The notes below the pieces were generated by a model, which saw only the letters and a list, made by a program, of their open reading frames with translations, was not told the origin of the DNA and ran no database searches. A stretch of 36,582 bases of DNA from IMG/VR virus record IMGVR_UViG_3300034523_000299, positions 1 through 36,582 of that record; one strand, written 5' to 3'. The position numbers were made by a program, and so were the translations under genes. This document shows, piece after piece, positions 1 through 36,582 of the stretch (positions within the stretch are counted from its first letter, which is position 1; each line of letters begins with the position of its first letter). Source of the stretch: a virus.

Positions 1-366
1 TCAGTCGTGACCGACCGGGCTGAACATGTCGCGTTGGCGGCTATCCAGATCTGCCTTGCGCAGGACCTTGATGACCCGGTAGATGAACTGAAGAGAGAAC
101 CCGTACTTGCGGGCCAGCTCCCGATGGTTCTGGCCCTTCCAGTCCTCGTAGATCTGCTGGTGCATGCGCGATGCTTCTATCCGCGCCCCCTTGGGCATGT
201 ACAGTTGCTGTCCACCCCATTGCTCAACCATCCGCATAGCGACATCGGTGCCGAGGGCGTTGGCCGCATCCTTAGAGACGCCGAAGGCTTCCATCGCTGC
301 GACCGATACCTGTTCAGCCAAATCGTCCAGCAGATCTCCGGCAGGGCTGCGGCCTTCTGCTTTCAT
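1..366 (-). CDS. mor: Mor-family late/middle transcription activator
   Basis: A 121-residue protein resembling the Mor/C activators of phage Mu, which bind as dimers to dyad-symmetric sites and recruit RNA polymerase to phage promoters lacking a good -35. The centre carries the family's GGQQLYMPKG strand (about 51-60). A C-terminal helix-turn-helix follows at about 80-103 (HRELARKYGFSLQFIYRVIK). The length is close to Mu Mor (129). It is the last gene of the leftward early operon, and its ATG overlaps the stop of the gemA-like gene as ATGA. No second (C-type) activator is visible, so I infer that this protein alone drives the late operons, probably through the four 20-bp repeats described here. 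The family call is confident; the target sites are inferred. Confidence 0.9.
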   Translation of the reverse strand: MKAEGRSPAGDLLDDLAEQVSVAAMEAFGVSKDAANALGTDVAMRMVEQWGGQQLYMPKGARIEASRMHQQIYEDWKGQNHRELARKYGFSLQFIYRVIKVLRKADLDSRQRDMFSPVGHD

Positions 367-812
367 GCTCCCTCCTGCTCAATACGAGCAATCCATTTCT
401 TCATCTCCTCGATCACAAGACTGGCCTGCTCCGAAGTAAGCCACTGCAAGGCCTGGGCGCCGGTGCGGCCCTGGACGAACTTCACCAGCGAATCCTCCGA
501 AGCGTCCCGCAGTGCTCCAAGGTCTCGGAGAGTCAGCCAGAGCGAGCGGATCTTGCGGGACCAAGGGTCGGCGGCGCGAGTCCTTTTCTCCTTGCCATTT
601 GGACGTACCAGGAAGCCTTTGCTCTTGAGCGCTTCCAAAACCCGGTAGAGGTTTGGAACACTCAACTTGGCGGTCGACGTTGCCCCGCCAAGCTCAGGCA
701 TGCCAGCCAACATCAAACGATAAGTGTCTTCATCCATCTTAAGCTCGCGACGTGCGACATGGATCAGCTTGATCAGACGTAACCGAGTCGGGTTGGATGG
801 CGCCTGTTTCAT
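363..812 (-). CDS. gemA: GemA / Mu gp16-like regulatory protein
   Basis: A 149-residue protein of the GemA/gp16 family (DUF1018). In Mu this family is an early-operon protein linked to altered host gene expression and DNA topology; its biochemical role is not settled. The family start is seen as LIKLIHVARRELKMDEDTYR, followed by the LxxLTxxE-like region and a long charged C-terminal half (SEQASLVIEEMKKWIARIE). The ATG overlaps the stop of the upstream 69-residue gene by four bases (ATGA). The 3' end overlaps mor in the same way, so the pair are probably translationally coupled. GemA next to Mor is the usual order in Mu-like phages. Confidence 0.88.
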   Translation of the reverse strand: MKQAPSNPTRLRLIKLIHVARRELKMDEDTYRLMLAGMPELGGATSTAKLSVPNLYRVLEALKSKGFLVRPNGKEKRTRAADPWSRKIRSLWLTLRDLGALRDASEDSLVKFVQGRTGAQALQWLTSEQASLVIEEMKKWIARIEQEGA

Positions 813-1018
813 ACTTCAGACCTTATCTCGTTCAAGGCTTCGAGCATCGTCGAAACTGGGTCCAGATAGTCCCCCGTAATGACCGCCAGAATCATTTCCT
901 TGCCGCCATTCAGACAGATGTGCATGAGCTCAAACTGATCGACAGTGGACAGCTCGGCATCCTCGATCACCTGTTTGATGGTGCGCTCGGATACGTCATG
1001 ATCGTTCAATAGCTGCAT
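809..1018 (-). CDS. Small acidic early protein, unknown function
   Basis: A 69-residue acidic protein that I do not recognise. It is predicted mostly helical, with no cysteine pairs, signal peptide or membrane segment. It sits between the DUF2786 gene and gemA, with an ATGA overlap to gemA and one base separating it from the upstream stop. Tight packing and codon use like its neighbours support it as a real gene. Small acidic early proteins of Mu-like phages sometimes inhibit host enzymes, but nothing here shows that. Confidence 0.7.
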   Translation of the reverse strand: MQLLNDHDVSERTIKQVIEDAELSTVDQFELMHICLNGGKEMILAVITGDYLDPVSTMLEALNEIRSEV

Positions 1019-1019
1019 A

Positions 1020-1709
1020 TCACACCCCCTGCGTCAGCCGAGCGACCGGCTGGTGGCCAACCGCGTGATGTAGTTGAGCGGATCGGCCAGCCTCGTACCC
1101 GGCGTCACCGGCCACCTCGTCGCGGGCCTTGAGCGTGCGGCGTTTCATCTTGGCTTGACCCAGGTTCGGGTAGTTCTTCGCCATGTATGCCTGGATCGCC
1201 TCGGCAATGTTGTCCTCGACACCAGCGAACTGCTCTACCTTGATCTGCACGGCATCAATCCAGCCGTGGGCGAAGGCGTCTCCCCGCGCTACTTTGGTGG
1301 ATCGCTTGCAACGCTTCTGTGTCGCAAGATAGTCCCGTCGGGCTTTCTGCAGCTGGCGCTCCAGAACCTGATAGGCGTAGCCCGCCAGTTCCGGTGCCGC
1401 TCCACAACCAATGAAGATGAAAGATGCGTGCTCGAACCAGGGAGCACTGATGATGAAGTGGGTCCCGAATGCTTCTGCGCAGACGTGTGCCAGGCGCACC
1501 CGCCAAGCGGGTGGCTCACTCTCCGAGCCTGCTGCGACTTTGGCCTCTCCGGCCATGCTGGCAAGGACGTCCCCCATCTCCAAGTTATATGCGTCCATGA
1601 GCTTGTGGGCCTGACGCAAGGCGATTTCCGCCTCGTTTGGGTTCGAACCCTTGCTCTTGGCCATTTCCAGGCATTTCTTGATCTTGTCGAAAATACGGTC
1701 CTGGTCCAC
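1020..1709 (-). CDS. DUF2786 domain protein
   Basis: A 229-residue protein with an N-terminal DUF2786-type segment (about 8-45, KIKKCLEMAKSKGSNPNEAE then a helix with HKLMDAYNL). After this comes a longer conserved region typical of the phage versions, containing a basic stretch around 135-150 and a C-terminal AGYEAGRSAQLH segment. The function of the family is unknown; these proteins are common in transposable and other temperate phages of Gram-negative bacteria. The start is GTG, one base after the TAA stop of the DUF3164 gene. It probably serves the early, replication-phase operon. Confidence 0.82.
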   Translation of the reverse strand: MDQDRIFDKIKKCLEMAKSKGSNPNEAEIALRQAHKLMDAYNLEMGDVLASMAGEAKVAAGSESEPPAWRVRLAHVCAEAFGTHFIISAPWFEHASFIFIGCGAAPELAGYAYQVLERQLQKARRDYLATQKRCKRSTKVARGDAFAHGWIDAVQIKVEQFAGVEDNIAEAIQAYMAKNYPNLGQAKMKRRTLKARDEVAGDAGYEAGRSAQLHHAVGHQPVARLTQGV

Positions 1710-1710
1710 G

Positions 1711-2346
1711 TTACACCCCCGCCAAGGTCAGGTTGATCGGCAGGTACTGGTCGGTGGTGCCCTGGCGTTTGTAGACCCGGATGTAGACGGCAGTACCGTT
1801 CACCTGGATGGAATCCTTCAGCGCCTGCATCGCGGTCTTCCAGGCCGGCTCGTCGATCTCCACCCGCAACAGACTGAGCACGTCTTTAACCATGAGTTGA
1901 CCCTGGCGGTTGGCCCGGAATGCACGATCAACCAGGACGCGCAAATGGTCGTTCGCCCCCTCCGACCAGGTGCTGATGCACTGATTGATCAACTCGCGGG
2001 CGGCGAGGATCTCCTCGGTGAAGACAATGCGGTCTGCATAGGCGCGCTCGATCTTGTACTGGCCGTCATAGGTAGTGATCGAGACATTGCCCTTCTGCCC
2101 ACCCAGTTGTACGCCATAGCGTTCAGAGGACACGGCTATCAGATCGGCGATATCGGAGAGCGCCTGTTTCTTAAAGTCGGCCAGCAAGGCGCTGATCTTT
2201 TCGGCAGTGTTGCCGAGGTCGCGAGCAACGCCGTCGCGCAGCTTGTCGTGTTCACGGACCTGGTGCTCGGGCACCAGATGTCCAGCAGCGTTCATCACGA
2301 AGCCAGCCGGGATGAGTACGGCCTGGGTTTGTTGGTTATCGGTCAC
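1711..2346 (-). CDS. DUF3164 family protein
   Basis: A 211-residue protein matching the DUF3164 family found in the early operons of Mu-like phages. It opens with PAGFVMNAAGHLVPEHQVR, typical of the family, then has helical and mixed segments including KGNVSITTYDGQYKIERAYA. The function is unknown; some relatives carry unreliable database names. It starts with GTG at 2346, and those bases overlap the end of the small zinc-ribbon gene (stop at 2336-2338), so the two are likely coupled. It lies in the same leftward transcript as the transposition genes. Confidence 0.85.
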   Translation of the reverse strand: MTDNQQTQAVLIPAGFVMNAAGHLVPEHQVREHDKLRDGVARDLGNTAEKISALLADFKKQALSDIADLIAVSSERYGVQLGGQKGNVSITTYDGQYKIERAYADRIVFTEEILAARELINQCISTWSEGANDHLRVLVDRAFRANRQGQLMVKDVLSLLRVEIDEPAWKTAMQALKDSIQVNGTAVYIRVYKRQGTTDQYLPINLTLAGV

Positions 2347-2500
2347 GGGTTGGCTCCTGAGCAGGGGAAAAGGTCTTGCAGCCGCAGCGCGGACAAACGG
2401 TGTCGCTCACCCCGGACTGACTTGGGTGTGGGCGACGATGAAGGTCAGCCAGGACACCCAGCCAGCCACAACGGCGGCACTTGAGGAGTCGATCAGTCAT
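2336..2500 (-). CDS. Small zinc-ribbon protein (54 aa)
   Basis: A short gene reading leftward from ATG at 2498-2500 to TAA at 2336-2338, filling the otherwise empty gap between two early genes. The product has two cysteine pairs, KCRRCGW at residues 7-13 and CPRCGCKTF at 36-44, the pattern of a four-cysteine zinc ribbon. Its ATG overlaps the upstream stop as ATGA, and its 3' end overlaps the GTG of the DUF3164 gene. This spacing strongly supports translation. The cysteine layout resembles small phage zinc proteins such as Mu Com, but no mom gene is seen. The role could be RNA or DNA binding. Confidence 0.72.
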   Translation of the reverse strand: MTDRLLKCRRCGWLGVLADLHRRPHPSQSGVSDTVCPRCGCKTFSPAQEPTRDR

Positions 2501-2784
2501 CCACGCTTCCCCCGTACAGCCTTTGCAGCGCGCTGGTCCTGCAGCTTCTCTGCGAGATAACGCAACTCGCTGTGGATCTTTGCGTAGTTCCCTGCGATGA
2601 ACAGGTCCAGCAGCTTTAGCAGCAGGTTGTTGTGTTGGACCTGGTACGCCTTCAGCTGGTAGATCTGTTCATCCTGCCGGGACAGCTTGCTTATGGCTTC
2701 CTCGGCCAAGGCGCAGAGCTCCTGGTGGCCGAGCTGGGCGAGGCTTTCCGGCGCGGGATGAACTTGAATGGCAGCCTTGGTCAT
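2497..2784 (-). CDS. Early-operon protein, unknown function
   Basis: A 95-residue mainly helical protein that I do not recognise. A longer reading frame reaches 2814, but the ATG at 2782-2784 (MTKAAIQVHP) overlaps the upstream stop as ATGA, the coupling used throughout this operon, so I chose it. The centre (about 25-75) is rich in leucine and glutamine and could form a coiled coil. The C-terminus is basic (KAVRGKRG). It ends with an ATGA overlap to the zinc-ribbon gene. Confidence 0.72.
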   Translation of the reverse strand: MTKAAIQVHPAPESLAQLGHQELCALAEEAISKLSRQDEQIYQLKAYQVQHNNLLLKLLDLFIAGNYAKIHSELRYLAEKLQDQRAAKAVRGKRG

Positions 2785-3095
2785 TGCTCCTGCTCCTTCA
2801 CCAAGGTGTACCAAACCACATCCACCCCACGGATCGTCACGGTCGCACGGGTACGGCTGCCCACAGTGGAATAGCGGATGGAGCGAAGCTCATGGCCGAA
2901 CCGACGCGACAGCAAATCAACGCTCTCGGCATCGATCTTGATACGGTTCTCGGCCAGCTCCAGGCCGACCACCTGAATGCCGCTACTACGCATATCGCGG
3001 GTCAACTCGTTGAACGCCGACAACTTGGCAGGGAACTCAGCGGCGAAAATGCTGATTGGTGGGCGCGCCTGAGAGTGAGTGTCGATGGCTGGCAT
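2781..3095 (-). CDS. Early-operon protein, unknown function
   Basis: A 104-residue protein with no domain I recognise. It has a helical first half and a strand-rich second half (RTRATVTIRGVDVVWYTLV). It lies immediately downstream of the MuB-like gene, with one base between them, and its stop overlaps the next start as ATGA. Being next to the transposition genes and shared by the same transcript suggests an early replicative-phase role, but nothing in the sequence gives a function. Confidence 0.7.
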   Translation of the reverse strand: MPAIDTHSQARPPISIFAAEFPAKLSAFNELTRDMRSSGIQVVGLELAENRIKIDAESVDLLSRRFGHELRSIRYSTVGSRTRATVTIRGVDVVWYTLVKEQEQ

Positions 3096-3096
3096 C

Positions 3097-4278
3097 TCAC
3101 ACCCCCTTCACGACATCGGCAGTGACCAAGGGCTCGCCGATCTGTGCGGCCAGGTTCATGGCAGCCTTGACCAGGTTGCTGAGCGCAAGTGGGTACAGTT
3201 GACTGGACTTGTCACGGCCGCTAGTGCTCAGGCGCTGGATGATCGCCTGGATACCGCACTGGCTGATGACCTCCTGGAGGGGCTTTTGAAGCCGGCCGAA
3301 GCGGAACGCAAGGTGCTGCTCTACGGCGGTAACGGAGATGGGAGACAGTTCCACGATCTCCACCCGCTGCGCCACCTCCCGTACTTCGCCGTTACGCGGG
3401 CTCAGCTTGTGCAGCAGTTCGGGTTGACCGATCAGGATGATCGAGATCAGCTTGGTAAAGCCTCCAACCTCCAGCTCGCGCAGTCGCTTCAATTGCTTCA
3501 AGGTCGGGATGGGCAGCGAGTGTGCCTCTTCGATGATCAGCAGATGCCGGTTGCCTGCAGCATGGCTGGTCTTCAAGGCACGATGCATCTGAGCGAAGCG
3601 GGCCTCAGGTGACGACTTGGTTTTCTCCAGGGGGGCCACGGCAGCCATGATCGCTTCCGCAATATGGGTGCTTTTCAACGTCTTGCCCTTGGTGTCGTTG
3701 TCCTCCATCGCGAGGATGTACGGTTCGATCACCATCACCGGGGCGCTTTCCGCTTCTAGGCGATTATGCAAATCGCGACGCAGCGTGCTCTTGCCCGCGC
3801 CGGACTCACCGATCACCGCGAGGAAACCGTCATGGCGAGCCACTTGATACATGGACTCACGGACGTAGCGGATATCGGGGCTTACATACATGTCTTCGGC
3901 ATCCTGCAGCTCATCGAGCGGATCGCGGAAAAGGCCGAATTGTTTTCGGGTGGCTGGTGTCAGCACCTGTTTGGCCATTAGCATGGGCTCGCACTCCTGT
4001 TCGTTTACTTGGTCGTTTTCGGGTGGGGATGCAGGGGCCTCGGCGTTGGCGCGTCGAGGCTCCGTCTCTTCAAAGGCTGCAGCGATGGCCGCAACATTGG
4101 CGCCGCGCTGGGCAAGGAACGTTTGAATTCGCCCCTGCAGAGCGTTGCGATCCAGCGACTTTGGCCACTGGTTGTGGTTGATCAGTTGGGCGATAGCGGC
4201 CTGGCTCAGATCGACCGCACGGGCCAGTTCGGCCTGTGGGACCTTGATCTCGGCGAGCACGTCCTTGAGCTTCAACAT
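3097..4278 (-). CDS. B: Transposition target-DNA ATPase, MuB type
   Basis: A 393-residue AAA+ ATPase that, in Mu-type phages, coats target DNA, activates the transposase and gives target immunity. An N-terminal helix-turn-helix (about 13-40, ELARAVDLSQAAIAQLIN) precedes a linker rich in acidic residues and proline. The Walker A motif GESGAGKST is at 157-165 and the Walker B motif LLIIEEAH at 246-253. The ATPase region resembles ExeA/TniB as well as MuB. The protein is longer than Mu B (312), mainly in the linker. The ATG shares one base with the transposase stop (TGATG), so the two are translated together. It works with the gene at 4278-6035. Confidence 0.93.
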   Translation of the reverse strand: MLKLKDVLAEIKVPQAELARAVDLSQAAIAQLINHNQWPKSLDRNALQGRIQTFLAQRGANVAAIAAAFEETEPRRANAEAPASPPENDQVNEQECEPMLMAKQVLTPATRKQFGLFRDPLDELQDAEDMYVSPDIRYVRESMYQVARHDGFLAVIGESGAGKSTLRRDLHNRLEAESAPVMVIEPYILAMEDNDTKGKTLKSTHIAEAIMAAVAPLEKTKSSPEARFAQMHRALKTSHAAGNRHLLIIEEAHSLPIPTLKQLKRLRELEVGGFTKLISIILIGQPELLHKLSPRNGEVREVAQRVEIVELSPISVTAVEQHLAFRFGRLQKPLQEVISQCGIQAIIQRLSTSGRDKSSQLYPLALSNLVKAAMNLAAQIGEPLVTADVVKGV

Positions 4279-6035
4279 CAGGCATTACCTCCTACTACGC
4301 GCAGGCCTGGCCGGGCTGGCGCACGCAGTTGCTGGGTGATGGCGTCGAGCTGATCTTCCGGCACGCCGTTGGGGTAGCTGGACTTGAGCCAGGCCATGGA
4401 GTCGGCGGTCCAACTGCTCCCGAGCTGGGCACGCAGCAGCTTTGCCGCCTCGACGTGGGAGAGCGGTTGGATCTCCACGGTCGGCGCGGCAATGGGCGAA
4501 GCAACGCCGCGCCGTGGCATGTAGGACGGCAACACCGTGTCGGTGATGTGCTTGTGCGGATCGATCTCACCGTTGAACGGCAACGCCCGCGCCTTGCGTG
4601 CAGCAGCTGCGTCATCCTGGGATGCGGTCCCGGTGACCAGCTGTTCGATTTCCTTGCGTGCTTTCTGCGCAGGGGTGTCGGCGTGGGACTTGAAGGATTC
4701 GCCGATCACTGCCGAGGTCGCCTTGAAGCCGTTGGCATCGATGGCGATTCGCTCGACCACATGGAAAACTTCCCGGCCGTCATCGTTTGTCATCACCACC
4801 TGGGCGCTGTCCTCATCGCGCCAAGGATTACGGGTGATCAGCAAGGTATCGCCCACCATGACCTGGGGAATGGCAGATACATCGAACTGCCCGCCGCGAT
4901 AGGAAACCTGGAGGAAGTCATTGACCTTCCGCGTTTCAGGTGCGGTCACTGCCAACTCTCGACATACCTCCACGGAGGGCGCCAGCCGCAGTTGGGCAGC
5001 TTGAATGGTCAGCCACTGCCCATAACGGGTACGACGATGGCGGGTATGGACGGCGGTGGCGTTGTGATAACGCATCCACTGACCCGCCCAGCCGTTGATC
5101 TGCTCCAGCGTTTCGGCCTTCTGCAGCTTCAAGGCTGACTCGAACTCACGCTCAACGATGTTGTGGGCTTGTTCTACCTGTCCTTTGGCGCGGGCATTGC
5201 CCACCTTGTTGATAATCAGCTCGATGCTCAGCGCCTTGCACAGGTTGCGGAAGATCGCCGAAGTCATGGCCGCACCAGGGTCAGTCATGATGATGAACGG
5301 CACACCATGGAATGGATCGTTTTCGCCACGCTTCTGCATGCAGCAGATCAACACGTTGCACAGGTTCTCGGCAGACTCGGCGCCCAAGACGTACTGCACA
5401 TAGATAGTGCCGCTGGTATGGTCGGTGATGACATAACGCCACAAGCGCTTGCGTTCGATCTTTTTCAGGTTGGTTGGCTTGCCGTCATAGAACTCGGCCT
5501 GGCTCATGGTCTTGGCGCCGTCGTCGTCCAGATAGAACTGGGTGGAGATCGAGGCGTCGATTTGCCAGACGTGGTTCGGGTGCCGGCTGGCCAGCGAAAC
5601 GGCCGGCTCCGGTTGCAGCAGTTGATCTGGGTGCAGACGGTAGGTACGCAGCGCACGGGTGATAGAGCTGATCGACAGCGGTACGAACTCACCAGTTTTC
5701 TCGTCGACGCGACCGGCCAGGATCTTGCCATTGCTGCGCAGCCGCTCCACTGCACGCTCAACGGTGGAGAGCTGTTTGTTGTTGGCGCGGATCGACTCCA
5801 GGAGCAATGCCGAGATCATGTAGGCCTCTGGCTCGCTTAGTGTGGTCTGGCCTGCGTCGGCACGGCGCTTGCGAGGGGGATTCACAGTGACCTCCCGAAG
5901 TTTTCGATAGATGGTCGGCAGGGACAGGCCCAGCTCAACGGCCGCTGTTCGGCAGAGCTCGGTGCGCTGGCCATGCGGGGCTACTTCCACCGCACGGGCC
6001 AGGTCTACGAGGCGTTGGGTCACAACGGCGTTCAT
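4278..6035 (-). CDS. A: Phage transposase, MuA type (DDE)
   Basis: A 585-residue transposase that cuts and joins the phage ends during integration and replicative transposition. The N-terminus has a helix-turn-helix-like region (about 25-48, ELGLSLPTIYRKLRE). The RNase H-like core shows the catalytic triad: D160 in WQIDAS, D252 in IMTDPGAAM and E288 in KGQVEQAHN, with 35 residues between the last two (DD35E). A Mu-transposase C-terminal barrel follows (about 375-440), then a basic C-terminal tail likely to contact the ATPase. It is somewhat shorter than Mu A (663), and the N-terminal end- or enhancer-binding part looks reduced. It is followed directly by the B gene. Confidence 0.95.
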   Translation of the reverse strand: MNAVVTQRLVDLARAVEVAPHGQRTELCRTAAVELGLSLPTIYRKLREVTVNPPRKRRADAGQTTLSEPEAYMISALLLESIRANNKQLSTVERAVERLRSNGKILAGRVDEKTGEFVPLSISSITRALRTYRLHPDQLLQPEPAVSLASRHPNHVWQIDASISTQFYLDDDGAKTMSQAEFYDGKPTNLKKIERKRLWRYVITDHTSGTIYVQYVLGAESAENLCNVLICCMQKRGENDPFHGVPFIIMTDPGAAMTSAIFRNLCKALSIELIINKVGNARAKGQVEQAHNIVEREFESALKLQKAETLEQINGWAGQWMRYHNATAVHTRHRRTRYGQWLTIQAAQLRLAPSVEVCRELAVTAPETRKVNDFLQVSYRGGQFDVSAIPQVMVGDTLLITRNPWRDEDSAQVVMTNDDGREVFHVVERIAIDANGFKATSAVIGESFKSHADTPAQKARKEIEQLVTGTASQDDAAAARKARALPFNGEIDPHKHITDTVLPSYMPRRGVASPIAAPTVEIQPLSHVEAAKLLRAQLGSSWTADSMAWLKSSYPNGVPEDQLDAITQQLRAPARPGLRVVGGNA

Positions 6036-6038
6036 GGG

Positions 6039-7013
6039 TTATGCCCCCGCCAGCGCTTGGGCGACTTGGGTGTCTGCGTCTTCGCGCATCCACTCCGGGG
6101 TTGCATCCGCATCAGGGGTAGCCGGGATGCCGTACTCCACGCGGATCGAGGACACGGCTCGCTCCACCTGGGCGAGCAGACCCGCAATCACTGCACGATG
6201 GTCCGCACCGTCTTCGTCGGCGTGCGCTACCAGGGCTTCGACGGCTGGGCGGAGTTTGCAGACCACGGCGGCTTCTGCCTCGGTGGCCAGCTTGGTGGCC
6301 TCTTCACGGATCGCGGTGACCTTCTCGTCGACAGTCCTGGCCGCGACCAAGCGGCGGGATTTCTCCAGCTCTAGCTTGGTGTCCTGGAGCTTGCTCGATG
6401 TGTCAGCCAGGACCTGGCTCTGCGCCTCATAGTCAGCATTCACGTTGTCAAGCTGCTGGGCGAGCGCCTCTTTGTCCTTGGCGCTCTTCGCGATCAGCTC
6501 TTCGGCCAGATCAACGAAAGCGTCCTTGTCGCCGGACTTGGCGGCTTCGAGTAGAGCCGACTTCTGGTCTTCGGGGAGCCTGCGGTATTGGCGCAGCTCG
6601 CGATAACCGATGCCCATGCGAGACATCGACTCCAGGGCTTCCTCTCCGAACGCGCGGAGGTTCTTGATGTCATCGTCCACCTGGTCTACCGAGCGGCCAA
6701 GAAGAGAGCAGAACTCTTCCCATGTACCTCGCAAATTTTCCGGACGGTCCGGACTTTTCATCCCGGCCAATGCCCTGTAGAGCCTGTTTTCCTTGACGTG
6801 GGCCAACTTAGAAGTCCGGACGGTCCGGGAAAACTCCTCAAAAGCACCGGCCATTTGGGCCTGACCGAGCAACTGGTTAACCAGGTCGCGCTCCACCTGC
6901 ATGCCTTGGGCAATGTCACCCAGGGCGGTTAGCGCAGTGGCGTCCTCGTGGAATGCTTGTGGGTTGATCTCGGGCATCGGTTGAATCTCCGTGGTGCTCG
7001 CTTTACGGGCCAT
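6039..7013 (-). CDS. Coiled-coil early phage protein, unknown function
   Basis: A 324-residue protein of a type common just ahead of the transposase in BcepMu-like prophages. I do not know a proven role. The middle (about 75-160) has a conserved-looking block around GTWEEFCSLLGRSVDQVDDD and MGIGYRELRQYRRLPEDQ. A long charged coiled coil follows (about 180-260), with an acidic C-terminus. No membrane segments or catalytic motifs are seen. It lies three bases ahead of the transposase. The gene contains a striking pair of inverted CCGGAC-rich sequences at 6736-6758 and 6810-6833. It might be a DNA-binding or nucleoid-type protein, but this is only inference. Confidence 0.78.
   Translation of the reverse strand: MARKASTTEIQPMPEINPQAFHEDATALTALGDIAQGMQVERDLVNQLLGQAQMAGAFEEFSRTVRTSKLAHVKENRLYRALAGMKSPDRPENLRGTWEEFCSLLGRSVDQVDDDIKNLRAFGEEALESMSRMGIGYRELRQYRRLPEDQKSALLEAAKSGDKDAFVDLAEELIAKSAKDKEALAQQLDNVNADYEAQSQVLADTSSKLQDTKLELEKSRRLVAARTVDEKVTAIREEATKLATEAEAAVVCKLRPAVEALVAHADEDGADHRAVIAGLLAQVERAVSSIRVEYGIPATPDADATPEWMREDADTQVAQALAGA
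6736..6833. repeat. Inverted repeat with CCGGAC-rich arms
   Basis: The left arm (6736-6758) contains TTTTCCGGACGGTCCGGACT and the right arm (6810-6833) contains AAGTCCGGACGGTCCGGGAA. They are reverse complements at about 21 positions with one extra base. Each arm also holds two TCCGGA-type sites three bases apart. The arms encode unrelated peptides (around KSPDRPEN and FSRTVRTS), so protein conservation does not explain the match. Confidence 0.75.
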
Positions 7014-7029
7014 TCACTACTTCCTTAAT

Positions 7030-7347
7030 TCAGTTGGGGATGCGGGTATAACGCTGGCGTCGTTCGTTCAGCTCTCGCTGGGCCTTGCTCAAGGCTTCCT
7101 CGAATGCGAAAGACACCTGCACCAGGCGTGGGCCAAGTTGCCAACGGTGGTGATCGTGGGGGCTGCGATCTGCCAGGCCGGCAGTCCGGAGGTTTTCCAG
7201 GGCGCGCAAGGCGTTGTCGTTCGTGCAATCGGCAGCGATAGCCACCTCTTTCAGGAGCATGCCCCGGAACTCGTTACCCGCCAGGGCCAACATCACACGC
7301 AGTACGCGCTGCACCTGCTCCGAGGTGTACTTGTCGTCTCTGCTCAT
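7030..7347 (-). CDS. Winged-helix DNA-binding protein
   Basis: A 105-residue protein with an IclR/MarR-like winged-helix region (about 8-60: EQVQRVLRVMLALAGNEFRG then a helix-turn-helix LKEVAIAADCTNDNALRALE, then the wing around HDHHRWQLG). The C-terminal helix is charged. The frame is open up to 7407, but ATG 7345-7347 overlaps the upstream stop as ATGA, so I chose it. It probably regulates early phage genes or helps transposition; the sequence does not say which. Confidence 0.78.
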   Translation of the reverse strand: MSRDDKYTSEQVQRVLRVMLALAGNEFRGMLLKEVAIAADCTNDNALRALENLRTAGLADRSPHDHHRWQLGPRLVQVSFAFEEALSKAQRELNERRQRYTRIPN

Positions 7348-7823
7348 GGCTGATCCCCCAGTTCGAGCTGCGGCTGGGCGTGCTGCTGCACGTTTCCGCG
7401 GTGCCATGCCAGCTCTTCCAAACCCGCCTGGATGGCAGCAAGGGCAGCAGCTGCCTCAACATCGTCAGCATAAAAAGCCATCAACTGGCCTGTCGCATCG
7501 TGCAGGGTTGTCTGCAGGGCCTGGATATCGTGGGTGCTAGCGGTACGGCCAGCGGGAACATCGATCAGCAGCTTGCCGCCGCTGCTCGCCAGCCAGCGTG
7601 TAACCAGGCTGATGCCGCATGCCTGTTCATAGGCCGGGATCAGCACAGCGGGCATACGGCCGTTGGCGATCCACTTGTAGAGAGTCCAGTGATCCTCCAA
7701 CCCCATCAGAGCGGCGATGCGCTCGATGCCGTGGTTGAACCGTTCCTTGGCGTGCTGCTGACACAGCTTGAGAGCATCACGAAGGTTGTTCGGCTGCACC
7801 CGCTTCCACTGACGAGGACTCAT
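7344..7823 (-). CDS. Early phage regulatory-type protein
   Basis: A 159-residue protein beginning MSPRQWKRVQPNNLRDALKL. The first half contains a helix-turn-helix-like stretch (about 25-60, RIAALMGLEDHWTLYKWIAN then GRMPAVLIPAYEQACG), typical of small phage proteins resembling gene-expression regulators that read host DNA in a one-domain fashion. The second half is helical and may form a dimerisation segment. The frame is open to 8027, but that extension would run antisense through the gene at 7944-8225, so the ATG at 7821-7823 is preferred. The function is not proven; a DNA-binding role is inferred. Confidence 0.72.
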   Translation of the reverse strand: MSPRQWKRVQPNNLRDALKLCQQHAKERFNHGIERIAALMGLEDHWTLYKWIANGRMPAVLIPAYEQACGISLVTRWLASSGGKLLIDVPAGRTASTHDIQALQTTLHDATGQLMAFYADDVEAAAALAAIQAGLEELAWHRGNVQQHAQPQLELGDQP

Positions 7824-7943
7824 TGGAATTGCCCCGTAGCCAGCCCGGATCGGGCTTCCAAACAAAAACCAGATTTGATCCTTGGTAATGTCATTGCGCC
7901 ATGCACAATGAAATCGGGTACATTCACTGAAAGGGGTTGGGCC

Positions 7944-8225
7944 ATGGGTAATGAGCTGCAGCGCTTGCAAGCACAAGTGGAGGCGCAGAGCTTCGTGATC
8001 GAAGCGCTGTTGCGGATCTGTGTACAATCAGAGTCGATTGAGCCGTTGGCCGTGGCCAGGGAGTGGCGTGAGTTCCGGCAAAGCCCGACATTCTTTGCTG
8101 CAGACGCTGTAGCGAAGCGGCGATTGGCAGATGAACTGGATGCTTGGGCTGATGTGCTCATCATGCAACTTCCAGAGCGTTGGCCGGATCGGTGCAGATC
8201 TCGCCCGCTTTCAGGCCCAGCTTGA
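7944..8225 (+). CDS. Small coiled-coil protein, reverse to early operon
   Basis: A 93-residue protein encoded opposite to its neighbours, filling the gap between the Cro-like gene and the next leftward gene. The ATG at 7944 has an AAAGGGG ribosome site seven bases upstream. The N-terminus (QRLQAQVEAQSFVIEALL) looks like a coiled coil, followed by a conserved-looking block AREWREFRQSPTFFAADAVA. The last 65 bases overlap the 3' end of the Cro-like gene tail to tail. I do not recognise a function. It may be expressed in lysogens or act as an antisense transcript to the early operon. It is probably real because it fills a gene-sized gap and has good coding character. Confidence 0.68.
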   Translation: MGNELQRLQAQVEAQSFVIEALLRICVQSESIEPLAVAREWREFRQSPTFFAADAVAKRRLADELDAWADVLIMQLPERWPDRCRSRPLSGPA

Positions 8226-8385
8226 TGGCGATTTCATGAGTCTGGCCGCGTACGCACTTTTTGCGTCCGCCCAGCACCTCGAACACCAGGTTCGGGGAAA
8301 ACTTGTTGGCGACTGCCCATTGGGTGATCGAAATGCCCTTGGCCTTGAGGTCCGCACGGGCCTGGTCGGGGGTACGTAGCTTCAT
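8161..8385 (-). CDS. Cro/Ner-like DNA-binding regulator
   Basis: A 74-residue protein with a single helix-turn-helix (about 18-45, GISITQWAVANKFSPNLVFE, then VLGGRKKCVRGQTHEIAIKLG). It resembles small Cro-like proteins of prophages. As the first gene of the leftward early operon, directly behind the early promoter and facing the repressor, it should play the Ner/Cro part: damping early transcription and repressor synthesis once lytic growth begins. A ribosome site (AAGGAG) is visible upstream of the ATG on the minus strand. Its 3' end overlaps the convergent gene at 7944-8225. Confidence 0.82.
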   Translation of the reverse strand: MKLRTPDQARADLKAKGISITQWAVANKFSPNLVFEVLGGRKKCVRGQTHEIAIKLGLKAGEICTDPANALEVA

Positions 8386-8411
8386 GAGGGAAGCTCCTTT
8401 CGAGGGGTTAT

Positions 8412-8429
8412 GGCGCCTTTTTTGGTGCC
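8412..8429 (-). other. Hairpin in the early leader
   Basis: The inverted repeat GGCGCC-TTTTTT-GGTGCC (plus-strand reading; one G-T pair) lies between the early promoter and the Cro-like gene, so it would form in the 5' leader of the early transcript. It has no following T run in the direction of transcription, so it is not a typical terminator. It may affect stability or be incidental. Confidence 0.35.
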
Positions 8430-8466
8430 GACTAAGTGACCATTCGTGGTGGGATGGTGTGGTTTA

Positions 8467-8472
8467 GATAAT
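8467..8472 (+). promoter_or_regulatory. Possible -10 of the repressor promoter
   Basis: GATAAT lies 33 bases before the repressor ATG and matches the sigma-70 -10 at five of six positions. No good -35 is found 16-18 bases upstream (best TTCGTG/TCGTGG), so this would be a weak maintenance promoter. Its start point would fall within the operator palindrome, which would allow autoregulation. This is inference from sequence only. Confidence 0.4.
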
Positions 8473-8496
8473 GGGACATTAATGTCTCATGGTCAA
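8468..8496 (-). promoter_or_regulatory. Leftward early promoter
   Basis: Read on the minus strand, TTGACC (8496-8491; five of six to the -35 consensus) and CATTAT (8473-8468; four of six to the -10) are separated by exactly 17 bases. This is a good sigma-70 promoter pointing to the Cro-like gene and the whole transposition operon. The spacer is filled by the operator palindrome 8471-8490, so repressor or Cro binding should block polymerase directly. Confidence 0.72.
8471..8490. promoter_or_regulatory. Immunity operator palindrome
   Basis: ATGGGACATTAATGTCTCAT is symmetric at 18 of 20 positions, with a perfect 12-bp core GACATTAATGTC. It lies between the divergent Cro-like and repressor genes and fills the spacer of the early promoter. 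Such a palindrome at this place is expected to bind the dimeric repressor, the Cro-like protein or both. No second full copy is visible in this gap, so control may rest on a single site. Confidence 0.72.
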
Positions 8497-8505
8497 GAGG
8501 CTTTT

Positions 8506-8916
8506 ATGTCCAATGGCGTGGGTGAACGAATCGCTCAGCTTCGCGGCTCGATGAAAATCGGAGATTTCGCGGAGTGTCTAGGGGTGAATCGCAAGACGAT
8601 TAGTCGCTGGGAGGCTGGTGAAGCGTTGCCGGATGGCTCCTCGTTACTCGCACTTCACAAGAGCTTCGGGGCGGCACCGAGTTGGGTGCTGTTGGGAGAG
8701 GCGACAAGAGGGGAAGATCCACCGCTGTCAGCAGAGGAAGGGCTATTGCTGGAACGATACCGTCAAAGTCCGGTGGCACTGCGGAAAGCGGCATTGCGTG
8801 TACTGCTGGGCGAAAAGCCCGTGACCCGTAGCTTCAAAGAAGTGGGCCAGTATATTGAGGGGGCCGTGAACCAAGCTGGTCTGACATTGAATGTCGGGGG
8901 CAAGAGGAAGAAGTAA
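8506..8916 (+). CDS. Lysogeny repressor (HTH_XRE, c-like)
   Basis: A 136-residue protein with an N-terminal XRE-type helix-turn-helix (about 6-60: MKIGDFAECLGVNRKTISRW, EAGEALPDGSSLLALHKSFG). It lacks the LexA-like peptidase domain found in many phage repressors. A middle helical segment (76-103) may dimerise. The C-terminus carries a glycine/asparagine-rich module (110-132, with VGQYIEGAVN) that recurs at the start of the next protein. ATG 8506 is chosen because it has AAGAGG upstream; an in-frame extension to 8446 would run through the operator. It lies divergent to the early operon and probably represses it. Confidence 0.85.
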   Translation: MSNGVGERIAQLRGSMKIGDFAECLGVNRKTISRWEAGEALPDGSSLLALHKSFGAAPSWVLLGEATRGEDPPLSAEEGLLLERYRQSPVALRKAALRVLLGEKPVTRSFKEVGQYIEGAVNQAGLTLNVGGKRKK

Positions 8917-8918
8917 CC

Positions 8919-9509
8919 GTGAGCAAGGAATTCCAGTCTGTTGGGCAATACACCGAAGGCCACATCAACAACTACGACGTTCAGATCAACATGGCTGGAG
9001 GGTCCGAATTCCGACCACTTGTTCCCGCCCAAAAGAAAGAGTTATACGATCTGGGCATCAGGTGTACCGAGCTTGGAGCTGACTCCAAAGACATTTGGCG
9101 TGCCGTATTCGCAGAGCTTGGTGTAAAGCAGATCGGAGACATCGCGACGGAGCATTTCCAGCAGGCACGCAATGTGCTGCAGAGTCGACTCGATGCCCTG
9201 TTGGAGGAGGAGGATAAACGACGCCTAGTCGGCAAAGTCCTCCGGCTAGCCACAGAAAAAGATGCGAGAGTTGAGCTCAACGATTTCTGCGATGTCACTT
9301 TCGGTCGGACGCACCTCAACAAGCTAAAGCGAGTAGAGCTTCAACGAGTGCTGGAATTTGTTCAGGGCTTTCAGGTCAGTCCGGTCTCAGTTGAGACCAC
9401 AATCAAAGTTCCGCAGCGCATGCCGCTGCGTGAGTTCTTGCTGACCCACAGGGCGCACGCCACAGGCCTGTTTGTCTTTGGGATTATCGTTGGGAAATTC
9501 TGGTTCTGA
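8919..9509 (+). CDS. Tail-anchored protein sharing a repressor motif
   Basis: A 196-residue protein that I do not recognise, starting with GTG two bases after the repressor stop. Residues 5-28 (F-x-x-VGQYTEGHIN and onward to GG) repeat the module found at the end of the repressor. The body is helical and charged (about 35-165). The last 20 or so residues are a single hydrophobic segment (ATGLFVFGIIVGKFWF), suggesting a tail anchor in the inner membrane. Close coupling to the repressor implies expression in lysogens. It could modulate the repressor or provide a lysogen trait such as phage exclusion. Both are inferences. Confidence 0.72.
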   Translation: MSKEFQSVGQYTEGHINNYDVQINMAGGSEFRPLVPAQKKELYDLGIRCTELGADSKDIWRAVFAELGVKQIGDIATEHFQQARNVLQSRLDALLEEEDKRRLVGKVLRLATEKDARVELNDFCDVTFGRTHLNKLKRVELQRVLEFVQGFQVSPVSVETTIKVPQRMPLREFLLTHRAHATGLFVFGIIVGKFWF

Positions 9510-9518
9510 TCGATCAGA
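9505..9518. repeat. 14-bp perfect palindrome
   Basis: TCTGATCGATCAGA spans the stop codon of the tail-anchored protein gene and lies 12 bases ahead of the next ribosome site. It could be a protein-binding site or form a short RNA hairpin between the two genes. It is not followed by a T run, so it is unlikely to be a terminator. Confidence 0.4.
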
Positions 9519-9542
9519 GCTGATTTATTAAAGGAGATAGGG

Positions 9543-10151
9543 ATGTCTGGTGTCGTCTTCACCCTTGGTGTGATTTTTGTGGTGGCTGCCATGGCAGGCC
9601 TGTTGAAGCCAGAAATATTCAAGGACAGAAAAACGGGGGAAGTGCCCAATCGATGGCAGGTCTTCTTCGGCGGGATTATGGTTGCGGCGGTCGCGTTTTT
9701 CATCGCTCATAATTCAACTCCTGAACCTAAATCTGAGACCGCCTCCTCGGGCGTTCAGGCTGACTCGCCGGTTTCCCAGGGGCCGATTTATTCGAGCGGC
9801 AGCCCTGATGCGTTGGTCGCAGCCACCCGGCTGATGGAGGCACTGGATAAAACTATGCTCGCGGGGCAAAGCGTGATTCTTCATGGCGACTTGCAGGCAT
9901 TGGGCGCGCACAGTCGGTTATTCGGGGACTTGGTCGCATCTGCAAAAGAGCAGTTTGGCTCCACGATTTACGAAAAACTCGGAAGCTGTGGAATTGCTAG
10001 CGGCAATGCCCGTAGCTGGTGGCAGGCCCAACTTGCTGCTCAGAAGGATGGTTCAGAACCTGTTCCAGGTGCAATTAAAGAGTTCCTGGGGCAGTACCAA
10101 GACAATAGGGAAAGCTGCCTAGAGTCTGCGGGCCAAGTAACTAACGGCTGA
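9543..10151 (+). CDS. Two-helix membrane protein, unknown function
   Basis: A 202-residue protein with two hydrophobic segments, about 4-21 (VVFTLGVIFVVAAMAGLL) and 41-57 (VFFGGIMVAAVAFFIA). A soluble C-terminal part (about 60-202) has a serine/glycine-rich linker and two cysteines (about 149 and 194). AAGGAG lies six bases before the ATG. It follows the tail-anchored gene by 33 bases and precedes the lysis block. Base composition here is lower in GC than the head genes, consistent with an acquired lysogen gene. A role in superinfection exclusion is possible but unproven. Confidence 0.7.
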   Translation: MSGVVFTLGVIFVVAAMAGLLKPEIFKDRKTGEVPNRWQVFFGGIMVAAVAFFIAHNSTPEPKSETASSGVQADSPVSQGPIYSSGSPDALVAATRLMEALDKTMLAGQSVILHGDLQALGAHSRLFGDLVASAKEQFGSTIYEKLGSCGIASGNARSWWQAQLAAQKDGSEPVPGAIKEFLGQYQDNRESCLESAGQVTNG

Positions 10152-10163
10152 CGCAGTTAGATC

Positions 10164-10183
10164 TCTTTAAACCTGATTAAAAG
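10164..10183 (+). promoter_or_regulatory. Late-block element, copy 1 (lysis block)
   Basis: TCTTTAAACCTGATTAAAAG is the first of four near-identical 20-bp elements in the window. It lies in the gap ahead of the lysis genes. The halves CTTTAAACC and CTTTTAATC (reverse complement of the right half) agree at seven of nine positions, giving dyad symmetry. A hexamer GATCAT starts 20 bases after it and fits a weak -10. I infer an activator site of a late promoter. Confidence 0.72.
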
Positions 10184-10194
10184 AACTCCTGCTG

Positions 10195-10218
10195 CACGCC
10201 GCCGATCATGGCGGCGTG
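10195..10218 (+). repeat. Inverted repeat ahead of the lysis genes
   Basis: CACGCCGCC, loop GATCAT, then GGCGGCGTG: a perfect nine-base-pair GC-rich stem. It is followed by TTCGTTTCC, too poor in T for a confident terminator. It could end the lysogenic transcript or form the 5' hairpin of the late lysis mRNA. The putative late -10 is exactly the loop. Confidence 0.6.
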
Positions 10219-10267
10219 TTCGTTTCCGGTGCCCACATCCAGTGGCGCCGAACCAGCAGGAGGCGCC

Positions 10268-10735
10268 ATGCGACCCAACTCTCCACGCGGCATCCGCAAT
10301 TACAACCCCGGCAACATCCGCCATGCCCCAGGCACCCGCTGGCAGGGCATGTCGGCCAATCAGAATGATGCTTCATTCGTCCAGTTCACCGGCCCCCAGT
10401 GGGGTATTCGGGCCATCGCTCGCACCCTGATCACCTACCAGGACAAGCATGGTCTGCGCACCGTCCGCCTGATCATCAGCCGCTGGGCGCCCCCCAACGA
10501 GAACAACACTGAGAGTTACATCCGTCAGGTCGCTGGCCGTGTGGGTGTATCGCCTGACGCCCGTATCGACGTGTACGACTACCGCACGATGAAGGTGCTG
10601 GTGGAGGCGATCATCCGGCATGAGAACGGCTCTGGCCCGTTGGCTGAGGGCAACTGGTACGGCGACTCGTTGATCAATGAAGGCCTGCACCTGGCCGGGA
10701 TCATCCCCGATGCCTACCACGGGGAGCAGGTATGA
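10268..10735 (+). CDS. Probable muralytic enzyme (endolysin-type)
   Basis: A 155-residue protein of the family that starts RGIRNYNPGNIR, often labelled phage structural protein and probably lysozyme-like. Conserved-looking features are the N-terminal NPGNIR block, FVQFTGPQWGIRAIARTLIT (about 36-55), a WAPPNENNTESYI segment and a RHENG motif (about 117-121) whose glutamate could be catalytic. ATG 10268 is chosen for its AGGAGG ribosome site 10258-10263; the frame is open to 10208. The stop overlaps the holin start as ATGA. Being first in the lysis cassette supports a cell-wall-cutting role. The alternative is a virion-associated lysozyme. Confidence 0.72.
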   Translation: MRPNSPRGIRNYNPGNIRHAPGTRWQGMSANQNDASFVQFTGPQWGIRAIARTLITYQDKHGLRTVRLIISRWAPPNENNTESYIRQVAGRVGVSPDARIDVYDYRTMKVLVEAIIRHENGSGPLAEGNWYGDSLINEGLHLAGIIPDAYHGEQV

Positions 10736-10950
10736 AGCTGATCGACAACTGCCACTGCTGCTGGAAACTCCACAGCGTCCAGCTCGCCATCGTCATCGCG
10801 CTGCTCGGCCTCATCCAGGCCACCATCCTGCCCATGTGGGAGGCGCAGCTTTCTCCCGCGACCTACGCGCTAATCAACAGCGTGCTGGCCGTGCTGCTGT
10901 TCCTCGCTCGTCTGGTGAAGCAGCCCGTTGAGCAAGGGGGCACGGCATGA
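10732..10950 (+). CDS. Holin-like membrane protein
   Basis: A 72-residue protein with two hydrophobic segments, about 17-34 (VQLAIVIALLGLIQATIL) and 43-60 (TYALINSVLAVLLFLARL), and a short polar tail: the layout of a class II holin or pinholin. Holins open the inner membrane at the set time so that the muralytic enzyme reaches the wall. It overlaps the endolysin-type gene at the start and the next gene at the stop, both as ATGA, so the cassette is translated together. Confidence 0.82.
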   Translation: MKLIDNCHCCWKLHSVQLAIVIALLGLIQATILPMWEAQLSPATYALINSVLAVLLFLARLVKQPVEQGGTA

Positions 10951-11135
10951 GGCTGCTGACTCGGCTGTTCACCCACCTGTTGAGCTTGTTGCCGAACGTC
11001 CTCATCCGGCCGGGTGCGGCGAGCTGGTACGGGCCAGCTCCCTTGCGTATGTCCCGCTCCGGAAAGTCCGGCGTTGCCGCTGCACGCCGGGCTGCGCGGA
11101 AGGCACGCAACCGTCGGAGGGCTCGCCGTGCTTGA
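10947..11135 (+). CDS. Small, very basic lysis-cassette protein
   Basis: A 62-residue protein that I do not recognise. The first 22 residues are hydrophobic with arginines (MRLLTRLFTHLLSLLPNVLI), and the last 25 are almost wholly arginine, lysine and alanine. It starts in an ATGA overlap with the holin and ends eight bases into the Rz-like gene. It may be a small membrane or nucleic-acid-binding protein. Position and overlaps on both sides support translation. Confidence 0.62.
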   Translation: MRLLTRLFTHLLSLLPNVLIRPGAASWYGPAPLRMSRSGKSGVAAARRAARKARNRRRARRA

Positions 11136-11736
11136 GCGCCTGACCACTCCCTTACCGTCCGGTTTGGTGCTGGGCCTGTTGGCTTGCCTGGTCTGTGGCG
11201 CTGCTGGTGCCGGCCTTGGCTACGGCTTCGGCTATCGCAACGCCGAGGCACTGGGCAAAGCCGATTTGGCCAACCTGAAAAGCCAGCACGCCGAGCAACG
11301 CGCTGCTGCGGCTAAGGACAGCCTGGAGCAGCTGCAGGCGCAGATCTCCCGCGCAAACCAGGTTGACCAGGAGCTGCAGCAGACCAAGCAGCGGCTCACC
11401 GACGCCCAACAAAAGCTCCAGGAGCGAATCCCCGATGTCACGACCGTCTACCTGCCAGGGCCTGCTGCCACGCCTACTGCTATCCCTCGTTGCGTGTTCA
11501 CTGCTGGCTGGGTGCGCGACTTCAACCTTGCCCTCGGAGGCTCCCCTGTGCGAGCCAGCACCGCGAGCGCCAACACCGCCGTCCCTGATGGAGCCGCCTG
11601 GCCCACCCCCGGTGCTGCAGAAGAACTACTGGAAAGCGGGGTCACCCCCGCAGACATCCTTGCCTTTGCCCAGGACTACGGTCGTTGGGCGCTGGGAATC
11701 CGTGCCCAACTCGTCGCGTTTCAGCGTAAGGAATGA
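11128..11736 (+). CDS. Rz: Inner-membrane spanin (Rz-like)
   Basis: A 202-residue protein with one N-terminal membrane segment (about 12-34, VLGLLACLVCGAAGAGLGYG) followed by a long periplasmic coiled coil rich in A, Q, K and E (about 40-105). This is the layout of Rz spanins, which join with Rz1 to fuse the inner and outer membranes in the last step of lysis. The start is GTG 11128, with GGAGG at 11116-11120; the open frame reaches further upstream through the preceding gene. It contains the Rz1 gene in the +1 frame from 11435. Confidence 0.82.
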   Translation: MLERLTTPLPSGLVLGLLACLVCGAAGAGLGYGFGYRNAEALGKADLANLKSQHAEQRAAAAKDSLEQLQAQISRANQVDQELQQTKQRLTDAQQKLQERIPDVTTVYLPGPAATPTAIPRCVFTAGWVRDFNLALGGSPVRASTASANTAVPDGAAWPTPGAAEELLESGVTPADILAFAQDYGRWALGIRAQLVAFQRKE

Positions 11737-11752
11737 CCGCATATGGATGTAG
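11435..11752 (+). CDS. Rz1: Outer-membrane spanin lipoprotein (Rz1-like)
   Basis: A 105-residue lipoprotein encoded in another frame inside Rz. A signal peptide with the lipobox LLAGC places the lipidated cysteine at residue 27. The mature part is proline-rich (PRAPTPPSLMEPPGPPP), as in Rz1 proteins. The ATG at 11435 has AGGAG about 12 bases upstream. Rz1 would sit in the outer membrane and bind the Rz coiled coil. It runs 16 bases past Rz and overlaps the start of the DksA-like gene. At 105 residues it is longer than lambda Rz1. Confidence 0.82.
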   Translation: MSRPSTCQGLLPRLLLSLVACSLLAGCATSTLPSEAPLCEPAPRAPTPPSLMEPPGPPPVLQKNYWKAGSPPQTSLPLPRTTVVGRWESVPNSSRFSVRNDRIWM

Positions 11753-11961
11753 CTGATCTGGCACAAGACAACGACTTCACCGAAGCGGCATTGCACGCAC
11801 ACCAGTCCGGCGTACAGCGCCGCTCCGGCCCCTCGGCCTACCGCTGCGAAGAATGCGGTGATGCGATCCCGGAAGCACGCCGGCAGGCCGAACCCGGCAC
11901 CGATCTCTGCGTTGAGTGCAAAACCACCCTGGAGCAACTGACCAAGCGGGGCTTGCGATGA
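11743..11961 (+). CDS. TraR/DksA-type zinc-finger protein
   Basis: A 72-residue protein with the four-cysteine zinc finger of TraR/DksA proteins: CEEC at about 35-38 and CVEC at about 56-59, with GDAIPEARRQA between. Small phage TraR-like proteins can bind RNA polymerase in its secondary channel and change promoter use, mimicking DksA with ppGpp. It starts within the end of Rz1 and its stop overlaps the next gene as ATGA. Mu-like and P2-like phages often carry it near the lysis/packaging junction. Confidence 0.88.
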   Translation: MDVADLAQDNDFTEAALHAHQSGVQRRSGPSAYRCEECGDAIPEARRQAEPGTDLCVECKTTLEQLTKRGLR

Positions 11962-12251
11962 ACCTGAACGAACTCGACTTCGGTTTCCAAACTGTGCAGT
12001 GGGTGGTGGTCACCGTCATCGGTATTTACACCTGGATGACCAATCGCCAGGCCGCCAGTGCCCAGGAGATGCTGGAGCTACGCACCCGCATCGTGGCCCT
12101 GGAGGAGCGCATCCGACACTTGCCGGACCACGCTGCAATCACCGAACTGCTCGGCGACATGAAGGCCGTCAGGGCTGAACTGGTCGCCATGCAGGGCCTG
12201 ACCCGAGCGGTGGACCGAATCAATGACTATCTGCTGCGAGAGAAAGCATGA
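11958..12251 (+). CDS. DUF2730 protein (Mu gp25-like)
   Basis: A 97-residue protein with one N-terminal hydrophobic segment (about 13-27, TVQWVVVTVIGIYTWM) and a long charged helix (35-95). It matches the DUF2730 family found just before the small terminase of Mu-like phages. The role is unknown. ATG 11958 overlaps the DksA-like stop as ATGA; the frame is open to 11916. The stop overlaps the next start similarly. Confidence 0.82.
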   Translation: MNLNELDFGFQTVQWVVVTVIGIYTWMTNRQAASAQEMLELRTRIVALEERIRHLPDHAAITELLGDMKAVRAELVAMQGLTRAVDRINDYLLREKA

Positions 12252-12541
12252 CCCAATATTCCGAGTTCCTGCGCCAGGACATGCGCCTGGTGATCCTGCG
12301 CTTGCTGGTAGAGATGCCGGCCTACCGAGCCAATAGCTCGGTGCTCAATGCTGCCCTGGACAACTACGGGCACAGTGTCAGCCGTGACCAGGTCAAGACC
12401 GAGCTGCAGTGGTTGTCTGAGCAAGGTGCGGTGTCGCTGGACGATATCGGTCCAGTGCTGGTGGCCACCTTGACCGAGCGCGGCCAGGATATTGCGGCTG
12501 GCCGTGCCCGTGTTCCTGGCATCAAGCGTCCGGGGGCCTGA
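12248..12541 (+). CDS. Mu gp26-like protein
   Basis: A 97-residue protein with a winged-helix look: helices RLVILRLLVEMPAYRANSSV and VSRDQVKTELQWLSEQG, then strands around VLVATLTERGQDIA. It resembles the gp26-type proteins of Mu-like phages found between gp25 and the small terminase. The exact role is unknown. It starts ATGA-coupled to the DUF2730 gene and ends two bases ahead of the DUF3486 gene. Confidence 0.8.
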   Translation: MTQYSEFLRQDMRLVILRLLVEMPAYRANSSVLNAALDNYGHSVSRDQVKTELQWLSEQGAVSLDDIGPVLVATLTERGQDIAAGRARVPGIKRPGA

Positions 12542-12543
12542 CC

Positions 12544-13095
12544 ATGGCGGGTAAATCCTCCATCAACCGTCTGCCCCCTATGGTCAAGGCGTACATCCAG
12601 AAGCTGTTGCGCGATGACCGGATGACCCTGGATGAGATGCTGGAGGACATCCGCCGTCGCTTCCCCAACGAAAAGGCGCCCAGCCGCAGCGCTCTGGGCC
12701 GTTTCAAGGTGGGTTTCGAGCAGCTCACCGAGAAGGCACGGCAGACCCGTGAGCAGGCCGAAGCCTTCGTCGGCGCCCTGGGCGAGGATGCCAGTGACAA
12801 GACTGGAGCCTTGCTGGTCGAGGCCATCTCGACCCTGACCTACCAGGCCGCACTGGGCGCCCATGAAAACGACGACGTCACCATCAAGGAGGTGGCCACC
12901 CTGGCCCGTGCCGCCAAGGCCACCATGGAAGCCCGGACCCTCAGCGTCAAGGAACGCCAGGCCATCGAGAAAGCTGCCCGTGAACGCCTGCTCCAGGAGC
13001 AAGCTGCCGAGCTGGACAAGGAGGTCCGCAGCGGTGGCATGGATGAAGAGCAGGCCCTGTTCTGGCGACAGAAGTTCCTCGGGGTGAAGGTATGA
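12544..13095 (+). CDS. Small terminase subunit-like protein (DUF3486)
   Basis: A 183-residue protein of the DUF3486 family (Mu gp27). It opens SSINRLPPMVKAYIQKLLRD and continues with a helix-turn-helix-like stretch MTLDEMLEDIRRRFPNEKAP, then long charged helices. In Mu-like phages it lies before the large terminase and is thought to recognise the phage end for packaging. The stop overlaps the large-terminase start as ATGA-type coupling. Confidence 0.88.
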   Translation: MAGKSSINRLPPMVKAYIQKLLRDDRMTLDEMLEDIRRRFPNEKAPSRSALGRFKVGFEQLTEKARQTREQAEAFVGALGEDASDKTGALLVEAISTLTYQAALGAHENDDVTIKEVATLARAAKATMEARTLSVKERQAIEKAARERLLQEQAAELDKEVRSGGMDEEQALFWRQKFLGVKV

Positions 13096-14711
13096 GCCAG
13101 CCAACCGTGAAGCCCAGCACCAGCACGCTGCGCGTTGTGGAATGGGATGAGCTGCCGGAGTCGGTACGTACGATCCCGGATGGCTACAACCCCATCACCG
13201 AAGGTCTGCTGATGGCGCACCAGGCTGACTGGCTGGCCATCAACGCGCAAATCAAGCTCTGTGAGAAAGGTCGCCGTACCGGCATCACCTTTGCTGAAGC
13301 TCTGGACTCGGTAATCACCGCTGCCTCCCGCAAGAGCGCAGGCGGCATGGACGTGTTCTACGTCGGCGACACCAAGGAAAAGGGCCTGGAGTTCATCGGC
13401 TACTGTGCCAAGTTCTCCCGCGTGATCGCCGAGGCCCAGGCTTCGGGTGTCAGTGAGATCGAGGAGTTCCTGTTCGAGGACCAGGACGAGTCGGGCAACA
13501 CACGCCAGATCAACGCCTATCGCATCCGCTACGCCTCGGGCTTCAAGGTCGTCGCACTGTCGAGCAACCCTGCGAACCTGCGCGGTCTGCAGGGCAAGGT
13601 GATCATCGACGAGGCGGCCTATCACCGAAACGTCTCCGCCGTGCTCGATGCCGCGACCGCGCTGCTGATCTGGGGTGGTCGCATCGTCATCATCAGCACC
13701 CACAACGGCAAAGCCAACGCCTTTAACCAGATGATCGCCGACATCCAGGAAGGCCGGTATGGCGATGCTGCTGTGGTCTACAAGGCCACCTTCGATGATG
13801 CAGTAGCCAATGGGCTGTACGAGCGGCGCTGCATGATGCGTGGCGAGGCGCCCACGGCAGAAGGCAAGGAGGCTTGGTACAAGTCCATCCGCAACGCCTA
13901 CGGCCCGCGCAAGGCGCAGATGCGCGAGGAACTGGACGCCATTCCGCGTGACGGCAATGGCGTGTGCGTGCCTGGCGTGTGGATCGAAGACGCCATGCGT
14001 CCAGATCGCCAGGTATTGCGCCTGGCCCTCGACGAAAGCTTCACCCAGCAGGCGCTCTATCGTCGCGAGGCCTATGTCGAAACTTGGATCGAGCCGCACC
14101 TGCTGCCGCTGCTGCAGCAACTCGACCCGGAGTTGCGCTGGTTCCTGGGGATGGACTACGCCCGGCACCGCGACTTTTCGATCATCTGTCCCATGTCGGT
14201 CGATCAACAGCGTCACCGAGATGTGCCCTTCGTCGTGGAGATGCACAAGGTTCCGACGCGCCAACAGCAGCAGGTGTTATTCACCATCCTGCGTGCACTG
14301 CCGAACTTCATGGGCGCCGCCCTGGACGCCTCCGGTAACGGCGAAACCCTTGCCGAAGATACTGCAGACGAGTTCGGTCACGAACGCATTCACCAGGTGA
14401 AGCTGTCGCGGGCCTGGTATGGCGCCTGGATGCCGCGCTTCGTGGGCCTGTTCGAGGACGGCACGATCACGCTGCCAAGAGATGACTCGCTGCAGCAGGA
14501 CATCCGCGCTATCGAAACCGTCGATGGCATCCCGATGATCGTCAAAGCCCGTCAGCAAGACCTCAAGGACCCGGAACTCTATCGTCACGGTGACTTCGCC
14601 GGCGCTGGTGTCCTGGCCACCTTCGCCACCTTGGAGGCAGCTTCCGGTCCCGTCATTGTCAAGTCCCGCCGTCGCAGAACGATGGCCCGCATTACTCAGG
14701 GGTACGCATGA
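13092..14711 (+). CDS. Terminase large subunit (Mu gp28-like)
   Basis: A 539-residue DNA-packaging motor. The ATPase part shows a Walker A-like KGRRTGIT (59-66), Walker B VIIDEAAY (170-177) and the coupling motif ISTHNG (201-206). The nuclease part begins with FLGMDYARHRDFS around D355 and has later acidic residues (GAALDASGNG), fitting the RNase H-like nuclease that cuts the packaged DNA. The protein should dock on the portal encoded next and package by headful with host DNA at the end, as in Mu. Start and stop overlap the neighbouring genes by four bases. Confidence 0.93.
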   Translation: MSQPTVKPSTSTLRVVEWDELPESVRTIPDGYNPITEGLLMAHQADWLAINAQIKLCEKGRRTGITFAEALDSVITAASRKSAGGMDVFYVGDTKEKGLEFIGYCAKFSRVIAEAQASGVSEIEEFLFEDQDESGNTRQINAYRIRYASGFKVVALSSNPANLRGLQGKVIIDEAAYHRNVSAVLDAATALLIWGGRIVIISTHNGKANAFNQMIADIQEGRYGDAAVVYKATFDDAVANGLYERRCMMRGEAPTAEGKEAWYKSIRNAYGPRKAQMREELDAIPRDGNGVCVPGVWIEDAMRPDRQVLRLALDESFTQQALYRREAYVETWIEPHLLPLLQQLDPELRWFLGMDYARHRDFSIICPMSVDQQRHRDVPFVVEMHKVPTRQQQQVLFTILRALPNFMGAALDASGNGETLAEDTADEFGHERIHQVKLSRAWYGAWMPRFVGLFEDGTITLPRDDSLQQDIRAIETVDGIPMIVKARQQDLKDPELYRHGDFAGAGVLATFATLEAASGPVIVKSRRRRTMARITQGYA

Positions 14712-16219
14712 GCAACAAAGGCGTGTGGGTCAGCCCCACCGAGTTCGTCACCTTCGCCGAGGCCAAGCGTGACAAGAGCCTCACCGACCATATCGCCAGC
14801 CGAGGCCGCAGCTTCGACGCCCAGGCACTGGGCATGTATCTGCCCAACCCGGACCCGATCCTCAAGGCCCAGGGCAAGGACATCAAAGTCTATCGCGACC
14901 TGCGCAGCGCCGCCCTGGTCGGCGGGAACATCCGGCGTCGCAAGTCGTCGGTGCTTGCCTTGGAACGGGATCTGAAGCGAGCCAAGGCACCGGTTCGCGT
15001 CGAGCGGTTCATTCGAGATTGGCTGACTGACCTGGATCTGGACCGTATCGTCCGTGAGTTGCTCGATGCTCCGCTGTTCGGATACCAGCCGGTTGAACTG
15101 ATGTGGAAACCTGTAGGGTTGAACCTGGTACCTGAGGATCTCTTGGGAAAGCCAGCCGAATGGTTCCTGTACGACCAGGACAACCAGCTACGCTTCCGTG
15201 CCCGCGATGCCGGCATCCAGGGCGAGTTGTGCGATCCACAACGCTTCGTCGTGGCTCGCCAGGACGCTACCTACAACAACCCCTATGGCTTCGCGGATCT
15301 CTCCATGTGCTTCTGGCCGGTAGTGTTCATGAAGGGCGGCATGAAGTTCTGGGTACAGTTCACCGAGAAGTACGGCAGCCCATGGCTGATTGGTAAACAC
15401 CCACGCGGGGCGTCGACCAAGGAAACCAATGATTTGTTGGATAGCCTTGAAGGGATGGTCCAGGACGCGGTGGCGGTCATACCGAATGATTCCAGTGTCG
15501 AGATCAAGGAAGCGGCCGGCAAGACCGGCAGTGCCGATGTCTACCGTGAACTGCTGATGTACTGCCGCAGTGAGATCAACGTGGCCCTGTTGGGTCAGAA
15601 CCAGACGACGGAAGCAGAGGCGAACCGTGCCAGCGCCCAGGCCGGTTTGGATGTCACCGAGGACATCCGCGATGGTGATGCCAGCATCGTAGCGGCAACG
15701 CTAAATGCGGTCATTCGCCGTGTGGTAGATCTCAACTTCGGAGAGAACGTCGACGCCCCCGTGTACGAACTGTGGGAGCAGGAGCAGATCGACAAGGCCT
15801 TGGCCGAGCGCGACAAGTCGCTGACCGAGTCTGGCGTCAGGTTCACCATGGCCTACTGGCAACGAACCTACAACCTGCAGGATGGCGATATCGAGATCGC
15901 CCCCGTACCGGCTGCTATTCCCACCGAAGCCTCGGCCGAGTTCGCTGAACCTGCCATACGCCCGGTGTTGGACCAGCATGCCCTGGACCAGGCCATCGCC
16001 GGCCTGGCCCCTGTGGATCTCCAGCAGCAGGCCGGACAAGCATTGCTGCCAGTGATCGAGGCCCTGCAGAAAGGCCGTGATGAGACCGAGGTCTTGGGTC
16101 TGCTGGCTGAAACCAGTCCTGATCTCGATGCGAAAGCCCTGCAGGAGGTTCTGGCCAGGCTGATCTTCATGGCGAATCTGTGGGGTCGCCTGAGCGCAGC
16201 AGCGGATCTGGAGGACTGA
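14708..16219 (+). CDS. Portal protein (DUF935, Mu gp29-like)
   Basis: A 503-residue protein of the Mu-type portal family. Family features include VSPTEFVTFAEAKRDKSLTD at the start, the FGYQPVELMWKP segment, and the long helical part with EANRASAQAGLDVTEDIRDG (about 300-330). Portals form the dodecameric ring through which DNA enters and to which the tail attaches. It overlaps the terminase stop by four bases and is followed by the F-type head gene after two bases. Confidence 0.92.
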   Translation: MSNKGVWVSPTEFVTFAEAKRDKSLTDHIASRGRSFDAQALGMYLPNPDPILKAQGKDIKVYRDLRSAALVGGNIRRRKSSVLALERDLKRAKAPVRVERFIRDWLTDLDLDRIVRELLDAPLFGYQPVELMWKPVGLNLVPEDLLGKPAEWFLYDQDNQLRFRARDAGIQGELCDPQRFVVARQDATYNNPYGFADLSMCFWPVVFMKGGMKFWVQFTEKYGSPWLIGKHPRGASTKETNDLLDSLEGMVQDAVAVIPNDSSVEIKEAAGKTGSADVYRELLMYCRSEINVALLGQNQTTEAEANRASAQAGLDVTEDIRDGDASIVAATLNAVIRRVVDLNFGENVDAPVYELWEQEQIDKALAERDKSLTESGVRFTMAYWQRTYNLQDGDIEIAPVPAAIPTEASAEFAEPAIRPVLDQHALDQAIAGLAPVDLQQQAGQALLPVIEALQKGRDETEVLGLLAETSPDLDAKALQEVLARLIFMANLWGRLSAAADLED

Positions 16220-16221
16220 CC

Positions 16222-17046
16222 GTGGCCACTGCACAGCCAGTCAACCCGGCCGACCTCAAGGCGATCTTCGGCCTGGAGCCAGCCGCTGCCATCGCCTACC
16301 TCAAGGGCAAGGGTTATGCGATCACCTGGGATTGGCAGGACATGCTCGATGCAGCTCACGACCAGGCGTTCACCGTAGCCAAAGCCATGCGCCTGGATCT
16401 GCTGTCGGACATCCGCGAATCACTGGAGCGTGCTCTGCAGGAAGGCAAGACCCTGCAGCAGTTCACCAAAGAGCTGCAGCCCGTCTTGGAGAAACAGGGC
16501 TGGTGGGGTAAGCAGGTGCTGGTCGACAGTGAGGGGAATGCTGAGATGGTCCAGTTGGGCAGTCCTCGCCGCCTCAAGACCATCTATCAGACCAACCTGC
16601 AGAGTGCCTACATGGCCGGCCGCAAGGCCTCCATGGAGGAATCGGTCGAGACTCATCCGTATTGGCGCTACATCGCGGTGATGGATGGCAAGACTCGCCC
16701 AAGCCATGCCGCACTCAATGGTGTGGTGTATCGGCATGACGACCCGATCTGGTTCACCATCTTCCCACCCAACGGCTTCAACTGCCGCTGCCGCGTGACG
16801 GCACTGTCTGAAGCGGCCATGAAGCGGCGCAAGCTAACACTGGTGTACAGCGCTGGTAATGTGCGGACCGAGACTGTCGAGGTCGGGGTCAACAAGCGCA
16901 CTGGAGAAATCCGCACTGCAGAGGTGACCATCGTCCGGGTACCCGATGCCAATGGTAGGGTTCGCCAGTTCCGCACCGACCCCGGTTTTAATCACAGTCC
17001 AGGCCAAGGGCTGGCCGAGGCACTGAAACGTAAGGAGGCCATATGA
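16222..17046 (+). CDS. F: Minor head / head morphogenesis protein (Mu gpF-like)
   Basis: A 274-residue protein whose C-terminal half holds the head-morphogenesis signature: TRPSHAALNGVVYRHDDPIW, then PPNGFNCRCRVTALS with its CRC motif. It is probably a minor capsid protein needed for head assembly. The start is GTG 16222, three bases after the portal stop (TGA-cc-GTG), with GGAGG upstream; the frame is open to 16180 inside the portal gene. Its stop overlaps the next ATG. Confidence 0.9.
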   Translation: MATAQPVNPADLKAIFGLEPAAAIAYLKGKGYAITWDWQDMLDAAHDQAFTVAKAMRLDLLSDIRESLERALQEGKTLQQFTKELQPVLEKQGWWGKQVLVDSEGNAEMVQLGSPRRLKTIYQTNLQSAYMAGRKASMEESVETHPYWRYIAVMDGKTRPSHAALNGVVYRHDDPIWFTIFPPNGFNCRCRVTALSEAAMKRRKLTLVYSAGNVRTETVEVGVNKRTGEIRTAEVTIVRVPDANGRVRQFRTDPGFNHSPGQGLAEALKRKEAI

Positions 17047-17525
17047 TCACCATCGAACTGGATCACCAGCGGGTCCAGGAAGTACTCCGTCGCGTTGAAT
17101 GGGCGGTCGGCGATCTGGCACCGTTGATGCGTGGCATCGCGGCTGAGTTCGCCAGCATCACCGAGGAGAACTTCGAGGCTGAGGCGCAGGGCGATGATCC
17201 ATGGCAAACGCTGTCCGAGGTCACCACCTCACGCCGCGAGGCGAACAGCACTTGGCCGGGGCAGATGCTGCAGGTGAGTGCTGGTGGGTTGGCGGCATCG
17301 GTCACAACTCAAGCCACAGACAGCAGCGCTCTGGTCGGCAGCAACAAGGTCTACGCCGCCATGATGCACTTCGGCGGCAGCCAGGAAGAGTTTCCGAAAC
17401 TGTGGGGCGACATTCCTGCGCGGCCGTACCTGCCGATGGACGCTGACGGCAAGCTGCAGCCCGAGGCAGAAGAGTCCATCCTGGATCTTGCACTGGGCCA
17501 CCTGGAACGAGCCGCCCCTCAGTAA
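17043..17525 (+). CDS. G: Virion morphogenesis / tail completion protein (Mu gpG-like)
   Basis: A 160-residue protein of the phage virion morphogenesis family (Mu G, P2 S-like). Typical elements are MRGIAAEFASITEENFEAEA, the WPGQMLQVSAGGLAASV segment and the C-terminal motif AAMMHFGG followed by IPARPYLPM. These proteins help join head and tail or set tail completion. It overlaps F by four bases and closes this operon, being followed by a GC-rich hairpin. Confidence 0.9.
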   Translation: MITIELDHQRVQEVLRRVEWAVGDLAPLMRGIAAEFASITEENFEAEAQGDDPWQTLSEVTTSRREANSTWPGQMLQVSAGGLAASVTTQATDSSALVGSNKVYAAMMHFGGSQEEFPKLWGDIPARPYLPMDADGKLQPEAEESILDLALGHLERAAPQ

Positions 17526-17533
17526 CAGCCATA

Positions 17534-17560
17534 GGAGCGCTGTCACGCATTCAGCGCTCC
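17534..17560 (+). terminator. Hairpin after the head-gene operon
   Basis: GGAGCGCTG, loop of nine, CAGCGCTCC: a perfect nine-base-pair stem starting nine bases after the G stop, followed by GGTTCATCC. The T run is poor, so it may need Rho or only protect the 3' end of the mRNA. Confidence 0.55.
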
Positions 17561-17603
17561 GGTTCATCCTCCAAGCCCCTCTCAACGCAAACTAGTGCTT
17601 TAT

Positions 17604-17626
17604 GGGGCTTTATAAAGCTAAGCCCC
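17604..17626 (+). terminator. Second hairpin in the G-protease gap
   Basis: GGGGCTT, loop tataaagct, AAGCCCC: a seven-base-pair stem with a second self-complementary core GCTTTATAAAGC (17607-17618). It lies 55 bases ahead of late element copy 2 and may help to isolate the two late transcripts. The rest of this 233-base gap holds no gene. Confidence 0.5.
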
Positions 17627-17680
17627 AAGCCTCTCTCGCGTTGCACTTCTGCTTCCCGGCAGTGTTCGGCGAATCCGCAC

Positions 17681-17700
17681 TCTTTAAACCCGATTAAAAG
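17681..17700 (+). promoter_or_regulatory. Late-block element, copy 2 (protease/capsid block)
   Basis: TCTTTAAACCCGATTAAAAG, identical to copy 4 and differing by one base from copies 1 and 3. It sits 58 bases ahead of the protease ATG. The hexamer CACGCT begins 20 bases after it, in the loop region of a short GCAC/GTGC inverted repeat (17720-17730); as a -10 it is weak, keeping only A at position 2 and T at position 6. It is also followed at once by a CCCGG...CCGGG pair (about 17702-17720). Confidence 0.72.
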
Positions 17701-17758
17701 CCCCCGGTCGTAAGTCCGGGCACGCTGTGCGCATCCTCACTCGATCAGCGCCCAGCTC

Positions 17759-18859
17759 ATGAAACCACTGCACATTTTCAAGTCCGGCAAGCACGTCGCC
17801 ATGAGTGGTGGCAGCTTCGACTTCAGCGAATCCGACTTGGCCGCCACCGTGCGCGCCTATGACCCAGCGTTGCACGAAGCGCCCTTGGTGATCGGCCACC
17901 CGAAGCACGACGCTCCTGCTGCTGGGTGGGTCCAGTCGCTTGCCACTGGCGCCGATGGATTGGTCGCAACCCCTGCTCAGGTCGATCCCGCGTTCGCTGA
18001 AATGGTGGAAAAGGGCAGCTTCAAGAAGATCTCCGCTTCGTTCTATCACCCCGACTCGCCGAACAACCCGGTGCCGGGCGTGTACTACCTGCGCCATGTC
18101 GGTTTCCTCGGTGCTCAGCCGCCAGCTGTGAAGGGACTGCGCCCCGTCGAGTTCGCTGACGGCGAGGAAGGCATCGTCGAGTTTGCTGACTATGGCCACG
18201 AAACCAGTGCCTCCCTCTGGCGCCGTCTGCGGGATTGGTTGATCGGTGAACGCGGCCTGGAAGTCGCTGACCAGATCATTCCCGACTGGCAGATCAACAG
18301 CCTTGGTGAGGCCGCCCGCCGTGATGACGAGCCGCGCCCATCCTTTTCCGACCCAACCCCACCCGTAACCGTCGAGGAATCCACCGTGACCCCCGAAGAA
18401 ATCGCCGCCATGCAGGCGGAAAACAAGCGCCTCCAAGGAGTGGTGCAACAGCACCAGGAAGAAAAACGCCAATCCCAGCAGGCATCCATCCACTCAGCCA
18501 ACGTCGCGTTCGCCGAAGAGTTGATCAGCGCGGGCAAGCTGCTGCCAAAGCACAGTGCTGCGTTGGTGGCAGCTCTCGACTTCGCCGAGTCGGGTGCCAC
18601 GCCACTGGAGTTCGGCGAGGGTGATGCCCGACAGCCCGTCGTCGCCGGCCTGAAGGCGATCTTCACCGATCTGCCCAAACAGATCGACTTCGCCGAGAAA
18701 GCCAGCAAGGAACGCCACGGTGCTCACGGCCAGCCAGTGGACCTGGAGTTCGCCGAGAAGAACACCGACCCCGACCGTCTCCAACTGCACCAGCGCGCCA
18801 CAGCCCTGGCTGCCGAGAAAAACATTCCTTACGAGTCGGCCATCCGCCAACTCATCTGA
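17759..18859 (+). CDS. I: Prohead protease (Mu gpI-like)
   Basis: A 366-residue protein of the Mu I protease family. The first 200 residues form the protease part: IFKSGKHVAMSGGSFDFSES, the HPKHDAPAAGWV segment (about 43-54) and KKISASFYHP (about 89-98), whose serine and histidines are candidate catalytic residues. The C-terminal part from about 210 is a charged, glutamine-rich scaffold region that can also be made on its own. The protease trims scaffold and capsid during head maturation. It is the first gene after late element copy 2. Confidence 0.9.
   Translation: MKPLHIFKSGKHVAMSGGSFDFSESDLAATVRAYDPALHEAPLVIGHPKHDAPAAGWVQSLATGADGLVATPAQVDPAFAEMVEKGSFKKISASFYHPDSPNNPVPGVYYLRHVGFLGAQPPAVKGLRPVEFADGEEGIVEFADYGHETSASLWRRLRDWLIGERGLEVADQIIPDWQINSLGEAARRDDEPRPSFSDPTPPVTVEESTVTPEEIAAMQAENKRLQGVVQQHQEEKRQSQQASIHSANVAFAEELISAGKLLPKHSAALVAALDFAESGATPLEFGEGDARQPVVAGLKAIFTDLPKQIDFAEKASKERHGAHGQPVDLEFAEKNTDPDRLQLHQRATALAAEKNIPYESAIRQLI
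18386..18859 (+). CDS. Z: Internal scaffold protein (Mu gpZ-like, nested)
   Basis: An in-frame internal start, GTG 18386, preceded by GAGGAATCCACC, would give a 157-residue protein equal to the end of the protease gene (VTPEEIAAMQAENKRLQGVV...). In Mu, gene Z is the scaffold made from an internal start in I, with the same coiled-coil character. The second candidate start, ATG 18410, lacks a ribosome site. The call rests on the visible start signal and the known Mu I/Z arrangement. Confidence 0.62.
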   Translation: MTPEEIAAMQAENKRLQGVVQQHQEEKRQSQQASIHSANVAFAEELISAGKLLPKHSAALVAALDFAESGATPLEFGEGDARQPVVAGLKAIFTDLPKQIDFAEKASKERHGAHGQPVDLEFAEKNTDPDRLQLHQRATALAAEKNIPYESAIRQLI

Positions 18860-18874
18860 TCCCCAGGAGCAACC

Positions 18875-19798
18875 ATGGCTGATCGTTTGAAGCAACTCCG
18901 GATCGTAGACCCGGTCCTGACCAACCTGGCCCGTGGCTACCGCAATGCGCAGTTCATCGGTGAGGCGCTGTTCCCCATCGCGGAGATGGACAATGAAGCC
19001 GGGATCATTCCGCTGTTCGGCAAGGAAGCGTTCGAGGTGTACGACACCGAACGTGCACTCCGCGCCCAGTCCAACATCATGAATCCAGATGATGTTGGTG
19101 AACTGGATGTGGTCCTGCGTGAACATGACATCGCCTATCCAGTCGACTACCGCGAGCAGGCTGAAGCGATGTTCGATGCCGAGGCGCGAGCCTCTCGCCG
19201 CGTGGTCGATGTCATCGATCTGCGCCGTGAGGTCGCCTGCGCCAAACTTGCGCAGAACCCCAACACCTACTTAGCCGGCGCCAAGGTCACCCTCGCAGGC
19301 TCCAGTCAATGGAGCAATGGTGGCGGTGATCCGGTGGCAGATGTCGAGCGCGGCAAGGAAGTCATTCGCAGTCGGATCGGTGTCCGTCCCAACACCATGA
19401 CCATGGGTGCGTCGGTGTACGCCTCGTTGAAGTTCCACCCCAAGCTGCAAGAAGCCTTGGGCAGCAACGAACGCAAGCTGATCACCGTGGAGCACCTCAA
19501 AGTGTTGTTCGGCATCCAGGACATCCACATCGGCGAGGCTCTCGCTAGTGCGGCTACGTTCGGGGATATCTGGAGCGACAGCCTGCAGTTGGCCTACGTG
19601 GCCAAGCCGCAAGGTGGCGCTAAGACCAACTACGAAGACCCGAGCTTCGGCTACACCCTGCGTCGTAAGGGCATGCCGGAGATCGACACCTTCGATGCCG
19701 CTGGCGGCAAGCTCCACTACGTGCGCAACACCGACATCTATAAGTCGGTTGTGGTCGGCGCCGATGCCGGCTACCTGATCTCCGACATCAACGGCTGA
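18875..19798 (+). CDS. Major capsid protein
   Basis: A 307-residue protein in the position of the major head protein, directly after the scaffold. It begins MADRLKQLRIVDPVLTNLAR, then has a YRNAQFIGEALFP block typical of one HK97-like capsid group. A later segment covers AGAKVTLAGSSQWSNGGGDP and VEHLKVLFGIQ. It is not similar by eye to Mu gpT; it fits the capsid type of BcepMu-like phages. CAGGAGC precedes the ATG. It should form the icosahedral shell after protease cleavage. Confidence 0.85.
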   Translation: MADRLKQLRIVDPVLTNLARGYRNAQFIGEALFPIAEMDNEAGIIPLFGKEAFEVYDTERALRAQSNIMNPDDVGELDVVLREHDIAYPVDYREQAEAMFDAEARASRRVVDVIDLRREVACAKLAQNPNTYLAGAKVTLAGSSQWSNGGGDPVADVERGKEVIRSRIGVRPNTMTMGASVYASLKFHPKLQEALGSNERKLITVEHLKVLFGIQDIHIGEALASAATFGDIWSDSLQLAYVAKPQGGAKTNYEDPSFGYTLRRKGMPEIDTFDAAGGKLHYVRNTDIYKSVVVGADAGYLISDING

Positions 19799-19806
19799 GG
19801 TGCGCC

Positions 19807-20259
19807 ATGGCAGCCAAGAAAAAAGCTCAAGAGCAGGCGAACGAGCAACCCGGTCAGATTGACCAGGCAGACCAGGTTGACCAAGTGGACCCGGTTGAGC
19901 AGGCAGATCAGCTCGACCAAGCCGGCCCGGTTGACCAGGCAGACCAGGTCGACCAAGCCAGCCAGGTTGACCAGGCATTGGACACGCCAGCCAACGGCCC
20001 AGCGCCGACACCTGATCTTGGCAATGGCTCCGATGGCACCGGCAATCCGAAACCAGGTGAAGGCGCTTCAGGTAGCTGGCTGGGATCTGTGGCAGCGGAC
20101 GAAGACCTCCAAAAGCGCCCATACCTGGTCACGGGACTCATTGACGTACGGCATGACGGTGAGCTGTACACCAAGGGCGAAACCCTCTGGCTCTATCAGT
20201 TCAGTGCGACGCCGTTGTTGAACAAACTCTACATCACCCCGAAGGAAGGCCAACAATGA
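19807..20259 (+). CDS. Head protein with 12-residue DQ repeats
   Basis: A 150-residue protein. Residues 18-58 are an extreme low-complexity tract of Asp, Gln, Val and Ala made of three full 12-residue repeats with core DQADQVDQ and part of a fourth. A Gly/Pro/Asn linker (about 60-90) and a compact C-terminal domain (about 95-150, KRPYLVTGLIDVRHDGELYT) follow. The C-terminal domain resembles small head proteins placed between capsid and decoration genes. It could be a capsid accessory protein with a flexible exposed tether. The ATG follows the capsid stop by eight bases. Confidence 0.78.
   Translation: MAAKKKAQEQANEQPGQIDQADQVDQVDPVEQADQLDQAGPVDQADQVDQASQVDQALDTPANGPAPTPDLGNGSDGTGNPKPGEGASGSWLGSVAADEDLQKRPYLVTGLIDVRHDGELYTKGETLWLYQFSATPLLNKLYITPKEGQQ
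19858..19980 (+). repeat. 36-bp tandem repeat (3.4 copies)
   Basis: Three head-to-tail 36-bp units (19858-19893, 19894-19929, 19930-19965) and a part unit (19966-19980) inside the preceding gene. Each unit is built from nine-base blocks of the form GACCAGGCA/GACCAGGTT. The copies differ at several bases but keep the reading frame. Such arrays change length by slippage or recombination, so copy number may vary between related phages. Confidence 0.88.
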
Positions 20260-20588
20260 AGACGAAACAGACGGTACTCACCACCTCGGTAGTAGCCCTG
20301 GTGGACCTCCCTCGCTTCGTGTTCGCGGGGCTCGATGGTGGTTTGTGTGCGGCTGGCGCGAAGGCCCTCGGTTCCGTTGCAGCAGATACCGAAGCGGACA
20401 ACGCGGCGCCGGTTGATGTCCTGGGTGTCTGCCTGGTGACCGCCAGCGCTGCTATCGCAGTCGGCGCCGAAGTCGAGTCGGATGCGAACGGCCGGGCTGT
20501 CACTCTCGCTGCCGGCAAAAGCAATGGCATCGCCATGGATGCGGCTGCCGCTGCAGGTGATGTCATTCGCATCGTGCGCGGAATCTGA
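20256..20588 (+). CDS. Capsid decoration/cement protein (DUF2190)
   Basis: A 110-residue, strand-rich, alanine/valine-rich protein matching DUF2190: VDVLGVCLVTASAAIAVGAE with the pattern of the beta-tulip capsid cement fold, ending DVIRIVRGI. It should sit on the outside of the capsid and stabilise it. The ATG overlaps the previous stop as ATGA. Confidence 0.85.
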   Translation: MKTKQTVLTTSVVALVDLPRFVFAGLDGGLCAAGAKALGSVAADTEADNAAPVDVLGVCLVTASAAIAVGAEVESDANGRAVTLAAGKSNGIAMDAAAAAGDVIRIVRGI

Positions 20589-20590
20589 CC

Positions 20591-21025
20591 ATGCGTTACT
20601 GCACCCGCATGGACATTGGCAATGCCATCCCAGAGCTGACCCTGGTTCAGCTCTCCAACGATGACCCGGCTGCCGAGCAGCCCAATGAGAGCGTGATCGA
20701 GGAGGCCGTCCGCCAGGCTGAAGAGCTGGTGGATGGCTACATGCGAGGCCGCTACGTCTTGCCGCTCGACCCGGTGCCGACCGTTCTGCGTGATGCAGTG
20801 GTGTACCTGGCCCGTCACTGGCTTTATCAGCGCCGTCCCGAGGGCGTACTGCCGGATGCGGTAAAGGACAGCCGTAAAGACACGGTCAAGCTCCTGGAGA
20901 GTATCCGGGATGGTGTGGTGACGTTGGGCATGCCCAGCGGCCAGATCGCCCCGGAGCCTGGTGAGATTCGTGTTCGGGCTCGTCGCCAGCAGTTCGGTGA
21001 CGACACTTGGAGTGGTTACCGATGA
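20591..21025 (+). CDS. Head-tail joining protein (DUF1320, Mu gp36-like)
   Basis: A 144-residue protein of the gp36/DUF1320 family: MRYCTRMDIGNAIPELTLVQ at the start, then a helical core with VRQAEELVDGYMRGRYVLPL and AVVYLARHWLYQRRP. It probably forms the adaptor ring below the portal. The stop overlaps the next start as ATGA. Confidence 0.9.
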   Translation: MRYCTRMDIGNAIPELTLVQLSNDDPAAEQPNESVIEEAVRQAEELVDGYMRGRYVLPLDPVPTVLRDAVVYLARHWLYQRRPEGVLPDAVKDSRKDTVKLLESIRDGVVTLGMPSGQIAPEPGEIRVRARRQQFGDDTWSGYR

Positions 21026-21453
21026 GCCAGACGACAGTGATCCTCGATGCCTTCGTTACTCAGCTGAAGAACACTTTCGGCCAGCAACTAGCCGTCGAGC
21101 TGTTCCCGGAGGCGCCGTCGAAATACCGCCTGAACCATCCCTGTGGCGCCATCCTGGTCGCGTTCGGCAGCTCTAAGTTCGGCGAGCCGGAAGCGCTCGA
21201 TGCGGTTTTCCAACAGCGCAACTTGATCATCCCTCTGACCCTGGTGTTTCGCCAACTCAATGGCCGCGACGGGGTGATCGGCTATCTCGACGCTGTCCGG
21301 GACTGCCTCACTGGCTGGTATCCACCCCACTGCGACAACGCTTGCCGTCCTGTCGATGAAACCTTCATCGGCCAGGTCGCGGGCCTCTGGCAGTACACCC
21401 AGCGTTTCGCGATCCGTGCCACCCAATTGCAGCAGACCGGCTTCAGCGGATAG
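21022..21453 (+). CDS. Tail terminator/completion protein (Mu gp37-like)
   Basis: A 143-residue protein of the gp37 family, with YRLNHPCGAILVAFGSSKFG and NLIIPLTLVFRQLNGRDG as recognisable blocks. It likely helps to end or cap the tail tube at the head side. ATG 21022 is chosen because it overlaps the DUF1320 stop (ATGA); an earlier in-frame ATG at 21007 lies inside that gene. Confidence 0.85.
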   Translation: MSQTTVILDAFVTQLKNTFGQQLAVELFPEAPSKYRLNHPCGAILVAFGSSKFGEPEALDAVFQQRNLIIPLTLVFRQLNGRDGVIGYLDAVRDCLTGWYPPHCDNACRPVDETFIGQVAGLWQYTQRFAIRATQLQQTGFSG

Positions 21454-21480
21454 CGGCAAAACTCAATTTGAGGACACCCT

Positions 21481-21687
21481 GTGAAACTCACCACATACAT
21501 CTATAAGGGGCCGCGCAGCTCGTCGACCTTGCGGGTCGATAACGAAGAGCTGGAGGTTCATCTGAATCCAGGCAAGCCGGTTAATCTGCCGGCCGAGCAC
21601 GAATACACGCGTGTGCTTCTGGAGCTGAAACACCTGGAGCCCGCGCCCGCTGAACCGGCTAGCGTCCAGAAGAAAGGAGACAAATAA
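21481..21687 (+). CDS. Small tail protein (Mu gp38/DUF2635-like)
   Basis: A 68-residue protein that starts with GTG 21481 and resembles the short protein found just before the tail sheath in Mu-like phages. It has a strand-rich first half with LRVDNEELEVHLNPGKPVNL and a short charged tail. The function is unknown. Its TAA shares one base with the sheath ATG (TAATG), so the two are coupled. GAGGACACC lies upstream. Confidence 0.72.
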   Translation: MKLTTYIYKGPRSSSTLRVDNEELEVHLNPGKPVNLPAEHEYTRVLLELKHLEPAPAEPASVQKKGDK

Positions 21688-23123
21688 TGCCCGCCAATTA
21701 CCTTCACGGTATTGAGACTCTGGAAGTCGAGCGTGGACCGCGTGCGATCCGGGTTGTCAAAAGCGCAGTGATTGCGGTGGTGGGCACAGCCCCCATCGGC
21801 CCTGTAAACACTCTAACCCTTTGCCAGGCCGAGACCGACGATGCGCAGTTCGGTCCTGAGCGACTCACTGCCCAGGGCTACAGCATTCCCGAGGCGCTCG
21901 CGGGTATCCACGCGTTCGGCGCTGGTACCGTCCTGGTCATCAACGTCCTGGACCCTGCGGTCCATAAGTCCAGTGTTGCCGACCAGGAGCGTGCCTTCGG
22001 CATCAATGATCGTCTGCAGCTTGGCAACGGTGCACTGCAAACACTCACCCTGAAGCCCATCGGCCAGGGTGAAGCCTACGTCATCGGCACCGATTACACC
22101 GTGGATATGGTCACCGGTCTCGTCACCCGTGTCGCAACTGGCGGCATCCCTGCAGGCGCTGCAGTCAAGACCGACTACACCTACGCAGACCCGAGCCTGG
22201 TGACCGCTGCAGAGATTATTGGCTCGGTTAGCCTGGCCGGCCTGCGCTCTGGGCTGAAGGCCTTCCCAGATAGCTACAACCTGTTTGGTTTCTTCCCGAA
22301 GCTGTTCATCGCTCCGGGGTTCTCGACCCTTAATTCTGTCAGCGTTGAGCTGATCGCCAGCGCAGAGCAGATGGGTGGCATCGCCTACATCGATGCGCCC
22401 ATTGGTACCACGCCGGCCCAGGCAAACGCCGGACGCGGCCCAGCCGGCACCATCAACTTCAACACCAGCAGCGACCGCGTGCGCCTGTGTTATCCCCATG
22501 TGAAGGTTTACGACGCCGCTATCGATGGCGAGCGTTTGCAACCATTGTCGATTCGCGCTGCTGGTCTGCGTGCGAAGGTGGATCTGGATAAGGGGTACTG
22601 GTGGTCTAGCTCCAACCAGGAGCTGATCGGCGTGATTGGTCTGGAGCGTTCGCTGACGGCTCGCGTGGATGACTCCAACAGTGAGGTCAATCTCCTCAAC
22701 GAGAACGGCATCACCACCGTGTTCAATTCCTTCGGGACCGGTCTGCGTTTGTGGGGCAACCGCACGGCGGCCTGGCCGACCGTCACCCACATGCGCAACT
22801 TCGAGAACGTGCGCCGTACCAAGGATGTCATCGACGAGTCGATCCGTTACAGCTCGCTGCAGTTCGTTGACATGCCAGTCAGTGATTCGCTAATCGACAC
22901 CATCACCGAGAGCGTTAACCAGTTCGGGCGCAAGTTGATTGGTGATCGAGCACTGTTGGGCTTCGAGTGTTGGTACGACCCAACGCGCAACCCGCAAACC
23001 GAGCTGGAGCAAGGGCACTTACTCTTCAACTACAAGCTGACTGTGCCCCCTCCAATGGAACGCGGCACCTTCGAGACCGAGATCACCGGGGAATACCTGG
23101 TCAACCTGGGGAGTGACGAGTAA
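21687..23123 (+). CDS. FI: Tail sheath protein
   Basis: A 478-residue contractile sheath protein (P2 FI / Mu L family). It starts YLHGIETLEVERGPRAIRVV and has the inner block AVVGTAPIGP. C-terminal landmarks are NNGITTVFNS-like sequence at LLNENGITTVFNSFGTGLRL, WGNRTAAWP, the long helix DVIDESIRYSSLQFVDMPV and the conserved end GTFETEITGEYLV. Sheath rings surround the tube and contract on infection. It overlaps the tube gene by one base. Confidence 0.95.
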   Translation: MPANYLHGIETLEVERGPRAIRVVKSAVIAVVGTAPIGPVNTLTLCQAETDDAQFGPERLTAQGYSIPEALAGIHAFGAGTVLVINVLDPAVHKSSVADQERAFGINDRLQLGNGALQTLTLKPIGQGEAYVIGTDYTVDMVTGLVTRVATGGIPAGAAVKTDYTYADPSLVTAAEIIGSVSLAGLRSGLKAFPDSYNLFGFFPKLFIAPGFSTLNSVSVELIASAEQMGGIAYIDAPIGTTPAQANAGRGPAGTINFNTSSDRVRLCYPHVKVYDAAIDGERLQPLSIRAAGLRAKVDLDKGYWWSSSNQELIGVIGLERSLTARVDDSNSEVNLLNENGITTVFNSFGTGLRLWGNRTAAWPTVTHMRNFENVRRTKDVIDESIRYSSLQFVDMPVSDSLIDTITESVNQFGRKLIGDRALLGFECWYDPTRNPQTELEQGHLLFNYKLTVPPPMERGTFETEITGEYLVNLGSDE

Positions 23124-23647
23124 TGGCTGGCTTTGCCGCACACCGCATCACCAATGCCAACATCTACCTCGACGGCCAAGAGTTTTTCGCACGTGCCGAA
23201 GAGATCGATCTCGGCAGCGTCAAGGCTGTTACCAGCGACTTCCAGGGGCTGGGCATGGTTGGCCTGATTGCGCTGCCGGATGGCATCGACAAATTGGAAG
23301 GCAAGATCACCTGGAACAGCTTGTATGCCGATGCCGGCACCAAGCTGGCCAGTCCGTTCAAGACCGTCCAACTGCAATGCCGTAGCAACGTCCAGGTTTT
23401 CAACAACGGTGGCCTGGTCAAGGAAATCCCGCTGGTCACCTTCCTGACCATCATGCCTACGGAATATGGGTTGGGCACTTTCAAACCCCGCGATGCCGCG
23501 AAGTTCGAGACGCCATTCTCGGCGATCTATGTGCGCCAGCTTCTGGACGGCCGCGAGATCCTGTTGCTGGACTACCTGTCCAATATCTTTAAGGTGGATG
23601 GTAAAGATCAGTTCGCGGATTACCGCAAGAACATCGGGCAGGCATAG
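23123..23647 (+). CDS. FII: Tail tube protein (P2 FII type)
   Basis: A 174-residue protein of the P2 FII tube family. It starts with AAHRITNANIYLDGQEFFAR and has the EEIDLGSVKAVTSDFQGLGM block and the central MPTEYGLGTFKPRDA stretch. Its length equals the family norm (about 170). It assembles under the sheath. It is the last gene of the block headed by late element copy 2 and is followed by two GC-rich hairpins. Confidence 0.93.
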   Translation: MAGFAAHRITNANIYLDGQEFFARAEEIDLGSVKAVTSDFQGLGMVGLIALPDGIDKLEGKITWNSLYADAGTKLASPFKTVQLQCRSNVQVFNNGGLVKEIPLVTFLTIMPTEYGLGTFKPRDAAKFETPFSAIYVRQLLDGREILLLDYLSNIFKVDGKDQFADYRKNIGQA

Positions 23648-23657
23648 CCTGAGTGGA

Positions 23658-23677
23658 CTGGGGCCAGGATGCCCCAG
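23658..23677 (+). terminator. Hairpin after the tail tube gene
   Basis: CTGGGGC, loop CAGGAT, GCCCCAG: a perfect seven-base-pair stem starting 11 bases after the tube stop. It is followed 11 bases later by the stronger palindrome at 23689-23710. Together they probably end the head-tail transcript. Confidence 0.55.
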
Positions 23678-23688
23678 CATGGAAGCAT

Positions 23689-23710
23689 AAGCCCCGCATA
23701 TGCGGGGCTT
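23689..23710. terminator. Bidirectional terminator palindrome
   Basis: A perfect 22-bp palindrome with arms AAGCCCCGCAT and ATGCGGGGCTT, followed by CGTTTATT on the plus strand. It lies between convergent genes (tube, stop at 23647; leftward gene, stop at 23714-23716), the usual place for a terminator that works in both directions. Confidence 0.75.
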
Positions 23711-23713
23711 CGT

Positions 23714-23908
23714 TTATTCGGACTTGCGGAACAGTGCGTTGACATAGCCCCGCAGGTGATTCCTTGCAGTAGATTCCGGGTACATCCCATTCAGCGTGGT
23801 TTCTCTCGTCGTGCCATCCGGCAGATACACGATCAGCTCGTCCCCCAGCACGCTGTAGGTGGCCGAGTAGGTCACCCCCTCGCGTTCCCACGTTACTTCT
23901 TCGTCCAT
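23714..23908 (-). CDS. Small leftward gene in the tail region, unknown
   Basis: A 64-residue protein of unknown function encoded against the tail genes. It looks strand-rich (VTYSATYSVLGDELIVYLPD), then has a helical end (ESTARNHLRGYVNALFRKSE). A strong ribosome site, GAGGAGGTACAT, stands directly ahead of the ATG on the minus strand. The stop is next to a bidirectional terminator. Late element copy 3 lies 16 bases upstream of its start and could serve it as well as the tail genes. It may be a lysogen-expressed gene or a late regulator. Confidence 0.75.
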   Translation of the reverse strand: MDEEVTWEREGVTYSATYSVLGDELIVYLPDGTTRETTLNGMYPESTARNHLRGYVNALFRKSE

Positions 23909-23924
23909 ATGTACCTCCTCAGCA

Positions 23925-23944
23925 TCTTTAAACCGGATTAAAAG
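23925..23944. promoter_or_regulatory. Late-block element, copy 3 (tail assembly block)
   Basis: TCTTTAAACCGGATTAAAAG, between the leftward gene at 23714-23908 and the tail chaperone at 24010. In the plus direction the hexamer GATGCT begins 21 bases after it, with A and T at the key -10 positions, inside an interrupted inverted repeat (ATGCTT...AAGCAT, with GGG/CCC inside, about 23967-23994). It is the only copy flanked by divergent genes. Confidence 0.72.
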
Positions 23945-24009
23945 CCAAGCCTGCCACCCAGACGCGATGCTTAGGGCTCATTCCCACCAAGCATTCTGGA
24001 GCAACGAAC

Positions 24010-24324
24010 ATGGCTGAAGCCATCCACATTCCTCTCAAGTTTCCCTTCACCACGGCAGCAGGTGCGTTTCTGGACAAACTGCCAATTCGCCGCCCCAAGC
24101 GCAAGGACATCGCCGCAGGCCAGCGGCAGGCAGCGGATGAAGCTGGGCTCGAAGACTACCTGGTTGCAAAGATGACAGGCCTTACCCTGGAAGATCTGGG
24201 TGAACTCGACATCGCTGACTCGAAAACCGTGTCTGCGGTGTTTCGGGAGTTGGCTAGCGGCGGAGACGGTTCTCAGGAGCTGGGACGAAGCGCTGCTCCT
24301 GGTGCTGAGAATGCAGCCGAGTGA
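24010..24324 (+). CDS. E: Tail assembly chaperone, upstream part (gpE-like)
   Basis: A 104-residue protein of the P2 E / Mu gp41 type, which chaperones the tape measure protein. It has a strand-rich first third (IHIPLKFPFTTAAGAFLDKL), RRPKRKDIAAGQRQAADEAG and then a helix GLEDYLVAKMTGLTLEDLGE. The last 26 residues are low-complexity and probably seen only when no frameshift occurs. The overlapping second frame (to 24427) is expected to be joined by ribosomal frameshifting. Confidence 0.85.
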   Translation: MAEAIHIPLKFPFTTAAGAFLDKLPIRRPKRKDIAAGQRQAADEAGLEDYLVAKMTGLTLEDLGELDIADSKTVSAVFRELASGGDGSQELGRSAAPGAENAAE

Positions 24325-24427
24325 GATTGCCAGGCTGGAGATGGAGGAGTACTGGCGATGGTGCGAGGTGTGTGAGCGCGAGATCAACCGTCGGATCGAG
24401 GCTGCCGAGCAGCTGAAACAACGATAG
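24242..24427 (+). CDS. E': Tail chaperone frameshift extension (gpE'-like)
   Basis: This frame is +1 (or -2) relative to E and carries an E'-like end: MQPSEIARLEMEEYWRWCEV and a charged helix EREINRRIEAAEQ. Such chaperone pairs in P2 and Mu are made by programmed frameshifting. A candidate site is TTT CGG at 24241-24246, where tRNA-Phe on UUU can move +1 to UUC. Shifting there gives a 138-residue fusion. A free start at ATG 24311 has no clear ribosome site. The exact shift position is not established. Confidence 0.7.
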   Translation, partial: FGSWLAAETVLRSWDEALLLVLRMQPSEIARLEMEEYWRWCEVCEREINRRIEAAEQLKQR

Positions 24428-24641
24428 CTACCAGCCCCGCCAATATCCCCAGCACCAAAGCGCCACCCGCTGCCACAGGGGTGGCCACCAGGGCCAACAA
24501 CGGCAGGCCCACACAGAAAGCCACAATCGCAACCCAGAACGAGAGGTTGGCTAGGCATAGCCAGACGAGCGCAAGTATCCCCATGGCCATGACCAGTGCA
24601 TAGAGGGTGCGAGCGGTGCGAGTGGCAATAATTTCAAACAT
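24384..24641 (-). CDS. Three-helix membrane protein, leftward, unknown
   Basis: An 85-residue protein read leftward in the gap between the tail chaperone and the tape measure gene. Three hydrophobic segments are clear: about 14-30 (LYALVMAMGILALVWLC), 34-53 (SFWVAIVAFCVGLPLLALVA) and 58-77 (AGGALVLGILAGLVAIVV). Its end overlaps the E' frame by 44 bases. No strong ribosome site is visible, which lowers confidence. It fills an otherwise empty 237-base gap and is divergent from the tape measure gene. It could be a lysogen membrane gene such as an exclusion factor; this is inference. Confidence 0.58.
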   Translation of the reverse strand: MFEIIATRTARTLYALVMAMGILALVWLCLANLSFWVAIVAFCVGLPLLALVATPVAAGGALVLGILAGLVAIVVSAARQPRSDG

Positions 24642-24664
24642 GATTGCAGCGTAGCAAATAACCT

Positions 24665-27283
24665 ATGGCGAACGAAGTCCTGGTTGGATTGAAGATCGGC
24701 GGCGTCGTATCGGGCAGCCTGCATGCCGCCTTTGGTTCAGCGAAATCCACGGTGCAACAGCTTGGGCGGGCTACCGACGGCCTCACTTCTAAGCAGAAAC
24801 AGCTTGGCACTGAGCTTTCTGCCGCACTGGCGCGGGGTGGTACTGGCATTGGTCGTATGCGCCTGCAATACGACCAGGTCGGCCGGACCATCGATCAACT
24901 GAAGGCCAAGCAAGAGCGCCTGAATACCAGCATCGCGCGTGGCGAAACCCTCAAGTCCGCACGTGGCGAGCTGCGCGGGCAGTTTATGGAGACCGCGGGT
25001 ACTGGTGCGGCCTTGGGCGCTCCGGTCGCACTCGCCGCACGCACAGCCATCGACTTCAAGGACCGGACCAACGACATCGCCATCACGGGTGGCTTCGATG
25101 CGGCTGAAGAACTGCGTCTAGGTGAGGTACTCAGGAGTTCAGCTCTGAAGTGGAACCAGACCCAGTTGGAGGTTGCCGCAGGCGCCCAGGTGCTGATTGC
25201 GGGGGGTGTTTCAAACGTCAAGGAATTGGAGGCCTATGCGCCTCTCATGGCCAAGTTTGCAACGGCCACACGTGCCAGCATGGATGACCTCGGTTCTGTC
25301 GCTATAGCTTTGAACGATAATCTCGGTATTGGGGCGTCTGGATTTGAGCGCTCCATGAACATGCTCGCTTCTGCAGGCAAGCAGGGCCAGTTCGAGCTGG
25401 CTGATATGGCCAAATGGCTGCCGCAGTTGACCCCTCAATTCGCCGCTCTTGGAATCACTGGTGAGCGTGCGGTCGCAGAGATCGGTGCGTCTCTTCAAAT
25501 TGCTCGGCGTGGCGCGGGGACCAACGACGAAGCTGCCAACAACTTCAAGAACTTCCTTTCAAAATTGACTGCCAAGGACACCCTTAAGTCTTTTGAAGGT
25601 GCTGGCATTAATCTCCAAGACGCAATGACAAATCTGGTTGGCAAAGGCCTTACACCAGTCCAGGCAATGCTTGAGGTGATTACCCAGTACGTTGGAAGTA
25701 AGGGGCCGAAAGCTACTGGAGAGTTCCAGAAGGCTATGGCCATAAAGGATGATGCCGAGCGTGAAATTGCGCTGAAGCGCTTGAACGAGGCTTACAAGCT
25801 CGGCGAGCTGTTCGCTGACATGCAGGTGCTTTCGTTCGTTCGGCCAGCTATGGCCAATCGCGAAGACCTGAGTGGAATCCAGAAAACCAGTATTGCAGAC
25901 GCCGACAAGGGAGTTGGCGATGCAGACTGGAAAAAGCGCATGGAGAGCCCCAAAGAGCAGCTCAAGGCGCTGACCATCAACTTGTCAGAGCTTGGAATCA
26001 CGGTCGGCAGCGTTCTATTGCCAGCCCTTGTTGATGTCACCCAAGCAGCGATTCCATTGGTCCAGGGCTTCGCAACTTGGGCCGGTGAGAACCCCGTCCT
26101 GGTGAAGTCTGTCATTGGTCTGGTCGGCGGCTTGTTAGCGGGTAAATTGGCTTTCATTGGCCTGGCCTACGGTGCCAACCTGGTTATGTCACCGTTCGTG
26201 GCAATGACGACTACCGTCACTTCGCTGTCGTCCAAGTGGACCCTGCTTCGTGCCATGTGGCAGATGGGCAAGTTTGTCCCCCTGATCACTGGGCTGACCC
26301 GCATAGGATCAGGGATCGCCACAGTGTTGCGCTTCACCGGCTCATTCATGCGCGGCATCGTAATGGCGTTCGGCGCTCCGCTCATGATGGCGGCTCGCGG
26401 TGTATTGATGCTGGGCAAGGTCCTGGGCGGCACCTTGCTGTTCGGGTTGAAGCTGGCAGGCCAGGCCGTGCTCTGGCTCGGTCGGGCGCTGATGATGAAC
26501 CCCATCGGCCTGGCTGTGACGGCCATCGCCTTGAGCGCCTATCTGATCTATCGCTATTGGGAGCCCATCAAGGGCTTCTTCAGTGGCTTGTGGGATAGGG
26601 TCAAAGGTCTCTTCAGTGGTGGTCTCTCAGGCATCGCTGGACAGATCATCAACTTCAGTCCGGTGGGCCTGTTCTACCGCGCCTTCGCAGGAGTGATGAG
26701 CTATTTCGGTATTGAGCTGCCGGGCAAGTTCACCGAGTTTGGCGGCAACATCATCAGCGGCCTTGTTGCTGGTATCAGCAACGCACTCAGCTCAGCGAAA
26801 GAATCTGTCCTGGGCATCGGCACGTCGATTAAAGGTTGGTTTACCGAAACCCTCGGTATCCAGTCGCCAAGTCGGGTGTTCATGGGATATGGCGCGAACA
26901 TCAGTGAGGGAGCGGCAATCGGCATTGCTTCGGAAGCCGACCTGGTTCGCCAGGCCGCGCTCGGTATGGCCGGACAAACTGCCGTAGATCTGGCCGCTCC
27001 GAAGATCCCGCCGTTATCAGCGGTCGCGTCGCCTGCAGAGCGCTTGCCGCCGAGCCCGGAAGCCATATCGATGGCCAGCAGAATGGGCAATGCAGATCCA
27101 GGCGCCGCTCAGGCAGGTTCAGGTGGCGGAATGGTCGTCCATTACTCGCCAAGCATCGTCGTACCACCAGGTGCGCAGGCACAAGTAGGGCAAGCCCTGC
27201 AGATGAGCTACGCGGAATTTGCTCGATTTATGGAGCGCTTTCACCACGACCAGGAGCGCCGCAGTTATGGAGGGCGTAAGTAA
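24665..27283 (+). CDS. T: Tail tape measure protein
   Basis: An 872-residue tape measure protein of the P2 T / TP901 type, which sets tail length and is ejected ahead of the DNA. An N-terminal coiled coil (about 25-105) is followed by the conserved region with ITGGFDAAEELRLGEVLRSS and LNDNLGIGASGFERSMNMLA (about 130-290). Several hydrophobic segments follow (about 480-640). A C-terminal block contains GIQSPSRVFMGYGANISEGA. The final 100 residues are proline/alanine-rich. It is the largest gene here and starts 24 bases from the leftward membrane gene. Its TAA overlaps the next ATG by one base. Confidence 0.93.
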   Translation: MANEVLVGLKIGGVVSGSLHAAFGSAKSTVQQLGRATDGLTSKQKQLGTELSAALARGGTGIGRMRLQYDQVGRTIDQLKAKQERLNTSIARGETLKSARGELRGQFMETAGTGAALGAPVALAARTAIDFKDRTNDIAITGGFDAAEELRLGEVLRSSALKWNQTQLEVAAGAQVLIAGGVSNVKELEAYAPLMAKFATATRASMDDLGSVAIALNDNLGIGASGFERSMNMLASAGKQGQFELADMAKWLPQLTPQFAALGITGERAVAEIGASLQIARRGAGTNDEAANNFKNFLSKLTAKDTLKSFEGAGINLQDAMTNLVGKGLTPVQAMLEVITQYVGSKGPKATGEFQKAMAIKDDAEREIALKRLNEAYKLGELFADMQVLSFVRPAMANREDLSGIQKTSIADADKGVGDADWKKRMESPKEQLKALTINLSELGITVGSVLLPALVDVTQAAIPLVQGFATWAGENPVLVKSVIGLVGGLLAGKLAFIGLAYGANLVMSPFVAMTTTVTSLSSKWTLLRAMWQMGKFVPLITGLTRIGSGIATVLRFTGSFMRGIVMAFGAPLMMAARGVLMLGKVLGGTLLFGLKLAGQAVLWLGRALMMNPIGLAVTAIALSAYLIYRYWEPIKGFFSGLWDRVKGLFSGGLSGIAGQIINFSPVGLFYRAFAGVMSYFGIELPGKFTEFGGNIISGLVAGISNALSSAKESVLGIGTSIKGWFTETLGIQSPSRVFMGYGANISEGAAIGIASEADLVRQAALGMAGQTAVDLAAPKIPPLSAVASPAERLPPSPEAISMASRMGNADPGAAQAGSGGGMVVHYSPSIVVPPGAQAQVGQALQMSYAEFARFMERFHHDQERRSYGGRK

Positions 27284-28161
27284 TGTTCGCTGTGCTCGGA
27301 AAAATAGAGTTCGAAGTTGCAGGCGGATTTACCGGTTTAGAGCAGCGCGGCTCAGCCAATTGGGCTGAGCACAATCTGATCCAGGGCAAGCCGTTGCTTG
27401 AATGGGGCGGGGAAGGCCTTGATGAACTGACGTTCACCATGGCGTTGCATCCGTGGCTCGGCGACCCCGAGACGCAACTGCGTACTCTGCGGGAAGCGAA
27501 GAGCAAGCATGATCCGTTGGCGTTTGTTCTCGGAAGCGGTAAGTACGTCGGCAACTTCGTTGTCGTCGACATCAACAATACGCTGAGACGCACATCGGCC
27601 GATGGGCGTACCTACGCCACTGATGTTCAGATCAGCTTGAAAGAGTATGCCGGGCCATTTACGCCGAAGGTTCCTCGGCCTGGTCTGATCGATCCTGCCA
27701 CCGCAACAACTGCGATGGCCACGCTCTCCCCAACGTTGGTATCGAAGCTTGCCCCAGTGCTGACCGCAGCTCAAAAAGCGCTTGGCTATGCGCGCCAGGC
27801 CGGGACAATGATTGGATCGGCGAAAGAGATTTACGATGCGGTGAGGAACACAAGTCCAGCAATGCTGCTTGCCCGAGCACCGCAGCTGGTCGGCGTAACC
27901 GAGCGGGTACTGGGTCCAATCAAAGGGTTTTCGGAAGCGGCGAGCTTGCTCAGCGATGGCAACGACCTGGTGCAGTTGGGGCAGCAGATGTTTAGCGATA
28001 TCACCAATGCCAAGTCGAGCCTCAATCTACTTGATATCGATAACGTAGTAAGCCGCTTCGAAAACTCCGGCCGCTACATTTCGCAGGCCTACGACAAGTT
28101 CGATGATGCCTCAACTCGCTTGTCTGGCCTGGCTGCGAAAGTCATTACCAGGAGAGCGTGA
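27283..28161 (+). CDS. U: Tail protein U with long C-terminal extension
   Basis: A 292-residue protein. The first 135 residues match P2 gpU: MFAVLGKIEFEVAGGFTGLE, WAEHNLIQGKPLLEWGGEGL, LHPWLGDPETQLRTLREAKS and the GKYVGNFVVVDINNT strand. P2 U is about 160 residues; here a further helical region of about 150 residues follows, rich in alanine, serine and leucine. The U family helps to end the tail or attach its parts. It lies between the tape measure and X, as in P2. Confidence 0.88.
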   Translation: MFAVLGKIEFEVAGGFTGLEQRGSANWAEHNLIQGKPLLEWGGEGLDELTFTMALHPWLGDPETQLRTLREAKSKHDPLAFVLGSGKYVGNFVVVDINNTLRRTSADGRTYATDVQISLKEYAGPFTPKVPRPGLIDPATATTAMATLSPTLVSKLAPVLTAAQKALGYARQAGTMIGSAKEIYDAVRNTSPAMLLARAPQLVGVTERVLGPIKGFSEAASLLSDGNDLVQLGQQMFSDITNAKSSLNLLDIDNVVSRFENSGRYISQAYDKFDDASTRLSGLAAKVITRRA

Positions 28162-28367
28162 TGTTTCTGACCCACATCACAGTGGAGGGCGAGCGATGGG
28201 ACCAGTTGGCCTATCGGTACTACGGCGATGCCCACCGCTATCACCCCATTGTTGAAGCCAACCCGCACGTTCCAATTACCCGAGCTCTGCCGGCAGGCTT
28301 AAAGCTCGCTATCCCTGTACTTGAGCCTGTTGTATCGACAGAGGACTTGCCGCCATGGATGCTTTAG
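28161..28367 (+). CDS. X: Tail protein X (LysM-like)
   Basis: A 68-residue protein of the P2 X family, a LysM-like fold: GERWDQLAYRYYGDAHRYHP, then IVEANPHVPITRALPAGLKL. It links tail tube end and baseplate. Translation can begin at GTG 28158 or ATG 28161; the ATG is better spaced (six bases) from AGGAG 28150-28154. It overlaps gene D by 13 bases. Confidence 0.92.
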   Translation: MFLTHITVEGERWDQLAYRYYGDAHRYHPIVEANPHVPITRALPAGLKLAIPVLEPVVSTEDLPPWML

Positions 28368-29470
28368 TGCCAGACCAGGTCCCTGAGGCGCGCTTTGTTC
28401 TGACTTACCAGCAGCGCAATATCACACACGATGTCAGCAAGCACCTGACCTCCATCTCATATGCAGACAACCTGACCGGCCAGGCTGACTCGTTGGATGT
28501 TGAGCTGGAGGACACTGAGAGCAAATGGCTGGACGCTTGGTATCCGGGTCACGGTGATGCACTCGCTCTGTCGCTTGGCTGGGCGGGTAAGCCGCTACGG
28601 CAGTTGAGCCGCCTTGAGATCGATGAAGTGGACTTCAGCTCTGCGCCCACCACCGTTGCCATTCGAGCGCTTGCAACGGGCATCAATACGGCGCTACGAA
28701 CCACAGAACATAAGGCATACGAAAACACGACACTCGCGGCAGTGGCTCAGGAGATCGCCAAACGCCAGGGGTTGACGCTTATCGGTAGCATCGAGCCGAT
28801 CAAACTGGATCGTCTGACACAGCAGGAGTCCGATCTAGAGTTCTTGCGCAACCTGGCCGACGAATATGACTACGCCTTCAAAGTGACCGGCTCACGCCTT
28901 GTATTTCACGCTATCAGCGAGTTGGCGAAAGGTACGCCGGTTGCGAAGCTGTCGCTGAAGGACCTGAGCAGCGTGCGTTTGCGTGATCAGATCCGTACCG
29001 TGCCCCAAGCGGTAGCTGTGAAACACAAGGAGCCAGCCCAGAAGAAACTGATCTCCTACGACATAAAGAATGGCGAGACCGTTGCAGTGCCGAGTAGTGG
29101 CAGCGGCAAAACCACAAGCGGCGACACCAAAAAGCAACGCAGACGGGCAGCTTCAGAACAAGAGGCCAAAGCCAAGGCGAAAGCAGACTTGGCCAAATCC
29201 AATCGGGAACGCACAACGGGCAGCTGGTCAATGAGGGGGCAGCCTAACCTGGTCAGCGGCAACGTCGTTGCTCTGGTCGGTGCAGGTAAATTGAGTGGCA
29301 ACTATCTGATCCTGTCGGCCACCCATCGTATTGCCCGTGACGGCGGTTATACGGTTGAACTGAGCGTGTGTCGGGTCGCCGCACCATCGATCAAGCTGAC
29401 ATTTGAAAACAGCCAGCCCGACCTCGCGCTGGCTAACTACGGTTTTACTCAGGGCGAGGCCCTGGCCTAA
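28355..29470 (+). CDS. D: Late control D / baseplate hub protein
   Basis: A 371-residue protein of the phage late control D family (P2 D, T4 gp27-like hub). Landmarks are ITHDVSKHLTSISYADNLTG, the WYPGHGDALALSLGW block and the middle ITxQESD-type sequence DRLTQQESDLEFLRNLADEY with DYAFKVTGSRLVFH. A charged lysine/alanine-rich insertion lies at about 255-295. The end has GSWSMRGQPNLVSGNVVALV. The hub joins the tail tube to the spike. Confidence 0.92.
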   Translation: MDALVPDQVPEARFVLTYQQRNITHDVSKHLTSISYADNLTGQADSLDVELEDTESKWLDAWYPGHGDALALSLGWAGKPLRQLSRLEIDEVDFSSAPTTVAIRALATGINTALRTTEHKAYENTTLAAVAQEIAKRQGLTLIGSIEPIKLDRLTQQESDLEFLRNLADEYDYAFKVTGSRLVFHAISELAKGTPVAKLSLKDLSSVRLRDQIRTVPQAVAVKHKEPAQKKLISYDIKNGETVAVPSSGSGKTTSGDTKKQRRRAASEQEAKAKAKADLAKSNRERTTGSWSMRGQPNLVSGNVVALVGAGKLSGNYLILSATHRIARDGGYTVELSVCRVAAPSIKLTFENSQPDLALANYGFTQGEALA

Positions 29471-29479
29471 GGGGCATCA

Positions 29480-30031
29480 ATGAGCATCGAGCTGGAGTAT
29501 GGTGAGGTAAGCGCTCTTGACTATCCCGGATGCCGCATTCGTGTCCGCCTGGATAGTCGGGATGGTGTCGAGAGTTATTGGCTGAGCGTTCCGCAACGCA
29601 ACACTCAGGGCACAACGCGACGGCCATTGCTGCCTGAACTGGGCGAGCAAGTGGCTGTGCTGCTCGATGGCGATGGCGTCGGCGGAGTGTATCTTGGTGG
29701 GGTGTATTCAACCGCCGAGCCGCCACCGGTCACTGATGAGAACACAGACTTTGTCCGGTTCAGTGATGGGACAACCATCACCTATGATCGAGAAGCCCAT
29801 GTGATGGCCCTAGACTGCGTCGGTGCAACCACTCTGAAGTGCGCTAAGAACCTCAATGTTGAGTGCGGTGAACCCGTCTTCGTGAAGGCGCCCAGCGCAA
29901 CGCTGGATATCCCGACGGTAACCACCACGGGCGACTTGGTCGTCGGCGGCAATGTTGCAGTGACGGGCAACATCGAAGCTGGCGGGACAATCATGGATAA
30001 GGGCGGCAACTCGAACAACCACAAGCATTGA
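29480..30031 (+). CDS. V: Baseplate spike protein V
   Basis: A 183-residue protein of the gpV/gp45 spike family. The N-terminal OB-like fold covers YGEVSALDYPGCRIRVRLDS and the block RPLLPELGEQVAVLLDGDGV. A repetitive beta region follows (about 110-170, TTTGDLVVGGNVAVTGNIEA). The protein ends NNHKH; an HxH at the spike tip is known to hold a metal ion (iron in P2 V), and HKH fits that. It pierces the outer membrane. It closes the block headed by copy 3. Confidence 0.92.
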   Translation: MSIELEYGEVSALDYPGCRIRVRLDSRDGVESYWLSVPQRNTQGTTRRPLLPELGEQVAVLLDGDGVGGVYLGGVYSTAEPPPVTDENTDFVRFSDGTTITYDREAHVMALDCVGATTLKCAKNLNVECGEPVFVKAPSATLDIPTVTTTGDLVVGGNVAVTGNIEAGGTIMDKGGNSNNHKH

Positions 30032-30034
30032 TCC

Positions 30035-30054
30035 TCTTTAAACCCGATTAAAAG
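30035..30054 (+). promoter_or_regulatory. Late-block element, copy 4 (baseplate/fibre block)
   Basis: TCTTTAAACCCGATTAAAAG starts three bases after the V stop and is identical to copy 2. The hexamer CAATAT starts 21 bases after it and would be a weak -10. That hexamer is in the loop of a long hairpin, 30063-30095. It probably drives W, J, I and the fibre genes. Confidence 0.72.
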
Positions 30055-30062
30055 CCAGCCAC

Positions 30063-30095
30063 GTTGTCACGCGCCCAATATGGGCGCATGACAAC
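30063..30095 (+). repeat. 14-bp-stem hairpin covering the W start codon
   Basis: GTTGTCACGCGCCC (30063-30076), loop AATAT, GGGCGCATGACAAC (30082-30095). Thirteen of 14 positions pair. The right arm contains the W ATG (30088-30090), so folded RNA would hide the start codon. No separate ribosome site is seen upstream. If transcription begins at the putative -10 in the loop, only the right arm would be in the late mRNA and the start would be free. Confidence 0.78.
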
Positions 30096-30465
30096 GCCTA
30101 TCTCACTCTCCAACATCACCGCCGTCCACTGGCAGCCAGCACTTGGCACTGCCGGTGCGGTCGTTGAAGGCCTGCGCGATATTGACCAGGCGATTCGCAT
30201 CATCCTCACCACGCCAAAGGGTAGCGACCCGCACCGCCCGACCTTTGGTAGCGACGTTCACCAGTACATCGACTGGCCCGTAAATCGAGTCGTGCCGCAC
30301 TTGGTACGTGAAGCCGTGGATGCAATCCGCATCTGGGAGCCTCGGGTTGATGTCGTAGAAGTCACTCCCACCATTGAAGGTGCCCAGGTCCGGCTCAAGG
30401 TCACCTGGCGAGTCGCCGATGGTGTGCCGCAACTGACGGAGGTCTCGTATGCGCGAGCTGCCTAA
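30088..30465 (+). CDS. W: Baseplate protein W (gp25-like)
   Basis: A 125-residue protein of the P2 W / T4 gp25 baseplate family: IDQAIRIILTTPKGSDPHRP, then FGSDVHQYIDWPVN and IWEPRVDVVEVTPT. It forms part of the baseplate wedge. ATG 30088 is chosen over an upstream TTG (30064); that TTG lies in the hairpin's left arm. No Shine-Dalgarno sequence is obvious, so translation may start near the 5' end of the mRNA. It overlaps J by 17 bases. Confidence 0.9.
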   Translation: MTTPISLSNITAVHWQPALGTAGAVVEGLRDIDQAIRIILTTPKGSDPHRPTFGSDVHQYIDWPVNRVVPHLVREAVDAIRIWEPRVDVVEVTPTIEGAQVRLKVTWRVADGVPQLTEVSYARAA

Positions 30466-31573
30466 GCCAGTGTTTGTTGCCGTCGATCCAGCAGCGACGG
30501 AAGCCGATCTCATTGCCCGGTATGAGGCCAAGTCGGGGAAAACTCTGTACCCAGCGCAGATCGAGCGCCTATTTATCGATCAGATTGCATACGCCACGAC
30601 CGGCCTGCAGATGTCGATCCAGAATGCCGGCGAGCAGTTGCTCGTCAGGTTCGCAACTGGCGCAATCCTGGACTACCTGGGCGAACTGGTGGCCACCCCT
30701 CGCTTGCTCGCTGTTGCAGGTCGCTGCCTGCTGCGCTTTACACTCAAGGTCACTGCAGCTCAGCCACGACTGATTCCCGCAGGGACGCGCGTGGTGACAC
30801 AAGACAGCAAGGTTGCGTTTCTGACCGATGAGGATGTCGTAATTCCGGCCGGACAGACCCAGATCAATGTCACTGCCAGCTGCAGTACAGCTGGGACTGT
30901 CGGTAACGGCTGGGCGGTTGGTCAGATCAGTGCCATTTCTGATCCTGCGCTTTCCGCTGATCTTATGGCTACGAACGTGACTGTGAGCGCAGACGGCGCC
31001 GAGGACGAGGATGATGATCGCTACCGTGAACGCATCATTCTGGCGCCCGAAGCGTTCAGTAACGCCGGCAGCCGGGGTGCATATCGCTACCACGCGATGT
31101 CAGTGCACCAGTCGATCATTGACGTAGCTGTCCATGGCCCTGCCGAAGGGCAGCAGCCTGGCCATGTCGCGCTGTTCCCGCTGACAACAAGCGGCCTGCC
31201 GAACGATGACCTCCTTCAGCGCATGCTTACACATGTTAGCGGCGAGAAAGTTCGTCCGCTGTGCGACACCGTGCATGCGTGGGCACCTGTCGAGGTGAAC
31301 TACTCGATCAAGGCCACCATCGTCTTTTTCCAGACAGCTGTACGCGAAACGGTGATGGCGCAAGTGAAGGTTGCGGCAGAGGCATTTGCTCGTCGACTCA
31401 GAGCCGGCCTGGGCGCGGACATCATCCCCGAGCAGCTAATCGCAGAACTCCAGGTGGCAGGTGTGTACCGCGCTTATGTCCAAATGCCGGCAGTGCCACG
31501 CGAGGTGCTGAGTAACGAATGGGCAGTGTGTACTTCCATCGAGCTTATCGACGGAGGCACGTCCAATGGTTGA
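30449..31573 (+). CDS. J: Baseplate protein J
   Basis: A 374-residue baseplate wedge protein (P2 J family). Landmarks are RYEAKSGKTLYPAQIERLFI near the start, GTVGNGWAVGQISAISDPAL in the middle and DDRYRERIILAPEAFSNAGS (about 190-210), followed by GAYRYHAMSV. J forms the wedge ring with W and I. GGAGG ribosome sequence precedes it, and its end overlaps I by eight bases. Confidence 0.94.
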   Translation: MRELPKPVFVAVDPAATEADLIARYEAKSGKTLYPAQIERLFIDQIAYATTGLQMSIQNAGEQLLVRFATGAILDYLGELVATPRLLAVAGRCLLRFTLKVTAAQPRLIPAGTRVVTQDSKVAFLTDEDVVIPAGQTQINVTASCSTAGTVGNGWAVGQISAISDPALSADLMATNVTVSADGAEDEDDDRYRERIILAPEAFSNAGSRGAYRYHAMSVHQSIIDVAVHGPAEGQQPGHVALFPLTTSGLPNDDLLQRMLTHVSGEKVRPLCDTVHAWAPVEVNYSIKATIVFFQTAVRETVMAQVKVAAEAFARRLRAGLGADIIPEQLIAELQVAGVYRAYVQMPAVPREVLSNEWAVCTSIELIDGGTSNG

Positions 31574-32696
31574 TCAACAGCTGCCGCCAGCACTGGCCAG
31601 TGACGAACGATTCGTCTGGCTGAATGAGCTGCTCAACGAGAACATGCAGGGGCTCGACCTCAACGCCATGCTCGTTTACCTGGTCGACCTGGTGCAGCCT
31701 TCGGTGCTGCCGATCCTCGCCGAGCAGTTCTCCATGCTGGAAGAGGCTACTTGGCCGGTAGCCCGATCCGATGATGATCGGCGAGCGCTGATCAAGACTG
31801 CCATCGAGCTGCACCGCTATAAAGGCACGCCCTGGGCGGTCAAGCAGGCGCTGGCCACCATCGGCTATCCCGTCCTGGAGCTGGTCGAGCAGAAGACGTA
31901 CCAAGCTGAATGGATAGCTGCCGGGGGCAAGACCCTAGATGGTGCCTGGCTGCTCGATGGCAGTGTCAGCCTCACGCCACCCGAAACGGGTATCAACGGC
32001 CAGCTCATGAAGCGAATGGCCCTGAACCACTGGGCTCAGTATGCGATCCGTCTCAATGCCTCTGAGGGCGATTGGTCACGCGAACAGCAAAAACGTATTC
32101 GGAAGGTCGCCGAGGCGTACGCACCGACTCGTGATGAGCTGGTCGGCATCATCATCGCTCTGCAGGCCAAGTTCGATTCGCGCATCACCCTCAAGTCGAT
32201 GGCCGCTCGCCTGCGGCTCAAGTACACCAAATGCAAGCGTTTCCAGCCTGCAGCCCGGCGCACGTTAGACGGCTGCTGGAAACTCAGTGGCGGTTATGTC
32301 GACGTGCTGCTCGATGGAGGCTGGTCGCTAGACGGCCGGCAGCTCAACGGCCATTCGCTGATTGGCGCCGTCCTGGACAACGGCCACATCTCTACCCGCC
32401 AAAAGATATCGCTGCGTGCGGCCATGACCATGGGGGCTCCGCGTGCTTCTGAGCTGGTTGTCCTGGGGGAGCGTTTTCGCTCGCTCGATGGCAGGTGGCA
32501 GCTCGACACCCAAACGCTGCAGGGCTGGCCGATGGATGAAGGTCGAAGCCTGGCCGATGCCCAGCTCAACCGCATTGGCCTGCACCGTCTCGACGGCACC
32601 TGGTTGCTGGGCGCCCAACTGGGCGGCCCTGGCATCAGGTTTAGCGCCACCTTACGCATCAAACACAACGGCATCACGACACAGGAGTCGCTATGA
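31566..32696 (+). CDS. I: Tail protein I with LDGxW repeats
   Basis: A 376-residue protein. Its N-terminal part (about 1-200) matches P2 gpI: SDDDRRALIKTAIELHRYKG, then TPWAVKQALATIGYP. P2 I is about 175 residues long. Here a C-terminal region carries repeats, with LDGxW seen at 124-128, 234-238, 249-253, 307-311 and 342-346. Such repeats resemble small beta-structured binding modules. P2 I joins fibres to the baseplate, so the added part may present or hold the fibre. The stop overlaps the next start as ATGA. Confidence 0.88.
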   Translation: MVDQQLPPALASDERFVWLNELLNENMQGLDLNAMLVYLVDLVQPSVLPILAEQFSMLEEATWPVARSDDDRRALIKTAIELHRYKGTPWAVKQALATIGYPVLELVEQKTYQAEWIAAGGKTLDGAWLLDGSVSLTPPETGINGQLMKRMALNHWAQYAIRLNASEGDWSREQQKRIRKVAEAYAPTRDELVGIIIALQAKFDSRITLKSMAARLRLKYTKCKRFQPAARRTLDGCWKLSGGYVDVLLDGGWSLDGRQLNGHSLIGAVLDNGHISTRQKISLRAAMTMGAPRASELVVLGERFRSLDGRWQLDTQTLQGWPMDEGRSLADAQLNRIGLHRLDGTWLLGAQLGGPGIRFSATLRIKHNGITTQESL

Positions 32697-33058
32697 GTAA
32701 CCCGACTGCAACACCCACCACGTTGGCCTACCGGCACCAGGTCGCATTGAGCGCCGCCACTGGTGTCGCCATTTCCAAAGCCGCCTGGATGGCCTTCGGG
32801 TCGGGCGATAAGGCGTATTCGCCGGATGAGGACGTTGCCTTGGTGGCTGAGTTCGCCCGCGTTCCAGTGACCAACACCGTGGACGGCGCGGTGCTGACAG
32901 TCAGGGGCAGCATGAGCGGCGTTTTAGCCGCAAATAACGTCCTGCGGGAGTTCGGCGTGTTCACCGAAGCGGGCGTGCTGATGGGGCGCCGCGTCGTGAA
33001 GCCGAAGGAGTTCGAGGACACCAGTGAAATCGAACTCGACCTTGATTTTGAATACTGA
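32693..33058 (+). CDS. Small tail protein between I and the fibre
   Basis: A 121-residue protein, predicted mixed alpha/beta. It includes ISKAAWMAFGSGDKAYSPDE and ANNVLREFGVFTEAGVLMGR, resembling N-terminal baseplate-binding parts of P2 H-type fibres. It may be a separate adaptor joining the fibre to the baseplate. It is ATGA-coupled to I and lies 11 bases before the fibre gene. Confidence 0.75.
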   Translation: MSNPTATPTTLAYRHQVALSAATGVAISKAAWMAFGSGDKAYSPDEDVALVAEFARVPVTNTVDGAVLTVRGSMSGVLAANNVLREFGVFTEAGVLMGRRVVKPKEFEDTSEIELDLDFEY

Positions 33059-33069
33059 GGAACACCGTC

Positions 33070-35634
33070 ATGCCGTTGACTCCAAGCTCCAATCCCGTAT
33101 TTACGCCCAGCGTTCCAGCGCTGACCACGTCCAGCGTGGCTCACCCGGATACATGGAACCCCATCCACCAGGCATTGCTCAATAACGACGCAGCTATTAA
33201 TAAGGCTGTTGTCGATAACAAAGCGGCTGCTGAACAAGTGACAGATCAGCTTGCTCAGCGCCTCAACAACGTCGAGGCCACCAGCTCAGTGGCGGTGCAG
33301 AAAGCCGTCGGCCTGGACTGGCTGTATCGCGGCAACTCGGTGTCGTTTGAACTGTTCACCGAGGATTATACCCTGATCGACACCGCCCCGGTGGCGGTCG
33401 TCCAGGGCATCACCGGTGACGACTCGTTGGACCTCGCCAGTACGGCGTCGATCAAGGCCGGCGAGTATTACGTGCTGAGCGACACCACTGTGCTGGACGA
33501 TCAGGGCCAGCCCGCGCCGGTATCAGCGTTGGTCCAGGTGCAGTCCGTGCTGTCGGCCGCCCGTGTGCGCCTGGTGGATAACATGGCGCGAAACTGGGGT
33601 GCTTCTGCGACCCTGCGCCGCTCCAGCCTGGCGATCACCTCGCCGGGCGTAGCCGCGGCCGTGCCCGGTGACATCTACCTGACGCGCTCGATCAACATCG
33701 GCACCGACGCGGAGGGCGGGGCGGTTGTCATCCGACGTAGCCTCAACTCGGGCCTGGCCCGTTTGCGTTACCGCGACGGCTACCAGCCGGCATGGAAAGA
33801 GATTGGTTGGTCGCTGCGCCGCCAAGGCGGCTCGATACCGGCCGGTATGGCGGATTATGAGTACATCCTGCCCATGCGTGGCGACGGCTGGCTGCGGCTG
33901 GATGTCGAGGGCGAGCCAATGACGATTCGTCACCTCGTCGCGCTGGGTTCGCCCACCGGCCTGGGCGGCTTCATCAACCCCGACCTGCGTCCCGCCGCGC
34001 CCGTGATCAGCGCGCCGGCAAACGCCGCAACCGGCGTCATGGAGCGCCCGACCCTGGCGCTGGCGGGCTACGTCACGCCATCCGGCAACGCCCAGGCCGC
34101 CGTACAGTTCCAGCTGGCGACAGCAGCGGCATTCGCCACGGTACTGCACGACTCGGGCACGCTGGCCTCTGGCCTGTCCTACGCGCTGCCGGCCGGTGTG
34201 TTGCTGGCCAATACCGTGTACTACTGGCGGGCGCGGGTACAGGACGTGGCGGGGTTGTGGTCGGATTACTCGACCGTGGCCAGCTTCACCACGGCCGCGT
34301 CCTTCGCCTATGTCGTGCCGCCGACCATCACCGGTCCGGCGGCCAATGCGCTTGATGTGCCCGAGCAGCCGACGCTCGCCAGTTCGGCCTTCACGGTATC
34401 GGGCGCAGCGGATACCCACGCGGCCAGCCAGTGGCGTATCCGCCGCGCGGATGGGACGTATGCCGCGCCGGTCTGGGACAGCGGCACGGATGCGGTAAAC
34501 AAGCTCACGGCGGTCGTCCCGGCCGGCAAGCTGTTGCCGGGGCAGTTGACCTACTACGTGCAGGTACGCCACCAGGGCGCAGCCAAGGGTTGGTCGGAGT
34601 GGTCGACGGAAAGCAAGTTCACCACCAAGGCAGCCTTTGCCAATGTGATCGGCATTGCGATGCTCGCCACCGGCGGCGGCGGTGGCACCTGGTCCCGCGT
34701 GGATGAAAACGGCGCGAGCAAGGTGACGGACGCTTCGTTTTTTAGCTCGCACGCCACTTACGGCGCGATTCAGGATCAGGTGATTGACGGCCAGAGCATG
34801 GTCCGCATTCCGGCCTTCTACGTGAAGCGCGGCACCATTGTCTCGGGGGCCAACTCTGGCAAGAAAGCGGTCTGGATTTCCGACCAGCCCGCGGCGGGAT
34901 TCACCTTGCACCCAGCGTTCAAAAACGCCGGCGCAGATCTGGCGCAGTTCTGGGTTGGCAAGTATCAGGGTACGTCGGACGGCACCAAGATGGGTTCCAA
35001 GGCTGGCCTGACGCCACTGGGCAGCATTAACTTCGCGGCCATGAAGGCCCGCGCCGAAGCTCGCAATACGGCGGGCGTCAGCGGCTTTGCCCTGTGGTCG
35101 ATCTACCAGCTGTCGGCGATTCAGACGCTGGCGATGATCGAAATGGGCGGCGCCGATTCGCAAGCGCTGATCGGCCAGGGCAACGTCAGTGCTGGCTCCG
35201 TCCAGGCGGTCGACAGTGCCACGGTCGCGCAAGCTACCTGGCGTGGCATCGTCGGGCTGTGGGGCAACGTCTACCAGATGGTCGACGGTCTGCAGACCGA
35301 TGCGTCGAGTAAGTTCAAGGTCTGGGACCGCAACGGCAACAAGTCGTACCTGACCACCACCCGCACCGCGCCCGCGAGCGGCTCTTACCCCGTGGCCATG
35401 GCTGAGGATGCAGGGACTGACTATGACCTGAGTGACATCTTTGCACCAGCCATCGTTGATGTGACTGCCAGCAATGGCAGTTACGGCGACACTTTCGCGA
35501 AGGGCGCCGACGCCGTGGCGTACCACGGTGGCAATGGCATCGTCGGATCAGGGGGCGGTCTGTTTTGTCTGCGCATCATGTTCGATGCGTCGTTCTCGAA
35601 CCCCGACGTTGGCGGTCGCCTCGCGAAGGTGTGA
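33070..35634 (+). CDS. Tail fibre with Fn3-like domains and lectin-like tip
   Basis: An 854-residue fibre. The N-terminal part (about 1-100) includes a helical segment around AAAEQVTDQLAQRLNNVEAT. A strand-rich shaft (about 100-305) follows. Two tandem fibronectin III-like domains lie at about 308-410 and 411-515; each has the NTVYYWRARVQD / QLTYYVQVRHQG pattern. The last 330 residues look like a C-type lectin/formylglycine-enzyme fold: WRGIVGLWGNVYQMVDGLQ, YHGGNGIVGSGGGLFCLRIM and GGRLAKV at the end. That tip should bind the host receptor. This gene is richer in GC than its neighbours, a sign of exchange. Confidence 0.88.
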   Translation: MPLTPSSNPVFTPSVPALTTSSVAHPDTWNPIHQALLNNDAAINKAVVDNKAAAEQVTDQLAQRLNNVEATSSVAVQKAVGLDWLYRGNSVSFELFTEDYTLIDTAPVAVVQGITGDDSLDLASTASIKAGEYYVLSDTTVLDDQGQPAPVSALVQVQSVLSAARVRLVDNMARNWGASATLRRSSLAITSPGVAAAVPGDIYLTRSINIGTDAEGGAVVIRRSLNSGLARLRYRDGYQPAWKEIGWSLRRQGGSIPAGMADYEYILPMRGDGWLRLDVEGEPMTIRHLVALGSPTGLGGFINPDLRPAAPVISAPANAATGVMERPTLALAGYVTPSGNAQAAVQFQLATAAAFATVLHDSGTLASGLSYALPAGVLLANTVYYWRARVQDVAGLWSDYSTVASFTTAASFAYVVPPTITGPAANALDVPEQPTLASSAFTVSGAADTHAASQWRIRRADGTYAAPVWDSGTDAVNKLTAVVPAGKLLPGQLTYYVQVRHQGAAKGWSEWSTESKFTTKAAFANVIGIAMLATGGGGGTWSRVDENGASKVTDASFFSSHATYGAIQDQVIDGQSMVRIPAFYVKRGTIVSGANSGKKAVWISDQPAAGFTLHPAFKNAGADLAQFWVGKYQGTSDGTKMGSKAGLTPLGSINFAAMKARAEARNTAGVSGFALWSIYQLSAIQTLAMIEMGGADSQALIGQGNVSAGSVQAVDSATVAQATWRGIVGLWGNVYQMVDGLQTDASSKFKVWDRNGNKSYLTTTRTAPASGSYPVAMAEDAGTDYDLSDIFAPAIVDVTASNGSYGDTFAKGADAVAYHGGNGIVGSGGGLFCLRIMFDASFSNPDVGGRLAKV

Positions 35635-35662
35635 TGGAACCTGCGACCCGAGTTATGTCTAT

Positions 35663-35687
35663 GGGCTAGCCCGTCGCGCGGGTGCCC
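35663..35687 (+). repeat. GC-rich hairpin after the fibre gene
   Basis: GGGC-TA-GCCCG, loop TCGCG, CGGGT-GCCC: nine pairs (one G-T) with a two-base bulge, 29 bases past the fibre stop. No T run follows. It may cut back transcription, protect the mRNA end or mark a recombination point between fibre cassettes. Confidence 0.5.
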
Positions 35688-35710
35688 GTCTGCTCTGAGG
35701 AGAGCACATT

Positions 35711-36280
35711 GTGAAGATTGAAAATGGAACCCTGACTGTGAACGGTCAGCCTGTGGTGCTGCCTGCGATTCAGGCCGATGCGAAGGTGCGCGTCTGGTCG
35801 GTGCCGCTGGCGTACCGTGAAAACGGCTTGTTTGTCGCGGTGATTCTGCCCGGTCAGCCGGACGAGATTCCGGCCTGTTCGCTGGCCGACACTGAGTACC
35901 TGGGCGAGCTGAATTACCCGGCGGCCGAGGCACATAAGCTGGAGGCGGCGAAGGCCGCCAAGCTGGTCGAGCTGAATGCCGGTTGTGAGCGGGCGTTGTC
36001 GACCCTAACCGCCAGTTACCCACCCGGTGAGCTGCAAAGCTGGCCGCAGCAGGTGAAGGAGGCCGCCGATCTGGCCGCCAATCCGCAGGCGGAAACGCCA
36101 CTGCTGGCCGCCATTGCCGAGGCCCGAGGGCTGACGATTGTTGAGCTGGTCGAGCGGGTGCGCCTCAAGGCCGAGGCCTATGCGCAGTTGTCGGGCTCGG
36201 CCATTGGCCGTCGGCAGGCGCTGGAGGATCTGCTGGAACTGGCGCAAACCTTTGAGGACGTGGAGGCCATCGTATGGTGA
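35711..36280 (+). CDS. Tail fibre assembly-type protein (DUF4376-like)
   Basis: A 189-residue protein. Its first part (about 1-75) is strand-rich (GTLTVNGQPVVLPAIQADAK, then LADTEYLGELNYP). The second part is a helical region resembling DUF4376 (about 80-180: NAGCERALSTLTASYPPGEL, then QVKEAADLAANPQ and IAEARGLTIVELVERV). Proteins of this build follow fibre genes and help fibre folding or attachment. The start is GTG 35711; GAGGAGA is in the loop side of a small hairpin (GCTCT/AGAGC, 35692-35705). It overlaps the next gene by seven bases. Confidence 0.8.
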   Translation: MKIENGTLTVNGQPVVLPAIQADAKVRVWSVPLAYRENGLFVAVILPGQPDEIPACSLADTEYLGELNYPAAEAHKLEAAKAAKLVELNAGCERALSTLTASYPPGELQSWPQQVKEAADLAANPQAETPLLAAIAEARGLTIVELVERVRLKAEAYAQLSGSAIGRRQALEDLLELAQTFEDVEAIVW

Positions 36281-36582
36281 AACGTGTAATAGGCCTGGCT
36301 CTAGCGATCTTGTGCGGCTTGGCCGGGGTCTTCGCTTGGCTCTGTCTGCTGGTAGCTGTCGTGTTCGGCAGTGCCCGAGCGCAGCGCCTGGCCGTGTCGT
36401 TCGACCAGTTGGCCAATACCGCGCTGGGCGGTGATGAAGATGAGACTATCAGTTCGCGAGCCGCCAAGGCAGCTCGCAATGGGAAGCGATGGGGATGCAT
36501 GTTGTGCAAATTGCTCGACCGCTTTGAACACAAGCATTGCGAGAACAGCATTGAATTAGATGAGGGGGAACGGAGCGGTTGA
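36274..36582 (+). CDS. Small membrane protein with C-terminal Cys motif
   Basis: A 102-residue protein with an N-terminal hydrophobic segment (about 5-32, VIGLALAILCGLAGVFAWLC) and a polar C-terminal half with a CMLCKLLDRFEHKHC pattern (three cysteines and nearby histidines) that could bind zinc. I recall similar small proteins next to fibre-assembly genes in Pseudomonas phages, but know no proven role. It starts inside the preceding gene's end and finishes at the last base of the window. Confidence 0.72.
   Translation: MVKRVIGLALAILCGLAGVFAWLCLLVAVVFGSARAQRLAVSFDQLANTALGGDEDETISSRAAKAARNGKRWGCMLCKLLDRFEHKHCENSIELDEGERSG

Follow-up and report, generated by a model that had tools for sequence, protein, structure and literature searches.

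Short repressors that lack a RecA-cleavable domain are found in many temperate phages, and their route of induction is often obscure. In phage VP882, the small antirepressor Qtip relocates and inactivates the CI repressor; to our knowledge, Qtip is not a co-transcribed membrane protein and has no tag in common with its repressor. In the Mlc-EIICB(Glc) and MalT-MalK systems, the regulator is tethered to a membrane protein and thereby kept away from DNA. Lysogens of lambda (cI-rexA-rexB) and of CarolAnn (genes 43-44-45) express a membrane protein together with the immunity repressor (PMC6426606). Finally, bacterial BASS pairs consist of an NLR and a BELL effector, and the passages on these pairs in PMC7889193 and PMC12261475 describe a motif of ~20-40 residues that is common to the ends of the two proteins encoded by adjacent genes, one of which is membrane-targeting. 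Term searches of these two papers returned no passages on phages, repressors or transcription.

The locus studied here has elements of several of these systems. It lies in a window of 36,582 bases, the whole stretch of viral DNA that was analysed (IMG/VR record IMGVR_UViG_3300034523_000299), which, judged from its gene content, is probably organised as in transposable phages of the Mu/B3 kind. A repressor of 136 amino acids is encoded at 8506-8916 on the plus strand and comprises a P22 c2-like helix-turn-helix (HTH) head, two helices and a C-terminal tag. Only 2 bases separate its stop from the GTG start of the partner gene (8919-9509, plus strand), whose product of 196 amino acids comprises a tag, a Flk-like helical domain predicted to be cytosolic and a C-terminal hydrophobic helix. 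The purine-rich, Shine-Dalgarno-like stretch AGAGGAAGAAG (8903-8913, plus strand), which lies inside the codons for the basic end of the repressor (KRKK), probably serves the partner GTG. A small HTH gene, which matched phrog_925 (E 1.1e-25) and is a probable Ner/Cro-like early regulator, is encoded divergently at 8161-8385 on the minus strand, and an operator-like palindrome, ATGGGACATT/AATGTCTCAT, lies between the divergent genes at 8471-8490. The third gene, 3' of the partner (9543-10151, plus strand), encodes a hydrophobic N-terminus and a phrog_23218 domain. Relatives with this domain come after the partner, or straight after the repressor, in G125, G276 and Komp_PAO1_1, and in G125 and Komp_PAO1_1 the protein starts with a signal-peptide-like stretch; the product is possibly a periplasmic component belonging to the same operon as the repressor and partner.

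The repressor head (residues 1-65) matched Pfam HTH_3 (E 4e-6) and the fold of the P22 c2 repressor (E 5e-4), and the window repressor thereby has the DNA-binding fold of the P22 c2 and lambda-type HTH heads. Two helices, within residues 76-100, stand between the head and the tag, and the AlphaFold monomer model places beta strands at residues 115-122 and 125-131 of the tag, with low confidence. None of the 45 related repressors matched the S24 peptidase domain, which is the C-terminal domain of the autocleaving LexA/CI-type phage repressors. Given this absence, the usual RecA-stimulated self-cleavage is unlikely for this group.

The segment that the sequence-only reading had found in common to the two proteins is real. 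The repressor tag FKEVGQYIEGAVNQAGLTLNVGG (residues 110-132; 8833-8901, plus strand) and the partner tag FQSVGQYTEGHINNYDVQINMAG (residues 5-27; 8931-8999, plus strand) agree at 10 of 23 positions in an ungapped alignment; the repressor residues given in that reading were right, and its partner segment, 5-28, ended one residue too far. The Smith-Waterman score of the 40 C-terminal residues of the repressor against the 40 N-terminal residues of the partner was 62. The maximum was 47 among 20,000 shuffles and 38 among 729 motif-less adjacent same-strand ORF pairs, and a score of 62 was reached by 2 of 60,000 random ORF-end pairs. The identity is held at the protein level, since eight of the ten identical residues are encoded by different codons and the DNA identity is 32/69. 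The same figures rule out a recent DNA duplication of the tag.

With regard to the partner, residues 29-169 (9003-9425, plus strand) matched NCBIfam NF007987 (Flk; E 6.5e-18), the match beginning past the tag, and the protein also matched phrog_5825 (E 1.3e-42). Its Flk score of 65.1 bits lies far under the equivalog cutoff of 353, whereas a true Flk scores 507. Flk (RflH) acts as a brake on the flagellar secretion switch and is anchored in the membrane (PMC13344023). The phage partner, which resembles Flk in this domain and in a predicted C-terminal membrane anchor, need not itself have a flagellar role. In the AlphaFold monomer, helices extend across residues 36-149 and the tag is of low confidence. 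The C-terminus is hydrophobic (best 15-mer at residues 182-196, KD 1.71) and is modelled as a helix over residues 178-195 (9450-9503, plus strand), which makes a tail-anchored partner, as suggested earlier, plausible. Searches by sequence found no solved structure for the Flk-like body and no meaningful match of the GQ or GRDY tag (defined below) among solved structures, and a Foldseek search of the partner against PDB and BFVD returned nothing at E <= 0.001. In a VIA-align comparison of partner residues 34-97 (9018-9209), the C-terminal domains of the phage annealing proteins Sak and Red-beta came out on top (Z 7.6, 7.0 and 6.8; next 4.9). The Sak structure matched by the partner model is a complex with the SaPI2 Stl repressor. 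The likeness to Sak and Red-beta is suggestive, not significant, and may serve as a lead only, such Z values being within reach of unrelated helical bundles. Pfam GemA gave a weak match in 27 of 49 relatives, and a GemA-like gene product, judged by eye, is encoded in the window at 363-812 on the minus strand. The partners tested against the PADLOC anti-phage library, including that of the window, had no match; one hit to Cas10, at E 0.02, carries no weight.

The tags recur well beyond this phage. Loci were gathered through homology of the partner body alone, and in all 60 that were examined, near-copies and the window included, an HTH repressor whose tail carries the matching tag type lies upstream. 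The GQ type, to which both tags of the window belong, is defined by VGQYxEG or the related VGQxxxGxI, and the GRDY type by G-x-x-N-R-x-A-G-R-D-Y/F-x-E. Window-type bodies with a GRDY tag were found at L004, L012, L020 and L021 (80%, 74%, 49% and 52% identical over the matched part), and the repressors of these four loci also carry a GRDY tag, on heads unlike that of the window repressor. A tree of the partner bodies, from which the tag was excluded, showed 4 changes of tag type, at least 2 of them on well-supported branches; the repressor tag followed that of the partner at every change, the independent events being too few for a significance test. Conversely, repressor heads differ where the tails are retained. 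Between the window and G276, the tails are 83% identical and the heads 26%; between the window and G125, the values are 87% and 33%; and among the repressors of Burkholderia phages AP3, KS5 and Carl1, they are 80-91% and 51-54%. The domains on either side have thus been exchanged and the tag pair retained, the tag rather than the body being the constant part. In Fc02 and JBD25, which served as controls, the repressors (53% and 33% identical to that of the window over the matched part) have no tag, as expected, and the lipoprotein-like gene downstream of them is also untagged. Absence of the module from other related repressor/partner pairs was one of the refuting conditions set by the sequence-only reading, and recurrence was found, strongly and nearly always as a pair, with the type changing jointly in both genes. 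Co-swapping alone is nevertheless no proof of co-selection, because adjacency lets one crossover carry both tags. This linkage is a real caveat, yet it would leave unexplained both the resemblance of tags within a type and the drift that they have undergone jointly. In 70 distinct GRDY pairs, a tag resembles its cognate more closely than it does a re-paired one (p 2e-4, kinship ignored), both tags of the pair read GRDL at L232 and L233, and L234 has rare variants in both genes (AGGTY/AGNNY).

Whole-genome profile searches led to the same picture. At E <= 0.001, the GRDY profile matched 10 genomes in one family sample of 298 and 10 in a second of 198, and 18 of these genomes had exactly two matches; those read in detail showed an adjacent repressor tail and partner head. 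The GRDY tags form an adjacent same-strand pair in 19 of the 20 genomes. Among the genomes with a single match, G213 also has a pair, with tags that drifted jointly (KVKGNNNRTAGGTYNE with KVKGNGNRVAGNNYYE), and G436 has a tagged repressor and no partner. Strong matches to the GQ profile were obtained in 4 genomes, all with adjacent pairs, which brings the two profiles together to 23 of 24 genomes. The operon of G125 encodes, 1.3 kb further downstream, a third GQ-tagged membrane protein. On the reverse complement of L278 (L277), a membrane protein of ~130 amino acids with two transmembrane (TM) segments, the second there to bear a GQ tag, is encoded at 3496-3885, in one operon with a GQ repressor/partner pair. 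In a phylum-wide sample of 398 genomes, four matched the GRDY profile, none of them new beyond the two families. A broadened GQ profile had no match in 198 relatives of G002 or in 398 phylum genomes, both being sets without a positive control. A search of 5,426 complete genomes of E. coli found a close relative of one pair in 520, and at least 80% of the pair is covered in 509 of these. Two tagged repressors without a partner gene were found, at L251 and in phage Komp_PAO1_1. The latter (L282, 1366-1899) carries the GQ tag QSFHGPVGQAAQGDIKNGPGFVLNV, has no tagged neighbour and represents a natural partner-less case. In phage 520873 (L011, about 3770-4400), the partner gene is frameshifted between tag and body, which may mean either that the partner is dispensable for carriage or that the sequence is at fault.

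The bodies of tagged partners are of at least five mutually unrelated kinds, and TM segments are predicted in every kind. A scan for the GRDY tag pattern and its follow-up gave the Flk-like, the zinc-ribbon plus TM, the L111, the L124 and the L180 types; the bodies of B3 and Ps59 belong with that of L124, and those of AP3, KS5 and Carl1 form another kind. Nearly all complete partners passed the hydrophobicity cut-off for a membrane segment. Those under it are mostly cut by contig ends, and the anchors of Pseudomonas Flk-like partners are close to the threshold. This range of bodies supports the location of the partner at the membrane that had been suggested for the window protein. Known phages are among the carriers: the pairs of B3 (ORF18/ORF20) and Ps59 are GRDY-related and their partner body has two TM segments, and those of Burkholderia AP3, KS5 and Carl1 are GQ pairs with a further, different body. 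The partners of Ps59 (L221, 2572-3168) and L020 (2819-3511) show a second G/N-rich beta-like segment past the first tag (VGGDQAGNISLGGTQINIQ and IKIKGNSGNINFGTQVTIG, respectively), which may represent a tandem tag or a third type.

Compared with the described systems, the locus is similar to the BASS pairs in that a short motif is common to the ends of proteins encoded by adjacent genes. It differs in having a phage HTH repressor of ~130 amino acids in place of an NLR receptor (NB-ARC/NACHT), with the tag at the C-terminus of the repressor and at the N-terminus of the membrane protein. The BASS motif forms templated amyloid; for the repressor tag, the monomer model shows beta strands at low confidence. 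By analogy, the repressor/partner pair may work like the homotypic motif pairs of NLRs and their effectors, but it is not a member of BASS. The likeness to cI-rexAB is one of layout, a same-strand membrane gene directly 3' of the repressor (gap of 2 nt in the window and mostly 3-25 nt in relatives); cI-rex and CarolAnn are tested exclusion systems for which no common tag is reported. With Qtip, the likeness concerns the proposed outcome, in which a phage protein would relocate or inactivate the repressor. Mlc-EIICB(Glc) and MalT-MalK differ in being host metabolic genes without a homotypic tag in common.

Starting from the observed tags, their occurrence in pairs, their co-swapping and the predicted membrane bodies, we propose a two-gene lysogeny module in which the repressor ends in a beta-like tag of ~23 residues and the downstream membrane protein starts with one that matches it in type. 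The tags would pair homotypically, in the manner of a beta sheet, and would thereby tether the repressor to the inner membrane, on its cytoplasmic side. We give slightly better than even chances to this reading, in which a co-expressed inner-membrane protein would provide a RecA-independent handle on lysogeny. Its most likely consequence, of which we are less sure, is that docking would withhold the repressor from its operators and lower the amount of free repressor, so that induction would depend on the membrane protein. With similar reserve, the membrane protein may be a changeable sensor body whose amount or state would set the timing of induction, and its control may replace RecA-driven repressor cleavage.

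The main rival to docking reverses the direction of control. The membrane protein would be a lysogen-expressed exclusion or membrane-damaging effector of the RexB/BELL type, held inactive or seeded by the repressor tag, and loss or titration of the repressor, for example on superinfection, would turn it on. Its position right after the repressor is like that in cI-rexA-rexB and CarolAnn 43-45 (PMC6426606), adjacent tag-sharing genes with a membrane effector resemble the bacterial amyloid signalling pairs in the relevant passages of PMC7889193, and the pair is retained in E. coli (at least 80% covered in 509 of the 520 matching genomes). However, the Flk-like and zinc-ribbon bodies are not pore-like, the partners tested have no PADLOC match, and in some phages the partner is absent or broken and the repressor is not evidently lost. 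We regard reverse control as unlikely. We are still more doubtful that the tags, instead of binding each other, have one host or phage protein as their common ligand. The joint drift within pairs (GRDL/GRDL; AGGTY/AGNNY) and the presence of two tag types over unrelated phages fit mutual pairing better, even though a short motif in common often indicates a ligand in common and orphan tagged repressors exist.

The two remaining explanations dispense with any interaction. Tags that arose from an old duplication at the junction could have been co-inherited, lying within about 100 bases of each other, and have no functional pairing. We consider this very improbable: amino acids are kept where codons differ, at least two tag types exist and each is matched within pairs, the tag is borne by unrelated partner bodies, and single-tag genomes are nearly absent, and against these points stand the very tight linkage and the recombination breakpoints that flank the junction. 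As for a chance likeness of two glycine/asparagine-rich segments in this phage alone, the motif is short and 2 of 60,000 random ORF-end pairs equal the score, but this score lies outside the distributions of shuffled and of motif-less adjacent pairs, and recurrence at dozens of loci refutes the idea, leaving it a negligible probability.

If docking is taken further, matched tags would act as compatibility groups in a widespread class of lysogeny switches, in which homotypic and possibly amyloid-like tags couple repressors to exchangeable membrane sensors and allow RecA-free induction by the state of the membrane or envelope. We hold this wider reading only tentatively and would not call it probable. 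If true, repressor and sensor cassettes would mix only inside one tag type. The open-access PMC literature that was searched yielded no description of a tagged repressor and membrane-protein pair, and the novelty of the pair is provisional. A related pair occurs in roughly one complete E. coli genome in ten and in the known phages Pseudomonas B3 and Burkholderia KS5 and AP3. For phages whose repressors lack a cleavable domain, the recurring matched-tag pair offers a directly testable answer to the question of induction; it would tie prophage control to the envelope and would widen the reach of homotypic tag signalling beyond immune receptors to the control of transcription.

Follow-up and report, generated by a model that had tools for sequence, protein, structure and literature searches.

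The four copies of a 20-bp element in this phage genome are very probably binding sites for the phage's single Mor-family activator, one at each of four late promoters. The window (the whole stretch of DNA analysed, 36,582 nucleotides) contains TCTTTAAACCNGATTAAAAG at 10164-10183, 17681-17700, 23925-23944 and 30035-30054, always on the plus strand, and no further match anywhere in it when up to three mismatches are allowed. Shuffled sequence contains a mean of 0.01 elements, and four copies were found in none of 100 shuffles. As for their placement, both the positions and the gene map agree with the earlier note, which had put each copy, in a single orientation, in an intergenic gap preceding a late block. 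The first gap (10151/10268) has the lysis genes downstream, the second (17525/17759) protease I, the third (23647/24010) tail gene E and then the tape measure, and the fourth (30031/30088) W. The count of seven paired dyad positions out of nine is correct with the N as centre. An alternative frame of 16 bp, TTTAAACCNGATTAAA, is no less plausible; it has the same length as the Mor dyad at Mu Pm and, in Pasteurella phage AFS-2018a, forms a perfect palindrome (TTTAAAGCGCTTTAAA) at two of four sites. The third gap also contains a minus-strand ORF for 64 aa (23714-23908) with an AGGAGG site, whose start lies 16 nt from the element. Such a neighbouring gene was rejected as a general feature, an ORF being present at 17 of 53 sites of the tail gene E class and at a higher proportion, 41 of 64, in the W-class control.

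In its features the element resembles an operator at a sigma-70 promoter that depends on an activator. Each of the four predicted operators is followed on the plus strand by a -10-like hexamer: GATCAT at 10204-10209 for the lysis/packaging block, CACGCT at 17721-17726 for the protease/capsid/sheath/tube block, GATGCT at 23966-23971 for the tail gene E/tape measure block and CAATAT at 30076-30081 for the W/J/I/fibre block, the offset being one base longer in the last two. Judging from spacing, the corresponding +1 positions are predicted near 10216, 17733, 23978 and 30088. The last of these coincides with the first base, A, of the start codon of W (30088-30090, plus strand), for which no Shine-Dalgarno sequence was found, and the W ATG lies 7-8 nt past the -10 in 64/64 W-class sites. 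The W mRNA is therefore predicted to be leaderless, transcribed from its own AUG. The lysis promoter has a peculiarity of its own, its -10 forming the 6-nt loop of a hairpin with a 9-bp stem (10195-10218, plus strand) that is followed by TTCGTTT and is terminator-like; this hairpin is conserved, with the -10 as its loop at 55 of 60 lysis sites.

The earlier note had proposed searching related prophages for the same element ahead of the same gene blocks, and this was borne out at 242 of 252 distinct sites. The other 10 were unclassified and were left out, as were sites without 300/400 bases of flank. All 242 sites classified to the four genes have the -10-like hexamer at a fixed offset, which places the dyad near -42. 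Across 43 non-redundant contexts, A41/T45 is found in 34 and A42/T46 in four more, against a mean of 1.4 at other offsets; with the dyad centre at index 9.5-10 and the -10 starting at index 40 or 41, about 31 bp separate the centre from the first base of the -10. The best fit to TTGACA reaches at most 3/6 in 42 of the 43 contexts, so that a -10 is present and a -35 is absent.

This architecture extends to more distant phages. In a diverged set of 16 phages/records, 30 of 48 upstream regions score at least 13/19 (the 18 under this threshold were left out), and the hexamer is found at the same offset or one base on in 30/30 of them, versus 37/990 at other offsets. B3, JBD25 and AFS-2018a have dyads of their own, with identical geometry and different letters, the -10 hexamers of AFS-2018a being TATACT, TATTCT, TAAACT and TAATAT. 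The gaps in which shared dyads were sought were hand-picked from annotations. Fc02 has three dyads, preceding the holin, I and the tape measure, and YPCBV-1 and phiSHP3 gave two-site elements only, which we regard as a lead only. In KS10, whose Mor match falls under the family cut-off, no shared dyad stood above shuffles (15/40 shuffles were as good for three sites). Among the matches listed for the element and for late promoters of Mu-like phages, no paper describes it; a prior description in the B3 and D3112 genome papers is possible.

As for the activator, the window encodes, as previously claimed, a single Mor-type protein: its one PF08765 match (1-366, minus strand) lies where the leftward early genes end, and it matches PDB chains of Mu Mor and C. 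Every Mor-positive record examined likewise has one PF08765 match, rather than two paralogues (Mor and C). In a first set of records of at least 34 kb, 20/20 carry a single Mor and exactly four sites, all on the same strand, while 28 further records include 22 with four sites and one with five, each of these with one Mor. Among all retrieved records that reach 33 kb and carry four or five sites, exactly one Mor gene is found in 43/43. Two shorter records, G010 (30.6 kb) and G021 (25.2 kb), show no Mor match with their four sites, and the arm expected to hold mor appears to be missing from both. Komp_PAO1_1 (PQ287647) shares with the window both the letters of the element and its four gap positions, with a Mor that is just 46.8% identical.

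Comparison with characterized phages is consistent with this picture. At Mu Pm, the Mor dyad spans -51 to -36, with Mor centred at -43.5, and a -10 is present while a -35 is absent (PMC4287176). The window promoters resemble Pm in having a PF08765 activator, a 16-bp dyad over the -35 region, a -10 only and, presumably, the use of host RNA polymerase (PMC4287176). The Mu late promoters lys, I, P and mom are activated by C (PMC4461284). Those of the window resemble them in being four in number, including lys and I, and in having predicted sites for a Mor/C-family protein; they differ in that promoters 3 and 4 precede tail gene E and W, where the Mu counterparts are P and mom (PMC4461284). The analogy to Mu drawn in the earlier note has to be amended in one respect, the division of labour. 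Mu assigns Mor to the middle promoter (PMC4287176) and C to the late ones, whereas no separate C was found in the window and its one Mor-type protein apparently serves all four late promoters. In the B3-like phage Fc02, RNA-Seq revealed an early operon that ends in mor and, after it, three late clusters in forward orientation, of which the first begins at holin-endolysin (PMC9936078). The window shares with Fc02 the position of mor as last gene of the early operon and, presumably, late clusters that come on afterwards (PMC9936078), and differs from it in the number of clusters and in the dyad, which is TTTTCG...CCAAAA in Fc02. The part of that account cited here names no late promoter or operator (PMC9936078).

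Does the element diverge together with Mor? Over a set of 18 phages, the correlation between element distance and Mor is weak (r = 0.28, p = 0.066 for the HTH; 0.33 for the whole protein), and once B3 and JBD25 are removed the values become -0.34 and -0.16, respectively. Whole-protein Mor divergence thus fails to track the element, which counts against Mor as its reader. GemA (0.69) and portal (0.77) do better, as do all ten late proteins tested, whereas TnpA, TnpB and DUF3164 (0.06-0.09) do not exceed Mor. The C/T state of position 9 in the element gave a similar result (0.45 versus GemA, 0.12 versus Mor), and the effect of the Mor HTH given GemA is not significant (0.03, p = 0.18). HTH residues 93, 97 and 89 nevertheless rank high for association with position 9. 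After collapsing to 32 records, R97 is accompanied by C in 10/10, and N, A or D at residue 89 without R97 is accompanied mostly by T in 15/15; the other seven are mixed, but GemA distance is the better predictor. Within the listed stretch of 30 HTH residues, G001 (C) and G049 (T) differ at two positions, one of them residue 89. Since Mantel tests favour GemA and the late proteins, we discarded position 9 as proof of recognition by Mor.

These correlations, together with a gene that adjoins mor and is present in 45 of 52 records examined, are what would speak for GemA, or a GemA-Mor pair, as the reader. We nevertheless consider this very unlikely and set GemA aside because two records, G057 and G059, have no GemA match while retaining Mor and all four elements; in G057, a small ORF comes after mor, with TnpB-like and TnpA-like genes beyond it. 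The GemA correlation is explicable by lineage because portal correlates equally well, and in Mu the dyads are bound by Mor and C (PMC4287176). That the element is read by another DNA-binding protein, either from the host or some other regulator of phage origin, is somewhat less improbable, yet still unlikely. The window does encode other regulators, including a repressor-like protein (8446-8916), and some phages without a PF08765 match carry the element and its -10, either preceding a CII-type gene or close to tail-tip genes. However, the exact element lies in Pseudomonas in 31 of 34 genome stretches, the three in other genera lacking the -10, and no host regulon is apparent because the classifiable Pseudomonas sites, L152 excepted, all belong to the four late classes. 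That B3, JBD25 and AFS-2018a keep the geometry with other letters favours a phage-borne reader. Nor does location at module borders make it at all likely that the repeats are non-regulatory recombination seams or a mobile repeat: the hexamer lies 20 bases on in every classified site although the intervening bases vary by class, and diverged phages keep the geometry and not the sequence. The reading put forward in the earlier note, a Mor operator that marks the late regulon, is therefore the best supported, and we infer it from a class II activator position on a -35-less promoter, one site per late block, a single Mor gene in each multi-copy record that reaches 33 kb and retention of the element in the two GemA-less records.

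Under this Mor-operator reading, induction would lead to expression of the leftward early operon, with Mor as its final product. A Mor dimer would bind the dyad from about -52 to -33, centred near -42, and compensate for the absent -35 through recruitment of the host's sigma-70 RNA polymerase, firing four late units that run rightward (lysis/packaging, head/sheath/tube, tape measure/tail and baseplate/fibre).

Some phages without a PF08765 match, G053, G054 and G056 among them, carry the same promoter in single copy. Dismissing single matches in such Mor-less records as stray proved valid for G043 alone, the other three having a -10. At 11 of 37 distinct loci in Mor-less carriers, a CII-type regulator lies downstream, with an element at 18-19/19 and the -10 in place; in others the promoter is near tail-tip genes. 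Some Mor-less temperate phages may thus have put a CII-type regulator or their tail-tip region under a Mor-type promoter, which would therefore respond when a co-resident Mu-like phage goes late. Tentatively, Mor might be a signal read across phages, the Mu-like phages differing in that the promoter chassis is fused to gene starts: W is predicted to be leaderless, and the lysis -10 lies in the loop of a terminator-like hairpin from which late transcripts would escape because they begin beyond its 5' arm.

These findings make a late-promoter grammar readable for a large group of Mu-like phages, and transcription units can therefore be proposed from sequence in many uncharacterized prophages. 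Mor proteins and sites come in natural pairs, which opens activator specificity to testing with simple reporters. With its ATG at the predicted +1 in phages from several hosts, W would offer an unusually clear example of a structural gene with a leaderless mRNA. Finally, the Mor-type promoter on the CII-type gene of Mor-less phages would, if true, make prophage-prophage communication directly testable.

Scanning the 36,582-base window bears out the earlier note's description of the 20-bp dyad element. There are four copies of TCTTTAAACCNGATTAAAAG, all on the plus strand (10164-10183, 17681-17700, 23925-23944 and 30035-30054), with no fifth copy in the window at up to three mismatches; none of 100 dinucleotide shuffles of the window contains four copies. 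As had been claimed, each copy sits between late genes and ahead of a late block, upstream of the lysis gene (ATG at 10268), protease I (17759), tail gene E (24010) and W (30088), respectively, all on the plus strand. Late genes run rightward, and the leftward early genes include those for Mor (PF08765; 1-366), GemA (363-812) and transposition. A minus-strand ORF of 64 aa (23714-23908), preceded by an AGGAGG site, starts 16 nt from the third element, and a similar protein occupies the same place in several relatives (loci L013, L042 and L076). Within a late ORF lie 18-bp tandem repeats (19842-19977; repeat family D1).

The exact element was found in at least 117 stretches of IMG/VR, and its variant with T at position 9 in at least 120. 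GTDB genomes yielded 34 matching stretches, 31 of them in Pseudomonas, for a chance expectation of about two estimated from the collection size. In Komp_PAO1_1, an exact copy occupies each of the four gaps that hold the element in the window. Two sets of records, of 32 and 28, were picked because they contain the element. In the first, all 20 records of at least 34 kb have exactly four matches, on a single strand, and one Mor gene, and a reversed control element gave no match in any of the 32. Mor is missing from 11 of the 32 (13.6-30.6 kb), of which G010 and G021 have four sites. The second set has four sites in 22 records, five in one (G042) and one in five; a single Mor gene is present in each of the 23 records with four or five sites and in G060, and none was found in G043, G053, G054 and G056. 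Another set, picked by similarity to Mor (80 loci, 54 on contigs of at least 30 kb, counted by hand), shows at least four matches in 34 of the 54, three in G001 (30.4 kb) and zero to two in 19. The fifth copy in G042 (G042:C1:24414-24433) lies ~580 bases from another, and a similar doubling is seen ahead of E in locus L238. The search of related phages proposed in the earlier note found the element ahead of the same genes: when classed by downstream protein, 242 of 252 unique sites precede lysis (60), I (65), E (53) or W (64), the 10 unassigned sites being left out.

A -10-like hexamer accompanies the element. Counting the element's first base as 0, a hexamer with A41/T45 occurs in 34 of 43 non-redundant contexts and one base later in four, other offsets averaging 1.4. 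The five contexts without it are three isolated matches outside Pseudomonas, the Mor-less G043 and locus L152. Every classified site has the hexamer (234 at 41/45, eight at 42/46). No -35 was seen, the best fit to TTGACA at the usual spacing being at most 3/6 in 42 of the 43 contexts. Placing +1 seven bases past the hexamer would centre the dyad near -42. In Mu Pm, the Mor-bound dyad spans -51 to -36 (centre -43.5), with a -10 and no -35 (PMC4287176).

In the W class, an in-frame ATG for W lies seven (56 sites) or eight (8 sites) bases past the last -10 base, and our pattern for a Shine-Dalgarno sequence matched none of the 64 sites; from this we predict a leaderless mRNA for W. The I class likewise has no Shine-Dalgarno at 58 or more of its 65 sites, the ATG there being mostly 31-36 bases on, and most lysis-class sites have one. 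By arithmetic on annotation tables, the starts annotated by others agree for W in PhiKM (17272) and Komp_PAO1_1 (17480) and for I in Fc02 (20152). The annotated protease I start lies ~7 bases past a -10-like hexamer in both Fc02 (locus L453, 20152) and phiSHP3 (L183, 19300), which raises the possibility that in these two phages it is I, not W, whose mRNA is leaderless. In the lysis class, 55 of 60 sites can form a perfect 9-bp stem whose six-base loop coincides exactly with the -10, with a few paired changes in the stem (e.g., CACACCGCC/GGCGGTGTG). The window's hairpin (10195-10218) is classed as terminator-like, with a fold of -21.4 kcal/mol (z -2.8). Since a transcript from ~10216 would not include the 5' arm, late transcripts could escape this stop, and we infer that the hairpin could halt transcripts from the repressor side but not late ones.

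The same arrangement was sought in 48 regions upstream of lysis, I, E and W genes from 16 diverged phages or records. Thirty reach the threshold of at least 13/19 (one, in G060, is exact), and each of these has the hexamer either at the unchanged offset or one base on (30/30), against 37/990 at other offsets. De novo dyad searches of hand-picked intergenic gaps, with 40 shuffles as control, revealed dyads in three phages: B3 (three, of the ATTTTCGG...CGAAAAG type), JBD25 (three) and Pasteurella phage AFS-2018a (four, with hexamers near TATAAT); none of the shuffles was as good in any of them. These searches gave only two-site elements in YPCBV-1 and phiSHP3, and none in KS10. YPCBV-1, a Chromohalobacter phage, has an annotated diversity-generating retroelement with Avd and a reverse transcriptase (L187, 34205-35938). 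When applied to Fc02, the JBD25-derived pattern matches upstream of holin (11702), protease I (20100) and tape measure (25607). An RNA-Seq study of thermo-induced Fc02 (PMC9936078) describes an early operon with mor last, then three forward clusters, the first beginning at holin-endolysin and the second comprising chiefly structural genes.

The interpretation of the element as a Mor-type late switch is well supported, and the system seems to be a variant of Mor/C of Mu in which one protein would serve all late promoters. Mor is favored as the reader because of the known biology of its family, the position of the sites, co-occurrence, and records G057 and G059, which have four sites and Mor but no match to GemA (in G057, a small ORF and then the transposition genes come after mor). 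Against Mor, element distances across 18 phages correlate far better with those of GemA (0.69) and portal (0.77) than with those of Mor (0.33, or -0.16 once B3 and JBD25 are removed), early transposition proteins being lowest. The C/T state of position 9 follows the same pattern, GemA tracking it better than Mor. A possible explanation is that Mor evolves quickly except at the few residues that contact DNA, while the sites would travel with the late module. Helix-turn-helix residues 93, 97 and 89 of Mor are associated with the position 9 state: among 32 collapsed records, R97 goes with C (10/10), N/A/D89 without R97 goes with mostly T (15/15), and seven are mixed. This is only suggestive, since lineage explains the association equally well. 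In related records, position 9 is usually uniformly C or T across one phage's four sites, as if co-evolving.

The chief new argument against the element being tied to Mor alone is its presence in Mor-less carriers. In G053 (L244, 1733-1752), G056 (L257, 359-378) and L213 (near 3882), the element and a -10-like hexamer lie between lambda tail-I-like and gpJ-like tail-tip genes. In G054 (L249, 5146-5165), L300 (6565-6584) and L117, they precede the gene for a CII-type regulator (PF06892), which comes after a YdaS-like gene; further loci are L454-L494. Relatives of the CII-type protein were found at 41 IMG/VR loci (40 usable, 37 distinct): 11 of the 37 have an element of 18-19/19 with A41/T45, L491 has 16/19 with the hexamer shifted one base, and 25 score at most 11. 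Ahead of this gene, the promoter is thus present or absent as a unit. The tail-tip group has the element in two of six distinct relatives. No PF08765 match was found in the 16 records of CII-type and tail-tip carriers. Either Mor of a co-resident Mu-like phage would act across phages, or another factor would read the element.

As far as the open literature shows, the new findings are that phages of several hosts share a promoter chassis, that this chassis is fused to a gene start and to a hairpin, and that phages lacking Mor also carry it. These Mor-less carriers are the foremost new lead of our analysis.
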